A DNA stretch of 64,000 nucleotides, taken from the NCBI GenBank assembly GCA_029974595.1, contig JARKRC010000021.1, positions 1 through 64,000 on the forward strand, read 5' to 3'. The notes under the pieces were generated by a model. That model searched no databases and was not told where the DNA came from. It was given only the letters and a program-made list of their open reading frames with translations. The DNA comes from Ereboglobus sp. (GTDB lineage Bacteria > Verrucomicrobiota > Verrucomicrobiia > Opitutales > Opitutaceae). Below, in pieces: positions 1 to 64,000 of the stretch (the first letter of the stretch is position 1; every line of letters begins with the position of its first letter). Position numbers and translations under genes: made by a program.

Positions 1-130
1 GGCGGCTACCTCGGACGCAAAAACGATGCGCCCCCCCGGCATCAAGGCCATGTGGATCGGCATGACCCGCCTCTGCGACCTCTCCCTGGCATGGGAACGC
101 TTCGGCCCAGCTTCTCCATCTTGTGTATAA
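1..130 (+). pseudogene. 3' remnant of an IS transposase gene, frameshifted
   Basis: The first bases encode GGYLGRKNDA, then the frame breaks in a run of seven C (31-37). Removing one C restores PPGIKAMWIGMTRLCDLSLA and a TAA stop at 128-130. This is the typical C-terminal pattern of DDE transposases of IS4-like elements (a G-x-L-x-R-K block, then a W-x-G-x-x-R-L block). Only the tail is in the window. The frameshift is seen directly; whether it is a real mutation or a homopolymer sequencing error cannot be decided here. Confidence 0.6.
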
Positions 131-172
131 AGCTATGGCGACTCGCCCATGCCACCCGATCCATCCAAGCCA

Positions 173-191
173 CACGGGCTGGCAGCCCGTG
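173..191. repeat. REP-like short palindrome
   Basis: An 8-bp perfect inverted repeat (CACGGGCT / AGCCCGTG) with a 3-nt loop lies between the transposase remnant and the end of the lipoprotein gene. It resembles short intergenic palindromes common in GC-rich Verrucomicrobiota genomes. It has no T-tract on the minus strand, so it is a poor terminator. Confidence 0.45.
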
Positions 192-197
192 CCACGC

Positions 198-650
198 TTA
201 TTTTTTCGCGAGCGCGGCGTTCACGTATTTCGCGAAGACATTATAGAGCGGACTGTCGGCGAGCGGCTGCTTCGTTCCCATGCCTTCGCGGCGGCTGTTT
301 ATTTCCTCGCTGATTTCGGTGAAGAGGATCTGGATGTTGGAGCAGTTGTTGGGGGCGACGCCGACGCGCACGCTGGCGCTGAGCTGACGCGCGGGACGAT
401 TCATGCCGGCGGAACTGATCGCGGTCATCGCCTCTATTTTTTTCTGCGCGGCGCCGCTGCTTGTGATGTTGTAGCCCATTTGGGCGAGGGCGGCGACGGA
501 GGCGGAATAAGCCGCGTTTTCGTCGGCCTCGACAATGACGTCGTGATAGGTGGGGCGTACCTGTTCGCGGAGATTCGTGATGTTGGACTGGCAGCCGGCG
601 GCGATAAGAAGCGCGAGGGCGGCAAAAAATGATAAGGCAATTTTTTTCAT
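198..650 (-). CDS. Small predicted lipoprotein of unknown function
   Basis: This 150-aa protein starts with a charged n-region (MKK), a hydrophobic stretch and a lipobox ending ALLIAAGC, so it is probably lipidated at Cys19 or close by and exported. The mature part resembles small periplasmic lipoproteins with a mixed alpha/beta domain, but I do not recognise a named family. The start at 650 was chosen because it gives a clean signal peptide and its ATG overlaps the aguA stop (ATGA, 647-650), which implies translational coupling to the agmatine operon. An in-frame extension to 737 would bury the signal peptide. Confidence 0.75.
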   Translation of the reverse strand: MKKIALSFFAALALLIAAGCQSNITNLREQVRPTYHDVIVEADENAAYSASVAALAQMGYNITSSGAAQKKIEAMTAISSAGMNRPARQLSASVRVGVAPNNCSNIQILFTEISEEINSRREGMGTKQPLADSPLYNVFAKYVNAALAKK

Positions 651-1732
651 GATGCTGCTTGTTCCGTTTTGTTTGAAGCGGGTTGTTGTTGGGAGATGCA
701 GTGAAGGGTGCCGAGCCCCCAGATGAGTTCGTGGCAATCGACCGGAACGATTTCGCGGTCGCGGAAGCAGCCGGCGATGATTTCGCAGGCTTCGGCGTCG
801 CGCTTGGGCTGGCGGAATGTGGGCACGAGCACGGCGTCGTTTATGATGAGGAAATTGGCGTAGCTGGCGGGGACTCGCTGGCCTTGGAAGGCGAAGGGCT
901 TGGGCATGGGGAGTTCGACGATGTCGAATTTTTTGCCGGATGAAGTGCGCATGGCGCGGAGGCGTGCGGTGTTTTCTTCGAGGATGGCGTGGTTGGCGTC
1001 GCGCTTGTTCGGCTCGACGACGGTGATAAAGCCGTCGGGTTTGTAGAAGCGCGTGATGTCGTCAATGTGGCCGTCGGTGTCGTCGCCGACGATGCCGTCG
1101 CCGACCCAGAGGATGGTGTGCACGCCGAGATAGTCGCGGAGGTTTTGCTCGATTTCCTCGCGGGTGAGGTGCGGATTGCGGTTTTTATTGAGGAGGCATT
1201 GCTCGCTGGTGAGGAGCAGGCCGCGTCCGTTGACGTCGATCGAGCCACCTTCGAGGACGACGTTTTTTTCGAAGCGGCGGAGTTTGAGTTTTTTCGCGAC
1301 GAGGGGAGGGATGGTGTTGTCGAGATCGTAGGGCGGGTATTTGCCGCCCCAGGCGTTGTGCATCCAGTCGGTGACGGCAATTTCGCCGGTGTCGTCGTTT
1401 TTTACGAAGATGGGGCCGTGGTCGCGGCACCAGGCGTCGTTTGTCGGGTGGTCGTAGAAGAACACGCGCGACATGTCGGCCCCGGCGCGGTCGCAGAATT
1501 TTTTGGCGCGGGGCTGAAGCGCGGCGGCGCAGTTGATGCGGACGTTTTCGCGGTAGCTGATCTGCGCGACGATTTGCGCGAAGACGTAGGGAATGGGCCG
1601 GAATTGTCCGGGCCACGAGGCGCGCTTATGCGGCCACGAGAGCCAGATGGCGTCCTGCTGCTCCCACTCGGCGGGCATGCGGAAGCCGAGGGATGCGGGG
1701 GAGTCCGGAGAGAAGTTCGGGCGAGATGGCAT
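647..1732 (-). CDS. aguA: Agmatine deiminase
   Basis: This 361-aa cytoplasmic enzyme of the peptidyl-arginine-deiminase-like family hydrolyses agmatine to N-carbamoylputrescine and ammonia. Visible family motifs are WCRDHGPIFV (101-110), EGGSIDVNGRG (161-171), the catalytic-site block DTDGHIDDITRF (218-229) and the C-terminal nucleophile Cys345 in GTLHCISQQQP. Length matches the family (about 340-370 aa). The start at 1732 gives the usual short N-terminus before the PAEWE motif. It lies downstream of aguB on the same strand and overlaps the lipoprotein gene, so the operon carries both steps from agmatine to putrescine. Confidence 0.95.
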   Translation of the reverse strand: MPSRPNFSPDSPASLGFRMPAEWEQQDAIWLSWPHKRASWPGQFRPIPYVFAQIVAQISYRENVRINCAAALQPRAKKFCDRAGADMSRVFFYDHPTNDAWCRDHGPIFVKNDDTGEIAVTDWMHNAWGGKYPPYDLDNTIPPLVAKKLKLRRFEKNVVLEGGSIDVNGRGLLLTSEQCLLNKNRNPHLTREEIEQNLRDYLGVHTILWVGDGIVGDDTDGHIDDITRFYKPDGFITVVEPNKRDANHAILEENTARLRAMRTSSGKKFDIVELPMPKPFAFQGQRVPASYANFLIINDAVLVPTFRQPKRDAEACEIIAGCFRDREIVPVDCHELIWGLGTLHCISQQQPASNKTEQAAS

Positions 1733-1749
1733 GATAAGAAGCGGTGCGG

Positions 1750-1971
1750 TTAGTCGGTGGATGTTTTGCGGCTGGTGCGTGTGGGATGATAATAAACAGG
1801 CGCTTCGTGCAACATTCCCGGTTCCATAGGGGAAATCCAAACAATCCTGCCGTCTCGCCATGCGGCCAAAGGTTTGTTTTGGCGGCGGTGTTCGTCAACC
1901 ACCTTGGCGACTGCGTCGGTCAATGCGCGCGTTGCTTTTTGCGCGAGTGTTGGCTTTGGTGTGGCTTTCAT
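1750..1971 (-). CDS. Small hypothetical protein inside the agmatine operon
   Basis: This 73-aa basic protein lies between aguB and aguA, 17 bp before the aguA start, on the same strand. It begins with an amphipathic helix (LAQKATRALTDAVAKVVDEH), followed by a short segment with AAWRDGRIVWI that looks like a beta-strand pair. No signal peptide or membrane segment is seen. I do not recognise a family. The position, the sensible composition and the absence of a competing frame support it as a gene, but no convincing ribosome binding site is visible. Confidence 0.55.
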   Translation of the reverse strand: MKATPKPTLAQKATRALTDAVAKVVDEHRRQNKPLAAWRDGRIVWISPMEPGMLHEAPVYYHPTRTSRKTSTD

Positions 1972-2068
1972 AAGGCGTGCGCTTGTTTCGGACCAGCGAT
2001 TATATAACAGTTGGCGGGTTGGTCCGACATGGGGAGTTCATCTCTTCTCAATACAATGTAAGATGATT

Positions 2069-2950
2069 TCAGTCGATGAAGCGCTTGGTCAGATTTTCGT
2101 AGGCGTCGATGCGGCGGTCGCGGAGGAAGGGCCAGTGGGTGCGGGTGACATCGACTTTGGCGAGCTCGATGGGGACGAGGAGGATTTCTTCTTTGTCGAT
2201 GCTCGCTTTGGCGAGGATCTGGCCGCTCGTGCCGGCGACGAAACTCTGACCCCAGAACTCGATGCCATCGCCGCCGACACCTTCGATGTGCTCGTGGCCG
2301 ATGCGGTTGACGGACGCAACGTAGCAGCCGTTTGCAACGGCGTGCGAGCGCTGGATCGTTTCCCATGCGCCGTGCTGGTTGACGCCGTATTCGGCTTTTT
2401 CCTTCGGGTGCCAGCCGATGGCGGTCGGGTAGAAGAGGATTTCCGCGCCCTGCATGGCGGTGAGACGCGCGCCTTCGGGATACCATTGGTCCCAGCAGAT
2501 GAGGACGCCGATTTTGCCGTAGCGCGTTTTCCACGCGCGGAAACCGGTGTCGCCGGGCGTGAAATAGAATTTTTCGTAGAAGAGCGGGTCGTCCGGAATG
2601 TGCATTTTCCGGTAGACGCCGAGCAGGGAGCCGTCGGCGTCGATGATGACGGCGGTGTTGTGGTAGAGGCCGGAGGCGCGTTTTTCGAAGAGCGAGGCGA
2701 CGATGACGGCGGCGTGCTTTTTCGCCAGTTTTTGGAAGGCTTTTGTCGTGGGGCCGTCGATGGGCTCGGCGAGTTTGAAATAGTCGTGGTTTTCGCTCTG
2801 GCAAAAATACTGCGAGCGGAAGAGCTCCTGCGTGCAGATGATTTTTGCGCCTTTGCGCGCGGCTTGCTCGGCGAGGGCGAGCGTTTTTTTCAGGTTCGCC
2901 GCCGGGTTTGCAGCGCAGGCGTGTTGGAGAAGGCCAAGTGTGACTTTCAT
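2069..2950 (-). CDS. aguB: N-carbamoylputrescine amidase (nitrilase superfamily)
   Basis: This 293-aa cytoplasmic carbon-nitrogen hydrolase cleaves N-carbamoylputrescine to putrescine, CO2 and ammonia. The nitrilase catalytic triad is visible: Glu42 in CTQELF, Lys115 in YRKMHIPDD and Cys152 in LICWDQWYPE. Length and the C-terminal THWPFLRDRRID motif match the AguB subgroup. The start at 2950 (MKVTLGLLQ) is the family start; an upstream in-frame ATG at 3007 would add unrelated residues. With aguA it makes a complete two-step putrescine route from agmatine, but no arginine decarboxylase is in the window. Confidence 0.95.
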   Translation of the reverse strand: MKVTLGLLQHACAANPAANLKKTLALAEQAARKGAKIICTQELFRSQYFCQSENHDYFKLAEPIDGPTTKAFQKLAKKHAAVIVASLFEKRASGLYHNTAVIIDADGSLLGVYRKMHIPDDPLFYEKFYFTPGDTGFRAWKTRYGKIGVLICWDQWYPEGARLTAMQGAEILFYPTAIGWHPKEKAEYGVNQHGAWETIQRSHAVANGCYVASVNRIGHEHIEGVGGDGIEFWGQSFVAGTSGQILAKASIDKEEILLVPIELAKVDVTRTHWPFLRDRRIDAYENLTKRFID

Positions 2951-3114
2951 GCGACGGATTAAGAATGAAGATTTTGGAATTAAGAAGGAAAAAACTGTGC
3001 GCGACATGCGCGAGTTGACCGCGTGATGTGGCGCGGGTTTCGCGGCGCGCCGCGCAGGTGGCCATAATGAGCCGGATTAATCGTGACGCGCAGGGGAGAG
3101 GGGAAAATCCGTCC

Positions 3115-3151
3115 AAAAAAACAGCGCCAAGGATCATGGACTTGGCGCTGT
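3115..3151 (-). terminator. Intrinsic terminator after hisG
   Basis: On the minus strand, a perfect 10-bp stem (CAGCGCCAAG / CTTGGCGCTG, at 3122-3131 and 3141-3150, plus one outer A-T pair) with a 9-nt loop is followed by seven T residues. It lies just after the hisG stop (3178), with the geometry of a rho-independent terminator. Confidence 0.9.
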
Positions 3152-3177
3152 TGCGTTGCCGGGATAGAAATGGATTC

Positions 3178-4062
3178 TCAGTAAACGACTTTGTTCAGCG
3201 GATACTCGATGATGCCTTCGGCGCCGAGCGACTTGAGCTGCGGGATGATTTCGCGGGCGACGCTTTCGTCGATGATGGTTTCGAGGGCGACCCATTCGGG
3301 GGAGGCGAGGGGAGAGATCGTCGGGTTGCGCAGCGCGGGGAGCGATTTGATGAGCTCGTCGAGGCGGGCCTTGGGCGCGTTGAGCTTGAGGCCGACCTTG
3401 CTGCCGGCTTCGAGGGCGCCGGTGAGCATCAGCGCGATGGTTTCGATTTTTTTGCGTTTGGCGGGGTTGGCCCAGCTCGCCTTGTTTGCAATGAATTTTG
3501 TGTTCGTGGTGAGGAGCGTGTCCACGATGCGGAGTTTGTTTGCGCGCAGGGAGGATCCGGTCTCGGTGATGTCCACGATCGCGTCGACGAGATCGGGCAC
3601 CTTTACTTCCGTTGCGCCCCAGGAGAACTCGACGGTGACGGGGATATTCTTCTTTGCAAAATAGCGTTTCACCGTGCCGACCATTTCCGTGGCGACGCGT
3701 TTTCCGGCGAGATCCTCGGGCTTCTGGATGGGCGAGCTTTCGGGCACGCAGAGCACCCAGCGCGATTTTTGAGTGCTCGCGCGGCTGTAAATTAAATCAC
3801 AAACTTCAACCACGTCGGACTCGTTTTCCTGCACCCAATCATGGCCCGTGAGGCCGCAGTCAAAGAAACCGTGCTCGACATACCGGCTCACTTCCTGGGC
3901 GCGAATGAAGCGGCCGTCGAGTTCCGGATCATTGATGCTTGGCTTGTAGGAGCGGGAGCTGGTCGTGATCACCCAACCCGCCTTGGCAAAGAGACTTTTG
4001 GTCGATTCTTCGAGGCTGCCTTTGGGAAGTCCGATCATGAGCAATGGCGCTGGGTTTGACAT
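3178..4062 (-). CDS. hisG: ATP phosphoribosyltransferase, long form
   Basis: This 294-aa enzyme catalyses the first step of histidine biosynthesis, joining PRPP to ATP. Visible features are the N-terminal [10 protein letters not shown] (12-21), DCGLTGHDW (68-76), and the PRPP-binding block [19 protein letters not shown] (157-175). A C-terminal regulatory domain spans roughly 215-294, so this is the long, HisZ-independent, histidine-inhibited type. The start at 4062 ([15 protein letters not shown]) fits the family; an in-frame ATG at 4110 would add cysteine-containing residues encoded within a direct repeat. It stands alone, with its own terminator and no other his gene nearby. Confidence 0.95.
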
Positions 4063-4084
4063 AGTGGGACCAAAGCACACGCAT

Positions 4085-4139
4085 GCTTTCAGGGCTTCAA
4101 GTTTTTTCATCGGAGCCTGCGGGCTTTCAGAGCTTCAAG
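4085..4139. repeat. Pair of 17-bp direct repeats upstream of hisG
   Basis: GCTTTCAGGGCTTCAAG (4085-4101) recurs as GCTTTCAGAGCTTCAAG (4123-4139), with one mismatch and a spacing of 38 bp. The pair lies in the 171-bp divergent region between hisG and the response regulator. It could be a regulator-binding pair or the trace of a small duplication. Confidence 0.6.
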
Positions 4140-4181
4140 ACGTTTTTCTGGTATTTCTTTGCAGATGTAATGTATTTGTTC

Positions 4182-4205
4182 TTTACAATTTGGCTTAATT
4201 GTAAA
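4182..4205. promoter_or_regulatory. AT-rich inverted repeat upstream of the response regulator
   Basis: TTTACAATT and AATTGTAAA form a perfect 9-bp inverted repeat around a 6-nt spacer, 28 bp before the response-regulator ATG at 4234. It could be an operator or a 5'-UTR hairpin. The AT-rich composition contrasts with the flanks. Confidence 0.35.
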
Positions 4206-4233
4206 AAATCTGCTGCCAAAATCCAAAAAACTT

Positions 4234-5004
4234 ATGAGATCCGCACCAAGACCCTTGATTTTGATCGTAGAAGACGAGGAAGAGCTCGCCAAGCTCATCG
4301 CCGCCCAGCTCGAAGAAGCCGGCATGCAAACACAGGTTTACACCCGTTGCGCGCATGCGATGCGTTTCTTGAAACGCAACTTCGCAAACCTGCTTCTCCT
4401 CGACATCAACCTGCCCGACCAATCGGGGTTTCAGCTCCTCGAGGAACTCAAGAAGAACGACATCTCGATCCCGACGATTTTCCTCACGGGCAATACTCTC
4501 GAAGCGAGCAAGATTCGCGGCTTCAGCCTGGGCGGTGACGATTACATCACCAAGCCCTTCAGCTATCCGGAACTGATCGCGCGCATCCACGCCGTGCTCC
4601 GCCGCTCCGAATCCGCCAGCGACCTCAACGTCACCAAAAACGCCAAGGTGAGCGACGAGCCATTCGCGTTCTGCGGCGCCAAAGTCACGCCCGTCCGCCT
4701 CGAAATCGAATTTCCCAACGGCACCGTCGCCAAGCTTGGGCGCAAGGAACTCGGCATCCTTTCCTATCTCAACCAAAACCGCGGCGTCGTCATCACTCGC
4801 AAGGCGCTCATCCACTCCGTGTGGGGCATCCATGCCGACGTGAAGAGCCGTTCGCTCGACCAATACATCGTGAAAGTTCGCGAGCTGTTCCGCGCCAACG
4901 GCCTGAACCTCGACACCTTCCGCACCGTCCACAGCATCGGCTACATCTTCGAACCGCAGAATGGCGCTCCCGTAGCCGCTGGATCAGACGCTGCGAAAAG
5001 CTGA
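4234..5004 (+). CDS. OmpR-family response regulator, orphan
   Basis: This 256-aa protein has an N-terminal receiver domain (about 7-120) and a C-terminal winged-helix DNA-binding domain (about 145-242). The receiver has the acidic pocket Glu13/Asp14, the phospho-acceptor Asp57 in LLLLDINLP, Thr85 in FLTG and Lys107 in YITKPF. The effector half has the OmpR-type signature ending VRELFRANG...FRTVHSIGYIF. No sensor kinase is adjacent, so its stimulus and targets are unknown. The gene is monocistronic, with a strong terminator after it. Confidence 0.93.
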   Translation: MRSAPRPLILIVEDEEELAKLIAAQLEEAGMQTQVYTRCAHAMRFLKRNFANLLLLDINLPDQSGFQLLEELKKNDISIPTIFLTGNTLEASKIRGFSLGGDDYITKPFSYPELIARIHAVLRRSESASDLNVTKNAKVSDEPFAFCGAKVTPVRLEIEFPNGTVAKLGRKELGILSYLNQNRGVVITRKALIHSVWGIHADVKSRSLDQYIVKVRELFRANGLNLDTFRTVHSIGYIFEPQNGAPVAAGSDAAKS

Positions 5005-5056
5005 CGGCTGCGACATGCGCCTTTGACTCAATTCAAGATACGGCGGCAGCGGCCGG

Positions 5057-5089
5057 ACGGCGTTTCGCAAAAACGAAACGCCGTTTTTG
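5057..5089 (+). terminator. Intrinsic terminator after the response regulator
   Basis: A perfect 11-bp stem (ACGGCGTTTCG at 5057-5067, CGAAACGCCGT at 5074-5084) with loop CAAAAA is followed by a run of T. It lies 52 bp past the stop. Confidence 0.9.
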
Positions 5090-5200
5090 TGTCCGCGCGG
5101 CGGGATTATTTTCCGTATTGCCGAAAGCGGGAATGGAAAATCCGAGATCATTCCACTTGCGCCACCGCCGCCCCAGCGGTTTTGCTGTGGGCACTCTTAC

Positions 5201-6562
5201 ATGAAGCTCATTGACCTCAACCGTGACGGCGCGATCGGCGCCAACTGTAATTATTTGCAAATCGGCGCGCTCAACATCGTCATCGATTCCGGCCTCCACC
5301 CGAAAAAAGCCGGACGTGAAGCCGCCCCCGATTTCAGCAAAATCCGCAGCGTTCACCTCGACCTCATCATCATCACGCACTGCCACCTCGACCACATCGG
5401 CAGCCTTCCGATTCTCCTCCGCGAACACCCGGAAGCCCCCGTCGTCATGACCACCTCCAGCGCCATGCTTCTCGATCGCATGCTGCACAACTCCGTCAAC
5501 GTCATGACGCGCCAGAAAGAGGAAGCCGGCATCCCCGAATATCCGCTCTTCACCCACGATGAGGTTGACCGCCTCAAAAAGCGTTTCACCGGCATTCCCT
5601 TCGGCCAGGCCAAGCGCATCGCGAGCACCAAGAACGACGCCATCACCTTCATTTTCCATCCCGCGGGCCACGTCGCCGGGGCCGCCGCCGTGGAAATCCA
5701 CCACAAGCGCCGGCAGATTTTCATCACCGGCGACGTCCTCTTCGAAAACCAGCGCACGCTTCCCGGCGCGAAATTCCCCGTTGACCGCTTCGACACCCTC
5801 ATCATGGAAACCACGCGCGGCAACACGGAGCGCCCGCCTGAAAAAGCCCGCGGACTCGAAGTCGCCCGCCTCGTGGATTCCATCAACGAAACCATCCAGC
5901 GCGGCGGCTCTTTTTTGATTCCCGTCTTCGCGCTCGGACGGCAGCAGGAAATTCTTTCCATCATTCACGACGCCCGCAAATTCCGCCGCCTCGTGGACTG
6001 CCCCATTTACGCCTCCGGCCTCGGCATGGATCTCGCCGATTACCTCGACCAGATTTCGCGCAAAACCAAACACGCCAATTTCAACCGGGGCATCATCAAA
6101 GACCTCAAAATCAAACCCGCTCCCCGCAAACTCAACCCCGGCGAAGACCCCAAGCAGAACGCCCTCTACATCATCAGCAGCGGCATGCTCGTGGAACGCA
6201 CGCCCTCCTACGTTCTCGCCTCGGGCCTCATCGGAAACAGCAACAACACCATCGGCTTCGTCGGCTACTGCGACCCCGAAACCCCCGGCGGCGAAATCCT
6301 CGCAGCCCGCTCGGGCGACACCTATCTGTTCAAAGCCATCAACGTGAAGGCAAAAATCAAAGCCCGCATCGAAAAGTTCGAACTCAGCGGACACGCCGAC
6401 CGCGAGGAACTCCTGCAATTCGCCGTGCAAAGCAACCCGCGCGCAATCGTTCTCACCCACGGCGAACCGTCAGCCCGCGCCTGGTTCATGGAACAGCTTT
6501 CCGAAGCGCTGCCGAAAACCAAGATCATCGACCCCGTGCCGCTCCAGGAATATCAGATCTAG
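5201..6562 (+). CDS. Beta-CASP metallo-beta-lactamase family ribonuclease or exonuclease
   Basis: This 453-aa protein has the metallo-beta-lactamase fold. The zinc motif THCHLDHIGS holds His60, His62, Asp64 and His65. His157 in FHPAGHVAGA and Asp178 in FITGD complete the MBL core. A beta-CASP insertion follows, then a C-terminal RMMBL-like end with SGHADREEL and LTHGEPSA. This layout is that of the CPSF73/YSH1-like RNA-processing group, so an RNA-cleaving role in the cytoplasm is likely, but the substrate is unknown. The start at 5201 gives a normal N-terminus; an earlier in-frame ATG (5087) would translate through the previous gene's terminator region. Confidence 0.88.
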   Translation: MKLIDLNRDGAIGANCNYLQIGALNIVIDSGLHPKKAGREAAPDFSKIRSVHLDLIIITHCHLDHIGSLPILLREHPEAPVVMTTSSAMLLDRMLHNSVNVMTRQKEEAGIPEYPLFTHDEVDRLKKRFTGIPFGQAKRIASTKNDAITFIFHPAGHVAGAAAVEIHHKRRQIFITGDVLFENQRTLPGAKFPVDRFDTLIMETTRGNTERPPEKARGLEVARLVDSINETIQRGGSFLIPVFALGRQQEILSIIHDARKFRRLVDCPIYASGLGMDLADYLDQISRKTKHANFNRGIIKDLKIKPAPRKLNPGEDPKQNALYIISSGMLVERTPSYVLASGLIGNSNNTIGFVGYCDPETPGGEILAARSGDTYLFKAINVKAKIKARIEKFELSGHADREELLQFAVQSNPRAIVLTHGEPSARAWFMEQLSEALPKTKIIDPVPLQEYQI

Positions 6563-6564
6563 GA

Positions 6565-6659
6565 ATTTTCGATTCTCGATTTTCGATTGCGCGCTACCGC
6601 GCGTGTTCGAAGTCCAAAGCGGAGCGGCAGCTCCCAATCGAAAATCGAGAATCGAAAAT
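6565..6659. repeat. Dispersed long inverted-repeat element, copy 1
   Basis: A perfect 25-bp inverted repeat (arms 6565-6589 and 6635-6659, built from ATTTTCGATT-like units) encloses a GC-rich core with a smaller hairpin, GGAGC/GCTCC. A closely similar element lies at 25382-25489, between two unrelated genes. It resembles a MITE- or REP-type non-coding repeat. Confidence 0.8.
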
Positions 6660-6722
6660 CGAAAATTTCCCCGCTTCCTTTTAAGTTTCCAAATTTCCTC
6701 CAACCTCCACAATCCATCGCCC

Positions 6723-7361
6723 ATGAAAAAAGACGCCATCATTTCCAAAATCAAAACCGAGAAAGTCGTCGCGCTCATCCGTGCCGACAGCTCCGACGGT
6801 CTCCTCGACTGCGCCCGCGCCCTCGCCGCCGGCGGCCTCACCAGCATCGAGCTCACCATGACCACGCCCGGCGCGATCCGCCTTCTCGAAAAAGCCAGCG
6901 CCGAGCTTCCCGATTTCCTCTTCGGCCTCGGCACCGTGCTCGACACCGAAACAGCCCGGGCAGGCATCCTCGCCGGCGCGAAGTTCATCGTCACGCCCGC
7001 CACCCGCCCCGATGTCAACGAGCTCTGCCGGCGCTACAGCGTTCCAATCTTCTGCGGCGCCTTCACGCCCAGCGAAATCCTTCGCGCATGGGAATCCGGA
7101 GCCGACGTCGTGAAGATTTTCCCCGCCGAATTTTTCGGCCCGAGCTACATCAAATCCGTCAAGGCTCCCTTCCCTCAAATCGACATCATGCCCACCGGAG
7201 GTGTTAACGAAAACAACGTCGCCGATTTCCTCAAGGCCGGCGCCGTCGCCACCGCGGCAGGCAGCTCCCTCGTCGAAGCCAAGGCCTTCAAGGAAAAAAA
7301 CTGGGCTGCGATCACCGCGAAAGCCAAAGCCTTCGCTGCCGCAGCCGCCACGGTCAAATAA
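6723..7361 (+). CDS. eda: KDPG/KHG aldolase (2-dehydro-3-deoxyphosphogluconate aldolase)
   Basis: This 213-aa class I aldolase cleaves 2-keto-3-deoxy-6-phosphogluconate to pyruvate and glyceraldehyde-3-phosphate, the last step of Entner-Doudoroff and hexuronate breakdown. The active-site Glu43 in SIELTMTTPGA, the phosphate/substrate block GLGTVLD (68-74) and the Schiff-base Lys131 in VVKIFPAE are visible, and PTGGV near the C-terminus is also typical. Length matches the family. Start 6723 is the first ATG after the repeat element. Its closeness to a uronate-type polysaccharide cluster is suggestive, but it lies on the opposite strand. Confidence 0.93.
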   Translation: MKKDAIISKIKTEKVVALIRADSSDGLLDCARALAAGGLTSIELTMTTPGAIRLLEKASAELPDFLFGLGTVLDTETARAGILAGAKFIVTPATRPDVNELCRRYSVPIFCGAFTPSEILRAWESGADVVKIFPAEFFGPSYIKSVKAPFPQIDIMPTGGVNENNVADFLKAGAVATAAGSSLVEAKAFKEKNWAAITAKAKAFAAAAATVK

Positions 7362-7390
7362 TCGCGCCACCCGCGAAAATCACATTTCCC

Positions 7391-7420
7391 AAGCAGGCCG
7401 GATTCCGGCCTGCTTTTTTT
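7391..7420 (+). terminator. Intrinsic terminator after eda
   Basis: AGCAGGCCGGA / TCCGGCCTGCT forms a stem of about 11 bp with a tiny loop, followed by seven T. It separates eda from the convergent saccharolytic cluster. Confidence 0.92.
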
Positions 7421-7449
7421 GTTTCTTCGTTACGACGAGCGCCGGAAAT

Positions 7450-8754
7450 TTATTCCAAAGTCGGAGCGGCGAGCGGCTCGCCAACGATGAGGAGACCGCA
7501 GACATAGAGGCCGTGGGAAGCGTAAGCCTTTTCGTCGGTGATGGCGGTTTTCGCTTTTGTCATGATCGCGCGCTTGTCGATTTTGTCCGGGAGAAGTTCG
7601 ATGCGGACATGGTGGTCGGTATCGGCGAGCGGTTTTGGATAAAACCACGGTTTGAGCGGATGGCGGCCGGGAGTCGAAAAGGAATCGAAGAGGGTGTCGG
7701 TTTCGACGGGCTCGCCGTCGATCTGGCAGCGGAATTTTCCGTTGTCCGCGCCTTTGAGCCCGATGATGCCGAAGCGCGTGCCTTTGAAGCGAAATTCGAT
7801 GGCGGCGCCGGGCGTGAAGGTTGACCAGATCGGCGGGGCCATCTGGCCGGCCTGACGGGCGATGGAGTCGGTGGCGGGGAGTTTGCGCCATGCCGCGGAT
7901 TTGGCTGCGTCGGGGAAAATGACGAGCCTGGCACGCTCCCAATTATCGACTCGAAGCGGGAGGGGCAGGGGCGCGGCGGTTGCCGGGGGCGCGCTGGTTT
8001 TGATGAGCGGCGGCAGCGTGCGTTCGAGCGTGGCGGCGTAAACGCGGTGGCCGGCGTCGGTGGGATGGGTTTTGTCTCGGGTGAAGATGAGACGGCCTTC
8101 GGGGTCGTTGCCATTTTTGTCGGCTTTCACGGAGGAGGGGGCGGAAAACAGGAGCGTGCCGGCGGCGATGCGGCGGGCGACTTCGATGCCAAAATGGATC
8201 GACGGTATGCCGTAGTGCGCGGCGATGTTTTCCATGGCGGCGGCGCTGGGCTGGCAACGGCCGTCTTGAAGCGCGGCGAGTTGCGGCTCCGAAAGCGTAT
8301 AGACAAAGCAGATGTCGGCGAGGGGAGCTTGCGCGCGAATCTGGCGCACGATGCCTTCCATTTGGGCTTCGATGAGCGCGGGCGCGACACCGCCGTCGTT
8401 GACGGCGAATTCGATGAGGACGAGATCGGGATTTTTATCGAGAACATCGCGCCGCACGCGGCACGCGCCGTAATTGCTGCCCGTGCCGGAGACGGCGGCG
8501 AAGATTTCTGAGAAGCCGGCTTTGGGGAAAGCGCGCCTGAGAATTTCGAGCGTGTGCACACGCCAGCCGTTTGCGGCGGTGATGCTGCCGCCGAGGAACG
8601 CGACGCGAACGTCGCCGCCGGCGGCGATTTTGGCCGCGACGCGCGGGAGGCCGGCGCGCGTGTTGAGTTCGACGGCAGCCCGTCCGGTTTGCGGCGCTGC
8701 GCTCGCGACGCCCGAAATGAAAAGCGCGGTGAGAAACAGGAATATTTTTTTCAT
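7450..8754 (-). CDS. Secreted SGNH/GDSL-type esterase
   Basis: This 434-aa protein has a signal peptide (1-19) and an SGNH hydrolase domain. Block I is AFLGGSITA with the nucleophile Ser57, block III contains FAVNDGG, and block V is THPTDAGH with the Asp/His pair. After about residue 280 a beta-rich C-terminal region (IEFRFKGTRFGIIGLKG) looks like an accessory beta-sandwich domain. Such esterases usually remove acetyl groups from polysaccharides. Its ATG overlaps the GH16 stop by 4 bp, so it is co-translated as the last gene of the saccharolytic cluster. Confidence 0.85.
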   Translation of the reverse strand: MKKIFLFLTALFISGVASAAPQTGRAAVELNTRAGLPRVAAKIAAGGDVRVAFLGGSITAANGWRVHTLEILRRAFPKAGFSEIFAAVSGTGSNYGACRVRRDVLDKNPDLVLIEFAVNDGGVAPALIEAQMEGIVRQIRAQAPLADICFVYTLSEPQLAALQDGRCQPSAAAMENIAAHYGIPSIHFGIEVARRIAAGTLLFSAPSSVKADKNGNDPEGRLIFTRDKTHPTDAGHRVYAATLERTLPPLIKTSAPPATAAPLPLPLRVDNWERARLVIFPDAAKSAAWRKLPATDSIARQAGQMAPPIWSTFTPGAAIEFRFKGTRFGIIGLKGADNGKFRCQIDGEPVETDTLFDSFSTPGRHPLKPWFYPKPLADTDHHVRIELLPDKIDKRAIMTKAKTAITDEKAYASHGLYVCGLLIVGEPLAAPTLE

Positions 8755-10325
8755 TGCTGGGAAATGGATTCGCGTGATGCGCCGGGCGGGAGAACGCTCT
8801 CGAAGCTGGTGCCGAGACGGAATTCGCCGGCGCGGATTTCGCCCGAGGCGGACGTGTTTTCGATGCTGATGGAGAGCGCGCTGCCGTAGGCGAGGCGTTT
8901 TTGGTTGATGTGCCAGCCGTTGGTCAGGTTCGTGCTGCCGGCGCGGGTGATGTTGGCGTAGAAAAAGGGTTCCTCCTTGGGGAGGGGGTTATCGAGCGGG
9001 AATGCGCAGACGCTGATCGCCGCGTTGTGGCAACCGCGGCGCGGTGTGATGCGGGCGACGAGAAGGTAGTCGGCGCCGTCTTTGAAGAACGGCGTTTTTT
9101 GCTCGCAGGCGGGCCAGGCGGTCTTGGTGGATGCGGGTGACGACGCATTGCCGATGGAGGCGAAGAGATGATTGTCGACGGTGATGCCCAGCGTGGCGAC
9201 GGGGTTGCCGTCACTGTCAAGAAGGAGCACGCGCGGGGCCGAGCCTTCGGTTTTGCGGAGGACAAGGCTGAAATAAGAGGAGGCGCGGTCATAAACGCTG
9301 ATGGGCCGGGAAAGTTCGGCGGGCGCGTCGGGGTTCAGCGCGGTTTCCTGTATCGGCGTTTTGGATACGAGACGTGCCGGTTTGTAGGCGCGAACGTAGT
9401 CGACGGACATGCAGGTGCCGTCGGCCGCATCGGTGAACGGCGTCCATTTTTCGCCCCAGGGGAGGTTCGAAAAGATGATGTTCATGCGGTCGCCGTTGTA
9501 GCCGCCGAGGTAATTCCAATCGGGCTGGCCGTGGTTTCCGTAGGCGGATTTTTCGCGGCCGACGGGGAACTGTTTGAGTTTACCAACGCCGGTGCGCCAC
9601 TGGTCGCGGTTTATGTTGTGATATTCGCCGCGCCAGTATTCGACGCCGTCGAGGTAGTAGATTTGCTCGGTTTCGCCGAGCCACACGGCCCAGACATGGT
9701 AATCATCGAAGGTGTGCTGGGCAACCTGGCCTTGGGCGATGTGAGAGGGGTTGCCATTTGCGTCCTTGGCGTAGGACTGGGTTTTCCAGTCGTGCCAGGT
9801 TTGCCCGCCGTGGCCGTTGAGAGCGCCGGGTTTTTCGGGAATGCGCATGTTTTTGCGCGCCTCGACGATGTCGATTTCGTAGCGGTTGCGGATGCCGTCC
9901 CTCTCGGAATGACTGATGCTGGCGAGCCAGAAGGCGTTGTTCACGCCGGAGCACTGGCCGGATTTGAAACGCGCCTCGAAGTAGGTGTTGGCGCCGAAGG
10001 TCTCGCGAGTATACACATAGCCGGATGTCCAATTCACGGTGCGGTTGCCGATTTTGCGGGCCTCTTTGCGGACGCGGAGGAGGAGCTCGCCGTTGCGGAC
10101 TTCGAGATTGTCGGGCCCGCGCGCAGTGTCGTTTTTGATTCCGACATCGTAGGCTTGCGAGACCCACACGCGTTCGTCGAGACGGGGAGCATCGAAGTCG
10201 TCGGAAAAGATGAGGGTGAAATCTTCGCCAAGCGTGGAGGGTGGAGCGGAAAAAGCCGGAGGGCTGAAAAGCGGAAATCCGGCGGAAAAAACCAGTGCGG
10301 CGATCAGGAGGCGCGTATGTTTCAT
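8751..10325 (-). CDS. Secreted glycoside hydrolase family 16 protein
   Basis: This 524-aa protein has a signal peptide (1-27) and a GH16 jelly-roll domain from about 36 to 320. The catalytic ExDxxE motif is visible as YEIDIVEAR, with Glu150, Asp152 and Glu155 as nucleophile, assistant and acid/base. The ExDxxE form is shared by laminarinases, agarases, carrageenases and porphyranases, so the substrate cannot be fixed from the motif. The last 200 residues form a beta-rich domain, possibly carbohydrate-binding. It lies between GH2 and the esterase gene. Confidence 0.88.
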   Translation of the reverse strand: MKHTRLLIAALVFSAGFPLFSPPAFSAPPSTLGEDFTLIFSDDFDAPRLDERVWVSQAYDVGIKNDTARGPDNLEVRNGELLLRVRKEARKIGNRTVNWTSGYVYTRETFGANTYFEARFKSGQCSGVNNAFWLASISHSERDGIRNRYEIDIVEARKNMRIPEKPGALNGHGGQTWHDWKTQSYAKDANGNPSHIAQGQVAQHTFDDYHVWAVWLGETEQIYYLDGVEYWRGEYHNINRDQWRTGVGKLKQFPVGREKSAYGNHGQPDWNYLGGYNGDRMNIIFSNLPWGEKWTPFTDAADGTCMSVDYVRAYKPARLVSKTPIQETALNPDAPAELSRPISVYDRASSYFSLVLRKTEGSAPRVLLLDSDGNPVATLGITVDNHLFASIGNASSPASTKTAWPACEQKTPFFKDGADYLLVARITPRRGCHNAAISVCAFPLDNPLPKEEPFFYANITRAGSTNLTNGWHINQKRLAYGSALSISIENTSASGEIRAGEFRLGTSFESVLPPGASRESISQQ

Positions 10326-10346
10326 GGTGAATAAAGGGAATGGAGT

Positions 10347-12188
10347 TCAGTTGAGCGCGGGGGTTTGCCAGCCGGAGCGTTTCAACTCGCGGGCGACATG
10401 GTGATAGAGTTCGCGGGGCTTGTGGTTTTCGTCGACAAGCCCCCAGCGGCGGTAGCCGTCGGCGCCGGTTCCGGGATAGCGGCTCGGATAGTCGTTGAAC
10501 GACCAGAAGGCGAAACCGCAGATCCACGGGCGGTCGCGGACGATGGCGAACATTTTGTCGAAATGGGCGAGGCGTTCCTGCTCGTCTTTCACGCGGTCGG
10601 CGCGAAGTCCGAACTCGGTTATGAGGACGGGTTTGTCGGGCCACGTTTCGTGGATGGGATCGAGAAAGGATGCGGCGTCCTCGGGTTTGAAGTAGATGTT
10701 GGCACAGATGAAATCGACGAAGTTCATGCTGAACGAGGAGGGCGGCTGCTGTTTTTCGCGAAGAATGCGAAGCGGCTTGCCGAGCGCGGCGAAAGCGACG
10801 GGCCGCGTGGTGTCGAGCGATTTGACGAATGCGCACATTTGCCTGGTCCATGCGACGCCCTCGGGGAGCCACGATTCGTATTCGTTGCCGACACTCCAGC
10901 CGACGACGCTGGGATGGTTCCACGTTTCGCGGATGAGCGCGCCCATGCCGGATTTGAACCGGGCCTGGAGTTCCGGGCGCGCAAGATCGGCGGCGGGCGC
11001 GCCCCAGAGCGGATATTCGACGATGATGAGCATGCCGTTGCGGTCGGCCCAATCGAGCGCGCGGCGGCTGACCGGATAGTGCTGGAGCCGCGCGAAGACG
11101 AGACCGGCGTCCTTCATGAGCCGGAGGCTTTGCGCAACGGCTTCGGGCGCGATGATGCCGTCGAGCGTGTTCGGCGTGCGGGTGCGGTTTCCGCCCGCGA
11201 GGCGGACGGGTTCGCCGTTGAGGAGAAACTGCCCGCCGGCGATGCGGATTTCGCGAATGCCGAAAGCGGCGGCGTGCGTATGAGCACCGGCCGGCGTGCG
11301 AACGGTCACGCGGCTTTCGTAGAGTTTCGGCGCGGCGAGTGTCCAACGGGTGATATTGGCGAGATCAAATGTGACGGTGGTATCGGCGGCAGGCGCGAGC
11401 GTGCGGGTCGCGAGGGGAGCGGACGGGTTTTGCGGATCGACGATCTCGATGGTGACGGCGGCGTCTTTTGGGAAACGGGAGGCGGAGGGGTGAAGCGCAA
11501 TGGCGACGCGGGCGGTGTCGGGACCAGTGAGCGTGGTTTCGATTTTCTGGCGGTTGATACGCGCCGCGGGCAGTGATTCGAGACGGACGGAGCCGAGCAA
11601 GCCGCCGTAGTTGATCCATGGATACAGTTGATCGTTGGTGCGCGTGCCGGCGCGGGCTCCGGGAATCGTGGAGGCGTCCCAGGAGTTGTCCACGGCGATG
11701 GCGATATGGTTTTGTTTGCCAGGCTCGATGGCTGCGGTGACGTCGATGGAAACCGGAACGCCGACGCTGTCGTGCGAGCCAAAGTCGCGTCCGTTTATCC
11801 AGAGGTGAAAACGCTCGCCGACCGCCTCAAGTGTGAGGAGCCATTCGGTTTCTCCGGGAGCGGGCGCGGCGGGCGCAAAAGAGCGGCGATACCACATGAC
11901 GCCGGTGTATTCGCCGAAGCGGGCGTCTGTTGTCCAGCAGTGCGGGACGGAGGCCGCGTCCCAGCCGTCGGCGGGCGCGGGTTTGGCGCGGTTCCAAGTG
12001 GCGGGCGGTTTGTGCCAGCCGAGCGACTCGCCGCGGCGCATGGGATCCATGGCGAGATACCAGCCGCCGCCGTCCAAGGACTGGGCGGCAGAGAAGAGCG
12101 GGGAGTGCAATACGAAGATCGAAAGAAAAACGGCGGCGATAGAGAAACGATGATTGTTTTGCATGGGAAAACGATGCCGGTCATTCAT
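10347..12188 (-). CDS. Secreted glycoside hydrolase family 2 protein
   Basis: This 613-aa protein has a signal peptide and the GH2 order: jelly-roll sugar-binding domain (about 40-205), immunoglobulin-like domain (about 210-310) and TIM barrel (about 315-600). The acid/base Glu436 sits in WSVGNEYE and the nucleophile Glu525 in VLITEFG. The protein is short for a beta-galactosidase and nearer in size to beta-glucuronidases, but specificity is not settled. An alternative ATG at 12164 gives an equally good signal peptide; the longer form overlaps the upstream gene by 8 bp. Confidence 0.9.
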   Translation of the reverse strand: MNDRHRFPMQNNHRFSIAAVFLSIFVLHSPLFSAAQSLDGGGWYLAMDPMRRGESLGWHKPPATWNRAKPAPADGWDAASVPHCWTTDARFGEYTGVMWYRRSFAPAAPAPGETEWLLTLEAVGERFHLWINGRDFGSHDSVGVPVSIDVTAAIEPGKQNHIAIAVDNSWDASTIPGARAGTRTNDQLYPWINYGGLLGSVRLESLPAARINRQKIETTLTGPDTARVAIALHPSASRFPKDAAVTIEIVDPQNPSAPLATRTLAPAADTTVTFDLANITRWTLAAPKLYESRVTVRTPAGAHTHAAAFGIREIRIAGGQFLLNGEPVRLAGGNRTRTPNTLDGIIAPEAVAQSLRLMKDAGLVFARLQHYPVSRRALDWADRNGMLIIVEYPLWGAPAADLARPELQARFKSGMGALIRETWNHPSVVGWSVGNEYESWLPEGVAWTRQMCAFVKSLDTTRPVAFAALGKPLRILREKQQPPSSFSMNFVDFICANIYFKPEDAASFLDPIHETWPDKPVLITEFGLRADRVKDEQERLAHFDKMFAIVRDRPWICGFAFWSFNDYPSRYPGTGADGYRRWGLVDENHKPRELYHHVARELKRSGWQTPALN

Positions 12189-13329
12189 TCGGCCAGTTGC
12201 CGCCGGTCATTGGCCGGGTGGTCAGCTTGGCGGGGTCAACCACCACATGCCGTATGTGCTCGCGACGGTAAGTGTAGGTGATGTGGACGAGGCCGTCGGA
12301 AGTCTGGATGACGGCGGGGTAGGAGAATTCGCGGTTGGGTTCATTTTCAAGGACAAGGGCGGCCTGCCAGTTCGCGCCGTCGTTTGAGATGGCCACGTTG
12401 AGAGGCGAGCGCGGGCCATTTTTGCCGTCGGGCCGGCAGGTGGCGTGGTTGTAGACAAGCAGATGGCGCCCGTCCGCGAGTGTGACGGCATCCGTGCCGG
12501 AGTTGGGATTCGGGAGATCGGTGAGGGTCATTTTCCCCCAAGTGCGGCCTCCGTCCTCAGACCAAATTTGGAAGATCCTTCCCTGCGCGGTGCGTCCGAC
12601 GGCTTGGAGGCGGTTGCCGGCATGAATGAGAATGCTCGGCTGGATGGCATCGATCGTGCCGTCGTTGACCGGGCCGATGACCTGCCATTGCGTCGCTTTT
12701 ATTTTTTCTCGATTGCCGGAAACAGGCAGCCGCTCGAACTGGACGCGCCACATGCGCCTGTCCCAGCCCGTGGCGTCGGGCGCGGGCCAGCCTTGGTATT
12801 CGGTGCTCGCCGGGCTGAGGATGGAGCCGTCCTGAAGCAGGACGGGCTTGTTTTTAATGGGACCGAAGTTGCCATTGTATAATCTTTCCGGTTTCGACCA
12901 GGTCAGGCCGTCGTCCGTCGATCGCTTCACGTAAGGCCACCATTTTCCAGTCCTGTAAAAAAGCAGGAGCGGACCGCCGGGGATTTGAAACAAAACGGGA
13001 TTGAGGCAGTTCGCGCGCGGCTCCTCGGTTTCCGCGCCATTGGCAACCTCGACCGGCGGCGTCCATTTGCCGTCGATCCGGCGCGAAAGCCATATTCCAA
13101 CATCCGGGTTGCCTTCCCTGGTGCCCCCAAACCACGCTGCGACGAGGCCCGATTTGGTCTCGACGATGGTGGAGGCATGGCATTGCGCATGCGGCGCCTT
13201 GATAAAAATGGGCTCGCTCAGCACGATGCCGGGCTGCGCGGACAGGGTTTTGTTTTCCGGGGCGGATCGCACCGGCGCAGTCGTGGCGAACAGGAAACAA
13301 ATCCATGCGAGTAAGCACGAGGCTCTCAT
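12181..13329 (-). CDS. Secreted BNR-repeat, sialidase-fold protein
   Basis: This 382-aa protein has a signal peptide (about 1-22) and a six-bladed propeller of the sialidase/BNR type. Two clear Asp boxes are visible: STDDGLTW (137-144) and SEDGGRTW (256-263). A C-terminal sialidase-type Tyr/Arg region (SYPAVIQTSDGLVHITYTYRR) is present. Proteins of this shape in plant-polysaccharide loci are often called sialidases, but several hydrolyse other acidic sugars (the family includes Kdo-releasing enzymes) and some are lyases. True sialidase activity is not shown. It lies between the sulfatase and GH2 genes. Confidence 0.8.
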   Translation of the reverse strand: MRASCLLAWICFLFATTAPVRSAPENKTLSAQPGIVLSEPIFIKAPHAQCHASTIVETKSGLVAAWFGGTREGNPDVGIWLSRRIDGKWTPPVEVANGAETEEPRANCLNPVLFQIPGGPLLLFYRTGKWWPYVKRSTDDGLTWSKPERLYNGNFGPIKNKPVLLQDGSILSPASTEYQGWPAPDATGWDRRMWRVQFERLPVSGNREKIKATQWQVIGPVNDGTIDAIQPSILIHAGNRLQAVGRTAQGRIFQIWSEDGGRTWGKMTLTDLPNPNSGTDAVTLADGRHLLVYNHATCRPDGKNGPRSPLNVAISNDGANWQAALVLENEPNREFSYPAVIQTSDGLVHITYTYRREHIRHVVVDPAKLTTRPMTGGNWPNE

Positions 13330-13335
13330 AATGTT

Positions 13336-14826
13336 TTATCGTGCGGTTTGGTTATTGGTGCGGGTATCCTGATAATTATTTTGCTTCCTCGTTTCGACCA
13401 ATGCGCGGGTTTGGTTGAAGATTTCCATGTCGCCGGTGGCGCGAGGATCGCGGGTTTTCAGCAGGTATTCGTAAAGCTGCTTTTTCAGGCGCACTTTGAT
13501 TCCGGCGTGTCCGGGCGAAGCGGCGAGGTTGACCAACTGCCACGGATCGGCTTCGCAGTCGTAAAGCTCCTCCCACGTTTCGCCGGGCTTGAGGGAGGAG
13601 GGCGCGCCGCGATTGGGCGGAGTGGCGGATGGCGAGCGAATGCCGTAGTTGACGATGTATTGATAGCGTTCGTCGCGAATGGCGCGGGCTGCGCTGTTGT
13701 AACCTGGCAGTTGTCCGTGCCATTCAAGTCCGGTGACGGTCCAGAGGCGGTCTGGAGTTATTCGTCCGGATTTTTCGGAGAGCAGAAGCGGCATGATGCT
13801 GCGTCCGCTCATGGATTCCGGCACAGGCGCGCCCGCTGCTTCCAGAATGGTCGGAGCCATGTCGGCAAAGTTCACAAAATCGTCCACGCGACGGCCGGGT
13901 TTCATGCGGGCGGGCCACATGATGGCGAGCGGCTCGTGGACGCCCCAATCATACGGGCTGGCCTTGGAGAAGGAAATTGCGGTGCCGTTGTCGCCGGTGA
14001 CGAGGACGATGGTGTTGTCGAGTTCGCCGCGTTTTTCGAGAATGCCGAGGATGCGTCCGAGGTCGTCGTCGGCGCGGCAAAGCTCATGCCAGATGCCTGC
14101 GCGATGCCGGCGACTTTCGGGGGTGTCTCGCGAAAAGCCGGGCATTTTCACATCGGATGCCTTGATGCCGTGGCGGGCTTCGAGCCGTTTGTAGTTATCC
14201 TTGTCGATGGGGTCGTGCGGTTCCACGCAACCAATCCAAAAATAAAACGGCGCACCGTCTGATCGTTCCTTCAGGAACGCCTCAAAGTTGGCGGCATAGT
14301 CGAAATCGCTCATGCCCGGCGAGCGTTGATCTTTCGGGCGTTTGTGCGCGTTATAGGCTTTCCCGGCCGGATTGCGGAAAGCGCGTTGCTGCACGCCGGG
14401 AGGCGGAATGCCCGGCCCCCATCCTTTGCCGGTGTAGCCGGCATGGTAGCCAGCGGCGGCGAGCAGGTCGGGCAGGCGCGGAAATTTTTCCGGAAGCCAT
14501 GCCTGAATAAACGCGCCTTGCTCAAGCTCCCAGAAATTGCGTCCGGTTAAAAGCGCCGCGCGGGATGGCGCGCACGATGGGGCCGAGGTGTAGCAACGGG
14601 TGAAGAGCGCGCCTTGCCGCGCGACACGGTCGAAGTTTGGCGTGGGAAGATTGGACCAGCCATAGGCGGAGCGTTCCAGCCAGCTTTCATCGTCCGTGAT
14701 GAACACGACAATGTTTGGGCGCGAGGCGGGCGCGGATTGGGCTGCCTGGGCGCCGGTGTGGTTGACCGCGGCGATTGCCGCCAGCGTAGAAATCATGGAC
14801 AACGAAGTGCGGTGGGACTTTGTCAT
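13336..14826 (-). CDS. Secreted sulfatase, formylglycine (Cys) type
   Basis: This 496-aa protein has a signal peptide (about 1-30) and the alkaline-phosphatase-like sulfatase fold. The metal-binding Asp45/Asp46 are in FITDDES, and the maturation motif is CAPSRAALLTG, with Cys85 becoming formylglycine. Further metal residues lie in LVTGDNG. It would remove sulfate esters from a glycan outside the cytoplasm. The maturation enzyme (FGE or anSME) is not in the window. It lies 6 bp upstream of the BNR protein gene in the same transcript. Its substrate regiochemistry cannot be read from the sequence. Confidence 0.9.
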   Translation of the reverse strand: MTKSHRTSLSMISTLAAIAAVNHTGAQAAQSAPASRPNIVVFITDDESWLERSAYGWSNLPTPNFDRVARQGALFTRCYTSAPSCAPSRAALLTGRNFWELEQGAFIQAWLPEKFPRLPDLLAAAGYHAGYTGKGWGPGIPPPGVQQRAFRNPAGKAYNAHKRPKDQRSPGMSDFDYAANFEAFLKERSDGAPFYFWIGCVEPHDPIDKDNYKRLEARHGIKASDVKMPGFSRDTPESRRHRAGIWHELCRADDDLGRILGILEKRGELDNTIVLVTGDNGTAISFSKASPYDWGVHEPLAIMWPARMKPGRRVDDFVNFADMAPTILEAAGAPVPESMSGRSIMPLLLSEKSGRITPDRLWTVTGLEWHGQLPGYNSAARAIRDERYQYIVNYGIRSPSATPPNRGAPSSLKPGETWEELYDCEADPWQLVNLAASPGHAGIKVRLKKQLYEYLLKTRDPRATGDMEIFNQTRALVETRKQNNYQDTRTNNQTAR

Positions 14827-14853
14827 GGTTTATATTGGAGGATGCATTGGTTG

Positions 14854-17850
14854 TTATTGGATTTCGCGGAGCCATTCCATCCTGACGGGACCGAGCAGAC
14901 CGGCGGGAAGGAGCGGGGAGTCAGCGGTGTGGTGTTTCCATGTGCTGAAGGTGTGGCGCGGATTTTTTTGCGCGCCAGTGGCGCCGGCAAGCCACGCAGG
15001 GAGTTCGAGAAGGCGTCCGTCGGTGAATTTGCTCACGCCCTGTTTCTGATATTCATAATCGATGGGAATGCGCTCGTCGCCGATGAGCCGGTTGACCCAT
15101 GCATTGATTACGCGGATTTCGAGGCGGTTTTCGCCGGGGCGGAGAAATGCGGTGATGTTGGCGCGAAACGGCGGCGTCCAGAGTGTTGTCACATCGCGGC
15201 CGTTGAGGCGTACCATGGCGAGGTCGCGAACGTCGCCGAGATCGAGAAACGCGGCGAGGCCGGATGGGATTTCATCGAGGTTGAATGTTTTTGAATAGGA
15301 GGCGGAGCCGGAGTAATGGCGGATCGCATCGTCGGGATGTTCGCTCCACGAGGTCAGGCGCTCAAAGACGACAGGCGTCGCAGGAACGCCGAGCGCGGTG
15401 TTTTGGAAGATAACTTGCCAGGGCGGATCGAGCGGAAGTGCAGATGTGATTTGATTGGGCCGGTTGTTTGCGATGCCTGAATTCGCGTCGATGGATTTCT
15501 GGAAAACAACGAAGGTGGAGCCGTAAGAAGCGAGCTGGAGCGCGACGCGGGTGACATTCCCGTCGCTGTTGAAAACGGGGGCGTCGGCGCGGGTGCCGGC
15601 AACGGCGTCCCATAATTCGGGACGGCGTCCGCTCGCGCGAAACGTGAAACTGGCGTCGAGCGGTTTGCCAGTGTGATTAAAGACGAAATAGATGTCGGCC
15701 CCATCGCGTGTGCGGCGATGAATGTAATTGATGCCGTCATCGCTGGCGTTGCGCGGCGCGCCGGAGCCGGGCCAGTCGAGATCGGGGATGAGCTTTGCGC
15801 GGGCGAGGGCATCGGCGGGCGTGATGCCGCGCGTGACGAGGCCGCGTCCTAGCTTTTTTTCGCGAATGCCTTTGCCGTCAACATCACCCCAGATTTCGGC
15901 GACGAGCGTGTCGTATTCGTTTTTCTGATACAAATCGCGAAGGCCCGCCGGGGCGACGGGCGGATTGCCATTGATGACGAGCCCGGCGCGAACGTAGTCG
16001 CGGAGACGGCGAAGCGTGGCGAGGTCGGCGGCCCAAGGGGTTTGCGGTGTGACGAGCACGCGATAGGCCGGGCCGTGCGGAAGCGTGAGCGCGCCGTCGC
16101 GCACGGTCATGGCGTCGAGGTCGCGCGGGTAGGCGATGTCGAAATCGTAGCCGGCGGGCAAACGCAGGATTTCGGAGATCGGGTAGGCGTAGCCGAGATC
16201 TTCGTTTTGGAGCAGAAGGATGTCGGCGTGTTTCCATCCCTGCTGCAGGAGAAACTGGCTGCGCGCGATGTAGGCTGTCCATGCGGGCATGGCGGGCCAC
16301 CAAGTCTGGAGGCGGTTGAAGCGCGTGCCGTAGCGGCCGAGGGTGAAGCCCGGCGCATTGTTGGAGAAAGGCTGATGCGCGTAGGTGTGGAGGATGACGC
16401 GGTTGACGCCGGACGCAAAGGCGTGGTCGCCCGGGCGCTTGAGACTGGCGAGCGTGGCGGCCCAGCCGTCTTCCTCCGGGCGGGCCGAAAATGCCTCGGC
16501 GGCGAGGATGTGTTTGTCGTGAATATTGACGATGGAGGCGCAGAGTTTCAGGCGCGCCGGAAAACGGCTGTGGTGCCAGAATTCGTTCATGACAACATCG
16601 ATGTAGGGCTCAATGACGGCGGGATTGAGCGGACCGCCTTGGGCCTCGGCGTAGATGATGAGGCCGTGTTCGCGGGCAAGTCGCTGCATGGTGCCGAAAT
16701 AGTTTTTCGCAAGACTGGCGGTGATGAGCTCGCGAAAATCGTTGAGCACGCATTCGGTGAAAACGGTCGAGTCAATCACGCGGCCGGTGAGCGCGGGCAG
16801 GAGGGGAATGAGATCGTAGCGGTGCGCGGCGCGGAATTGTTCAGGAAGGGTGTCGGTCCAGTTTTGGAAACCAGCCTCGAAGCTGTCGAAGAGAAGTCCG
16901 GTGAGCGTTTTGCCGGCGAGCGGGCCCGCCTCGCGGATGATGCGGCCGACGGAGCGCTCGAATTGAAAGGCGACGGCGTCGGGATCGAGCTTGTCGCATT
17001 CGAGACCGTGGCCCTCGGGCACGGCGGGATGGTTTTTGGCGCCGGTCGAGGTGAAGCCGAAACGAAGGATTGTCCAGCGTCCGGCTGGGAGCGCGGCGCG
17101 GCAGTTGCCGCTGGCGTCAGTGTTTGCGGTGAGGTTGAGAATTTTGTCGCGGGGAATCGCGCTCGGCGAAGCTGCGCCGGCGGGAATCCGCGTGATCGAA
17201 CCCGAAGCCAGTTTGATTTTCTTCTGCCAGTCGGGAAGGCGCACGGGTTTTTCGCCGGGCGGGTCGGCAGGAACCGCGAGGACGGCGATGTCGCGATAAA
17301 AATTTTCCTTGATGGAAGGGCGCGGGAGCGCGGCGGCAACCGGGTTTGAACCGTCGCTTTCAATCGTGGTTTCTGTCCAGACGAGCTTTTTCATGGACTT
17401 GTCCGGCGTGATCCACGGGCCGCCGCTTGCCGACCAGCCGGGTGTGTTCATGAGCGAAAAATCGAGGCCGAGGCGCGCGGCGGTGCGGAGGGCGAATTGC
17501 ACGTGCTCGTGCCATTCGTCCGAGCCGTAACGCACGGGACCGGCGGGCAGATAGATGCTCGCGTCGAAAAGTTGCACGCCGGCGATGCCCGCATCGCGCA
17601 TCGCGGTGAGATCGGCCTCGATGCCGGCTTTCGTAACGTTGCCATTTATCCAATGCCACCACGTGAGCGGACGCGCGCCGGGAGGCGGGGTTGCGAAGCC
17701 GGATTCGAGGGGAGAAGCGGAAAGGTTGAATGGGGCGAGGGCGAGCGTGAGGGAAAAGATACAGAAGAGGGCGAGACGCGTTGCGCCTCGTCCGGCGGCT
17801 GGAAAGCCGCCGCTCCCTGTCGCACGCGTGATTCGGAAATCCGTTGTCAT
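14854..17850 (-). CDS. Secreted alpha-L-rhamnosidase, GH106-like
   Basis: This 998-aa protein matches GH106 in its N-terminal block, with the PLTWWHWINGNVTKAGIEAD and MRDAGIAGVQLFDAS signatures of that family's barrel. The C-terminal third contains a beta-sandwich domain (GSASYSKTFNLDEI ... NRLEIRVINAW) of the galactose-binding type. The start at 17850 overlaps the GH78 stop by ATGA. Unusually, the n-region before the hydrophobic signal core (about residues 24-44) is some 23 residues long because it is encoded by a REP-like palindrome (GSGGFPAAGRGATRL). It should remove terminal rhamnose from a branched polysaccharide. Confidence 0.85.
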   Translation of the reverse strand: MTTDFRITRATGSGGFPAAGRGATRLALFCIFSLTLALAPFNLSASPLESGFATPPPGARPLTWWHWINGNVTKAGIEADLTAMRDAGIAGVQLFDASIYLPAGPVRYGSDEWHEHVQFALRTAARLGLDFSLMNTPGWSASGGPWITPDKSMKKLVWTETTIESDGSNPVAAALPRPSIKENFYRDIAVLAVPADPPGEKPVRLPDWQKKIKLASGSITRIPAGAASPSAIPRDKILNLTANTDASGNCRAALPAGRWTILRFGFTSTGAKNHPAVPEGHGLECDKLDPDAVAFQFERSVGRIIREAGPLAGKTLTGLLFDSFEAGFQNWTDTLPEQFRAAHRYDLIPLLPALTGRVIDSTVFTECVLNDFRELITASLAKNYFGTMQRLAREHGLIIYAEAQGGPLNPAVIEPYIDVVMNEFWHHSRFPARLKLCASIVNIHDKHILAAEAFSARPEEDGWAATLASLKRPGDHAFASGVNRVILHTYAHQPFSNNAPGFTLGRYGTRFNRLQTWWPAMPAWTAYIARSQFLLQQGWKHADILLLQNEDLGYAYPISEILRLPAGYDFDIAYPRDLDAMTVRDGALTLPHGPAYRVLVTPQTPWAADLATLRRLRDYVRAGLVINGNPPVAPAGLRDLYQKNEYDTLVAEIWGDVDGKGIREKKLGRGLVTRGITPADALARAKLIPDLDWPGSGAPRNASDDGINYIHRRTRDGADIYFVFNHTGKPLDASFTFRASGRRPELWDAVAGTRADAPVFNSDGNVTRVALQLASYGSTFVVFQKSIDANSGIANNRPNQITSALPLDPPWQVIFQNTALGVPATPVVFERLTSWSEHPDDAIRHYSGSASYSKTFNLDEIPSGLAAFLDLGDVRDLAMVRLNGRDVTTLWTPPFRANITAFLRPGENRLEIRVINAWVNRLIGDERIPIDYEYQKQGVSKFTDGRLLELPAWLAGATGAQKNPRHTFSTWKHHTADSPLLPAGLLGPVRMEWLREIQ
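17793..17812. repeat. REP-like palindrome inside the GH106 signal-peptide region
   Basis: CGGCGGCT / AGCCGCCG form a perfect 8-bp inverted repeat with a 4-nt loop inside the 5' end of the GH106 gene. The surrounding sequence encodes a Gly/Ala/Arg-rich insert in the signal-peptide n-region. Confidence 0.6.
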
Positions 17851-20369
17851 GAGGAGAGGGTGATTGTGTATTTGCCTGTTGGATACTCGCGGGAGGCGAT
17901 GATGGCTGTCGTTTCGGGAGGAACAGTGAATTCGATGCGAAGTGTTGCGACGGATTCGCGGCGGAGGCGGCCTTCGATGCGGCCTGAGGGCGTGGGGATG
18001 GTGAAATCGACTTCGTTGAGAGGGGCGGGGAGTTGCGGGGAAAGTTCAACGCGGCGGAGTCCGGGTTCGAGAATGCGGAGGCCGGCGAAACCTTCGAAGA
18101 AGAGGACGAGCGGACCCGCGCCCCAGGCGTGCGACGCGCTGTGCGCATGGACGCGGCCTGCGGGCGTGGGATGAAAGACTTTCCAATATTCCCAAGTCGT
18201 GCCGAGTCCCGCGTCGACGATGGGCTTGTAGCGATCACGGACGAGTTGCCAGGCGAGTCCGGCGCGCCGATGGCGGAGAAGCGCGCGGATGACCAGCGGC
18301 ATCGAGTAGGGGCTGCTGATCACGGTGCCGGAGCGGCCAAAATGTTCGAGTATGCGCGGAGCACGGGCCAGATCCGCAGGTGTGTCGAGATGGATGAGAG
18401 CGAGGGCGTTGGCGGGCTCGGATATGACGGCGCTGGGTTTGCCGTTTACGTAACAGTCGGGGTAAGCGTTGCGAGCGGCGTCCCAGAGATGATCCGAGAT
18501 GGCGTCGGAAAGTGTGTCCGCGCGGGCGGTGAATGCCGCGCGGGCCGCAGTGTCGCCGAGCGTGGCGGCGAGGCGCGCGGCGGCGCGAAGGGATTCGAGG
18601 TAAAGGAGATTGAGCGCCGTGATGATGCCGCCGCGTTCGGTGTCGAGTCTTGGACCGGATGGATAGCCGCCGAGGTCGATGTAGGGCCAGAAGGGGACAT
18701 TTTCGAGGAGGCCGTTTTTGTTTTCGTAGCGGGTGAACCAGCGCAGGGCCATGATGATGTTCGGCCAGAGATCGGCGGCGGGCGTGATGTCGCCGGTAAA
18801 ACGGTGGTAGTCGTCAAACGAAGTCACCCACGCGAGGCAGTAGGAGGGAATCGGCGACCAGTTTTCATGGCCGTCGGGATAACGGGATTTCGTGAGGCCC
18901 TCGGCATCCTGTGAATACGCGATTTGATAGAGGAGTCGGCGGTGAAGGCGCGGGTCGCCACTGAGGTAATAATTGTAGATGGCCTGCCAGCGGCCATCGC
19001 CCATCCATTGCTGTTGCTCGCGGCTGGGAGAGTCGATGAAACCGTCCTGCATGCAACCGCGGAGGGCATGCGCGCAGATGGCGTGGAGGTTTTGCTGAAA
19101 GGCGTCCGGCGTGCAGACCTGCCCGTATTGGTTTGCCGGATACATGCGGGCGCGCATGGCGGCGCGGCGCAGCGTGAGGGGCGCGGACGCACTCGCGGGA
19201 TGGCGAATGATGAGCTGGGCGTAACGAAAGCCTTTCCAGGCAAAGGCCACTTCGAGATCGTTGCCGCCTTCATTGAGGATGAAGGAATCGAGCGGGCGCT
19301 GCGCCGGCGGATGAAAAAGCGCGCAACGGCCTTCGTGGAGGTCTTCCGCGTAGGCGATGTCGATGCGCGTGCCTGCGGCGCCCGTGGCAGAAAGTTGCAG
19401 ATAGCCGGGTGTGATGCGGCTGAAGTCGAGCGTTAGAATGGTAACGCGGCCGGACGGGGCGGGTGCAATGGCGAGTTCTTTGAAGCCTGAAAATTCCGCT
19501 CTGCGCAGTTGATCGAGCTCGAGGCGGGCGCGTTGCGGGAAAAACGCCTCGGCATCGTGAGCGGCGACAATTTGCGGGGCGGAAATGCGCGCGGCGGGGA
19601 ATTCGGTTTCCTCCAGGAGCGGAATGTCGCGGGGAAGCAGACGGTTGTAGGGGATTTGTTCGTTGCCGATGGAGCGCGCCTTCGCGGCGGGCCATGCCCT
19701 GTCGTCGAAGCCGGGCTGCGTCCAGCGGGCGGGTTCCTGGCGCGCGTCGAAAACCTCGATGGCGCCCTGGCAGCCGTTCACGCGCGGGGCATCGGGATCG
19801 AAGGAGGTGGACCGGTGGACTTTCCACGTGCGATCGGTGCGAAGCTGGACGCGCGGTTTTTCGCCCGAGGCGGCGATGTCGAGTTCGGCGAGGAGGCAGG
19901 GAATGCGCGGAAGATGCTGCCCCGTGTTGTAGCCGTAGTAGAGAACCTGAACCGCGATGAGGTTTGCGCCGGCGCGGAGATGCGGCGCGATGTCGATGAT
20001 GTCGAAGGATTGGAAACGCGGATCGCTGCGGGCGGGGCCGCGCGCGATGTAAGCGCCATTGACAAAGAGGCGATAGCGGGAGTCGGCGAAGATGCGGAGA
20101 TTGGCCGTGGCCGGAGCGGAAGAAAGGTCGAAGATTTTGCGGAAGTAGCACCACTCGTTGCGCGGCAGATCGAAGTAGGCGCGCTCGTCGGGAAACCAGA
20201 TGAGGGCGGAGCGGCGGGAAAATATCCGTTTGTAAGTGGTGGCGGGCGAAGCGGCGAATAAATGTGGATTTTGCGGCGCGGGCGATGCGGGAAAGCTGTG
20301 CAAAGCGGGCGCGCCTGCCGCGACAGCTGCTCCGATGGAGGTGGTTTGTATGAATTTCCGGCGGTTCAT
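17847..20369 (-). CDS. Secreted alpha-L-rhamnosidase, GH78-like, Tat signal
   Basis: This 840-aa protein begins with a twin-arginine signal (NRRKFIQTTSIGAAVAAG). N-terminal beta-sandwich domains follow (about 50-400), then an (alpha/alpha)6 barrel (about 415-755) and a C-terminal beta domain. The GH78 acidic motif is DSPSREQQQWMGDGRW, with Glu451 and Asp458, and a TTWEYW motif near the end of the barrel supplies the candidate base. It would release alpha-rhamnose, probably in the periplasm. Its ATG overlaps the GH28 stop (20366-20369), and its own stop overlaps the GH106 start, so the three are translationally coupled. Confidence 0.88.
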   Translation of the reverse strand: MNRRKFIQTTSIGAAVAAGAPALHSFPASPAPQNPHLFAASPATTYKRIFSRRSALIWFPDERAYFDLPRNEWCYFRKIFDLSSAPATANLRIFADSRYRLFVNGAYIARGPARSDPRFQSFDIIDIAPHLRAGANLIAVQVLYYGYNTGQHLPRIPCLLAELDIAASGEKPRVQLRTDRTWKVHRSTSFDPDAPRVNGCQGAIEVFDARQEPARWTQPGFDDRAWPAAKARSIGNEQIPYNRLLPRDIPLLEETEFPAARISAPQIVAAHDAEAFFPQRARLELDQLRRAEFSGFKELAIAPAPSGRVTILTLDFSRITPGYLQLSATGAAGTRIDIAYAEDLHEGRCALFHPPAQRPLDSFILNEGGNDLEVAFAWKGFRYAQLIIRHPASASAPLTLRRAAMRARMYPANQYGQVCTPDAFQQNLHAICAHALRGCMQDGFIDSPSREQQQWMGDGRWQAIYNYYLSGDPRLHRRLLYQIAYSQDAEGLTKSRYPDGHENWSPIPSYCLAWVTSFDDYHRFTGDITPAADLWPNIIMALRWFTRYENKNGLLENVPFWPYIDLGGYPSGPRLDTERGGIITALNLLYLESLRAAARLAATLGDTAARAAFTARADTLSDAISDHLWDAARNAYPDCYVNGKPSAVISEPANALALIHLDTPADLARAPRILEHFGRSGTVISSPYSMPLVIRALLRHRRAGLAWQLVRDRYKPIVDAGLGTTWEYWKVFHPTPAGRVHAHSASHAWGAGPLVLFFEGFAGLRILEPGLRRVELSPQLPAPLNEVDFTIPTPSGRIEGRLRRESVATLRIEFTVPPETTAIIASREYPTGKYTITLSS

Positions 20370-21871
20370 TTGAGCAGCGGATGTTTGTTGTGAGAGGTCT
20401 CAAGCGACGCGTCATTCGGGTGCGCGGTTTCCGTTTGCGTGAAACTGCAATCGCGCACGAGCAGGCCCGGCGCGTCCTCGGCGTGGAAGGCGGGGCGCGC
20501 CTCGCCTTCGGCGGGCTCGATGACGACATCGTGCAGGCGGACATTGCGCGCATGCCGGACGTAAAGTCCGTAAACGGGCAGACGGCCCCACATCGTGGGG
20601 CTTGGGAAGGCGGCTTCCTTTTCGTCCATCTCTTTCGCGGCGTCCGCCTTGGTTCCGGCGGCGGCGAGCTGGATGCGAACATGGGAGAGTGTGATGTTTT
20701 CCACGAGGTAGTCGGGAATGCCCGTGATGGATTGCCCGATGTTGCCCGCGCCGGTGGCGCTGATGTTTTGAAACATAATATTGCGCAGCTTTCCGACGCC
20801 GGGCGTGGGGGCTCCTTCGGTGTGCGGGCGCGCGCGGTTGCCGAGGCGGATGGAGATCGGGGAGAGCGTTTTTTCTATGCGCAGGTTGCTCACGACCACG
20901 CCGTCCATTTCGCCGCCGTCCACGACTTGCAGGGCGATCGCGCCGGCGCCGATGTCGTGGCCGAAAAACTTCAGTTCCGATTTTGTGGGTTTGATGACGC
21001 AGTTCGAAATCGCGATGTTGCGGAAACCGCCGGTGGACTCGGTGCCCGCCTTGATGGCGACGCAGCGGCTGCTGAGCACGCAGTTGGTGATCACGATGTT
21101 TTCGCAGGGCGCGGGGCCGGTGCTTTTGAGTGTGATGCCGTCGTCATCGGTGTCGCTGATGCAGTCGCTCACGGTCACGTCGCGGCAGCCGTCGATGTCG
21201 AGCATATCGTTGTTTTTGTTGCAGTGATTCCAGACCTGAAGGCCGCGGAGCTGGACGCGGTCGCAGTTGAGAAAATGCATCATCCATGCGGCGGAGTTTC
21301 GCAGATGCAGCCCCTCGACGCGCACTCCGGCGCAGGAAACAAAAAGCATGACGCGCGGACGTCCGTCCTTGTCGTGGCCGCCGTAGGCAAATTGTCCGCC
21401 CTGACCGTCGATGACGCCGGAGCCTGTCACGGAAACGTCCTCCTGCTCCTGCGCGTAAATGAGGGAGCGGAAGCCGTTCACATCGTGCAGCGAGCGATAG
21501 GCGCTTGGCGGCTGGATCGGATAATCCGCGGCGCGATCCGTGCTGCCGAGAATCACCGCGCCGGATTCCAGATGCAGGTTGACGCGGCTGCGCAAATGCA
21601 CGGTGCCGGTCAGGAACTTTCCGGGAGGCACGATCACGCGCCCGCCGCCCGAGGCGTGGCAAAGGTCGATGGCGTCTTGAATGGCTTTGGTGCAGAGTGT
21701 CACGCCGTCGGCGACGGCTCCGGTTTCGACGATCGAAATCACTCCCGTGCGCGCGAGCGTAGGAGCGCGCTGCGCGGGCGCGGCGGTTTGGGCCGGGGCT
21801 GATGTGTGGATGCCGATAATTGAAGTGATGAGCAGGGCAATGAAACGCGGGGATGCGGGGTTGATTTTCAT
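20366..21871 (-). CDS. Secreted GH28 (polygalacturonase-type) glycoside hydrolase
   Basis: This 501-aa protein has a signal peptide and a right-handed parallel beta-helix. The early motif VETGAVADGVTLCTKAIQDA is typical of GH28. Active-site acidic residues lie in NNDMLDIDG (220-228) and SDTDDDGITLKS (239-250). GH28 enzymes act on polygalacturonan, rhamnogalacturonan or xylogalacturonan; with two rhamnosidases beside it, a rhamnogalacturonan role is reasonable but inferred. The start at 21871 was chosen because it directly precedes the signal peptide; the open frame continues to 22051 through the end of the upstream gene. Confidence 0.88.
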   Translation of the reverse strand: MKINPASPRFIALLITSIIGIHTSAPAQTAAPAQRAPTLARTGVISIVETGAVADGVTLCTKAIQDAIDLCHASGGGRVIVPPGKFLTGTVHLRSRVNLHLESGAVILGSTDRAADYPIQPPSAYRSLHDVNGFRSLIYAQEQEDVSVTGSGVIDGQGGQFAYGGHDKDGRPRVMLFVSCAGVRVEGLHLRNSAAWMMHFLNCDRVQLRGLQVWNHCNKNNDMLDIDGCRDVTVSDCISDTDDDGITLKSTGPAPCENIVITNCVLSSRCVAIKAGTESTGGFRNIAISNCVIKPTKSELKFFGHDIGAGAIALQVVDGGEMDGVVVSNLRIEKTLSPISIRLGNRARPHTEGAPTPGVGKLRNIMFQNISATGAGNIGQSITGIPDYLVENITLSHVRIQLAAAGTKADAAKEMDEKEAAFPSPTMWGRLPVYGLYVRHARNVRLHDVVIEPAEGEARPAFHAEDAPGLLVRDCSFTQTETAHPNDASLETSHNKHPLLK

Positions 21872-21920
21872 CGTTTGGAAAATGATTTTGTTTTTTGGAT
21901 TTTGGAAATGGCCGCTTCGA

Positions 21921-22958
21921 TCATTTGAAAATAGAGAGATCCCATTGCGTGCGCCATTCCACGACAGGTTTACCGTCGCGGATGAAAAGCGGGAGCCATG
22001 CGTAGAGGCCTTTCTCGGCGAGATCGGGATTCCAGAGGTCGAACATGGCAATATAAGCGCCGGGGCGCCCTTCGACGGGGAGAATGAACGAGATTTGCCC
22101 TCCGAAGGTTTTTTCGGGGCCGAGATTGTTGTGCGGGTTTATGCCGGCGGCCGGGTTTCCAAGGTCGGTGAACGGCCCGGTGGGCGCTGGGAAACGGAAG
22201 GAGCGCGCGGCGTTGGGCTTCCAGCCGGAGGAGCCGGATCCGAGCATGTAGTGCATGCCGTCGCCGGCGCGGATCACCGCGGGGGCCTCGGTGTGCGGGG
22301 GAATGTCGGCGAGGACGCGATAATCGCCGCGCGGATGCAGGTAGTCGTCGGTGAGGCGTCCGGCAACGAAGGCTTTGTCGGGCTTGCGGACGGTGTAGTG
22401 CCAGACATCGCCGCCGGCATCGCGAAACATGCAGAAATCGCCGGTGCCCTTGGGCGAGCCGCCGCCGGTGAAGCGGTGGCTGTAGGTGAACGGGCCGGCG
22501 GGTTTGTCAGCGGTGGCGACGCCGACGTAAGCGGTGTCGTAGCCTTTGCCGGGCGGATAGAGCTTGAAATGCATCACGTATTTTTTCGTGCGGGGATTGA
22601 ACAGCACCTTGGGGCGTTCGAGGATGCATCCGGCGGCGATTTCGGATTCCGGATTTTGATAATCGACGGAGAGAACGAGGCCTTCGTCACGCCAGTTGTA
22701 GAGATCGGCCGATGAATAACAGTGCACGCCGCCATCCGCTTTTTGCGCCTCGGAGCGGTTGGGGAGCTTGTGTTCGCCATACCAATAATAACGGCCGTCT
22801 GCCGCGACATGGATGATGCCGCCGCCGTGCGCGTTGATGGGGGCGCCGTTGGTGTCGAGCCAGAGCGTGCCCGGGGAAAAGGTTGAAAGGCTGAAAGACT
22901 GGAGAGCCGAAAGGAGAAAAACGCTCGGAAGGGCGAGGATGCGGAGGAGTCGTTTCAT
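21921..22958 (-). CDS. Secreted GH43-like glycoside hydrolase
   Basis: This 345-aa protein has a signal peptide (about 1-25) and a five-bladed beta-propeller of the GH43 type. It opens with LWLDTNGAPINAHGGGIIHV and YYWYGEHK, a start seen in GH43 members acting on galactans and arabinans. A candidate acid/base Glu lies in PPHTEAPAVI. It belongs with the GH28/GH78/GH106 genes and could trim arabinose or galactose side chains of pectin-like polymers. Linkage specificity cannot be set from the sequence. Confidence 0.82.
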   Translation of the reverse strand: MKRLLRILALPSVFLLSALQSFSLSTFSPGTLWLDTNGAPINAHGGGIIHVAADGRYYWYGEHKLPNRSEAQKADGGVHCYSSADLYNWRDEGLVLSVDYQNPESEIAAGCILERPKVLFNPRTKKYVMHFKLYPPGKGYDTAYVGVATADKPAGPFTYSHRFTGGGSPKGTGDFCMFRDAGGDVWHYTVRKPDKAFVAGRLTDDYLHPRGDYRVLADIPPHTEAPAVIRAGDGMHYMLGSGSSGWKPNAARSFRFPAPTGPFTDLGNPAAGINPHNNLGPEKTFGGQISFILPVEGRPGAYIAMFDLWNPDLAEKGLYAWLPLFIRDGKPVVEWRTQWDLSIFK

Positions 22959-22989
22959 GGCGGAAATTTTGTGACAATGGAAAAGGCCG

Positions 22990-23019
22990 GTCCGGACGGA
23001 CGGGCAAGGGTGCCCGGAC
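22990..23019. repeat. Nested palindrome between the oxidoreductase and GH43 genes
   Basis: GGGCA/TGCCC (23002-23015) pairs around a 4-nt loop, and an outer GTCCGG/CCGGAC pair (22990-22995 and 23014-23019) competes with it. It is similar in style to the other REP-like hairpins of the window and has no T-tract. It could stabilise a 3' end or mark a dispersed repeat. Confidence 0.45.
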
Positions 23020-23053
23020 TGATTACTGAGCAGACAGAAATTTTATCAAAAGA

Positions 23054-25342
23054 TCACTCCGCATAGGCGCGGAGCGCGAAGAGGGCGGCGGGGATGTTCG
23101 CGCAGGGGGGCGCGACTTCCACGCGGAGCGACGTCGTCGTGACAGGCTCGGAAATGACGTGTTCGCGGAGGGTGAGGTGGTTGCCTGCCACCTCGATGAG
23201 GGCGCGGCCGGTCGTCGCGTCGCGTATTGTGTAATTGGATACACAGAAGGGCATGTCGCTTTCGGGATGGCCCATCTGGACGGATTCCATCGGGTGATCG
23301 AAATCGGTGTCGAAGGCGAGCGCGACGCGGCGGATGCGCTGCGGCCTGTCCCATGCGAGTGTGATGGCGGGCGCGGGATCGGATGGGTCGGCGACCCAGG
23401 CGTTGGGCGAGGCGACGGGACGGTCGATGCCGTTGACGAGATTCCCGGCGGCGAAAAGCGCGACGGGCGGCTCGATGGCGCAGGCGAGGTTTTCGCCATT
23501 GGGTCGACGGCGGGGGAGCCAGAACTCAAAGGTGTCGACACCGACTCCGGGAGGCGGGGTTTGCACGGGGGATTTGGCGACGGCTTTGTTGACTTCGTGC
23601 GTCAGTGCGAGAATGCCGGTCACGCGCCGGTCGGAGATGGCGGTTTCGACGAGAGGGTTGGCGTGGATGATGTAGAAGGCGTATTCGCGATTTTCGATTG
23701 TCGCGTCGAAGGCGAGTTCGATGGTCGAATCGCCCGACTGGATCGCGATCTTGCGGGTGGCGAGCGTGGTGTCGGGGGTGTGGTTGCCGGGTTTGCTGCT
23801 GAGGCGCAGCTCGACGCGCACGGTCGTGGCGGCGGAGGCGCGGACTTGGTAGGTGACACGCGGCGCGGGGCCGGGAATGACGGGAATCATCATCGCCCAC
23901 GAGGCATCGAGGCGGCGGTATTTGCCACTGGCGGGGAGCGAGGCGAGCGCGAGCGTGGTGGTGGCGGTGAGTTTTGCCTTGGGCGCAAGGTCGGCGGGGT
24001 CGTTGAGCGCGACGCCCGGAATGTATTGGCCGCGCTTGATGAGTTCGCGCTGGAGTTCGGCAAGGTATGGGCCGGCGGCGATGTCGCGGGGAAGGGCGCT
24101 GTATTTTTTGCAGAGCGCGGCGGCGAGGCCGACAGGAGCGGCGTTGTGGCCGCACGTGGCCATGACGCGCGTCGAGCCGTAGGCGACGTGGGAGGCGCTG
24201 ATGATGCGTCCGGCGAGGAATAGGTTTTTGATGTTGCGGCTGTACAGCGTGCGGTAGGGGATGGGGTAAACGCCCTTGGCGTGGTATTGGGTGCAGCCGT
24301 CGATGGGACTGTAAACGCCATCGGCGGGATGGAGGTCGATGGCCCAGCCTCCGTAGGAGACGTCGTCGTGGTGGGAGATTTGTTCGACGAGCTCGCGCTG
24401 GGTGAGCATGTGGTCGCCCTCGAAGCGACGGCTTTCGCGTTTGCCGGCGAGGGTGCCGACCCATTCGAGCGTCATGGTTTCGGCCTCGGGAAACCTGCCG
24501 GAATTCTTGATGTGGTTCCAGACGCCGTAGATGACTTTCCAGAGCTCCCATTTGATGTCCTCGGTGTCGTGGACGGTGTCCATGCGGCCGCCGTATTCGA
24601 CCCACCACAGTTTGCAGCCCTGCTCGGCGGCGGAGAAATCCTTGTAGCGCGGGATTTTTGTGATGTCGATGAGCGCGAAGGAGGGAGGGGTGAATTTCAC
24701 GGGGCGTCCGGTGTCGCGCGAATAGAAGTAGAGGGAGTGTCCCAAGAGTTCTCCGAACTCGTCGCCGGGGGCCATGCCTTCGTCGAACTCGGCCTTGCTT
24801 TCGGCGCCCATGCGAAAGGCGGCCCCGGCGAGGAAGCCGATGATACCGTCGCCGGTGGCGTCGCAGAAAAGAGGGGCGGTGAGAATGTATTCGGTGGAAT
24901 TTTGCGGATTGAAGGCGCGGACGGAGCGGATGGTGTCGGCGTCGGATTTTTCGAGGTCGTAGATTACGGTGTTGAGGAGGAGCGTGATATTGGGTTCGCG
25001 CTGCACCATTTCGAGGAGGAGCGCGTCAACAAAAACGGGATTGCCCTCGCGATTGCGGTGGACGTTTTCGACCATGAACTCGTCGATGATGCCGCCTTCG
25101 CGCGCCCAGCGGTTGTTGTTTCCCATGTGGGAAGTCGCGCCGAGTATCCAGAGGCGGACTTCGCTCGAACCGTTCCCGCCGAGGACGGGACGGTCTTGGA
25201 GGAGGATCACCTTGAGGCCGGCGCGCGCCGCGGCGATGGCCGCGCAGACGCCGGAGAGCCCGCCGCCGCCGACAACAAGATCGCAGTCGAGCGGAATGGA
25301 TTTGAGCGGGCGGACGCCCGCGGTGGGTGGATTGGTGATCAT
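23054..25342 (-). CDS. FAD-dependent oxidoreductase with C-terminal beta-sandwich domain
   Basis: This 762-aa protein starts with a Rossmann dinucleotide-binding motif, DLVVGGGGLSGVCAAIAAAR (21-40), and VLGGNGSSEVR, typical of the FAD_oxidored family found widely in polysaccharide loci. The flavin domain runs to about residue 460. The remainder looks like a discoidin or galactose-binding-type beta domain (PAITLAWDRPQRIRRVALAF). No signal peptide is seen, so it is probably cytoplasmic. The oxidised substrate is unknown; a sugar or sugar acid is likely. The start at 25342 avoids translating the upstream repeat element. Confidence 0.82.
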   Translation of the reverse strand: MITNPPTAGVRPLKSIPLDCDLVVGGGGLSGVCAAIAAARAGLKVILLQDRPVLGGNGSSEVRLWILGATSHMGNNNRWAREGGIIDEFMVENVHRNREGNPVFVDALLLEMVQREPNITLLLNTVIYDLEKSDADTIRSVRAFNPQNSTEYILTAPLFCDATGDGIIGFLAGAAFRMGAESKAEFDEGMAPGDEFGELLGHSLYFYSRDTGRPVKFTPPSFALIDITKIPRYKDFSAAEQGCKLWWVEYGGRMDTVHDTEDIKWELWKVIYGVWNHIKNSGRFPEAETMTLEWVGTLAGKRESRRFEGDHMLTQRELVEQISHHDDVSYGGWAIDLHPADGVYSPIDGCTQYHAKGVYPIPYRTLYSRNIKNLFLAGRIISASHVAYGSTRVMATCGHNAAPVGLAAALCKKYSALPRDIAAGPYLAELQRELIKRGQYIPGVALNDPADLAPKAKLTATTTLALASLPASGKYRRLDASWAMMIPVIPGPAPRVTYQVRASAATTVRVELRLSSKPGNHTPDTTLATRKIAIQSGDSTIELAFDATIENREYAFYIIHANPLVETAISDRRVTGILALTHEVNKAVAKSPVQTPPPGVGVDTFEFWLPRRRPNGENLACAIEPPVALFAAGNLVNGIDRPVASPNAWVADPSDPAPAITLAWDRPQRIRRVALAFDTDFDHPMESVQMGHPESDMPFCVSNYTIRDATTGRALIEVAGNHLTLREHVISEPVTTTSLRVEVAPPCANIPAALFALRAYAE

Positions 25343-25381
25343 CAGAGTGGTTGGAAAATTGGAATGGTGGAGAGAGGGTTG

Positions 25382-25489
25382 GATTTTCGATTTTGGATTC
25401 TCGATTTTCGATTGGGCGCTGCCGCGCCGGCTGGCATTTGGAGCGGCAGCTCCTCCAATCGAAAATCGAGAATCGAAAATCAAAAATTC
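25382..25489. repeat. Dispersed long inverted-repeat element, copy 2
   Basis: Inverted arms at 25382-25414 and 25456-25489 contain a perfect 19-bp core (GATTCTCGATTTTCGATTG and its complement). The GC-rich centre includes GGAGCGGCAGCTCC, as in copy 1 at 6565-6659. It fills the gap between the MFS transporter and the oxidoreductase and slightly overlaps the transporter stop at 25488. Confidence 0.8.
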
Positions 25490-26876
25490 ATGTATTCTTT
25501 TTTTGGATACGTCCGAAATACAGCATGAGCCAGGCGGCGAGGTGCAGGAATGCCATCAACCAGAACCACATGGTGTAGCCGCCGCCTTGGACGGCGCGGA
25601 GGATGGGGCCGAAGACGGCGTAAACGGCGCGGTCGAGGAAACCGACGGGCGCGCTGGCGACGGGGGAAACCATCGCGGAGACGAGGGTGTTCATGATGAT
25701 GCCGCCAACGGTGCTTCCGGCGGCGACGACACTGAACACGGTGCCGAGGCAGGACTTCGGGACGACGTCAACGACGAGCGAGCTGATGTTGATGAGCCAG
25801 GCGAGCGCGGCGATGATGACGATCGCGGTATAAGCCATCGTGGAACCGATGCCCGCGACGTTAACGACGATGATGGAAACGGGCATGAAGAACGCGCATC
25901 CGAGCATGATCCACATGCGCGAGGCGGCGGGCGCGATTTTGCGTTTTTTGATGAGAGCGCCCGAGAGCCAGCCCCCGGCGAGGCTGCCGACGCCGGCGGC
26001 GGCGTAAACAATCCAGGTGATGGTGAGCTGGCTCTGGTCGAGACCGCGCTCGGAATGGAGGAATTTCGGAAACCAGAACTGGAAGAAATACCAGGCGGGA
26101 TCGGTGATGAGGCGTCCGAGCAGGAGCAGCCAGACGACGCGCGAGGAGAATATTTTTTTCCAACCCCACGGCGCTTCGTTCATGACGCTGCCGGCGGACT
26201 TGGCTTCCTCGACGTTAGAGTCGTCGAGGAGTTTGAGCTCCTTGTCGGTCGTGAAGCGCGATTGTTTTGGCAGGCGGTAAACGAGAAGCCAGGGAATGAG
26301 CCAGAGGAGTCCCGCAAGTCCGGTGAGCAAAAATGCCATGCGCCAGCCAACGCCCGTGCCCATGATGTTTTCGAGGAATGGCAGGTGCGTAGCGAAGGGA
26401 AAGGCCGCGAGCGGGATGACGATATAGGGAGCGACGGTTGCGCCGACGGTGGAGCCCATCGTGTAAACGCCGATGGCGAGGGCGCGCTCGCGGGCGGGGA
26501 ACCATTCGGAGACGGACTTGGAAGCGGCGGGCCAGACGCCGGCTTCGCCGAGGCCGAGCATGAAGCGGAAAAATCCCATGGAGCGCACGCCGTGCGCGGC
26601 GGCGGTGAACATGTTGCTGATCGACCAGAAGGCAACAAAGACGGCCATGCCCAGACGGGTGCCGAGCTTGTCCACCATGCGCCCCGAGACGAGGTAGGAA
26701 ATCGTGTAGGCGATGAGGAAGATATTGACGATGTTTCCGTAATCGCGATCGGTCAGGCCAAGATCGTGCTGGATCGTCGGGGCAAGCGCGGAGAGGGTCT
26801 GGCGGTCGATGTAGTTGAGCACCGCCGCGAGAAACACGAGCGTGATGATGAGCCAGCGGAAATTGGGGATCTTCAT
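25488..26876 (-). CDS. MFS transporter, anion:cation symporter (hexuronate-type)
   Basis: This 462-aa inner-membrane protein has twelve predicted membrane helices with a cytoplasmic loop in the middle. The first helix ends LNYIDRQTLS, a hallmark of the ACS family of the major facilitator superfamily (ExuT and related). A further conserved stretch is SGRMVDKLGTRLG in loop 2-3. It probably imports a uronate or other acidic sugar released by the cluster's hydrolases, driven by H+ or Na+. It lies between the paralogous large secreted proteins and the oxidoreductase. Confidence 0.9.
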   Translation of the reverse strand: MKIPNFRWLIITLVFLAAVLNYIDRQTLSALAPTIQHDLGLTDRDYGNIVNIFLIAYTISYLVSGRMVDKLGTRLGMAVFVAFWSISNMFTAAAHGVRSMGFFRFMLGLGEAGVWPAASKSVSEWFPARERALAIGVYTMGSTVGATVAPYIVIPLAAFPFATHLPFLENIMGTGVGWRMAFLLTGLAGLLWLIPWLLVYRLPKQSRFTTDKELKLLDDSNVEEAKSAGSVMNEAPWGWKKIFSSRVVWLLLLGRLITDPAWYFFQFWFPKFLHSERGLDQSQLTITWIVYAAAGVGSLAGGWLSGALIKKRKIAPAASRMWIMLGCAFFMPVSIIVVNVAGIGSTMAYTAIVIIAALAWLINISSLVVDVVPKSCLGTVFSVVAAGSTVGGIIMNTLVSAMVSPVASAPVGFLDRAVYAVFGPILRAVQGGGYTMWFWLMAFLHLAAWLMLYFGRIQKKNT

Positions 26877-26915
26877 AATGTGGAAGTGGGAATGCGGAGT
26901 GCGGAATGAAAAAGG

Positions 26916-29705
26916 TTATTTTTGGGGAGCCGCGGGTGTGGCAGTGAAGTTGAGTTTGGGCGCGTAGCCGTCGGCGGACGTGAGGTCTTGGCTGAACTCG
27001 TAAGGAAAACTGTCGGCGGTGAGCGTAGTCGTCGTGGCGCTCGTGGTGATGCGAAGCGCGGCGCGGCTCCATTTGCTGTCGTCCTCGCGGAGGTAGGCGT
27101 AGAGCCATGTGGCGCGGTCGCCGAGGCTGAGCGTGATGGCCCGGGCATCGCCGGGTGAGAGTTTTTGAATGCCGGTGGTGATGGGCTGCGCGAGGTCGCG
27201 TCCGGGCGTCCAGCCGGGGGCGGGTTTTGCGCCTTCAATATAGAGGGCGGTGATGCCGGAGGCGGCGACTTCGACCGGGATGCCGTCGCGCGGATCGCAA
27301 GTGATCGTGCGAATGTATTTGTTTTCCTGATACACGCGGACGCGGGCGCCGCCGGGGAGCGCGGAGAAACAAGCGGGGTTGAGGCGAACGCGCGCGGTGA
27401 CGGCGGAGAAGGATTGATTGGTGAAGACGATGGCTGCGCCGGCGGCATCGTGCGCGGCGATGTAATTGAGCTCGTTGGAACCGGCGGTGACGAGGTTGTC
27501 GGGGAGCCAGAGATTGAGGTTTTCGATGTCGTAGATTTTGCCCGGACAATGCCCGTAGAAACGGCTTTGAAGGTAGGCGTAGCCCTCGATGTATTGGTCG
27601 GGGAAGTCGATTGCGCCGCGGCTGCGCGTGACGGCATCGGAAACGAGGTAGTCGAGGATCATCGAAGCCATGGGCCAGACGTGGTTGTAGTGAATGGAAT
27701 TGTAGCTCATTTCCTCGTGGGGGCGGAGGGCGTAGTCCGCTTTTTCGTAAACGGTGGTGCGTGCGGTGTTGATGTGGTAGCCGGGGAACGAGCGGTAGCG
27801 GCCAATTACGGCCGAGCGGGCGATGTCATGGAGAAACGTGTCTCCGGTGAGCGTGGCGATGCGGAGCATCCAGGGCGCATGATGCGCCATGAAGATGGCG
27901 CGGTGGCCGGTGGCGGTGCCGGAGGATTCGGGATTGAGGCCTTGCTCGGAAAGACGCCACGCGGGCGCGGTTTCTTCGGGACACGGAATGGCCGGAAACC
28001 CGCGTCTGCCGAGATACCAATAGACGGGGGCCTTGTTGCCGGTGTTGACGGTGATGTCGGTGTCGGGGATGAGCGGGCACATCCAGATGTAGAGGGCGTT
28101 GAGGCGCGCGCCGCGGCGGGCGGCTTCGAGGTAGCGTTTTTCGCCGGTGGCTTCGTGGAGCATGGCGAGATCGATCCAGCGCGGCACGAAACCGGTCCAG
28201 AAAAACGTGCCCTGGCCGTCGGGGTCTTGGAAGGAGGCGGAGGGCTTGTCCACGCGGCGGGCGATGTAGGCGTCGGCTCCGCGACGCGCGAGATCGAGCC
28301 AGTGTTTTTCCCCCGTAGCGCGGTAGAGGGCGAGGGCGTTCCACCATGTGGGGCCGCGCGAAACGTCGTCGAGGTTGATCACACGGTCTTTCGGGTAGAG
28401 AGCGCGGGCGGTTTCGATGAAGGCGTTTGTGTTGCCATGGCTGATGTCGTGGAGCGCGGCGAATTCGCTGACGGGCGCGCAGGGGCCGAGGAGGGCGCGC
28501 GAGGGGGACTGGATTTTTTGCTTCGGGTCGAGGCTGAAGAGAAATTTTTCGCGGGAAAAAAGATATTCGAGAATAGGGCGGGCGCGGTCGTTGAAAAGTT
28601 CGGCGCGGCCCGTGACGAGGGCGAGTTCGAGCGGATTGAGCGAGGATACGTTTTTGACCGCGCCGGGGACATCGGTCGAGTAGCCGCAGCCGCGGAGGGG
28701 AGCGTTCCAGTAGGAATACTTGCTCATGCCGTAGTCGATGATGCGGGTGAGGGCGGCGTTGAGCGTGCCGAGAGCGTTGTGGCGGCGGTCGCGGAAATCG
28801 TAGAGCTCGCGGGCGATTTTTTCGAAGGCGGCGGTGACGTCGGTATCGCGAAGGGCGACGAGGCGGAGTTTGAAGGTGAGGATTTCGCCGGCTTTTCCGT
28901 AGGAGCCCGCCCCGCCGAGCATGGGGAAGAAGAGCATGGGACGGAGCGTCTTTTCAGGCGTGCGGAGGGCGATGCCGAAGCGGGAATTGTCGAAGGTGGG
29001 AAGCGGCTGGAACGGGAGTTCGCCGGGATCGGCAACGATGCCGTAGAGCGTGCCGGCGGCGTTGCGAACGAACGCGGCGGGGAGCGGCGACATGTGCGCG
29101 GTGGTGAGGTAGGGAAGCGATGGAAAACGGCGCTCCGTCCAAATGAGGGGCTGCCAGGCTTCGCGCGCGTCGGCGTCGGCGACGGCGGGTGCGCCGGTGT
29201 AGCCGATCGAGAGCCAGCCGTCGCGTTTGCGCGTGGCGGTGATGGTGAGGGTGGGGAAGGCGGCGGCGTCTGTGTCGAGCGTGGCGGTGAGGCGGACGGC
29301 GGGATTGGTGTCGGGAAACGCAAAGGTATTGCCGGAGGCGGCTCCGGTGAGTTCGGTGTGATCGGCGGCGTCGAAAAGATTGAAGGCGCGGTTGCGCATG
29401 GCCCCGTCGAGGATGCGCTCGTCGAAGCCGTCGCCGCCTTGCGTGATGTCGCGGGTAGCGGTGGTTTTGGCGGCGCGGGAGGCGTCGACTTGCCATGTGG
29501 GGACGTTGTAGGGCACGCCGGTGATTCCGGCGGGGCGCATGGCGATTTTCGGATCGTCGGCGCGGAAGAGGATCGTGAAGGCGGGACGGAATGCGGAAAA
29601 ATCGGCGGTATCGCGGGCGTCCGGCGCGGCGCGCATCGCGGACGCGAATGCGAGCAGGAGTGAAATGCCGGATGCGAAACGAATGTGGCGAGTTGATAAC
29701 ATCAT
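26916..29705 (-). CDS. Large secreted protein of unknown function, (alpha/alpha)-barrel-like; paralogue of the 29832-33272 product
   Basis: This 929-aa protein has a signal peptide (about 1-26). The middle (about 320-700) repeats helical pairs such as NALALYRATGEKHWLDLARR and LAMLHEATGEKRYLEAARRG, as in (alpha/alpha)6 glycosidase or lyase barrels. N-terminal and C-terminal parts are beta-rich. It shares ordered motifs with its upstream neighbour: the FPGYH/YPGYY region, SRGAIDFP, a GYAYLQSRFYG-like strand and a terminal SFPYEF. I cannot assign a known GH or PL family. An operator-like palindrome lies about 100 bp upstream of its start, suggesting its own promoter. A new or divergent carbohydrate-active family is possible. 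Confidence 0.8.
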   Translation of the reverse strand: MMLSTRHIRFASGISLLLAFASAMRAAPDARDTADFSAFRPAFTILFRADDPKIAMRPAGITGVPYNVPTWQVDASRAAKTTATRDITQGGDGFDERILDGAMRNRAFNLFDAADHTELTGAASGNTFAFPDTNPAVRLTATLDTDAAAFPTLTITATRKRDGWLSIGYTGAPAVADADAREAWQPLIWTERRFPSLPYLTTAHMSPLPAAFVRNAAGTLYGIVADPGELPFQPLPTFDNSRFGIALRTPEKTLRPMLFFPMLGGAGSYGKAGEILTFKLRLVALRDTDVTAAFEKIARELYDFRDRRHNALGTLNAALTRIIDYGMSKYSYWNAPLRGCGYSTDVPGAVKNVSSLNPLELALVTGRAELFNDRARPILEYLFSREKFLFSLDPKQKIQSPSRALLGPCAPVSEFAALHDISHGNTNAFIETARALYPKDRVINLDDVSRGPTWWNALALYRATGEKHWLDLARRGADAYIARRVDKPSASFQDPDGQGTFFWTGFVPRWIDLAMLHEATGEKRYLEAARRGARLNALYIWMCPLIPDTDITVNTGNKAPVYWYLGRRGFPAIPCPEETAPAWRLSEQGLNPESSGTATGHRAIFMAHHAPWMLRIATLTGDTFLHDIARSAVIGRYRSFPGYHINTARTTVYEKADYALRPHEEMSYNSIHYNHVWPMASMILDYLVSDAVTRSRGAIDFPDQYIEGYAYLQSRFYGHCPGKIYDIENLNLWLPDNLVTAGSNELNYIAAHDAAGAAIVFTNQSFSAVTARVRLNPACFSALPGGARVRVYQENKYIRTITCDPRDGIPVEVAASGITALYIEGAKPAPGWTPGRDLAQPITTGIQKLSPGDARAITLSLGDRATWLYAYLREDDSKWSRAALRITTSATTTTLTADSFPYEFSQDLTSADGYAPKLNFTATPAAPQK

Positions 29706-29801
29706 TAAAGTTGGCTGTTGCTAAGAAGGGTTTGACCACGGGGCGCGCGAACGCAGCGGGGATTTGCGGTTATGCGGTGTGACGATGCAAAAGCGGAATG
29801 C

Positions 29802-29814
29802 GTCAACAGTTGAC
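29802..29814. promoter_or_regulatory. Candidate LacI-type operator upstream of the 929-aa protein gene
   Basis: GTCAACAGTTGAC is a perfect 13-bp palindrome with a single central base, 97 bp upstream of the start at 29705. Two near-identical sites (33373-33385, 34562-34574) precede the other paralogue and the LacI-type regulator. Confidence 0.75.
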
Positions 29815-29831
29815 TTGCAAGCATCGCTTTT

Positions 29832-32800
29832 TTACCGCGCCGTGCCGGGCAGTTCGAACCATTCCGTGGTTTGGTCGGCGGCATTCGGGGCGGAGAGGCG
29901 CAGGCGCACGCGGATCGGGCGGTTCATCGGGATATCGCCAACGGTGAATTCATAGGGAAAGGAATCCAGTTTTTGCGCGGGGGCGTTTTCGGTTTCGAGC
30001 TGCGCCCGGGCGCCATCGGCCGGGCGTCCGTTCAGGACGGCGTAGAGTGAATCGCGCCCGAAGGGCGAGCGAATGCGGAAGAGCCGCAATTCGCCCCAGG
30101 GCGCGCCCAAGTTCGCGATGACGGGGCGCGTTTCGAGTTTCGGCAGCGAGGGAGTAACGGAGGCCTCGGCTGCGTCGAAAGAGAGGATGGCCACGCCGCG
30201 TTCGGGAAGCGTGAGGACGTAGCGGCCGCGAGCATCGGTGGTGAGTTTGGGTTTGGCTGCCGACTTGCCGTCGCCGGTTATGCGAAGGAGCGGTTTTTTA
30301 CCGGACGGGATGCCGAGCGCCTCTCGGTCGATCGTGATGGAGGCGGTTGCGGGGCCGCGGGCCTGGTTGAGGAGAACCAGATGAAATTTATTTTTTCCCC
30401 GCGCGCCGAAATAATCGACCATGGGCGTATCCACGGAGAATTTTTTGCGATCGAACATGAGGCGGCATTCGGGATCGTCGAAAACGCGCCCGGGCTTTCC
30501 GCCGTAGATGCGCGAGCTGAACCAGACATAGCCCTGCTGCTTCGAATAGGGAAAACGGATCGCGCCGCGGGTGCGCACGTCGGCGTCGGTGACGATGTAG
30601 TCAACAAGCATGGCGAGATGCACGGGCGCGTGGTGCCAGTAGAAGGAGGTGAGGTCCGGGCCGGCGTGCGGGTAATCCGGATTTTGCATGATGTCCGTAT
30701 GCGCGGAGAGATAGTAGCCCGGGTAGCTCGCGCCGCGTCCGATGAGCGTGTTGCGGGCAAAGGCACGATAGTATTCGTCGCCGGTTTCGCCGTAGAGGCG
30801 CAGGAGGTTCGCGGCCCAGACGGAGAGCATGATGTTGCTCATGCCGTTTGTGCAGGCGTGGAAATAGGTGGTCGGTTGTTCGAGGCCAAGGCCCGCGGGG
30901 GAAACAACCCAGGCGGGGATTTGTTTTTCGGGGATGTCGAAAGTGACCGTCGCGCGCGCGTGCGGCTTGAGGCCGGCGGGCCAGCCGAGCCGGAAGGATT
31001 TGTCGCCCTTCCACCAGACGGTGTGGTTGCAAACGTATTTGCCATCCGGATACAAAATCATGTTTCCATCCGGCACGGTCGGGGACACCCAGAGACCCGC
31101 GATGGTGTGGGCCGCGCCCTGCCGGGCGACATCGATGTAATTTTGCCCGCCGGTGAGTTCGTGGAGGTCGAGGAGATCCCACCAATAGGGATAATAGGAA
31201 ACATTGTAGAAGGGCTGGATGCCGACGGGGACGGCAAGGTTGGGATTTATTTCGAAGGCGCGGGTGATCCAGCCGTCGGCATTGGCCTGGATGCGTTTGA
31301 GAAGCGCGGGGTCGGGCTTGTTTCGATAGAGCGCGAGCCAGCCCGACCATTCGGTCTCGGTGATGCCGACGGGCTTGCGCGGGCGTCCGTCGGCAGCGGC
31401 GATGTAGGATTCGAGCCATGGGTTGAGGTTGCGCGTGAGGTCATCGAGCCCCTGCCAGACTGCGGAGCCGAAAAAGGTGTGGTTGTAGTCGATGACCGCC
31501 GATTTGTTGGTGACGTAAGCGTTGTTTTTTGCGGTGAGCGCGAAATGCGAGCTGGGGCGGCTGAGGAGAAACTCAATCGTCGGGAGCGAGCGCGTCGCGT
31601 AGAATTCCTCGCTTTGCGTGAGGAGCGCGGCGGATAGATACATGAGCGGCGCGGCGTGCGTGACCGTGCTTGGGCTCTCGATGTTTTCAGGGCCTTTGAG
31701 CCGCGCATCCCAGCCGCCGGCTTTGTCGTCGGCGATGAGGTCGATGATGTTGAGCGCCTGTCCGGTGAGCGATGTCGTGACAGGTTCGCGATAATCGGTG
31801 ACGCCGTAGAGCTGGGTGTCCGCGGCGCGCATGACCTGCTCCCACGATTGCGGCGCGGCGATGACATACCAGGCGGCGCGGAGTGTTTCGCCGCGTTTTT
31901 TCTGCGAGTCCATGCCGCCGAGTATGGGCGAGAAACTCCAAGGTTGCGCATCGCCTTCGGGCGAAAGGAGCGTGAAGCCGAAACGGGGATTGGTTCGGTT
32001 GGGCCATGCAGTCCCGATAAGGTCTGGCGGGGCGATGATGCCGCGCGTGATGGCGGGCAAGGCGTCGCGCGCTTTTTGCTCTATGAGCGCGTAGGGATGG
32101 GGCGTGAGCGATGAGGTGACGATTTCCGGCCCCTCGGGCAGGCGGCGGAATTGATAGATTGGCGGAAGCATGACGGCCGCGACTTCCTCCCGCGGCACGG
32201 GTTGTCCGCAGGCGAAAGCCAGCGAATGCCAGCCGTCGTCATTGATTTCCATGGAAACATCCACGCGGGCTGCGGCGGTGCCCGCAGGCAGACGCCAGAT
32301 GGCGCGGGCGACGCAGGGAGCGGAAGCGGAGCGATATTCGATTTCGACGGCGCCGTCGGGCAGCGCGCGGGCATTGATCGGTTCGAGTCGCGTGAGCGCG
32401 CCAGCGACGTAAGGGTCGCGCAGGTCGGCGGCGCGACGCATTACATTGCCGCCGAGTTTCCAATCGACCTGCGCGCCTGTTTTCCATGCGGGGAAATAAG
32501 CGTCGAAGGAGACGTGGCTTGCCGCGCTGGAAAAAAGCAGCAGCGGCTCGACACCGGCATCGATAATGAGGACGCGGCCCCGGGCGTCCCTGGCGCGAAC
32601 CTCCCGCCACACGCGGGGTGATCCGTCTGCGGCGCGCGTGGAGCGAAAAACGATTGAGGTGGCCGCGTTGTCCAGTTGCGCGAGCGGCTGCGCGGCGCGG
32701 TCGGGCGCGGATGGCTGGGGGGCGCCGGCGGTGAAAACGCGCTTTGGCTGCACGATCGCGGCGCGATGGGTGTTGAGCGAGTTGCGCTGGCGTTTATTGG

Positions 32801-33272
32801 GATCAAGCGACGTGGTTGTGAGCAAAATCGCCTCAAGGCGTCCGTAGTTGCGCGCCGTGTCGACGATTTCGATCATGCGCAGGCCGGCATCGAGCTGCAT
32901 TTCGCCGACGTTTTCCCATGCCCAGCCGTCACCGGTGTGCGCGCCCGATTCGCGCGCGGCGGGCGTGCCATCGATTTTGACGAGCAGGCGGCGTTTGCCG
33001 GACTGGTTGTTGATGAAATTCTGCGTGCGGGTCCAGATTTGGTAACGCCCGGGCTGGTCGATGGTGACGCCGGCGAATGCCGTGCCGGGCTGGTTGCCCG
33101 ACTGGATGTGGTCGCGGACGCGCTGCCATGAATCGAGGGCGATGAAATTTTCCGGCTCGATGAGAAGCGTGGCATCAGCCGCGCGGGCCGACTGCGCAAT
33201 GGCGGCGAGAATGCCGAGGAGCGTTGCGAGAAGCGCGGTTTTCGGGAGGGAAGGGGATGGCAAGGCGTGCAT
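29832..33272 (-). CDS. Very large secreted protein with N-terminal carbohydrate-binding-like domain and (alpha/alpha)-type core; function unknown
   Basis: This 1146-aa protein has a signal peptide (MHALPSPSLPKTALLATLLG ..., cleaved near 31). A beta-sandwich resembling CBM6/35 or related domains follows (about 32-160; PGRYQIWTRTQ, LLVKIDGTP). A beta-rich domain runs to about 500, a helical core with YWWDLLDLHELTGGQNYIDVARQ runs to about 960, and the tail is beta-rich with SFPYEF. It is homologous to the 929-aa neighbour across the helical core and tail. The start at 33272 gives the signal peptide; the open frame to 33380 runs through the operator. Catalytic residues are not identifiable by eye. 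It is probably a glycan-active enzyme. Confidence 0.8.
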   Translation of the reverse strand: MHALPSPSLPKTALLATLLGILAAIAQSARAADATLLIEPENFIALDSWQRVRDHIQSGNQPGTAFAGVTIDQPGRYQIWTRTQNFINNQSGKRRLLVKIDGTPAARESGAHTGDGWAWENVGEMQLDAGLRMIEIVDTARNYGRLEAILLTTTSLDPNKRQRNSLNTHRAAIVQPKRVFTAGAPQPSAPDRAAQPLAQLDNAATSIVFRSTRAADGSPRVWREVRARDARGRVLIIDAGVEPLLLFSSAASHVSFDAYFPAWKTGAQVDWKLGGNVMRRAADLRDPYVAGALTRLEPINARALPDGAVEIEYRSASAPCVARAIWRLPAGTAAARVDVSMEINDDGWHSLAFACGQPVPREEVAAVMLPPIYQFRRLPEGPEIVTSSLTPHPYALIEQKARDALPAITRGIIAPPDLIGTAWPNRTNPRFGFTLLSPEGDAQPWSFSPILGGMDSQKKRGETLRAAWYVIAAPQSWEQVMRAADTQLYGVTDYREPVTTSLTGQALNIIDLIADDKAGGWDARLKGPENIESPSTVTHAAPLMYLSAALLTQSEEFYATRSLPTIEFLLSRPSSHFALTAKNNAYVTNKSAVIDYNHTFFGSAVWQGLDDLTRNLNPWLESYIAAADGRPRKPVGITETEWSGWLALYRNKPDPALLKRIQANADGWITRAFEINPNLAVPVGIQPFYNVSYYPYWWDLLDLHELTGGQNYIDVARQGAAHTIAGLWVSPTVPDGNMILYPDGKYVCNHTVWWKGDKSFRLGWPAGLKPHARATVTFDIPEKQIPAWVVSPAGLGLEQPTTYFHACTNGMSNIMLSVWAANLLRLYGETGDEYYRAFARNTLIGRGASYPGYYLSAHTDIMQNPDYPHAGPDLTSFYWHHAPVHLAMLVDYIVTDADVRTRGAIRFPYSKQQGYVWFSSRIYGGKPGRVFDDPECRLMFDRKKFSVDTPMVDYFGARGKNKFHLVLLNQARGPATASITIDREALGIPSGKKPLLRITGDGKSAAKPKLTTDARGRYVLTLPERGVAILSFDAAEASVTPSLPKLETRPVIANLGAPWGELRLFRIRSPFGRDSLYAVLNGRPADGARAQLETENAPAQKLDSFPYEFTVGDIPMNRPIRVRLRLSAPNAADQTTEWFELPGTAR

Positions 33273-33372
33273 GTTTTCTGACGGCAAAGTGGTAGGCGTT
33301 TCGTTTGTGCAAAGCGAATGTCGCTGAGATGCATGCAGACGATGAGACGCGGAAAAGTGAACGTCGATTTTG

Positions 33373-33385
33373 GTCAACAATTGAC
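33373..33385. promoter_or_regulatory. Candidate LacI-type operator upstream of the 1146-aa protein gene
   Basis: GTCAACAATTGAC, flanked by G and C to give GGTCAACAATTGACC, lies 101 bp upstream of the start at 33272 and 37 bp past the regulator's stop. It belongs to the three-site set GTCAACNRTTGAC. Confidence 0.75.
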
Positions 33386-33421
33386 CGCCGGTTCCTCTGC
33401 GGGAGCCGCATCCCGGCGCGA

Positions 33422-34531
33422 TCAGTGCAAGAAACCGAGGAAGGCCGGGCGGTCCTGTTTTTTCGCAACGCGCGTGGATTTTTTCCTGCGGGACGGGCGC
33501 TCGTTCGGCGGGATGAGCGTGTAACCTTCACGCTGATGGCTGTCGACCATCAGGACTTTCGGATCGTCCGGCTCGCCCGTGATGTTCAGGTTGAGCTGGC
33601 TGAGGACGAGTTGGAAGGCTTCCTCGCCGACGAGCGGATAACGATGATCGGCGCCCGTGGCGTCGACGGGAGGCTCCGAGCGATCGATGCTCGCGAAGCA
33701 GACATCTTCGGGAATTCTCACGCCGATTTCGCGCAGCAAGTGATACACGCTTGCGGCGCTTATGATGACATCGGGATCGTGTTTTTTCACCCACGCGCCC
33801 AGATGCTCGTGGGAAATTTGCGGCTTGGGCAGGATGGGGATGCGATCCGAGGAGGGGATTTTCGATTGATAATAGAGAAACGAGGAGGTGAAGAGTTTGT
33901 GGCCGATGCCGCCTTCGTTGTAGGTCATGACGAGCCCGAGCCGGCGATGCCCGAGCCGGGTGGCGCTTTCTATGAGCTCGTCCATCATCTGCAGGTAATC
34001 GGGACAGGCGCGGTGGAGCCGTGGCGAAACGATGCTGTAGCCGGCGGTTGCCGCCGAGAAACCGGCGAGGTCGAAATCGACCCGGGCGACGCCGCTGGCG
34101 AAAGGCGCGAAAATGACGCCCCGGATGCCGCGCGCGACGAGGATGGAGCGGAGACGGCGCGTGCTCATGCCGGGATCGGCGAGATAAAACACATCGACGC
34201 CGAAGCCCACGGATTTGGCAATCTCGCGCACGCCGGCAAGCATGCCGATGATGGGCGGGTAATGCTGCACCTGTTCGCGAGTGAGTTCGGGGATGATGAA
34301 TGCGATGTTGGACGGCGCGCGGTCGGCGCGGGCGACTCGCAAGTGCACCATCAGTTCCGATATGCGCGGGTCGCTGCGATAGCCCATTTGCCTGGCGATT
34401 TTGTGAATGGCGTCGCGGCGTTCGGATGAGATTTTGGGGCTGTTGCGGAGGGCAAGGGAGACTGCGGAAACGGAAACGCCCGCGGTTTGCGCGATTTCAC
34501 GCATGCTGACGGAAGTCGTGTTCAGGGACAT
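33422..34531 (-). CDS. LacI/GalR-family transcriptional regulator
   Basis: This 369-aa protein has an N-terminal LacI helix-turn-helix, MREIAQTAGVSVSAVSLALR (10-29), and hinge, then a periplasmic-binding-protein-like effector domain (about 70-345). The core is SNIAFIIPELTREQ ... RLGHRRLGLVMTYNEG. The start at 34531 (MSLNTTSV) gives a nine-residue lead before the HTH; the open frame upstream to 34828 passes through an operator-like palindrome and other non-coding sequence. It heads the saccharolytic cluster on the same strand. The palindrome in its own leader suggests autoregulation. The ligand is unknown, probably a sugar released by the cluster. Confidence 0.93.
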   Translation of the reverse strand: MSLNTTSVSMREIAQTAGVSVSAVSLALRNSPKISSERRDAIHKIARQMGYRSDPRISELMVHLRVARADRAPSNIAFIIPELTREQVQHYPPIIGMLAGVREIAKSVGFGVDVFYLADPGMSTRRLRSILVARGIRGVIFAPFASGVARVDFDLAGFSAATAGYSIVSPRLHRACPDYLQMMDELIESATRLGHRRLGLVMTYNEGGIGHKLFTSSFLYYQSKIPSSDRIPILPKPQISHEHLGAWVKKHDPDVIISAASVYHLLREIGVRIPEDVCFASIDRSEPPVDATGADHRYPLVGEEAFQLVLSQLNLNITGEPDDPKVLMVDSHQREGYTLIPPNERPSRRKKSTRVAKKQDRPAFLGFLH

Positions 34532-34561
34532 GGTGGAGTTTTTGGGGAAACCAATTCCAAG

Positions 34562-34574
34562 GTCAACTATTGAC
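34562..34574. promoter_or_regulatory. Candidate LacI-type operator upstream of the regulator gene
   Basis: GTCAACTATTGAC lies 31 bp upstream of the regulator ATG. It differs from the other two sites only in the central bases and supports autoregulation. Confidence 0.75.
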
Positions 34575-34685
34575 TGTTCGAATTCGGCGCAGGGGCATCC
34601 TGGCGGCGTTTTGACGGCGCGCTTCGTGCGCCGTGCCGGCATTGCGCGGGCAGATGCATCAGGTCTTCGTGATCGCCGCGACACG

Positions 34686-34796
34686 TTCGTGCCGTTTGGC
34701 CCGATGCTCGCAGCGGGGGCCGCGGTGTATTTCCTCGTTTTGCACCAGTGGGTCGGCCCGCTTGTGGCGGGCATTGGCCAATTGATCTGGCAATGA
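34686..34796 (+). pseudogene. C-terminal remnant resembling a prepilin peptidase
   Basis: In one plus-strand frame, 37 codons ending in TGA at 34794-34796 read FVPFGPMLAAGAAVYFLVLH, then QWVGPLVAGIGQLIWQ. The PFGPxLAxGA pattern and following hydrophobic helix are characteristic of the last transmembrane segment of A24 prepilin peptidases (PilD/GspO). No ATG-led, prepilin-peptidase-like sequence precedes it, so this looks like the tail of a deleted or rearranged gene. It sits at the far end of a pilus/secretion cluster that otherwise lacks this enzyme. The rest of the 394-bp gap between the LacI gene and the DUF11 gene (34532-34925) holds one operator and nothing else I recognise. Confidence 0.5.
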
Positions 34797-34925
34797 TCCG
34801 CGGCGTCGGACGGCGGCGCGTGCGACAAATTCTGCCCAGGAAAATTTCCCCGTTTTTTTGGCGGGGAAGGGCGGGAGAAGACGGCGGCCTATTTAACCAT
34901 CACAATATTTTTTGGAAACTGCCGC

Positions 34926-36425
34926 TTAATACGCATACGTGGTTTCTTCTTTGACGACGGAGCGCGGCAGCACGCCGGCGCCGAATTCAAAGCGGATGCC
35001 GCCAAGGCCCGGCTCGGCGGCTTGGGCGACTATTTTGAAGCTGATCGTGCTTTTGGGCTTGAGGTTCAAGTCCCGGACGACGATGCGCTGCCCGGAAACG
35101 TCGGCCCGGATGTTCTTGCTGATTTCCACGAAGCGCATGTTCGGCACCAGATCAAATATGGCATCGCCGGAGAGTTCGCGCATGGTGCTCTGGTTTGTGA
35201 TCTTGATGGTGTAGGTCACATTGGCGCCGATTTTGACGGGATCGACATCGTCGGCGACCTCGGTCAGCACGCCGGGAGCGCCTTCCCACGTCGTGGTGGC
35301 CGCAGCCTGGACGAAACGGCTGCCGGCGAAACGGGCGATTGCGTTTGCGGTGAGCGCGCCCTGTTTCTGGCCGGAGAGGACGACTTGGCGGCGCACGACT
35401 TCATTGGGGGCGATCCGGGGAATGACCCAGGTCACGTTGCCGGCGGAAATCCTGCCGTCATCAGTGGCGCTCAAGCAGCGCGCGCCGGAGGGGATTTCAT
35501 CGGAGAGCTGGATGTTTTCAACGGGCGTGAGACCTTCGTTGACGAGGGTGATGTCATAGGTGGCGCTCGAAAAGAGGAACGCATCCGCGGGGCCGGACTT
35601 GGTGATCGCGATTTTGGATTCGACAATGGAAACATGCGCGGAGGCGTTGGCCTGGATTTCCTGCGTGGAGAAAGCGTTGGCCCGGTTGTCCCATTCGCCG
35701 CGGATCGCGGCTTTCACCGGCACGTCGATGACGCGTGTCTCGCCGGCGGCGAGTGTGTCGATGCGATGTGTGATGACGTTGTTGCTGCGGTCCGGGCCGT
35801 AGAGTCCGGCGGGCAGGGTGTCGGTCACGATGACGTTGCGCGCCGGGGCATTGCCAACGTTGGACACGGTGAGACGGAAACTGATGTCATCGCCGAGCTC
35901 GGCTTGCGCCGGGCCGGTTTTGAAGAGTTCCAGTTTCGGACTGCCGGCAAAGAGCGGCAGGCCGATTGTCGGGACCACGGCGACCTTGGTGTTTGTGACA
36001 AACCAGCCGTCATTGGCGGGACGCACGGTGACGACGATGTCCTTGGTGGCGCCGCGCGTCATGTTGTTCCAGTCCCAGAGAAAGGAGCCGCCGCTGCTTT
36101 CGGAGGGAGCCGGAGAGGCTTCGACATATGCGAGGCCCGGCGGCAGCGCCTCGAGAAGGCGGACTTGGTCGATGTCGGCGAGCGCTTCAAACCGTATGCG
36201 GTAACGGACGTTCTCGCCGGCCATCTCGGTGGTCTCAATGATCTGCTTGTCGACCTTGAACCAGTCGGAGTTGAAGCGTGGCTGGGCGGATTGAGGCGCG
36301 GGCGGGCGGGTCTGGCGGACCGGCACGGGCTGCGCATCGGCTGCGCCGAGGGACGGTGTGATGGCGGCGAGGGCCAGAAGCAAGGCCGCGCGCGCCGGGA
36401 AGATGATGCGGTGTATATATATCAT
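34926..36425 (-). CDS. Exported DUF11-repeat protein
   Basis: This 499-aa protein has a signal peptide (about 1-34) and at least three tandem DUF11-type beta-sandwich repeats. They are recognised by GDDISFRLTVSNVGNAPARN, FSSATYDITLVNEGLTPVEN and GANVTYTIKITNQSTMRELS, each followed by a D-x-L/I-P-x-G-like strand. DUF11 repeats occur in bacterial surface proteins, including the chlamydial OmcB family, which is in the same superphylum. A structural role in the envelope or a surface layer is likely. It is the most distal minus-strand gene of the secretion/giant-protein cluster. The start at 36425 was chosen for the signal peptide. Confidence 0.8.
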   Translation of the reverse strand: MIYIHRIIFPARAALLLALAAITPSLGAADAQPVPVRQTRPPAPQSAQPRFNSDWFKVDKQIIETTEMAGENVRYRIRFEALADIDQVRLLEALPPGLAYVEASPAPSESSGGSFLWDWNNMTRGATKDIVVTVRPANDGWFVTNTKVAVVPTIGLPLFAGSPKLELFKTGPAQAELGDDISFRLTVSNVGNAPARNVIVTDTLPAGLYGPDRSNNVITHRIDTLAAGETRVIDVPVKAAIRGEWDNRANAFSTQEIQANASAHVSIVESKIAITKSGPADAFLFSSATYDITLVNEGLTPVENIQLSDEIPSGARCLSATDDGRISAGNVTWVIPRIAPNEVVRRQVVLSGQKQGALTANAIARFAGSRFVQAAATTTWEGAPGVLTEVADDVDPVKIGANVTYTIKITNQSTMRELSGDAIFDLVPNMRFVEISKNIRADVSGQRIVVRDLNLKPKSTISFKIVAQAAEPGLGGIRFEFGAGVLPRSVVKEETTYAY

Positions 36426-36477
36426 GTTTAATTTACTATATTGTTGGAAATCGGCCTGGTTTTGTATTATCAATAAA

Positions 36478-36882
36478 TCAGCGTTTGCGCTTCGTGGCGA
36501 TGCGCCAGGCATACCATTGCGCGACCCAGAGATTATAAAAGAACATGCCCATCCAGAACAGGAGCGACGCGAGGGACGCCATGGTGATTTCGCTGTGAAA
36601 AAAAACGATGGCCGCGACCATCATCAACGAGAGGAGCGCCAGGAAAAAAGTCGCGCGAACCTCGCGCCAATAGAGCACTTTCCAGCGGTTGCGCGGATTG
36701 GCGGGGGCGGCCTGCGGGCGCGCGGCGTCCGGCTGGGTGTGCATCGGATGCGTCCGCTTGAAATATTTCCACTGGAGCCACACGGAGGCGAATGCCACGA
36801 GCAGGCCGACGAAGCCGATGGCGGCATCGATAATGCGGCTGTCAACGGGCAGACTGAAGAGCGCTGGCAGGATCGTGATCAT
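36478..36882 (-). CDS. Small membrane protein of unknown function
   Basis: This 134-aa protein has three predicted membrane helices (about 18-40, 75-95 and 98-120) and a positively charged hydrophilic loop between the first two. I do not recognise a family. It lies 27 bp downstream of the giant gene and 52 bp upstream of the DUF11 gene on the same strand, so it may be an accessory of the secretion or surface system. The C-terminus is strongly basic (ATKRKR). Confidence 0.65.
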   Translation of the reverse strand: MITILPALFSLPVDSRIIDAAIGFVGLLVAFASVWLQWKYFKRTHPMHTQPDAARPQAAPANPRNRWKVLYWREVRATFFLALLSLMMVAAIVFFHSEITMASLASLLFWMGMFFYNLWVAQWYAWRIATKRKR

Positions 36883-36909
36883 TTATAATTATATAATGCG
36901 TGCGATGAC

Positions 36910-39900
36910 TTATTTGTTTTTATCGTCGATGAAGTGACCGCTGCTCCTGTTCGTGGTTATGTCGTCATGCATGTCCTTGCCGCCTTTTATCCTGTCGCGC
37001 CTGTTGACGCCGCTGCCCGTGCCGCCATCGCCTTTCTTGAGATAAACCACGACGAGCGTCTGCAGATCCTTGAGCGTGACCTGGCGTTCCTCCCAACGCA
37101 GGCCGGTGTCGGGATCGGTGCCGGTGACGCTGGATGACGAGATGGTCGAGGCGCCGTCCGGCGGCTCCCAGTGATCCATCGCAAAGCCTGGATTTATCGT
37201 CACGCGGATGGTGACCACATCGCCGAGGTTCATGATGCCGCCCGGCGTGATGTCGCCGCCGACGGACTTGATGTCGATCTTGATTGAGGGATCGAACTCC
37301 AGCGTCGGATCCGTCAATTGCACCCGTGTCTGGAGCAGCGGATTGACTGTCCGGATGAGAGCGCGCGGATCGAGATTGGTCTCGACATACAGTTCCCACT
37401 GGCCGACTCCCGCAGGCTGGCGGTAGCGCTCCTGGATGTTTGTCCAGCCGTCGAAGCGGTAATTGGCAGGGTCTTTCACCGTGCAATGGAACAGGACCGT
37501 GGATTTGTCCGGGAAGTATTTCGTGATGAGCGGCGGCGCGTCGCCTCTTGCCACGGTGACGCCGTCGAGTGTCACCTTGTCCTCGCCGGACGGGTGGCAG
37601 ATGGAGAGGGAATCAAAGCCCAGGGTCACGCGCCAATCCGGCACTTTGGCCGAGAAGAAGGCGCCGATGACCTTGTCGTCGTCCATGTAAATCGTCGTAG
37701 TCGGGCTTGTTCCGGAGAGCGCGCCGAACCACTCCTTGAACGTGTAGCTACCCACGCCGGAAGCGGTCACGCTCACCGTGGCGCCCACGGGGAACAAGCC
37801 TCCCGTTGTGGCCAGATTGGCCGGCGTGTCCCCGGCGGGGGCAAGCACAACCGTGCCGGCATCGCCGGGCAGGGCGGACCATTGCAACAGCACCATTTTT
37901 CTCGCGACGAGGAAGTGCACTTCGCGCTGGTGGTCCAAGCCGGACGCCAACGCGGTGTAGGTCGCCGGCGCGCCTGAATTGTCGCGCGTGCTGACATCCC
38001 CGCTCCATCCGTTTCCTGAAATGGCATAGCCGGGGGCGGGATGCGCCACGATTTTGTAATCGCCATATTCATCCGGGCCTTCGATTGCGCTGATTGTCGC
38101 TGCCATGGGGTTGAGCACCTTGGTTGACATATCCGTCACTTCATAAACCAGCACTTTTGGCGGGAATGTCTCCTCGTTGGAGCGGAAAATGGCGTAGGCG
38201 ATGGTGTCCGCGCTCATGCTCACCGTGGTCGAGGGCGAGGTCGCGTTCGCGACGGCGCCGCCGGTCGCTTCCCAGCGGACGAATTGCCAGCCGCTGTTTG
38301 CCGTTGCGATCAGCGGCACGTTCCTGGGGGTTCCGTCGCCATTGTAGGCGTAGGTGCCGCCGCTGGAAACGGAGCCGCCGGCGGACGGCGAGGCATAGAC
38401 TTGCAGCGTGTAGCTGCGCGGTGTGAATTTCGCCGTCACGGTCTTGTTCGTGTCGAGGACGACACTGGTCGAGAGGACGGCGGGGTTGTTGATTGTCACC
38501 GGGCCGGTCCAGCCGGAGAATGCGAATCCCGGAGCGGGCGTCGCGGTGAGCTGGACGGTCGGGCTTCCGGTAAATGTCTTGGAATAAGAAACCGGATGCC
38601 CCGTGCCGTAACCTGCCGCGTCGGAGGGATCGCTGTTCATCTGCACGCTGCCGCCCAACGGGGGCGATGCGGAAATGGTGAGCGTGTTATAGACGGTCGT
38701 GATAAAGCGCGCGATGACGGTCTGGTCGGACTTCATCACGATGAACGTGTCCGCCGCATCCGGGTTGTTGACCGCGCCCGCCCAGCTTGCGAAGCTCGAT
38801 CCGGGTTTCGCCAAGGCCTCAAGGTTGACCTGAGTCCCGTAATCGAACTGGTATCCGGGCGGCGTGCCACCCACGAAGAGTCCGGCGGGCGATGTGATGC
38901 TGGCGGTGCCCTTGGATCCATCCGCCGGGTCGGTATCGACCTTGAGGATGCATACCCGGGTGAAGACTGCGCTGATGGTCGCGTCCCCGGTCACCGAGTG
39001 GGCGAACGAGTCGGGGAACGAACCGGAGGCCGGCTGCTGGACGGCGCGGCTGGCGGTTGTGTTCGCTCCCCAGCCCCAGCCGACAAAACGGTAGCCCGTG
39101 TAGGCCGCGCTGACATAGGGGCGCAGCACCGCGCCGTAGAAATACTGGCCGCTGCCATCGCCGCCGATCAAGCCGCCCGCGTTTGGCACGCCGAGGCCTT
39201 TTTCCCAGCGTTCGACGACGATGTTATATATACGACGGCGGAATTGCGGCGTGATGACGATGTCGCCGGCATCGGCCAGCGTGTCGTCGATGGTGAGCGT
39301 GAGGGTTGCCACGCTGATGTCCGCCGTGGTGGTCTCGCTGACAATCACGGACGAGGGCAGCGCGCTTGTTCCCCAACCTGCAAACTCGAACCCCGTCGCG
39401 GCGACCGCGGTGATGACTTTTGTCGCGGGGGTGCTGGTAACGTCGTAGCGATAAGTGCCCGGGGCGGGGTCAACCGTGCCGAACGGCGCGGGCGGGCAGG
39501 AATTCGCGGGCGTGACGTCCACGGCCGGGTTGATGGTTACCACGACTTGTCGAATGTAATTGGCCGTGATGTCCGCGTCCTTGTCGTAGGTGAACGTCAT
39601 GCCGGTGCCCGTGCCGAGCACCGTGAATCCTTCTTTCCACGAATCGAAGCGGTAGTGCGCGCCGGAGACGTCTTTCGGCGTGGTCGAGAGCTGCACTTGC
39701 GTCGGATAGAGGTGCTTCAAACTTGGGGAGTCCAAAAGGAAATCGTGGTCAAGAATTCCGCCGATGGTCGCGACGAGCGTCTGCGCGCCCGCGGCGGGCA
39801 CGGGTGTGACGGTGAGCGTGTAGGTTTTCGGCTGGAAGTGCGGCGCGACGGTCACGTCTTGCGTCATCGTGAAGCTGATTGTTTTCGGAGCCTCGGCTCC

Positions 39901-42900
39901 CGGGGCCGGAACGGGATTCGGCGTGACACCGGCGGAGATGTCGGGAGTGAAATCCCAACGATTCACGAAATAATGTTGCGAAGCCGGCGTGGCCGTCACC
40001 GTGGCGGTCGCGCCCTCGGCGAAGGTGTAGGTCTTGGAGCCGTCGCCGTTGGTGATGACGGTCGAATACGGGCTGTAACCGCTGACGCTGACGTCGCCGT
40101 TTTCAATGCCGGCGGGGATGGTGAGTTTCCACGCGTTGGCGAAGTTCGCGGTCACGTCGCGGTCGTTATCCATCGTGATAGTGAGGTTGCGGCCCGAGGG
40201 CGCGATGGCGTCGCCGGACCAGTGCGTGAAGATTTTTCCCGCGGCGTCGTTCGCGGTGAGCGTGACGACGGTGTTCGGCGCATACACGGTGGTTTTCGGC
40301 TGGCCTTGCGGGTCGGGCGAACCGGCGGGGCTGGCGGAAATCGAGCCGCCGCCGGACGGGCTCACATGCGCGCGGAGGCGGTAGAGGCTGCGGACGTATT
40401 GCGCGATGAGGGTGCGGTTGGTGACATTGTCGCTCACGCCGACGGTGAACGGCGAGCCATAGGTCGCGGTGTGCGTTGTGTCCGTCCATCTCCAGAACGC
40501 GTAATATGGCGCGGGATTTTGCGAGAGGGAGACGGAGGTGTTGTAGGCGATGGCGACGGTGTCGATGCCGCCGAGGAAATCGAACACGGATTCGGGGAAC
40601 GCGCCGGAGGCGGCGAGCGTGCTGGCGATGGGCGCGCCGTCGTAGGGCGCGGGATCGGCGGAATAGGGGCGCGCGGTGATGTCGTATTTTTTCGGCGCGT
40701 AGGCGGGCGTGAGCGTGTAGCTGCCGTCCATCATGAAGCTGATGCCGGCGTTTGTCAGGCTGTCCGGCGTTACGCCCGCCGGCGTGATTGGCGTGAACGT
40801 CCACGCGGTGAACTCGTAGTGCGGCGAGTCCGGCGTGGCCGTCACGGTGGCGTTCGAGCCTGCGACAAACGTGTAGGTCTTGGAGCCGTCACCATTGGTG
40901 ACAACGGTGGCGTAGGGGCTCGCGCCTTCGACGGTGACGGCGCCGAGCGCGTCATTCGGAATCGTGAGCGTATAGGCGGTGGCGAAGCTGGCGATGACTT
41001 CGCGGTCGTTGCTCATGGTGAGCGTGAGGGCGCGGCCAAGCGCGCCCGCGGCATCGGGGCCGCTCCAGCTGGTGAAGATGCTGCCGGGGGCATCCTGCGC
41101 GGTGAGCGTGACGGTGAGGGCGGGATTCGTGGCGTTGTAAACCGTCGTGTCGGGAGTGGCGAGCGGATCGGCTGCGCCCGCGAGCGAGTATCCAATCGAG
41201 CCGCCGCCCGAGGGCGCGATGTGCGCGGTGAGTTTCCAGACGCCGCGCACGATTTTCGCGATGCGCGTGGTGTCGGCTCCGGGCATGTTGAAGGTGAGGC
41301 TGGTGTTGGAGCCGTAATCGGGCGCGCCCGTCGCGTCGGTCCAGCGGTCGAACTTATAATAAGGCGCGATGGCGGCGTCGAGCGTCACGGCGGCGCCGTA
41401 GCGAATCGCCTTGGTCTGCGTCGCGAGGAAGTCGTGCGGCGAGCCGGGGAACGCGCCGGAGCCGGTGAGCGCGCTGACGACGGGCGCGCTCGGGTAGGGC
41501 GCGGGGTCGGCACAGACGTAGTTCACGGTGAGGTCGTAGGGCCTGGGCGAGAAGTTCGCCGTGGCCGTCACCAGATCGGGCGTGGTCGTCATGGTGAAGG
41601 TCTGCGTGTTGAGCGCGGAATTGCTCACGCCCGCGGGCGTGGCGGGATCGAAGGTCCAGTTGTCGAACTGGTGGTGCGCGGTGGCGGGCGTGGCGGTGAT
41701 GACGGCCTGCGCGCCGACCTTGAAAACGTAAAGGGTGTTGCCGGAGCCGTCGGTTTCCGTGCGGCGGTGGCCGCTGACGGCGACGCTGCCATAGGCGGGA
41801 TTCGGGTTCACGATTTTGAGGCGGACAATGTCAACAAAATGCGCCGTGACGGAACGATCCTGATTCATCGTGAGCGGGAGTTCGGGCGAGGCAGCGTTGG
41901 CCGTGCCGATGTTGCCGGTCCAGCCGTCGAAGTCGGTGTTCGTGTTATACGCGGCGGTGAGTGTGAGGGTGTCGCCCGCGTTGTGGATGCTGGGGTTGCC
42001 GCCGCGCGCGGGCGCGCTGTCGATTGTGCCGGAGCCATCGGGATCGATGGTGGTCGTGAGCAGGTATTGGTTGCGCGTAAACTCGGCGCGGATGGCGCGG
42101 TTGCCGCCGACGGTGAGCGTGCAGTTGTCCGCGTCGGCTCCGAGGGTCTGGCTCGTGCCGGCATCGCTCCAGCGTGCGAATTGATAATAATCCGCCGCAG
42201 CGGTCGAGAGCGTGAAGGTCGTGCCGTAGGGGAGCGTCCACGTCGCGCCGCCGTTGAGGAAGTCGTGCGTCGGCGGAATGACGCCGGTTGCCGTGCTCGA
42301 GCCATTCAACGCGGAGGCGATGGGCGTGCGCGGGTCGCTCGAATAAGGGGTGACCGTGATGGTGTAGTTTTTCGGCGTGAAGACGCCGCGAACGACGGTG
42401 TCGCCCGCAAGCGCGGGAATGGCGAGCGCCGGCGTGCTGACGTTTGGCTGCGCGACGCCGTCAACGGTGATTTCCCAATGCGAAAAATCGAAGTGCTGGC
42501 CGGGCGCGGCGGTGATGGTGAGCGCGGTGTTTTCGCGGTATTTGCCGGTGCGCGTCGCGACGCCGTTGGCGACGGCGGTCATCGGGCCGCCCGAGACGGG
42601 AGCCTGCGTGACGGCGACGCGGCTTTCCTCGGCGAAGGGCGACGGGGCGGCCTCGATCGTGACATCGTGGAGCTTCGCGTATCTGGCGGTGGCCTTGGTG
42701 TCGCCGTGGAGCGTGAGCGTGCTCGACGGCGAATTGATCTGGCGCGGCGCGGCGGCGGGATGGTCGTCATCGACGATTTCCCAATGCATGAAGTCCCAGC
42801 CGCTGTCGGTGCCCGCGATGATGCTCACTTGCGAGCCGTCCGTGAGGCGCGTGCCGGCGGGAAGCTCGGTGTAAACGCCCGCGGCGGGAGTGATCGTGGC

Positions 42901-45900
42901 GGCGGGCAGCGAGTCCGGATCGGTCGCCATGACGAGCGTGACGTTGCGCCCGAAATGCGCGCTCACGGTTTTCGGAAAATCAACCTGCACGGTGGCGGCG
43001 GACTGGCCGGCGGGCGCGGCATTGGCGAGGCTCGCGGGCGAAACCGTCCACCCGAGAAAGGTGTAACCGGCGTCGGGTATCGCGAGGACGCTCTGGATGC
43101 TGCCGTAGCCGAAGGTGCCGCTTTGCGAAAGCGCGCCGCCGGCGGGCAGGCCGTTGAGCTGGATTTTTCCGTGGGGCGCGCCGTCGATGCTGTCGGCGAC
43201 GTTGACGGTGATCTGCGATTGCTGCGCCTCGAAGACAACGGTGACCTTCGTCGGATAATCGAGCGAAAAGGCGGTCGTCTTGACGGCGGTGGAGTTGTCG
43301 CCGGGGACGATGGTTTTTGCGGAGTCGTCGTAAATGCCGTCGTTGTCGATGTCGCGCTCGATGATGATTTCCTTCACGACGTGGTATTCGGATGCCTGCG
43401 GCGTGGCGACGACGGTGATCTGGCGCTGGTAGTCGTATTTTTGCACGGGCGGGACCGGGATGCTTTCCGAGGCGGTGACCTGGATGCCGTGGTTGTTGGG
43501 ATCGCCCGCAGGGATTTCGATGACGGCCTTGTCGGCGCTCATCTGGCCGCCCGCGGGGACGATGGCGAGTGTGACGGGCATGAGGCGGACGAACACGGGC
43601 GTGGCTTCGCGGTCCTGCTGGAGCAACTGCGGCCAGTTGGCACTCCAGCCGAGCGTTTGCGTGCTCGCGGAGCCGAAGGTCGTCGTCCATCCGAGGAAGC
43701 GGTAGCTAGCCGGATCGCCGTTGGTCACGCTCAGGATCGGCGAGGTGGATTCGCGGACGCGTTTGCCTTGCCAGACAAAAGGCGCGGGCGCGGGATTGAT
43801 GATGCGATACGAGAAATGCGCGTCGTAAATGTTGCCGGAGGAAACCTGGAACGCGCCGGAGGCGTTGAAACCGGAGGACGGCACGGTCCATCCGGGGCCG
43901 GAGGGCTGCGTGAATTGCGTCGGGTGGATGCTGACGGTTTTCCAGTCGAGCGCGAGGTGGACGGTGACGACTTCGCTGACGCCCGCGGTCGATGGATTGG
44001 TCGTGAACGTGTTGCCGGTCGCGCCCGTGGTTACGCGCGCGCCGCCGATATCGTAATCCCATCCGACGATGCTGACGGGGCTGGCGAGGAATGCGGCGTC
44101 GGGCGAAAAGGTTTCGCTGTGCCCGGCGTGGAAGATGTGCGCGTCGATGAGGCGGCTGCCCGCGATGTAGAGCCACGGGATGCCGGAATCGGTCGTGTTG
44201 CCCGCGATGCGTCCGGGGATGTGGTTCGCCATCAGGCCGGGATAGGCGATGACGTCGTCAAACACGCCGCGCAGCGTGAGCCAGTAGCCGGGGATGTTGG
44301 CATAGACGGCGAGGATGCTGACCTCGGGCAGCGGGTTCAGGCCCTGCGGTTCGCTGTGCGTGAAGGTGGTGTCGTTGTTGTTGCGGTTGCCGAAGTCGGC
44401 GGCGGCGCAGCGCGAAATCGGCTCCCAATGGTGAAAGCCCCAGCCGCCGGAGGAACTGTCGGCGTGGATGTTGATCGTGCCGCTGGGCACCGCGACGATG
44501 TAAACGGGGCGTCCGGTTTCATCGACGGTATAGGTGCCCGCGTAGCCGGATGCGCTGACCGCGGTGATGAGCGGGTAGGTGTCGCCGGGGTGGTTTTGCT
44601 CGTCGGGCGAGGTGTAAATGCGCAGGAGGTAGTCGCCGCTTTTGGGCAGGAAGAGCGCGGTGACGCGCGTGACGGGCTGGGTGAGCGGGCTGTAAGTGCA
44701 ATCGAGGTTGCTGCTGATGACGGTGGGCGACATGCCGACACCGAGACGCCATCCGGCGAAATAATAATGATCGGTGTCGTGGTTTTCGGCGTGCAGGGCA
44801 GCGGTCGCGCCGTAGAAGAATTGATAGACCTTCGGCTCGGCGCCGGCGGCGCTTTGAAGAATGCCGTTCGTGCACTGGCCGACAAAATCGGCTGTGTTGG
44901 GCTGCGTATAGACCTCAAGGGTGACGCGGATTTTGTCGAAGACGGCCTTGAGAGTGGCCGGGGCGCTCATCGTGTGCGTGTAATCGGTCGCCGTGCTGAT
45001 GATGGAGCCGTCGAGTTCCCAGCCGACAAAAGTGTATCCGACAGCGGGCACGGCGCGGACGGTCGCGCTGCCGTTTTGCACGATGGTTTCGACGGAGTGG
45101 TCGAGAATGTTGATGACGCTGTTGTGGATGCCCGCGATGTTGCCCGCGCCCTTGGCGAGCGTCGTGCGCGAACCCGCGGCCTCGGCGTAGGTTTTCGGCG
45201 AGGTGCCGGGCGTGGCGCTGGTTTCGTATTTCGCAATGACGTCGAGGCGGTGGCCGGGGTCGAAGTTGGCGGTGACCGTCTTGGCATTTCCAACGGGGTC
45301 CATGAGGACGGAGGTGATCGACGCGCCGGGCGAGACTGCGGGGGAGCCGGTGTCCACGGTCCAGTTGCGGAAAACAAAATGGTCGATGTCGGAGCCGGAC
45401 AGATCGGCGGTGATCGCAACGGAGTCGCCGCGCAGGACGTCAGTGTGCGCGCCGACGCCCGGCGTGGTGATGCCGACGCCGGCGGGGCTGGTCGCCATGT
45501 AAAGCGTGATGCGCGATTTGTAGAGCGCGGTGAGGGTCTTGCTGCCGGCGGACATGGGGACGGAGCGCAGCGGGTTGCCGGCGGCAGGCACGGCGAGGTC
45601 TTCCCAAGCGAAGAAGGCGTATTCGAGCGCGGGCGCGCCGGTGGCGGTCGCGTCGAGCGCGGCGGTGTCGATGGGATAATATTTTTTTGTTTCCGTGGAA
45701 TGGAGCGCGGCCGGCGCGTCGTGTCCCGATACGGTGGAATCGCCCGCGAGGACGGTGAGCGGATGCGTCACGGGCACGAGCGCGCCGTCCACCTTGATGA
45801 GAATGGTGAGGTCGCGTTCTGCGCCGGTGAGCGAGAAGTGGCCGGTCACGATGCCGCCGCCGAGGACGGTGAGGCTGGCCGACGTCGAGCCTGCGTCGTC

Positions 45901-48900
45901 AAACGTGGAGCCGCCGGTGGCGGTCCAGCCTTGAAAATGATAGCCCCAATCGGCGTTGGGCGTCGCGCCGAGGGGAACGACCTGCCCGTGATGATAGGTC
46001 TGCGTCGTGCCGCGCGCGGGCGTGATCGAGCCGCCGGAGCCGTCGGTGGGATCGGTCGCAAAGGTGATCTCGTAGGTTCGTGCGAAGACGGCGTTGATGG
46101 AGGCGTCGGCGTTGACTTGAAAGGTGTAGGTGAGCGCGCCGCCGGTGGTGTTCGCGATGCCATCGTTGTCCACATCCCAGCCCACAAAGACGAATCCCGG
46201 CGCGGGGGCGGCGGTGATGCTTGCGCTCGCGCCGTGGACATAAACGTAGTGGCTGCCCGCATTGCTTTCGTAACCGGGGGCGACGGTCACCGAGCCGCCC
46301 TCGCCGCCGGGAAGCACCACTTTTCCGAGGGTGACGGTGTGTAGCGAGACATAGCTGGCGGTGATGGTTTTGCCCGTCGCGCCCATCGTGACGGTGCCGG
46401 TGTTGGCGGGAGAGCCGGCGGTGACTCCGCCCGCCCAGCCGGTGAACTTGTAGCCGATGGCATTCGAGGCGGTGACGCCGACGGTCGCGCCGGTGTGGCT
46501 GGCGTGGTGTTGCTGGCTGTAACAAAGCGTCGAGTCGGCGTTGACGGAGAGCGCCGTGAAGGTCGATGGCATCAACTGCCCGTCAACGGTGATGTTGATC
46601 GTGAGGTTTTGCGCGCCCGCGCTGAAAAGCGCGGTGGCGGTGATGTTGCCGCCGATGGTGATTTTCGCCATGCCGTCGGACTGGATGCCCGCGATGGGCG
46701 AGGCGGCGGAATCGGAACTCGCCCATGTGGAAAAACTGAAACCCGCATTCGCCGTCGCCGCGAGGTTCACGACTTCGCCGTAGTGGCGCGTGGAGGTGAT
46801 GCCCGACGCGGGGCTGGTCGCCGCCGTGCCGCCGCCAGCCGGACTGGCTTCGAGCGTGAGCGTGTATTGTTTCGCGAACACGGCCTTGGCGGTGTGGTCG
46901 GCGGACATGGAAATCGTGTTCACGGGCACGAGTGTCGCGCTGCCGTCGATTGACCAGCCGAGGAAAGCGAAGCCGCCGGACGGCGTGGCGGTGAGCGTGG
47001 CGGTGTCGCCGTGTTTGTAGAAATAATCGTCGCCGTCCGATTGGTAACTGCCGGCGGCGGCGGCTGTGCCTCCGTTGGTTTCTGTGCCGGGGCGCGTCTC
47101 GGTGGAGAGGGTGAGCTTGCGGATGGTGGAGTAATTTGCGGTGACGGTCTTGGAGCCGTTCATCGTGAGTGCGGCGGGGTTGTCCGCGCCGGTGAGCGCG
47201 CCGCTCCAGCCGGTGAAGACGAAGCCCGCGATACCGGTGCCCGGAGTGAGCGAAACGGAATCGCCATATAAAAAGGCCGCCGTCCCGCCGTCAACAAGCG
47301 CGACGCCGCTGGCAGTGATGGTGAGCGCGGGATTGGCGGGCGCGGGAGGCGCGCCATCGAGGAGGATGCGCGCGGTGAGCGTGACGGCGTCCTTGGAAAG
47401 ATTCGCGGTGACGGTGGTGTCGCCATTGATCGTGATGCTTGCGCCAGACGCCGAGGTCGGATTGGCGAGCGCCGAGCCGCCGGTGGCCGTCCACGTGTCG
47501 AAACTCCAGCCCGTCGCGGGCGTGGCGGAGAGCGCAACGGTTTCGCCGTGGTGGCACACCGTCTCGCTGCCGACGGCGGGACTCGTGCTGCCTGCGGCGG
47601 GATCGTTGATGGCGAGCGTGAGTTTGTATTCCTTGGCGTAAACGGCCTTCGCCGTGATGACGCCGGGATGAAACGCGAGCGCGGCGCTGCTCAACGCGAA
47701 GCTGTGGTTTTCGGCGGTCGCGCCGGCATCGGGCGCGCCGTCGCCGTCGAGGTCGATTTCCCAGCGCAGAAAACGATAGCCCGGATAAGGCGCGGCCTGG
47801 AGCGAGACGGTGTCGCCGTAAGCATACACGTAACCGCCGCCGTCCGTGCTTGTGTGGCCGGTCGCGGCGGGCGCGCCGCCGGGGGAGGCTTCGGCGGGCA
47901 GGGTCTCGGTGGCGAGCTTCACCGTGTGCAGCGAAGTGTAGCAGGCGGTGACTTGTTGCGCGCCGAGGATTTCGAGCGTGGCCGGATTGGAGGCGGGGGA
48001 GGTCTGGATGACGCCGAGCGGACATTCCCACGAGTCGAAGCGGTAGCCGGGCGGCGTGGCGGCGGCGAGTCCGGCGTGGTCGCCGTAATTGTAGGTTTCG
48101 CTCTGGCCGCTCGAAAGGACCGCCGTGCCGTTCGCGCCGCCGGTGACGGTGATGGCGAGCGCGGAGGGGACGGGCGCGGGTGTCGAGCCGTTGACCTTGA
48201 CGAAGGCGGTGAGGGCGTTCGCCTCGCGCTTGAAATGGGCGACGATGCCGTGGTCGGACGACATGGTGACGCTGTTGGCGGGCGTATCCGTGCCGCCGGT
48301 AAAAACCGCGCCGGTTGTGGTCGTCCACTTGTCGAAAACGTATCCAAAGTTTGGACTCGCGCTGATGGCGGCGTCGCTGCCCGCCGGGTAAAGGTGTCCG
48401 CCGATTGGAGGCGTGACGGTGCCGTATCCAATGGGGCTGACATTGATGAGCAGCTCGTAATTGCGTTTGTAAATGGCCTGGAATGCGGCGTCGGCGTTGA
48501 GTGACGCGGTGTGGCTGGCCGAGGTGGGTTCGCCGTTGTCGAGCTGGCCGTTGCCGTTCGTGTCCCAGCCGGCAAAGGTGTAGGTTATCAAGCCCGCTGT
48601 CGCCGATGCCTGCGCGGTGACGGTGATGCTGTCGCCCTGGCCGATCGCAAACGAGGTTGGGTTCGACGTGATGGCGAGCGCGGCGTTGGCGGTGTTGTTG
48701 CGCGCGGTCAGGAGCGCGGGTGCGGAGAGCGCGCCTTCGCCTCCCGCCGGATCGGTGACGAGGCCGAGGGTGAGCGTCTTGCGGGTCTTGAAATGGGCGA
48801 CGATGGTTCTGCTGTCCGAGAGGGTCAGGTTCGAGATCGCGCCGCCCTCCGCGCCCGTCCAGCCCGCAAACACATAACCGGCGGGCGGCGTGGCGTCGAG

Positions 48901-51513
48901 CGCGAGTGTCGCGCCGTGGGTGGCGGCGACGGTGTCGCCGTCGTGTTTTGCCGCGCCGTCAACGGTGATGCCGATGGCGCTTGTCGGCGCGCCGTCGAGC
49001 CTGACGTTTACCGTGAGCGTGCGCGCGTCGGTGTAAACGGCGCAGAGCGTGAGGTCGTCGGCGACGCTGACGCCGCCGCCGAGCGCGATGCCGGGCGCGG
49101 CTTGGTTTTCCCAGCGGACAAAAAGCCACTTGGGACTTTCCACGCTGGCCGTCGCGGGCGGGGTGTTGAGCGTGATGCCCGCATTCGGGACAACGTAGGC
49201 GGACGACGTGCCCGAAACGGCCGCGGGATGGCAGATGCCGGACAACTCCGTCGCGCCGACAAAAAACGCGCCGGACGCCCTGATCGCGGCGGCGTCGGCT
49301 GCGCTGGGTGCGAACGTGTTCGCAGTCTCGGAGCGCGATGTGATGGCGACCCTTTTGCCTTGGACGAGATTGGCCATCGCCGTCTTGTCTTGAGACATGG
49401 TGACCGAGGCGGCGCGGGTGGTAGCACTGGGATTCACCGAGCCCGCGTCCACGGTCCAATTTGAAAAAATCCAGCCGCTGGCGGGCGCGACGTCGATGTT
49501 TGCCGTGGCTCCGCCCGGATAATCGCCCGCGCCCGAGGCAACGCCCATGCCGGCGGGGTTCACGTTGACGGCGAGGTGATAGGTGCGCGTGAAGACCGCC
49601 TTCACCGTGTGGTCGGCGGACATGAGAATGGCAAGGGGCACGGCGACGCCGGACGAAACGCCGTCCACCTCCCAGTGGTCGAACGCCCAGCCGGGAGCGG
49701 CCTGGGGGCGCAGGCTTGCGGTTTCGTTTGCCGGATAACGGCTCTCCGGCGCGGCGTTCGTGGCGTGATCAACGACCGTGCCCGCGCCCGCTTCCGGCGC
49801 GATGTGGATGACGAGGTTCGAGTGCGTGCGGGAGAACGTGGCGCTGACGGATTTCGCGGCGTCCATCAGGACGGTCGTGGTTGCGCTGGACGGGTTGGCT
49901 ACATTGCCTCCGGTCCACTGGGTGAACGCAAAATTGGGCGCGGCTGTCGCGGCGAGCGTGACCGTGGTCCCTTCCTGATAGGCAGCCGATCCGGGGGCCG
50001 TGATGACGGGCGAGGAGGTGACATTCGTGAGCGGGTTGGTGAACGTGCCCGAGGCGCTCGCGCCGCCGTTGCCGTCCGTGCCGAGGGTGAGGGTGAAGCT
50101 CTTCGGAATCTTGAGAAACACGGCGGTGACCGTGGCGGATTTGGGCGGCATCGTGATATTGGCCGTCACCGTGCTGGCGAGCGCGCCTTGGGCGTTGAGC
50201 AGCGCGGTGTCGGCGGGGGAAAGCCCCGTCGATTTCCATTGCTTGAACGCATACTCCGCCGAACCCGGCGTGGCGGTGAGCGCGACCGGCGAATCGACCG
50301 GGAAATACTGTGTCGCCGTGCCCGACGGGGCGGTGGATGCCACTACGCCCCCCACAGACGCCTCCAGCTTGCTCGCGCCGATCTCGGTGGCGCCATCCGC
50401 GGCCGCAACCTTCACGGTCAGGTTGTAATGCATCAGGGCAAAATTCGCATGCACCGCCGTCGCTGCATTTACCGCGACGGAAGTTTCACTGAGCATCGGG
50501 CGGTTCACCGGGCCGGTCCATCTGATAAATTCGTATTTGTTCGGATCCAGGGATGTCGCGACGAGGCTCACCGACGCGCCTGACGTGACGGTGATCAAGG
50601 CGCCGCTTGACGAGGTGACGATGGAACCGTCGGGTGTGGGCACGACGCGACCGCCGGCATCGGTCGTGACGGCCAGTGTCGCGGCCGCGGGATCGGCCGT
50701 CTTGAAAACGGCCGTGACACTCCAAGGTCCCGGCGATGCGCCAAACTGCGCCGTCGTGCTGGCCCCGGTGGTGTTTGTGATGGTGACATTGCCCGAGTTT
50801 ACCATCCACTTTTCAAAAACAAAGCCGGCGCCGGGCGTCGCGACGATCGCCGCCTGGCCGCCGCTCGAATAAAAACCGCCGCCTGTCACCGTGCCTCCGA
50901 GCCCCGCCGGCTCGGTGGCGAGTGACAATAAATAAGTGGTCTTGGTGAACACGGGCGTGAGTGTCACGTTCCTTTTCAAATACACGCTCACCGTCGGGGA
51001 CGAAGGGAAGGGGAAAAGCTGCTCGTCTGCGGGCGCGACATCCCAGCGTGAAAATGAATAATCCGGCGCCGGGATCGCCTTGGCGCTCACCGTGGTGCCC
51101 ACAATAATATGATTCAGGTTTGCCGGCACCGGGTCCAATATCACCGCCGTGCCGCCTTGGAACGCCGGCTGCAACGCAAAGGAATAATATCCAGGTTCGA
51201 ATATGAGCGTGACCGTATAGTTCCCGTCCATTACAAGCGACACGGATTCCGCCGCGCTGCCGTGGATCGCCGGCGCCTCGGGGCAGGACCAGCGCAATGC
51301 GTAGCCATCCTGGGCTTGGGCGGTCAGGGTGACCTGCTCGCCGCTTGTGCGAGTTGTGGAACCGAGAGGGGAAATGCTGCCGGCTTTCGCATACTGGCCG
51401 TTCTGAACCGCCAGCTGCAATGTATATTCTTGAGCGAGCGCGGCAACGGGCGCGATTCCCAGGAGAAAGAAGCATATTAGTGCAACTTTTCTAATATTTA
51501 ATCGCGTGCTCAT
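36910..51513 (-). CDS. Giant secreted protein with about fifty InlB-type (Flg_new/B-repeat) modules
   Basis: This 4867-aa protein has a signal peptide (MSTRLNIRKVALICFFLLGI ..., cleaved near 28). Almost all the rest is tandem modules of about 70-95 aa matching the divergent InlB B-repeat pattern, with a hydrophobic-G/x-Y-x-F-x-x-W core (for example YSFSRWDVAP, YRFDSWECPL, YTFVGWELDG) and a terminal V-x-A-x-F strand. I count about fifty cores by eye. No catalytic domain, sortase motif, PEP-CTERM or autotransporter barrel is visible; the C-terminus is hydrophilic (RRDRIKGGKDMHDD). It is probably an adhesin or extracellular fibre. The start at 51513 was chosen for the signal peptide; 51561 is an alternative. 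Confidence 0.92.
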   Translation of the reverse strand: MSTRLNIRKVALICFFLLGIAPVAALAQEYTLQLAVQNGQYAKAGSISPLGSTTRTSGEQVTLTAQAQDGYALRWSCPEAPAIHGSAAESVSLVMDGNYTVTLIFEPGYYSFALQPAFQGGTAVILDPVPANLNHIIVGTTVSAKAIPAPDYSFSRWDVAPADEQLFPFPSSPTVSVYLKRNVTLTPVFTKTTYLLSLATEPAGLGGTVTGGGFYSSGGQAAIVATPGAGFVFEKWMVNSGNVTITNTTGASTTAQFGASPGPWSVTAVFKTADPAAATLAVTTDAGGRVVPTPDGSIVTSSSGALITVTSGASVSLVATSLDPNKYEFIRWTGPVNRPMLSETSVAVNAATAVHANFALMHYNLTVKVAAADGATEIGASKLEASVGGVVASTAPSGTATQYFPVDSPVALTATPGSAEYAFKQWKSTGLSPADTALLNAQGALASTVTANITMPPKSATVTAVFLKIPKSFTLTLGTDGNGGASASGTFTNPLTNVTSSPVITAPGSAAYQEGTTVTLAATAAPNFAFTQWTGGNVANPSSATTTVLMDAAKSVSATFSRTHSNLVIHIAPEAGAGTVVDHATNAAPESRYPANETASLRPQAAPGWAFDHWEVDGVSSGVAVPLAILMSADHTVKAVFTRTYHLAVNVNPAGMGVASGAGDYPGGATANIDVAPASGWIFSNWTVDAGSVNPSATTRAASVTMSQDKTAMANLVQGKRVAITSRSETANTFAPSAADAAAIRASGAFFVGATELSGICHPAAVSGTSSAYVVPNAGITLNTPPATASVESPKWLFVRWENQAAPGIALGGGVSVADDLTLCAVYTDARTLTVNVRLDGAPTSAIGITVDGAAKHDGDTVAATHGATLALDATPPAGYVFAGWTGAEGGAISNLTLSDSRTIVAHFKTRKTLTLGLVTDPAGGEGALSAPALLTARNNTANAALAITSNPTSFAIGQGDSITVTAQASATAGLITYTFAGWDTNGNGQLDNGEPTSASHTASLNADAAFQAIYKRNYELLINVSPIGYGTVTPPIGGHLYPAGSDAAISASPNFGYVFDKWTTTTGAVFTGGTDTPANSVTMSSDHGIVAHFKREANALTAFVKVNGSTPAPVPSALAITVTGGANGTAVLSSGQSETYNYGDHAGLAAATPPGYRFDSWECPLGVIQTSPASNPATLEILGAQQVTACYTSLHTVKLATETLPAEASPGGAPAATGHTSTDGGGYVYAYGDTVSLQAAPYPGYRFLRWEIDLDGDGAPDAGATAENHSFALSSAALAFHPGVITAKAVYAKEYKLTLAINDPAAGSTSPAVGSETVCHHGETVALSATPATGWSFDTWTATGGSALANPTSASGASITINGDTTVTANLSKDAVTLTARILLDGAPPAPANPALTITASGVALVDGGTAAFLYGDSVSLTPGTGIAGFVFTGWSGALTGADNPAALTMNGSKTVTANYSTIRKLTLSTETRPGTETNGGTAAAAGSYQSDGDDYFYKHGDTATLTATPSGGFAFLGWSIDGSATLVPVNTISMSADHTAKAVFAKQYTLTLEASPAGGGTAATSPASGITSTRHYGEVVNLAATANAGFSFSTWASSDSAASPIAGIQSDGMAKITIGGNITATALFSAGAQNLTINITVDGQLMPSTFTALSVNADSTLCYSQQHHASHTGATVGVTASNAIGYKFTGWAGGVTAGSPANTGTVTMGATGKTITASYVSLHTVTLGKVVLPGGEGGSVTVAPGYESNAGSHYVYVHGASASITAAPAPGFVFVGWDVDNDGIANTTGGALTYTFQVNADASINAVFARTYEITFATDPTDGSGGSITPARGTTQTYHHGQVVPLGATPNADWGYHFQGWTATGGSTFDDAGSTSASLTVLGGGIVTGHFSLTGAERDLTILIKVDGALVPVTHPLTVLAGDSTVSGHDAPAALHSTETKKYYPIDTAALDATATGAPALEYAFFAWEDLAVPAAGNPLRSVPMSAGSKTLTALYKSRITLYMATSPAGVGITTPGVGAHTDVLRGDSVAITADLSGSDIDHFVFRNWTVDTGSPAVSPGASITSVLMDPVGNAKTVTANFDPGHRLDVIAKYETSATPGTSPKTYAEAAGSRTTLAKGAGNIAGIHNSVINILDHSVETIVQNGSATVRAVPAVGYTFVGWELDGSIISTATDYTHTMSAPATLKAVFDKIRVTLEVYTQPNTADFVGQCTNGILQSAAGAEPKVYQFFYGATAALHAENHDTDHYYFAGWRLGVGMSPTVISSNLDCTYSPLTQPVTRVTALFLPKSGDYLLRIYTSPDEQNHPGDTYPLITAVSASGYAGTYTVDETGRPVYIVAVPSGTINIHADSSSGGWGFHHWEPISRCAAADFGNRNNNDTTFTHSEPQGLNPLPEVSILAVYANIPGYWLTLRGVFDDVIAYPGLMANHIPGRIAGNTTDSGIPWLYIAGSRLIDAHIFHAGHSETFSPDAAFLASPVSIVGWDYDIGGARVTTGATGNTFTTNPSTAGVSEVVTVHLALDWKTVSIHPTQFTQPSGPGWTVPSSGFNASGAFQVSSGNIYDAHFSYRIINPAPAPFVWQGKRVRESTSPILSVTNGDPASYRFLGWTTTFGSASTQTLGWSANWPQLLQQDREATPVFVRLMPVTLAIVPAGGQMSADKAVIEIPAGDPNNHGIQVTASESIPVPPVQKYDYQRQITVVATPQASEYHVVKEIIIERDIDNDGIYDDSAKTIVPGDNSTAVKTTAFSLDYPTKVTVVFEAQQSQITVNVADSIDGAPHGKIQLNGLPAGGALSQSGTFGYGSIQSVLAIPDAGYTFLGWTVSPASLANAAPAGQSAATVQVDFPKTVSAHFGRNVTLVMATDPDSLPAATITPAAGVYTELPAGTRLTDGSQVSIIAGTDSGWDFMHWEIVDDDHPAAAPRQINSPSSTLTLHGDTKATARYAKLHDVTIEAAPSPFAEESRVAVTQAPVSGGPMTAVANGVATRTGKYRENTALTITAAPGQHFDFSHWEITVDGVAQPNVSTPALAIPALAGDTVVRGVFTPKNYTITVTPYSSDPRTPIASALNGSSTATGVIPPTHDFLNGGATWTLPYGTTFTLSTAAADYYQFARWSDAGTSQTLGADADNCTLTVGGNRAIRAEFTRNQYLLTTTIDPDGSGTIDSAPARGGNPSIHNAGDTLTLTAAYNTNTDFDGWTGNIGTANAASPELPLTMNQDRSVTAHFVDIVRLKIVNPNPAYGSVAVSGHRRTETDGSGNTLYVFKVGAQAVITATPATAHHQFDNWTFDPATPAGVSNSALNTQTFTMTTTPDLVTATANFSPRPYDLTVNYVCADPAPYPSAPVVSALTGSGAFPGSPHDFLATQTKAIRYGAAVTLDAAIAPYYKFDRWTDATGAPDYGSNTSLTFNMPGADTTRIAKIVRGVWKLTAHIAPSGGGSIGYSLAGAADPLATPDTTVYNATNPALTVTLTAQDAPGSIFTSWSGPDAAGALGRALTLTMSNDREVIASFATAYTLTIPNDALGAVTVEGASPYATVVTNGDGSKTYTFVAGSNATVTATPDSPHYEFTAWTFTPITPAGVTPDSLTNAGISFMMDGSYTLTPAYAPKKYDITARPYSADPAPYDGAPIASTLAASGAFPESVFDFLGGIDTVAIAYNTSVSLSQNPAPYYAFWRWTDTTHTATYGSPFTVGVSDNVTNRTLIAQYVRSLYRLRAHVSPSGGGSISASPAGSPDPQGQPKTTVYAPNTVVTLTANDAAGKIFTHWSGDAIAPSGRNLTITMDNDRDVTANFANAWKLTIPAGIENGDVSVSGYSPYSTVITNGDGSKTYTFAEGATATVTATPASQHYFVNRWDFTPDISAGVTPNPVPAPGAEAPKTISFTMTQDVTVAPHFQPKTYTLTVTPVPAAGAQTLVATIGGILDHDFLLDSPSLKHLYPTQVQLSTTPKDVSGAHYRFDSWKEGFTVLGTGTGMTFTYDKDADITANYIRQVVVTINPAVDVTPANSCPPAPFGTVDPAPGTYRYDVTSTPATKVITAVAATGFEFAGWGTSALPSSVIVSETTTADISVATLTLTIDDTLADAGDIVITPQFRRRIYNIVVERWEKGLGVPNAGGLIGGDGSGQYFYGAVLRPYVSAAYTGYRFVGWGWGANTTASRAVQQPASGSFPDSFAHSVTGDATISAVFTRVCILKVDTDPADGSKGTASITSPAGLFVGGTPPGYQFDYGTQVNLEALAKPGSSFASWAGAVNNPDAADTFIVMKSDQTVIARFITTVYNTLTISASPPLGGSVQMNSDPSDAAGYGTGHPVSYSKTFTGSPTVQLTATPAPGFAFSGWTGPVTINNPAVLSTSVVLDTNKTVTAKFTPRSYTLQVYASPSAGGSVSSGGTYAYNGDGTPRNVPLIATANSGWQFVRWEATGGAVANATSPSTTVSMSADTIAYAIFRSNEETFPPKVLVYEVTDMSTKVLNPMAATISAIEGPDEYGDYKIVAHPAPGYAISGNGWSGDVSTRDNSGAPATYTALASGLDHQREVHFLVARKMVLLQWSALPGDAGTVVLAPAGDTPANLATTGGLFPVGATVSVTASGVGSYTFKEWFGALSGTSPTTTIYMDDDKVIGAFFSAKVPDWRVTLGFDSLSICHPSGEDKVTLDGVTVARGDAPPLITKYFPDKSTVLFHCTVKDPANYRFDGWTNIQERYRQPAGVGQWELYVETNLDPRALIRTVNPLLQTRVQLTDPTLEFDPSIKIDIKSVGGDITPGGIMNLGDVVTIRVTINPGFAMDHWEPPDGASTISSSSVTGTDPDTGLRWEERQVTLKDLQTLVVVYLKKGDGGTGSGVNRRDRIKGGKDMHDDITTNRSSGHFIDDKNK
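39556..42366 (-). repeat. Higher-order in-frame repeat inside the giant gene (846-bp period)
   Basis: Ten modules run in the order C-A-B-C-A-B-C-A-B-C. The identical 20-mer GTGTAGGTCTTGGAGCCGTC at 40025-40044 and 40871-40890 lies 846 bp (282 codons) apart. The protein shows three copies of an A module (SGGGSI ... WSG), three B (ATVTATP ... PAGVTP) and four C (PYSSDP-like ... RWTDA). This indicates block duplication on top of the basic repeat. Confidence 0.75.
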
Positions 51514-51548
51514 GATTGGAATTTCATGTTTATGAAGCATTGATACAA

Positions 51549-52547
51549 TCAGCGGGCGCATTCAAAAACGGCCGTGGCCCGGGCTATCTGCCCGGATTTT
51601 GGCGTGATTGTTGTGGATGCGTTTTTTGGCTCGGCCACCGGGCCGTCCCATCTGACAAAACGAAAACCCGGCGCCGCCTCGGCCTTGATTTTCGCGGCGA
51701 TTCCCACGGGCTGGGCGCCAAGGTCGCCCGTGACCCGCCCGGCTCCCGCCGGCGATACCGGACAGCGCACCAGCGATTTGTCCGGGATGAACCTCGCCGT
51801 CAAATGCGCGTCTTTCTGGACTGCCACCGCGGTTTCAGGAAAGCCCGGCGAAACCACCGGCCCTTCCCAGCCATCAAACAAATACCCGTTCCCCGGCACG
51901 GCCCTCACTTTGATAATGGAGCCCTTTTTATACTGACCGCCGCCCGCCACCGCTCCTCCGCCGGACGGGCTGGCCGCGACGGTCACCGTGATCATGGTGA
52001 TAGCCGGCTTGAAATGCGCCGTCACGCTCGTCGGCTTGGATATGGGCGCCTTTAGTGCAGTGCTTGCCTCATCGGGCACGGCCACGGGGCCTTCCCATTT
52101 GTCAAATGCGTAGCCGGGCGCGGGGCGCGCGCTGATCAGCGGCGCAATGCCTCCGGGCCGGTAGCCGGCCCCATCCACAAAACCGGCGCCCGCCGGGACC
52201 ACGCCGGCTGTAAGCAAAAATCCTATCGGTTCAAAAACCGCCGTTATCTGCTGCATCTCGGAGCCGGCGTAGGCGCGGGTGATGGGATCGGTCGGGTTCA
52301 CAACCGCGCCCTGCCAGCGGGAAAACACATAGCCTTCCCTGGCAAACGCCTGAATCTCCACGACCGCGCCCATCGCATACTCGCCGGAACCTTCGGTGCG
52401 GCCCGCTTCCTTGGGATCGGCGACGACTGTCAATTTTGCGCGGGGCATTTTCGCATTCTCCGCGCGCGCGCACGGCGTCCCGGCGCCGCCAGCCATGACA
52501 AGCGCCGCCAGCGCGAGGAAAAGGGTGATTATGGATTTCTTTGTCAT
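51549..52547 (-). CDS. Secreted protein with four InlB-type repeats
   Basis: This 332-aa protein has a signal peptide (about 1-29) and four modules of the same type as the giant protein: YVFSRWQGAV, YAFDKWEGPV, YLFDGWEGPV and FRFVRWDGPV. It ends right after the last module (TAVFECAR). It directly precedes the giant gene (36-bp gap) and follows a pseudopilin gene, so it may be a short partner or cap of the same structure. The start at 52547 was chosen for the signal peptide. Confidence 0.88.
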   Translation of the reverse strand: MTKKSIITLFLALAALVMAGGAGTPCARAENAKMPRAKLTVVADPKEAGRTEGSGEYAMGAVVEIQAFAREGYVFSRWQGAVVNPTDPITRAYAGSEMQQITAVFEPIGFLLTAGVVPAGAGFVDGAGYRPGGIAPLISARPAPGYAFDKWEGPVAVPDEASTALKAPISKPTSVTAHFKPAITMITVTVAASPSGGGAVAGGGQYKKGSIIKVRAVPGNGYLFDGWEGPVVSPGFPETAVAVQKDAHLTARFIPDKSLVRCPVSPAGAGRVTGDLGAQPVGIAAKIKAEAAPGFRFVRWDGPVAEPKNASTTITPKSGQIARATAVFECAR

Positions 52548-52597
52548 GTGGCGCGCGGTTTGGGCTGATTGTTTATATGATCCGGGAAACATTTATA

Positions 52598-53731
52598 TTA
52601 TTGCGCGGTATAGGTTGTGTTTTCGTTGAGCAGGAAGGATTCCACCACCACGGCGGCCTCCTCGCTGACGATGCCGCTTTCCGTGCCCGCTCCACGCCTT
52701 ATCACCACGCGCCGGCCTTCCAGTATGCCTTCATCCCTTTCGGGGAAAACCTTCACGGAATCGTACCGCGGCACCACGGTGGCGGGCAGCTCGCGACCGT
52801 CCGCCTGCGCTCGCAAACCGGAATAATTGAAGCTCGTCCATCTCACCATATTGGCATAAATATAAATCGAGTCCGAATATATGCGCACCGTCACCCCGGG
52901 CGTTCCGCCGGGTTGGTCGTAACCGTGGGAATTATTATTGATGGTAACCTGATACCGCGGCTGGACGATGCGCTGTGCGATCACGCGCTGCATGTAGCTC
53001 CGTCCGCGATAACCATTGTTCCACGCCGCCTGCATGCCGGCGTCCCAGCCCCAGCCGGTGGGCGCGCTGTCCGCTTTGTCGCCCCATTCGGCGTCGTAGA
53101 TGGCGTTGAACCATCCTTCATAATCCGGGTTCGACACCTCGCCGGCTCCCATGTCTTTAAGGCGGCCCTCGGTTGGCGCGGCGGGCAGCAGCGGCCCGTC
53201 CTGGAACATGAAGGATAAAATGATATAACGCTGCTGCCCTTTTTCAAGCGGGCCGGCCAGCATGACGCGCCGGCGCTGATAGGCATTATATGTTATCGAG
53301 CGGATGTCGCCATTTTGATCGTTCAATATGCCGCCATACACGGTCTGCCCGCGCAGCTTGGTGAGGCGGGCATACCACGCGTGTTCGTTCACAATCTCGC
53401 CCGCCGCAGGCATGTTTGCGTCAAACAGGGCGGGATACACGGAGGGCGGCGCGCTGCCGATGGTAACGTAGTGAGGTGTCGTGCCGGGCATGTCCGGCTT
53501 CAGCGCCGACAGGTTTTTGTTGAGATCGTCCTGCCTGAAGGACATGCGGGCCTCGTTTGCGAGAATCGCCAGGTGATCCCGTTCGGCCTTGTATCTTGCC
53601 TGCTCGATCAGGCCGAGCATCGGCAGCGCGGACACGCCCACCAATATCGCAATGATGGTCATCACGGCGATCAGTTCAACCAGGGTGAACGCGTGCTGTC
53701 TGTTTGCAGGTCTTTTTGCGTGGTGATTCAT
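52598..53731 (-). CDS. Pseudopilin with a type IV prepilin signal (Ala at -1)
   Basis: This 377-aa protein has a class III signal, NRQHA|FTLVELIAVMTIIAIL, with Glu19 at +5 of the mature form and a long hydrophobic helix. The residue before cleavage is Ala14 rather than the usual Gly. The globular part is large for a pseudopilin and aromatic-rich near the C-terminus (RIYSDSIYIYANMVRWTSFN). Size and position after gspF suggest a GspJ/K-like minor pilin or a tip protein rather than a major subunit. It lies immediately upstream of the two InlB-repeat genes. Confidence 0.85.
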   Translation of the reverse strand: MNHHAKRPANRQHAFTLVELIAVMTIIAILVGVSALPMLGLIEQARYKAERDHLAILANEARMSFRQDDLNKNLSALKPDMPGTTPHYVTIGSAPPSVYPALFDANMPAAGEIVNEHAWYARLTKLRGQTVYGGILNDQNGDIRSITYNAYQRRRVMLAGPLEKGQQRYIILSFMFQDGPLLPAAPTEGRLKDMGAGEVSNPDYEGWFNAIYDAEWGDKADSAPTGWGWDAGMQAAWNNGYRGRSYMQRVIAQRIVQPRYQVTINNNSHGYDQPGGTPGVTVRIYSDSIYIYANMVRWTSFNYSGLRAQADGRELPATVVPRYDSVKVFPERDEGILEGRRVVIRRGAGTESGIVSEEAAVVVESFLLNENTTYTAQ

Positions 53732-53743
53732 AATCGTGTTTTG

Positions 53744-54958
53744 TTATTTTTTGCCCGGCCCGTTGGACATTTGCTGGATCATTTGCATCATCGGGCTGAG
53801 CAACGCATACGCGAGGACGCCGACCATGACGACCAGCACTATCAGCATGATGGGTTCGAAAAGTTTCAGCGCGCGCTCCACGCGTTCCTTGGCCTTGCGG
53901 CTGTGGTAGGCGGCGATCTTGCGCAGGGACTCGTCGAGTTTTCCATTTTCCTCGCCCACGCGCACCGTCAGCATGACCATGCTTGGAAACACCTTGGATT
54001 CCTTCATGCCGTCGGAAATCGAGCGGCCTTCTTCGACGGCCTTGCGCACAATGATCAGGCCGCGATTATACAATGCGTTCCCGGCAATCTTCGAGCATAT
54101 GAGCAGGCCTTGGAGAATGGGGATTTCCGATTCATACAACGCCCCGAGGTTGGTTGCGAATCGGGCTATGCAGATGTCGCGCGTGATCGGCCCGATCACA
54201 GCCGCCTTGGCCATGACCCAGTCAATGATCGGACGCATGAATTTCGAGCGGAACGCATAAACCATCCCAAACGGCGCAAGCGCGGTCAATATGAGCAGAA
54301 GCACAATATTGTTCGTCACGAATCTTGAAAACGTCAGCATCGCCAGCGTCAGGGGCGGAAGGTCGACGCCGATCTCCAGGAACACGCCCATCATCTTGGG
54401 CACCGTGAAGCCGAAGATGATGAATATAAACGCGACCATCGCCGCCATGACCATGGCCGGATACATGCTGGCGCTGATGATCGTGTTCTTGAGCGCGTCG
54501 GCTTCCTGAAAATAGGTGATCAGGCGCCTGAAGGCGTTGGCGAGTTTGCCGGTGTTTTCGCCCACGGAGATCATCTGCACGATGTGATCCGGAAACACGC
54601 GGGGGAATTGCGCGCATGCCTCGGCCACGCGCCCGTTGGAATTGATCGCGTCGGATATGTTGGCGACGACGAACTTGGGCTTCCCGCGCGGAAACTCGTC
54701 CACGAGATTGCGGAACGCGTCGTCGATGTTGATATTAACCTCCAGCTGGATTTCTATCTGGTCGAGAATGGAAATGGTGTCCTGCGCGCCGAGTTTGGTG
54801 CGGAAGGTGCGCGTCTTGCGCTCCTCCATCCTGATGGACAGCGGCCAGTATCTTTTCCGTCTCAGCAGGCCCTGCAGATACGCCATGTCCGGCGCGTATA
54901 TTTTTTCTTTCCGGACGCGCCCTTTCTCATTCGTGTATCTGACTTCGTATGCTGGCAT
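53744..54958 (-). CDS. gspF: Type II secretion/type IV pilus inner-membrane platform protein
   Basis: This 404-aa protein of the GspF/PilC family has two copies of the T2SSF cytoplasmic helical domain (about 55-165 and 260-370). Each is followed by membrane helices (AMVAFIFIIFGFTVPKMM; IMLIVLVVMVGVLAYALLSP). The repeat signatures GENTGKLANAFRRL and GEENGKLDESLRKI are clear. It is the inner-membrane platform on which the GspE-type ATPase drives pilin assembly. It lies 32 bp downstream of a small periplasmic protein gene and 12 bp upstream of the pseudopilin gene. Confidence 0.92.
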   Translation of the reverse strand: MPAYEVRYTNEKGRVRKEKIYAPDMAYLQGLLRRKRYWPLSIRMEERKTRTFRTKLGAQDTISILDQIEIQLEVNINIDDAFRNLVDEFPRGKPKFVVANISDAINSNGRVAEACAQFPRVFPDHIVQMISVGENTGKLANAFRRLITYFQEADALKNTIISASMYPAMVMAAMVAFIFIIFGFTVPKMMGVFLEIGVDLPPLTLAMLTFSRFVTNNIVLLLILTALAPFGMVYAFRSKFMRPIIDWVMAKAAVIGPITRDICIARFATNLGALYESEIPILQGLLICSKIAGNALYNRGLIIVRKAVEEGRSISDGMKESKVFPSMVMLTVRVGEENGKLDESLRKIAAYHSRKAKERVERALKLFEPIMLIVLVVMVGVLAYALLSPMMQMIQQMSNGPGKK

Positions 54959-54990
54959 TGATATTGACTGTTACATAAAACGCGCGGCGC

Positions 54991-55644
54991 TCACCTGACG
55001 GTCAGCGGCACGCAGATTGTCACCGGCTCGCCGCGCGGGATCTGCACATATTTCCCCGTCTGCTCGACAATGATGCCATTGCGATCGATGGCATGTATTC
55101 TAAAGCCCTGCACCACGTCGCCAACGGAGCACACGACGCTTGCTTTCTGTTGTTCGTTTTTTTTCGGGGGCTGCGCGGACGCGCCGGCATGCGCCTCCGC
55201 CTGCCGGGCCTCCTCGGTCACGGGCTCGTTTGTCCTGGGCGGGGCCAGCAGGAGGATGACCGTGTTTTCACCGGCGCTTTTTCCTTCAACGATGCCGCCG
55301 ATTTCAAAGAGCGTCTCCCGCATTTCGACGGCGACCTGCACGCGAATCTCGAAGGGATTGCGCATGTCCTCATCGCTCAGGCGGCTCACGCTGAAAAGTT
55401 GCACGCGCCCGCCTTTGACATCCAACAGCGAACCCGCCGGGATGTTCAGGCCCGCGAAGGGATTGGCGAGGTTCATTTTCCCCGGTTGCAATTCCGGGCG
55501 CGCCTCGGGTTTTTCGAGCCCAAATGCCTGGACTGCCTTGGGCCCGATGCCGGCTTGCTCGACCCCGGCGCGCGCATCGGAGGCATGCATCGCGAAGCAG
55601 GCGGCGGCAAGCAGGCGGATTGCTTTATATAATGACGATCTCAT
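54991..55644 (-). CDS. Periplasmic accessory protein, possibly PilP/GspC-like
   Basis: This 217-aa protein has a signal peptide (about 1-26), a Pro/Ala/Glu-rich linker and a C-terminal small beta domain. The pattern GDVVQGFRIHAIDRNGIIVE ... IPRGEPVTI recalls the HR/PilP-type domain that contacts secretins, but the match is by pattern only. A second beta segment lies at about 60-125. Its ATG overlaps the upstream stop (ATGA at 55641-55644), so it is translationally coupled. Its place in the cluster fits a secretin-contacting role. Confidence 0.72.
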   Translation of the reverse strand: MRSSLYKAIRLLAAACFAMHASDARAGVEQAGIGPKAVQAFGLEKPEARPELQPGKMNLANPFAGLNIPAGSLLDVKGGRVQLFSVSRLSDEDMRNPFEIRVQVAVEMRETLFEIGGIVEGKSAGENTVILLLAPPRTNEPVTEEARQAEAHAGASAQPPKKNEQQKASVVCSVGDVVQGFRIHAIDRNGIIVEQTGKYVQIPRGEPVTICVPLTVR

Positions 55645-55841
55645 GAAACAGTCTCCTTCGTGTCATTGGCGGGACGAGCGGTCTTCTTTTTCCCGGGCTT
55701 CGCCCGCGCTGCTTTCTTGCGCCGATTTCCGGCATGCCTGCCCGTCCAGTTTTTCATGCCCGCCGCCATCCGGTTCAGAAGCTGCAACCGGGCGCGCGCC
55801 GCCCGCATTTCCTCGATGTTGCATTTCATATGATGCAACAT
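55641..55841 (-). CDS. Short basic protein (66 aa), start uncertain
   Basis: From ATG at 55841 the frame encodes MLHHMKCNIEEMRAARARLQ and then a Lys/Arg/Ala-rich tail (AARAKPGKKKTARPA). Its stop overlaps the next gene's start (ATGA), which supports translation of this frame. The same frame is protein-like further upstream (SENIPDVLSAIEKSIAAETT), up to the stop of the 312-aa coiled-coil gene at 55940, but has no ATG, GTG or TTG there. Either the short form is real, or the segment is joined to the upstream protein by a frameshift. Confidence 0.45.
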   Translation of the reverse strand: MLHHMKCNIEEMRAARARLQLLNRMAAGMKNWTGRHAGNRRKKAARAKPGKKKTARPANDTKETVS

Positions 55842-55939
55842 TTCGGAAAGAGCCGTCGTTTCAGCGGCGATGCTTTTCTCTATTGCAGAGAGGACATCGG
55901 GGATGTTTTCGCTCTCGGCGCCGGTGGCGGCGGGCGGGG

Positions 55940-56878
55940 CTACTTCACCTGGATGAACGTCTTTTCCATGAATTTGAAGGGCTGCGCTTCCGGCGGTATC
56001 TCGACGAACACCCCGCCGGTCTCCCCCTTCACGAGTTTGAAACGGAATTGCTCCTGCAACTCCTGCAGCCGGGATATGTTCTGCTGGAGCGTGTTCAGGT
56101 TGGCCATCAGGCTGGCTTGGGAGGCGGTCGCCTGCTTGGTTTCCGTTTCCGCGGCCTGCTTCTGGCTTTTCAGCGTATCGATCTCCTTCTGAATCGCAGC
56201 CTTTTGGTTCTGAAGCGCCGTGATTTCCGCGGTCAGCGCCGATTTTTGGGAAATCGCCTGATCGCGAGCCTTCAGATCGTTGCTGCTGACCAGCGCCGCC
56301 CCGCCCAGAAAATACAGTGCCGCCACCGCTCCCAGACACAGGAGGACGCATGCCAATGCTGCGACCATCACGGATTTCTTCACTTGCGTCTGGGAAGCCT
56401 GCGCCGAGCGGCGCACGTCTTCCTGCAGGGTCTTCGTCGTCTCCTCCTGCTTGGCGGCGATCTCCTTCGAAATGGCCTGCTGTCCCTTGGAAATGGTCTC
56501 GATGACCTGCGGGTCCGTGGCCGGCGGCTGCTCGAGTCTCAACTTCAGGGTGCGCAATTCCTCCGCCGTCTGGGCGGTCGTGGCCGTAAATTCCGCCTGG
56601 TTGGATTGGGCACTCTGCTTGATCTCCACCATGGCATTGAGCATTTCCGCGTGCTGGGCCAGCGTTTGCTGATTGATCTCCTTGAGCTTCGCTTCGAGTT
56701 CCTCCGAATTCGTGGCCTTGGTGTTGCTCACGAGCGCGTGCATCACGTCCATCATCTCTTCCCGGCATATCGTCCGGAAGCGCTCGAAGAGAGTGCGCCT
56801 CCATTCGAGCTCCATCTCCTGAAGCCGCAGTTCGGCCCTCTGTTGAAACTGGGTCGGTTGGCTTGATTCGTTCGACAT
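55940..56878 (-). CDS. Membrane-anchored coiled-coil protein
   Basis: This 312-aa protein has an N-terminal hydrophilic helical region (1-165), one transmembrane helix (about 170-192) and a periplasmic coiled coil (about 205-285; LTAEITALQNQKAAIQKEID), then a short beta end (VFVEIPPEAQPF). It has no signal peptide, so the topology is N-in/C-out. A good Shine-Dalgarno (AGAAGGA, 7 nt spacing) sets the start. It may be a scaffold or spacer in the secretion apparatus. The plus-one frame is also open through the whole gene, but its translation there is Gly/Arg/Asp-rich and looks like a shadow. Confidence 0.82.
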   Translation of the reverse strand: MSNESSQPTQFQQRAELRLQEMELEWRRTLFERFRTICREEMMDVMHALVSNTKATNSEELEAKLKEINQQTLAQHAEMLNAMVEIKQSAQSNQAEFTATTAQTAEELRTLKLRLEQPPATDPQVIETISKGQQAISKEIAAKQEETTKTLQEDVRRSAQASQTQVKKSVMVAALACVLLCLGAVAALYFLGGAALVSSNDLKARDQAISQKSALTAEITALQNQKAAIQKEIDTLKSQKQAAETETKQATASQASLMANLNTLQQNISRLQELQEQFRFKLVKGETGGVFVEIPPEAQPFKFMEKTFIQVK

Positions 56879-56885
56879 AATAAAT

Positions 56886-56892
56886 TCCTTCT
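56886..56892 (-). promoter_or_regulatory. Ribosome binding site deciding the start of the coiled-coil protein
   Basis: AGAAGGA on the minus strand lies 7 nt before ATG at 56878. In-frame stops (TAG at 56891-56893 and TAA at 56903-56905) exclude any longer protein in this frame. Confidence 0.7.
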
Positions 56893-56902
56893 ATTTCTTC
56901 AA

Positions 56903-57116
56903 TTAGGCAGCTTTCTTCATTCTCGCAATCACGCACTCTCCATGAGGACGGGCCTGCATTTGTGACTTCCGCGCCAAGCCGCGCCATTTCGCGCAGGAAA
57001 TTGTCCCGGCGCGTTTCGGTCGGAGCATCATCGGAGGCGGAAAGGACGATGCACTGGTGCATTATTCGCATCACCAAGTCCACCATCATGCTCATGCTGT
57101 TGTTCGAGTCGCTCAT
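56903..57116 (-). other. Short reading frame, apparently frameshifted (about 70 aa if joined)
   Basis: An ATG at 57116, 9 bp after the previous stop, opens MSDSNNSMSMMVDLVMRIMH and continues protein-like to about MARLGAEVTNAG. This frame then has no stop until 55641. In the next frame the sequence reads QARPHGECVIARMKKAA and stops at 56903-56905, leaving a normal 24-bp gap with an RBS before the coiled-coil gene. A one-base shift near 56955 would join the two into one small gene. It is either an error, a pseudogene or a frameshifted gene. Confidence 0.35.
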
Positions 57117-57125
57117 TCGCCGGCT

Positions 57126-57752
57126 TTATTTGGCAAGGCTCAAGAGCGTGCTTGCCCTTTGGATTTTCGTGGCCAGCGCCTCCGCCTGCTGTTGCAGGGC
57201 GAACAATTCGCGGCGCGTGGCTTCGACTTCGTTTTTCATCGCGAGCCTCTGCTGTTCCAGCGAGTCGATCTCGGACTTGAGCAGATCCACGCGCTGCACC
57301 AGCTGCAGCCGTTTGCGCATCAGCTGCGCCTGCAACGGGTCATTGGTGAAGACTTGCGCAAAAGTCGGATTGCCATACTCGGCGGCGATCTGCTCGACGG
57401 CGATGCGCATGCGCGCGATCATCTCGGGGTTCTGCGCGGGCTTTGCCGCGGCTGGCCTTGGCTCTGGAGCCGGCGCGGCAGCGGCCATCAGGGAGGGCTG
57501 CAGGCGGGCATCGAGGCGTTCCTGTCCCGGCTGGCGCTGCGGGACGGCGGCATGGCGGGCGTCGCCGGTGCTCGAAGCGTTTGCGATCTGCGAAGCGCCC
57601 GACGCGGCGACAACTTCGTCGAGGGTGGAATTGCCCCTGGACGGTATGACAAGGGGGCGCTGAAGGATTACGCGCTGCTGCGCGCGCAGCATGCCGCCGC
57701 CAATGCATAACAGCATAAACGCAATGATTATTCGTGCCGTATTTGTTTTCAT
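57126..57752 (-). CDS. Secreted coiled-coil protein of unknown function
   Basis: This 208-aa protein has a signal peptide (about 1-25), a low-complexity Ala/Pro linker (about 90-108) and a C-terminal coiled coil (about 145-208) with heptads such as LKSEIDSLEQQRLAMKNEVE. No enzymatic motif is visible. It lies 7 bp downstream of the PilO/GspM-like gene and is probably a periplasmic structural part of the apparatus. I do not recognise a named family. Confidence 0.78.
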   Translation of the reverse strand: MKTNTARIIIAFMLLCIGGGMLRAQQRVILQRPLVIPSRGNSTLDEVVAASGASQIANASSTGDARHAAVPQRQPGQERLDARLQPSLMAAAAPAPEPRPAAAKPAQNPEMIARMRIAVEQIAAEYGNPTFAQVFTNDPLQAQLMRKRLQLVQRVDLLKSEIDSLEQQRLAMKNEVEATRRELFALQQQAEALATKIQRASTLLSLAK

Positions 57753-57759
57753 ATATAAA

Positions 57760-58314
57760 TTATTTCACTTCGCTTGGTTTTTGAATGTATATGGTAAATG
57801 AAAAGGCGACCCGGCTGAACTCGCGCTTGTTGTTGTCGCCGACGGTCTGGATGTCCACCTGCGTGAGGGCGAGCGAGCTCATCTTCTTCATCCTGCCGGT
57901 CAGATCCAGAATCTCCGGCCATGCGGACACGGGCACGCTGCCTCTCGCGATCTGGTAGCGGCGGCTTATATACTCCTCGTTCGGCGCCTCCGACTTGGAA
58001 ACGACCGACCACGCGGGGCGCAGGCTTGCGATGAAGCGATCCACGGCCTCGCCGGACTGCATCGACTCCCTGAGCCGGGTGGCGCGCTCCCGCGCCTGCG
58101 TGGCTTTCTGCTCCGAAAACGCCTGGTTTAGCGATGCGATGGACGCCTGGTGCGCCCTGATGCTGCCGGCCAGGCGCTTTTTCGTGCTTTGGTTGCCATT
58201 GCTTGTATCATAATAATAATAACCGAGCCCGAGGCAGAGCACGAACAGCATTCCGGCAAGTCCCGCCCATAACGGCGAGATGTGATATGTGGTTTTCTGT
58301 TGTTTGATATTCAT
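57760..58314 (-). CDS. PilO/GspM-like inner-membrane protein
   Basis: This 184-aa protein has a short cytoplasmic N-terminus, one membrane helix (about 14-33), a periplasmic coiled coil (about 44-75) and a ferredoxin-like C-terminal domain (ALTQVDIQTVGDNN ... VAFSFTIYIQ). This layout matches PilO/GspM, which pair with PilN/GspL in the alignment subcomplex. It lies 19 bp downstream of the PilM/GspL-like gene, as expected. Sequence identity to characterised members is not obvious by eye. Confidence 0.75.
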   Translation of the reverse strand: MNIKQQKTTYHISPLWAGLAGMLFVLCLGLGYYYYDTSNGNQSTKKRLAGSIRAHQASIASLNQAFSEQKATQARERATRLRESMQSGEAVDRFIASLRPAWSVVSKSEAPNEEYISRRYQIARGSVPVSAWPEILDLTGRMKKMSSLALTQVDIQTVGDNNKREFSRVAFSFTIYIQKPSEVK

Positions 58315-58333
58315 TTATTATCAACGCGCCGGG

Positions 58334-59680
58334 TCATCGGGTTTCCTGCGGCGTCGTGCCTTGTATGAAAAAATCGCCATTGGGCTGGATCTGGTTTCCC
58401 GCCGGCGGAATCAGCAGTCCTTGCACGCTGGTCTCGAGCGTGCTTTTGATCTGTGTAAACGGAGTCGCATTGGCGGCGTTGCCGCCGGGCATGCTTTTCC
58501 CCCGCTGCATATTGGCTTTCCAGTTCCAAAAAACACCCGACAGGCGGAAATCCAGCCCTCCGCCGGCGCCGATGCTTGCCTGTGTGAGCGTCGCATCCTT
58601 CGGTATCGCCGCCGGCAGGACGTCGATCAATTTGAAGCGTCCGCGCGACATTTCGAAAATGTCCTGGGCATAGAGTTTGTTCAGGCTCTCTATTTCCGCT
58701 TTGTTGGCCTTCAATTTCGCCTCCTGGGCCGCGAAGCCCATGTCCTGCGTTTGCAAGGCGCGGATTTCCCGCTTGTCCCTGCCCAAATCAATATAGGCAT
58801 AAATGCCCGCTCCCAAAAGCATGGCGGCAAAAATGACGCCCATTATCTTGAAGCCAAAATCCAGGTTGATGAATTTCGGCATGTCCGCCATCAGCGAGCT
58901 GGGATCCCTGCGCTGGAGGGCGCCCAGCATGATGCCGAGCGCATCGAATGAAACCAGCTCCACCTGCGCCTGTTCCTGCAGCACATCCCAATACGGGCAC
59001 TGCGTTTTCAAATCGGTGCCGGGCGCCTGGCAGATGCGCACGAGCGGACGCTGGCCGCCATCGTCAAAGGTCACGCCGTATTCGCCAAACACCATGCTTA
59101 TCTCGCTCCACACATCATAGTCGCCCTGGCGTTTGCCGGCGTATAATTTGCGTACGGCGCGGACGCCGGCGGCGGTGTGCAGGTAAACGAAGGCCTGCGA
59201 TTCGCGATCAACAATCAGGAAAATGCGCGTGCGCCCGTGCGATTCCCCCATTTGCGCGCCCAGGCTGACGAGCGGATACGCATCGTCTATCACATACCCC
59301 AGGTCACGCAAGGGCATGAGCATGGGATAAAGCGTCGGCACGGTTTCATAAGAGCAGAATGTGCCGTGGTTGCCCCCGCTTCCGGGCAGGGGCCATGAGT
59401 GCTGGACGCCCCACGCGGTGTGCATGTTGGCGATTGTCTCATGCGTGGCGGCCAGCGCCTCCCGGGCTATGGTTCTTCCGCCGGGCGGGCATTCGGAAAA
59501 CTCGGTTTGCAGCGTGTCCGGATCGTATATAAGCGAGATTCTGCTGTTTTTCTTAAAATGCTCCTGCACCACCGTGATCATGTCATCCGGCCTGACTAGG
59601 GGAATGCGTCGCCAGCCTTTGTCGTCATCACGGCAATAGGCGGTTTTTTCCCATATGATCAATGTTTGCGGCGCAGCCAT
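58334..59680 (-). CDS. GspL/PilM-PilN-like assembly protein
   Basis: This 448-aa protein has a cytoplasmic N-terminal domain (1-270) of likely actin-like (PilM/GspL) fold, one membrane helix (about 276-299) and a periplasmic segment. That segment has a short coiled coil (LKANKAEIESLNKLYAQDIF) and an alpha/beta end, as in PilN or the GspL C-terminus. It would couple the ATPase to the periplasmic ring. It is the first gene after the major pseudopilin and is separated from it by strong hairpins. The actin-like nucleotide motifs are not clear by eye. Confidence 0.75.
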   Translation of the reverse strand: MAAPQTLIIWEKTAYCRDDDKGWRRIPLVRPDDMITVVQEHFKKNSRISLIYDPDTLQTEFSECPPGGRTIAREALAATHETIANMHTAWGVQHSWPLPGSGGNHGTFCSYETVPTLYPMLMPLRDLGYVIDDAYPLVSLGAQMGESHGRTRIFLIVDRESQAFVYLHTAAGVRAVRKLYAGKRQGDYDVWSEISMVFGEYGVTFDDGGQRPLVRICQAPGTDLKTQCPYWDVLQEQAQVELVSFDALGIMLGALQRRDPSSLMADMPKFINLDFGFKIMGVIFAAMLLGAGIYAYIDLGRDKREIRALQTQDMGFAAQEAKLKANKAEIESLNKLYAQDIFEMSRGRFKLIDVLPAAIPKDATLTQASIGAGGGLDFRLSGVFWNWKANMQRGKSMPGGNAANATPFTQIKSTLETSVQGLLIPPAGNQIQPNGDFFIQGTTPQETR

Positions 59681-59750
59681 TTTATAATAATGAATATTGC
59701 AGGTTATCCAGTCTGCGACTGTCTACACTTGTTGTTCTTATTAGACAATT

Positions 59751-59778
59751 CCGGGGATCTGCAAAAACAGATCCCCGG
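59751..59778 (-). terminator. Strong hairpin downstream of the major pseudopilin
   Basis: CCGGGGATCTG / CAGATCCCCGG form a perfect 11-bp stem with a 6-nt loop. No long T-tract follows on the minus strand, so it may be a partial terminator or an mRNA-stabilising structure rather than a full stop. Confidence 0.6.
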
Positions 59779-59788
59779 GGTAATTACA

Positions 59789-59837
59789 GGCAGTTTGTTC
59801 AATAAATTATATTGAATAGCTTGATGAACAAACTGCC
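59789..59837 (-). promoter_or_regulatory. Long-armed inverted repeat just after the pseudopilin stop
   Basis: GGCAGTTTGTTCA (59789-59801) and TGAACAAACTGCC (59825-59837) are perfectly complementary over 13 bp around an AT-rich 23-nt loop. With the hairpin at 59751-59778 it forms a tandem 3' structure, a usual way to raise pilin mRNA over downstream genes. Confidence 0.6.
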
Positions 59838-59844
59838 GGGATCA

Positions 59845-60636
59845 TTAGAATGACGCGAGGTAGTAATAAACCGTCGTGGTCGTTTCGGTGCCGGTGGGCG
59901 CTTTGTAAACGAGGCGTCCGGCGAACTGGTCGTCCTGGAATTCCGACTGGTCCAGGGATCCGTTGAGCTCGGCGGAGAGCTTCTTGGCATCCTTGAGCGA
60001 AACATTGGTCAGCACAACCAAGGCAACGCGCGCAGCCTTGAGGGGCGAGACGCCGTCAAGGTAGAAGTTCGCCTTTTCAGAGCCAGCCGTCGTCGCATCG
60101 ATCGGGAGGGCGGCCGGAGCGCCGGCAGTAGCGGTGATATCGCAGGGCCAGCACACGGTGCGGTTATAGGCAGACCAGTCATTGCCGGCGCCAACAGTGG
60201 CGCCATTGTAAGTGCCCGAGGTGACCCAGGCATTGCGGCTGAGGGCGAAAGGATATTCAGCGGCCAGGTTGACTTGCGTGTTGCCATCACTGCCAACGCG
60301 CCAGCCGAGCTGGCGGTCGATAAGGCCGGAAGCGCGGAGCGGCTGGTCGAGTGTCATCTTGGTATCAGCCGTCGTCGGTGTGACCGCAGTGCCACTCCAG
60401 ACACCAACGGTGCCCGTTGTGAGCGGAACCGTGCCGCCCGAGTTCGGGAGAGCGACGAAGCCGACGACAGCGGTCTCGAGGTTCTTGAAGTTAGCGACGG
60501 TCGCGACGATGCGAGCGCGATTGATGGCGGCGAGAACGCCGACGGCGATCACCGAGATAAGAATCGCGATGATGGCGAGAACACCTAGCATTTCAACGAG
60601 GGTGAAGCCCTTGTTGGAGTTTTTGATCTGTTTCAT
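59845..60636 (-). CDS. gspG: Major pseudopilin, GspG/PilA-like
   Basis: This 263-aa protein has the classic class III signal NSNKG|FTLVEMLGVLAIIAIL, with Gly10 at -1 and Glu15 at +5. After the N-terminal helix (to about 50) the globular domain is Thr/Ala/Gly-rich and beta-stranded. At 263 aa it is longer than typical GspG (about 140), so it may be a T4P-like major pilin. It follows the ATPase stop by only 1 bp and is followed by strong hairpins, consistent with high expression. The gspG symbol reflects class, not proven orthology. Confidence 0.88.
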   Translation of the reverse strand: MKQIKNSNKGFTLVEMLGVLAIIAILISVIAVGVLAAINRARIVATVANFKNLETAVVGFVALPNSGGTVPLTTGTVGVWSGTAVTPTTADTKMTLDQPLRASGLIDRQLGWRVGSDGNTQVNLAAEYPFALSRNAWVTSGTYNGATVGAGNDWSAYNRTVCWPCDITATAGAPAALPIDATTAGSEKANFYLDGVSPLKAARVALVVLTNVSLKDAKKLSAELNGSLDQSEFQDDQFAGRLVYKAPTGTETTTTVYYYLASF

Positions 60637-60637
60637 T

Positions 60638-62443
60638 TTATGTTGTTTTACTGGTTGTTGTTACGGGTTCCGCGTCATCCGACTCGGTTTGCGCAATCAC
60701 CTCCTCGATGGAGGTCTGTCCCTGCACGGCCTTGATAAAGCCGTCTTGGCGCAGGTTGCGGAAAATAGAGCTTCCGTTTAGCTCAGTTTCGCTTGCACAA
60801 AGTTTCCTCGCGAGCGCCTCGCACTCGCGCAATGCGTCCTTGCCCAGCCGCACAATGATGTCTGCGAAGGGCTCGACCGGGCGGCACTCGTAAAGTCCCA
60901 CGCGGCCTTTGTATCCGGCGCCACCGCACACTGCGCAGCCGCCTGGTTTTGGACGATACAGGGTTTCCCCTGCCTGAAGTATGATTCCGTGTATCTCCGC
61001 GAGAGCCGCGCTTTGCGGATGCGGCTCCTTGCAGGAGCACAGGCGGCGGATGAGCCGCTGCGACACGAAAAGATTGACCGCGCCAATGATCACGCTCGGC
61101 TCCACGCCGATGTCGATCAACCGCGCAATGCCGCCGAGCGCGGTGTTGGCGTGCAACGTCGAAAAGCCCGTGTGGCCCGTGAGCGCGGCGCGCATCGAGA
61201 GTTCCGCCGTCTCCCTGTCGCGCGTCTCGCCGACAAGGATGTAATCGGGGTCCTGGCGCAGGAGCGAGCGCAAGCCCAGCCCAAACGTGAGCGACTCGGT
61301 GACCTCGGTCTGCCGGATGTTGCGGAACTCGTATTCGATCGGGTCCTCCAGCGTCATCATGGTGTAGTTGGTGACGTCGAGGGTGTTGATGATGGAATAC
61401 AGCGAGGTCGTCTTGCCCGAGCCCGTGGGGCCTACAAAATAGGTGAAGCCAAAGGGCGCGTTGGCGGCGGCGAGGATCGCCGCCTTTGTGTCCTCCAGCA
61501 TTCCCAGTTTTTCGAGCGGGACGATGCCCTTGGACTGGTCGAGGATACGGATGACAATGCTTTCGCCGAACAGCGTGGGAAGCGATGAGAAGCGCAGGTT
61601 GATTTTCTTGCCGGCGACGATGAGTTTTGCGCGCCCGTCCTGGGGAATGTGCCGCACCGCAATGTCCAGGTTGCCTTTCATCTTGATGCGCGCGGCAACC
61701 GATTCGCGCGTGCTGGTATCCACGACCTTGTAGGGGTGCATCACCCCGTCGATTCGGAATTTGATCTGCGTCAGCGTTTCCTCCGGAACGATGTGGATGT
61801 CGGACACTCCCATGTTCACGGCGTCGGCCACGAGCATGTCGAAGAAACGGCCCGGATCGGAAACGTCAGCCCTCGATGCGTAGATGTCGTCGAGTTTTGC
61901 GAGAACCTCGGCCTCGAGCGCGATGTGGAAATCAAAATCGGTGATCCCAAAGCGTCCGAGCGTCTGCGTGACTTCGGCGAATCCCGGGATGGACGGATCG
62001 CTTACCGCCAGGCTGATTTGCGCGCCTGCGCGCTTGAGCGGCACGACGCGCATGCGGCGCGCGAGCGTCGGCGGCAGCAAACGGGTTACATCGGGCGCCA
62101 CGCGGATGCCGGACAGCGAAATCACCGGCAGTTTGTGATGCTCGGCGATCAATTTCGCCATGCTCGTGGGCGTGAGAATGCCGAGCTCCACGAGCACCGT
62201 GCCAAAACTCACGCGGCGTCCCTGCTGGTTATAATAATCCGTGGCGAGCTTGATGCTGGAAGCGCCGACTCCCTGTTTGCGCAGTGCCTGCGGCATCCAC
62301 AGAAAATCGCTCTCCTGACGGGCGGCCGGGTTCATCAAATTCCCGCCCGAAGCCTGCGCCGGGCTACCGGCATCGGCCTCCCTTGAGGGAGCCGTTGTCG
62401 AGGGCGCGGAAGCCGCGGGTTTATGGGTGCCGTGAATGGACAT
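60638..62443 (-). CDS. gspE: GspE/PilB-family assembly ATPase
   Basis: This 601-aa hexameric AAA-type ATPase drives pseudopilin assembly at the inner membrane. It has an N-terminal GspE-N domain (about 75-190) and a C-terminal motor. Walker A is GPTGSGKTT (338-346), the Asp box is TLEDPIEYEF, Walker B is DPDYILVGETRD and the His box is TGHTGFSTLH. A cysteine zinc region (LCSCKE ... CAVCGGAGYKG) is also typical. The disordered N-terminal 45 residues make it slightly longer than usual. No PilT-like retraction ATPase is in the window, which favours secretion or one-way assembly. Confidence 0.95.
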   Translation of the reverse strand: MSIHGTHKPAASAPSTTAPSREADAGSPAQASGGNLMNPAARQESDFLWMPQALRKQGVGASSIKLATDYYNQQGRRVSFGTVLVELGILTPTSMAKLIAEHHKLPVISLSGIRVAPDVTRLLPPTLARRMRVVPLKRAGAQISLAVSDPSIPGFAEVTQTLGRFGITDFDFHIALEAEVLAKLDDIYASRADVSDPGRFFDMLVADAVNMGVSDIHIVPEETLTQIKFRIDGVMHPYKVVDTSTRESVAARIKMKGNLDIAVRHIPQDGRAKLIVAGKKINLRFSSLPTLFGESIVIRILDQSKGIVPLEKLGMLEDTKAAILAAANAPFGFTYFVGPTGSGKTTSLYSIINTLDVTNYTMMTLEDPIEYEFRNIRQTEVTESLTFGLGLRSLLRQDPDYILVGETRDRETAELSMRAALTGHTGFSTLHANTALGGIARLIDIGVEPSVIIGAVNLFVSQRLIRRLCSCKEPHPQSAALAEIHGIILQAGETLYRPKPGGCAVCGGAGYKGRVGLYECRPVEPFADIIVRLGKDALRECEALARKLCASETELNGSSIFRNLRQDGFIKAVQGQTSIEEVIAQTESDDAEPVTTTSKTT

Positions 62444-62461
62444 TATAAAAGGGATGCGGTT

Positions 62462-64000
62462 TTAATCGAGCAGCGAGATGGCTTCGACCGGCGCGCTTGA
62501 TTGCGCTCCGGAACGCGCGGACGGACGGGCGTTTGGAAAATTTGTCGCGGCAGGAGCCACGGAGTGCTGGGTGGAACGGATTGCGCGGCTGTTTCGCTCG
62601 GCCTCGGTCCGGTCCTGCGCCGACAGACTTGCGCCGGGCACAAGGATTCGGGGCGTGAGCATGATTACCAACTCGGTCTTGGTTTTGATTTTCCCTTCCG
62701 ATCTAAAGGCCCGTCCGATGAGCGGTATTTTGCTCAATCCGGGGACGCCGCGCACCGAATCAACGATCGAGTCGGTCACCAAGCCGCCGATGATCGCGGT
62801 TTCACCCGAGCGCAGGCGCACGATGGTGGACGTTGTTTTCACATAAAGCGCGGGGGCTTTCATCCTGCCGTTTGCGGCTTCGATTTCCTGCTTCAAACGT
62901 GTGATGGCGGGCGTGACGTCGAGCGTGATGTCGCCGTTGTCCGCAATGTGGGGCGTGATCGCCACCAGCGTGCCGATGGAGATCGTCTGGACGTCATATT
63001 GCTCGCTGGTGAGGAGATTGTCATTGTTCGCGCCCACGGTTTGCGCCGTGCTGGAGCGAATCTGGAAATAGGGGCGGTCCTCGGTGTCTTTGATATACGC
63101 CGTCTGGTTGTTGATTGTGATGATGCGCGGGGCTGTGACGGTGTTGAGGTTGCCTTGCTCGGAAAGCGCCTGGAGCACCATGCCGAGTTTGCCCGAGCTG
63201 ATCGTGCCGGCGAAGGTGTCGGGGTTGAAATTGAATCCTCCCAGATTCGTGCTCGTCATGTTGGTATTGGTGAAGGCGCCGCTGACGGTTTTTTGCACTG
63301 CGCCTGCCGTTGTGCTCAGGGGAGTCGCGATTTGGGTCGCGCCGATGATCAAATTGCCGATGGAGGTCGTCGCCTGCGACCAGTCGATGCCCAGCTTGTG
63401 CTGGTCGAGCAGCTGGACCTCGACGATTTTGCCCACAATCTCGACTTGCTGGCCGATGCGCTCGTTGACCGTCGAGAGAAAGCGATTGAGATGGTCGTGG
63501 GTATGGCGCGATGCCGTGGCAACAATGGTGCCCGAGAAACGATCGAACACGATTCGCTCATCCTCCCGCTTGAACTGCTGGATTTCCGTTTCGAGGGTTT
63601 TCCAAAACTGGTTGTCGTTGGTCTGCTCAAGCGTGACGCTTGCCTCATCCTTCTGCCCCGTGGCGCTTCCTCCGGTGCTGCCGCCGCTTGCTTGCGCGGC
63701 GTTATAGTTTGTCTGCCCGAGGTTGACCGTGGCTTTCGAGCTGCCCTTGCGTTCAAGCTGGGGATACTCGACCTGATAGATTATTGTCTTGAAACGTCTT
63801 ACGGTCACATAACCCGTCTGTTCGAGATTCCAATAAAAGCCTTCGGAAGCGCAGAGCGCATCGAGTATTCCGCGCAACGAGATATTGTGAAACTCGACAT
63901 TCACGTCGCCTTTCACGTCCTTGTCGCACATGATGCTGATGCCGTAGGCGCGCCCCAGCGACTGGAACACCTTGTCGATCGGTTGGGAATCCTGGCTGAA
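62462..64000 (-). CDS. gspD: Secretin (GspD/PilQ-like outer-membrane channel), 5' end outside window
   Basis: The frame is open to the window edge, so only the C-terminal 512 residues are seen. They start with a secretin N-domain (DVNVEFHNISLRGILDALC), then N-type ring domains (IVATASRHTHDHLNRFLSTV; VEIVGKIVEVQLLDQ). The secretin barrel signature follows: RLRSGETAIIGGLVTDS, VPGLSKIPLIGRAFRSEGK and TELVIMLTPRIL. The tail after about 450 is Ser/Ala-rich. It forms the outer-membrane pore of the machine. The stop lies 18 bp before gspE. Confidence 0.93.
   Translation of the reverse strand, partial: FSQDSQPIDKVFQSLGRAYGISIMCDKDVKGDVNVEFHNISLRGILDALCASEGFYWNLEQTGYVTVRRFKTIIYQVEYPQLERKGSSKATVNLGQTNYNAAQASGGSTGGSATGQKDEASVTLEQTNDNQFWKTLETEIQQFKREDERIVFDRFSGTIVATASRHTHDHLNRFLSTVNERIGQQVEIVGKIVEVQLLDQHKLGIDWSQATTSIGNLIIGATQIATPLSTTAGAVQKTVSGAFTNTNMTSTNLGGFNFNPDTFAGTISSGKLGMVLQALSEQGNLNTVTAPRIITINNQTAYIKDTEDRPYFQIRSSTAQTVGANNDNLLTSEQYDVQTISIGTLVAITPHIADNGDITLDVTPAITRLKQEIEAANGRMKAPALYVKTTSTIVRLRSGETAIIGGLVTDSIVDSVRGVPGLSKIPLIGRAFRSEGKIKTKTELVIMLTPRILVPGASLSAQDRTEAERNSRAIRSTQHSVAPAATNFPNARPSARSGAQSSAPVEAISLLD

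What the first reader, a model, noticed from the sequence alone, without database searches (positions are those of the whole stretch)
34926..64000. A pilus/T2SS-like machine fused in one long cluster to a giant InlB-repeat protein
From the secretin at the right edge to the DUF11 gene, every confident gene is on the minus strand with short gaps. The machine parts (secretin, ATPase, F protein, L/M-like proteins, two pseudopilins) run straight into a 4-repeat and a ~50-repeat InlB-type protein, then a membrane protein and a DUF11 surface protein. Secretion clusters rarely carry such a cargo-like gene. The inference is a dedicated system that exports or anchors a giant extracellular fibre, or whose pseudopilus interacts with it. 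I know of no named system with this layout.
Basis: partly seen in the sequence, partly recalled or inferred. Interest (0 to 1): 0.8.

Follow-up and report, generated by a model that had tools for sequence, protein, structure and literature searches.

The report
Pilus-like machine with giant surface protein
Some bacteria of the family Opitutaceae, at least one of them from a termite gut, carry one gene cluster that pairs a type IV pilus-like machine with a giant repeat protein of about 4,000-4,900 amino acids, and a related machine in the family usually sits beside a smaller protein with the same repeat, which suggests that putting this protein on the cell surface is part of the machine's job.

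Summary
On the minus strand 15 main genes run from a PilT-like ATPase just beyond the window (contig 64163-65314) to a DUF11 gene (34926), with gaps of at most 52 bp except one of 164 bp. They encode a type IV filament machine, a 4-repeat and a 4,867-aa B-repeat protein, a small membrane protein and a DUF11 protein. The order recurs in all 4 other genomes found whose sequence reaches that far (three genera in all), among them termite isolate TAV5; one giant is frame-broken.

A second, more distant machine of the family has F - pilin - cargo - secretin - ATPase - pilin - L. Of 35 assessable clusters, 34 (24 genomes, 12 genera) have a cargo gene in that slot; 30 cargos are long enough to judge and all 30 carry B-repeats. 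None of 24 control loci does. A third, closer machine type (7 loci) lacks it. So the link is real and broad, but not universal; the giant form was seen in three genera only.

Most likely the protein is exported or displayed through the secretin with pilin 2 as adaptor; this is inferred. Best models are PilT (over cut-off) and MshL (below), pointing to a pilus. Side finding: a 312-aa gene nested in a 491-aa frame kept open in 7 of 7 genomes.

The parts
62462..64000 (-). Secretin; the gene runs on to about 64150 on the contig; the PilT-like ATPase at contig 64163-65314 lies beyond the window edge
   Evidence: PF00263 5.9e-39; best NCBIfam model MshL 200 of 250.2 bits, PilQ 146, GspD 140.5, all below cut-off; PilT: TIGR01420 348.6 over 319.1 bits, PDB PilT 2.4e-76 against GspE 1.8e-28
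60638..62443 (-). Assembly ATPase, closest to PilB
   Evidence: PF00437 2.8e-96, MshEN 6.9e-11; best PDB matches PilB 2.7e-94, GspE 2.5e-77; PilB model 395 of 675.65 bits, GspE 366.5 of 630.25
59845..60636 (-). Pilin 1, 263 aa (probable major pilin)
   Evidence: PF07963 6.2e-07; GspG model 27.2 of 88.85 bits
58334..59680 (-). GspL/PilM-N-like inner-membrane protein, 448 aa
   Evidence: no Pfam match; predicted actin-like domain, long helix, C-terminal domain, pLDDT 60; Foldseek actin-like kinases, EpsL 1yf5 at 1.6e-3
57760..58314 (-). GspM/PilO-like membrane protein, 184 aa (by position and topology only)
   Evidence: 36-51% identity in 6 relatives; no Pfam match
57126..57752 (-). Signal-peptide and coiled-coil protein, 208 aa
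   Evidence: only weak coiled-coil Pfam matches; conserved in relatives
55641..57116 (-). 491-aa container frame: conserved N-terminal domain, variable middle, Lys/Ala-rich C-terminus
   Evidence: open across the nested gene in 7 of 7 genomes; in one (G244) the frame then runs off the contig
55940..56878 (-). 312-aa membrane/coiled-coil gene nested in the container, other frame
   Evidence: 45-59% identity in 6 relatives; stop-avoidance tests; no family over cut-off
54991..55644 (-). GspC/PilP-like periplasmic protein, 217 aa (inferred from its conserved C-terminal segment and position)
   Evidence: 41-49% identity in 4 relatives; no Pfam or PDB match of weight
53744..54958 (-). Platform protein F (GspF/PilC)
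   Evidence: PF00482 1.1e-45; GspF model 248.3 of 424 bits
52598..53731 (-). Pilin 2, 377 aa, minor-pilin candidate with a large C-terminal domain
   Evidence: PF07963 4.4e-07; model pLDDT 54, no fold match
51549..52547 (-). Secreted 4-repeat B-repeat protein
   Evidence: PF18998 5.8e-36, 4 stretches
36910..51513 (-). Giant B-repeat protein, 4867 aa with N-terminal signal-like segment
   Evidence: PF18998 5.6e-226; relatives and C-terminal tails
36478..36882 (-). 134-aa membrane protein
   Evidence: 52-64% identity in the 4 relatives that reach this far
34926..36425 (-). Secreted DUF11 protein; last gene of the conserved cluster
   Evidence: PF01345 2.2e-33; conserved in 4 relatives

Best explanation
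The cluster encodes a type IV pilus-family machine that puts B-repeat proteins on the cell surface. Shown: the machine genes, the repeat genes, their conserved order, and the recurrence of a B-repeat cargo in a related machine. Inferred: the 4-repeat and giant proteins pass the inner membrane by Sec, are picked up in the periplasm by a pilus or short pilus whose tip holds pilin 2, and leave through the secretin as the PilB-like motor adds pilins and PilT removes them. The giant then acts as a long adhesive thread attached to the pilus or outer surface, perhaps held by its C-terminal tail together with the DUF11 and 134-aa proteins. In the giant-bearing group a cargo of the size seen in relatives (0.4-1.7 thousand aa) would have grown to 3.9-4.9 thousand aa, perhaps for attachment in the gut.
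For: Order from PilT to DUF11 conserved in 5 of 5 genomes whose sequence reaches that far, in 3 genera. In the second machine type the slot between pilin 2 and secretin holds a cargo gene in 34 of 35 assessable clusters: 26 are seen to be flanked by both, 7 abut the secretin on contigs cut before pilin 2, and one (L120) follows pilin 2 with no secretin called; they come from 24 genomes and 12 genera. All 30 cargos of 403-1700 aa have B-repeats (28 by local model; 2 more by Pfam). No B-repeat by the local model in 24 control loci; 28/35 against 0/24, Fisher 1.2e-10. The ATPase tree groups this machine with these related ones apart from the other clusters. PilT is over its cut-off, the best secretin model is MshL and the ATPase has an MshEN domain. 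Of the three T2SSE-family ATPases over the cut-off in the genome this cluster's is the only PilT-like one, and one PF01478 peptidase was found. The giant diverges faster than the motor (33-41% against 85% for the ATPase, G000 to G003), as exposed proteins do; pilin 1 is also low (44%).
Against: No experiment or localisation signal shows that this secretin exports these proteins. In the ATPase tree the nearest relatives of this machine are those of genus g64, whose 7 loci (several on short contigs) hold no B-repeat, and three other L-bearing loci (L136, L144, L149) lack one too. PilT was not seen beside the second machine type. In 5 of 5 PilT sequences of this cluster the stretch aligned to AIRNLIRE reads AVAGAIRE; PilTs of other clusters in the family also depart from it but keep LIR[E/D] (meaning of the motif recalled). 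Only 9 of the 24 control loci have a called secretin, so they control for neighbourhoods of such ATPases more than for complete secretion clusters. The cargos of the two types share the repeat but not the tail, so common descent is not shown; support for joining the two types is 0.74. Clusters within a genus are not independent. Pilin 2 could not be modelled well.
Confidence: 0.5

Rival explanations
1. A T2SS-type system: the pseudopilus stays periplasmic and pushes the B-repeat proteins out as ordinary folded substrates, which are released or attach to the surface by themselves.
For: The best NCBIfam model for F is GspF and the pilins have GspG among their matches, all below cut-off; the L-like protein matches EpsL weakly in fold; no PilT was seen beside the second machine type.
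Against: PilT is over its cut-off and secretin and ATPase score best against MshL and PilB rather than GspD and GspE, though below cut-offs; only two prepilin motifs were found in the cluster; a chain of about 50 domains is far larger than usual T2SS substrates (recalled).
Confidence: 0.2
2. The machine is an ordinary pilus for motility, attachment or DNA uptake, and the B-repeat, membrane and DUF11 genes are co-expressed surface proteins exported by another route.
For: Machine and repeat genes are only shown to be neighbours; g64 machines and L136 have no cargo gene; B-repeats also occur in two RCC1-repeat proteins of the genome away from the cluster.
Against: 34 of 35 second-type clusters keep a cargo gene next to pilin 2 and/or secretin, and the local model finds B-repeats in 28 of 35 against 0 of 24 control loci; no other export gene was recognised in the conserved cluster.
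Confidence: 0.22
3. Neighbourhood by chance or hitch-hiking in one clonal lineage.
For: Only three genera were found with the giant.
Against: Giants of different genera are about 28-37% identical in matching stretches yet in the same place, and a cargo sits in the matching slot in 12 genera, one of which (g68) also has the giant.
Confidence: 0.03

Closest known systems
MSHA-type type IV pilus (MshL, MshE; gene set and MshQ recalled)
   Same: best secretin model is MshL (200 of 250.2 bits) and the ATPase has an MshEN domain over its cut-off; the msh locus also holds minor pilins and a large MshQ protein (recalled)
   Different: MshL cut-off not reached; PilT inside the cluster; B-repeat cargo; MshQ was not compared here
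Type IVa pilus with PilY1 and minor pilins (Myxococcus xanthus; PMC7541494, abstract and passages seen)
   Same: PilB, PilT, PilC, secretin, pilins; a large protein encoded near minor pilin genes; that paper calls PilY1.3 an analog of T2SS substrates
   Different: the partner here is a B-repeat protein; PilY1 search in the genome was uninformative; gene order differs and two prepilin motifs only
Type IVb pilus operons with a secreted protein gene (TcpF of tcp, CofJ of cof; recalled, the paper looked up is not held)
   Same: secreted protein encoded inside the pilus operon and linked to a minor pilin
   Different: cargo there is small and soluble; here up to 4,867 aa of B-repeats
Type II secretion system with a partner substrate (pullulanase PulA of Klebsiella; PMC10790770, passages seen for PulA as substrate; gene location recalled)
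   Same: secretin, E, F, L-like protein, pseudopilin-like proteins, a partner substrate
   Different: PilT present; GspD, GspE, GspF and GspG models all below cut-off; few prepilins
Giant adhesins such as SiiE (PMC6272769, search listing with start of abstract only)
   Same: giant adhesin tied to one export system
   Different: SiiE uses type I secretion; no type I genes were recognised here
InlB B-repeat proteins (PF18998, PF09479)
   Same: repeat family PF18998, far above the cut-off
   Different: Listeria InlB is Gram-positive and small (recalled); here the protein is tied to an outer-membrane machine

Membership tests
Type IV pilus machine | T2SSE-family ATPase, F/PilC platform, secretin, prepilin | tested here: met
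   Pfam cut-offs passed; PilB is the best PDB and NCBIfam match of the ATPase but below the PilB cut-off
Type IV pilus machine | PilT retraction ATPase | tested here: met
   TIGR01420 348.6 over 319.1 bits; adjacent in 5 of 5 full clusters
Type IV pilus machine | AIRNLIRE stretch of PilT (recalled as important for retraction) | tested here: not met
   AVAGAIRE in 5 of 5 sequences; 6 other PilTs of the family also depart from it
Type IV pilus machine | PilM, PilN, PilO, PilP alignment complex | tested here: inconclusive
   candidates by position; actin-like fold for one, no family match
Type IV pilus machine | surface pilus | not testable with these tools
   needs microscopy
MSHA pilus | MshL equivalog model over cut-off | tested here: not met
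   200 of 250.2 bits, yet the best of 9 models
MSHA pilus | MshEN domain on the ATPase | tested here: met
   PF05157 42.4 over 23.1 bits
Type II secretion system | equivalog models GspD, GspE, GspF, GspG over cut-off | tested here: not met
   140.5 of 351.35, 366.5 of 630.25, 248.3 of 424, 27.2 of 88.85 bits
Type II secretion system | set of five pseudopilins G-K | tested here: not met
   two prepilin motifs among the 16 cluster proteins scanned with Pfam; rest of the genome not scanned for prepilins
Type II secretion system | no retraction ATPase | tested here: not met
   PilT in the cluster
InlB B-repeat (PF18998) | score over the family cut-off | tested here: met
   731.6 and 122.8 against 23.6 bits
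PilY1 adhesin | PF05567 domain | tested here: inconclusive
   no match in the genome, but the control search rang nowhere; the giant shows only PF18998

The most novel reading that the evidence does not exclude
An unnamed branch of type IV filament machines, seen here in one family (Opitutaceae), whose recurrent partner is a B-repeat surface protein; in three genera it would display a half-megadalton thread through a secretin served by a retraction motor. I know of no giant adhesin handled by a pilus machine rather than by type I or type V secretion (recalled, not searched in depth).
Probability: 0.35. Interest if true: 0.8.

Novelty: new variant of a known kind. Interest (0 to 1): 0.6.

Why it matters
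It ties a repeat of unclear export route in Gram-negative bacteria to a specific machine, with a testable partner (pilin 2). TAV5 is an isolate from a termite hindgut (PMC4358385, abstract), so gene removal could be tried. If right, it shows a pilus machine handling a protein of nearly 5,000 residues and gives a candidate colonisation factor for gut Verrucomicrobiota.

Tried and rejected
Naming the L-, M- and C-like proteins by sequence: no Pfam, NCBIfam or PDB match of weight for them (PDB only for L and C). Pilin 2 model: pLDDT 54, matches meaningless. PilY1 in the genome: nothing, but the control rang nowhere, so not used. Container-frame selection test: amino-acid identity in the nested stretch is no higher than in control genes, so only stop avoidance, not residue conservation, supports the second frame there; fourfold-site identity is somewhat raised in the three pairs between genera (0.58-0.61) but not in G000-G003 (0.42), with 33-50 sites. 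Control genes have stop-free 300-codon windows in that frame in up to about 20% of windows, and one TAV5 gene throughout, so one genome alone would not convince; five control genes were skipped there because my coordinates were out of frame. Promoter and terminator scan of 50500-64000: 12 promoter-like sites against 5.2 expected, 21 terminator-like against 17.3; not used.

Counting rules. The first Fisher figure (28/31 against 0/18) was replaced by 28/35 against 0/24 after a stricter count. The 200-bit line for second-type L proteins was set by me after seeing the list; lower hits such as G207 (101.6 bits) and G098 (62.6) were not inspected, and G188:C45 (300.6 bits) was not fetched. Kept out of both groups: the G007 plasmid locus (one weak B-repeat, E 8e-5), the 7 g64 loci, L144, L149, L147. 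Of the 24 control loci 9 have a called secretin (L158-L160, L168, G012, G015, G035, G006, G000C72) and a few show no ATPase by my gene caller (L153, L156, L165, L166; L159 shows only a weak secretin). Whole-phylum searches (387 genomes drawn evenly) found no strong hit outside the family; one search gave two weak ones (20-21 bits). The scan of 84,980 species by back-translated patterns gave 3 loci, a method that may miss distant relatives and may leave out the window's own genome.
Full report
What is there. The window is bases 1-64000 of a 97,524-bp contig of a 4.07-Mb genome. On the minus strand a run of 15 main genes goes from a PilT-like ATPase (contig 64163-65314, outside the window) through secretin, PilB-like ATPase, pilin 1, an L-like protein, an M-like protein, a coiled-coil protein, the container frame, a C/P-like protein, F, pilin 2, a 4-repeat protein, the giant, a 134-aa membrane protein and a DUF11 protein ending at 34926. 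Gaps are -4 to 52 bp apart from one of 164 bp. The next gene, a LacI-type regulator, has no counterpart at that place in G001 and G003, so the conserved cluster ends with DUF11. The genome has two secretins over the cut-off, three T2SSE-family ATPases over the cut-off, of which the PilT-like one lies here, and one PF01478 prepilin peptidase, on another contig beside the second secretin cluster. By NCBIfam the PilT model is reached (348.6 over 319.1 bits); the secretin scores best with MshL (200 of 250.2) before PilQ (146 of 284.35) and GspD (140.5 of 351.35), and the ATPase with PilB before GspE, all below cut-off.

Relatives with the giant. A profile of the 448-aa L-like protein (4 rows) was searched in 252 genomes of the family: 7 hits above 600 bits in three genera, 33 further genomes with weak hits. 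G007 has contigs of 7,317,842 and 99,831 bp, the sizes given for termite-hindgut isolate Opitutaceae TAV5 in the abstract of PMC4358385 (search listing), whose text has no mention of pili or secretion (word search); hence the family name used here. Five genomes (window, G001, G003, G007, G243) have sequence reaching the end of the cluster; in all five the order from PilT to DUF11 is the same, with a 4-repeat gene and a giant of 4867, 4096 plus an N-terminal piece in another frame, 4389, 3888 and at least 3876 aa. G244, G245 and locus L107 (MAG TD116_bin50) end before the repeat genes; G002, a 65%-complete genome of the same genus, gave no hit. Giants hold 34-49 repeats by the lenient local model at 92-98 aa median spacing, and their C-terminal tails are alike in the three of one genus and loosely so in the other two. 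Tandem Repeats Finder reports only one 21-base, two-copy row inside the giant and repeats within it are at most 65% identical over short matches, so the array is old.

Relatives with a smaller cargo. The weak hits led to a second machine type. I fetched all listed weak places and 18 loci with an E-type ATPase hit as controls. In the second type the order is F, pilin 2, cargo, secretin, E, pilin 1, L. A profile of its L protein finds 39 places above 200 bits in the family; 38 of these are in fetched loci, of which 3 end too early to judge (L118, L124, L128). Of the 35 assessable, 34 have the cargo gene: 26 between pilin 2 and secretin, 7 next to the secretin where the contig stops before pilin 2, and one (L120) after pilin 2 with no secretin called; L136 of TAV5 has none. 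Four of the 34 are contig-end fragments of 81-103 aa recognised by their tail. The 34 lie in 24 genomes and 12 genera. The other 30 cargos (403-1700 aa, two of them cut by the contig end) all have B-repeats, 28 by a local model built from 23 window repeats and two more by Pfam. Most, not all, end in a tail like YRxxxRTLL...VLEKP; L120 and L143 differ most. The 24 control loci (18 plus six other clusters) hold no B-repeat by the local model; 9 of them have a called secretin. A third type, in genus g64 (7 loci, some on short contigs), and loci L144 and L149 have no B-repeat. In a FastTree tree of ATPases the window's machine groups with g64 (0.94), then with the second type and L144/L149 (0.74), apart from the other clusters. 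So a B-repeat partner is either old with losses or was acquired twice; the tree does not decide.

Reading. The link between this branch of machines and B-repeat proteins is thus not an accident of one genome. In both cargo-bearing types the repeat gene follows pilin 2. PilT and the MshL/PilB-like scores make a pilus the better model than a T2SS for the giant-bearing type, with the caution that its PilT reads AVAGAIRE where the aligned PilT reads AIRNLIRE. PMC7541494 (abstract and passages) describes PilY1 with minor pilins as a tip complex and calls PilY1.3 an analog of T2SS substrates; the present cargo may fill that role. Sec export is inferred from N-terminal signal-like segments read by eye. 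Secretion through this secretin, the adaptor role of pilin 2, surface display and gut attachment are inferred.

Overlap. The frame 55641-57116 and the nested gene 55940-56878 both recur in 7 of 7 genomes of three genera. The container frame has no stop across the nested gene, where synonymous shuffles expect 2.5-5.4 stops; shuffles give zero stops in 0.06-0.46% of trials in six genomes and in 4.6% in TAV5. Both ends of the container are alike in kind (N-terminal domain; Lys-rich C-terminus), though in G244 the contig stops before its end. Residue identity of the container frame inside the overlap is not raised over controls. I read it as a real second frame whose middle only needs to stay open, but genomes within a genus are not independent.

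Literature. Ten searches of the held library showed, in their listings, no description of such a cluster; most subscription papers are not held and the listings were capped, so this is weak evidence for novelty.

Noticed in passing
window 55641-57116 and 55940-56878, minus strand: A complete 312-aa gene lies inside a 491-aa frame that is free of stops across it in 7 of 7 genomes of three genera; likely true overlapping genes.
   Followed up: yes
contig 64163-65314 (L003), minus strand: The PilT-like protein and its 4 orthologues read AVAGAIRE where the aligned PilT reads AIRNLIRE; other PilTs of the family also depart from it but keep LIR[E/D]. Retraction may differ.
   Followed up: partly
G007 plasmid contig C2, about 47700-59000: TAV5's 99,831-bp plasmid carries an E-type ATPase, a weak L-like hit and a protein with one weak B-repeat within about 12 kb.
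   Followed up: no
G000 contigs C19 (13626-19127) and C32 (216-2930): The genome's other B-repeats over the cut-off sit in two RCC1-repeat, Ig-like proteins away from this cluster.
   Followed up: partly
G001 C1:1001708-1014837: The giant of this genome is split over two reading frames; sequencing error or real break unknown.
   Followed up: partly
window 38284-46344, plus strand: A 2,686-aa frame stays open antisense to the giant gene, most likely a by-product of codon bias.
   Followed up: no
L136 (G007 C1:5181500-5201499): The one assessable second-type machine without a cargo gene is in TAV5, which also has the giant cluster.
   Followed up: no
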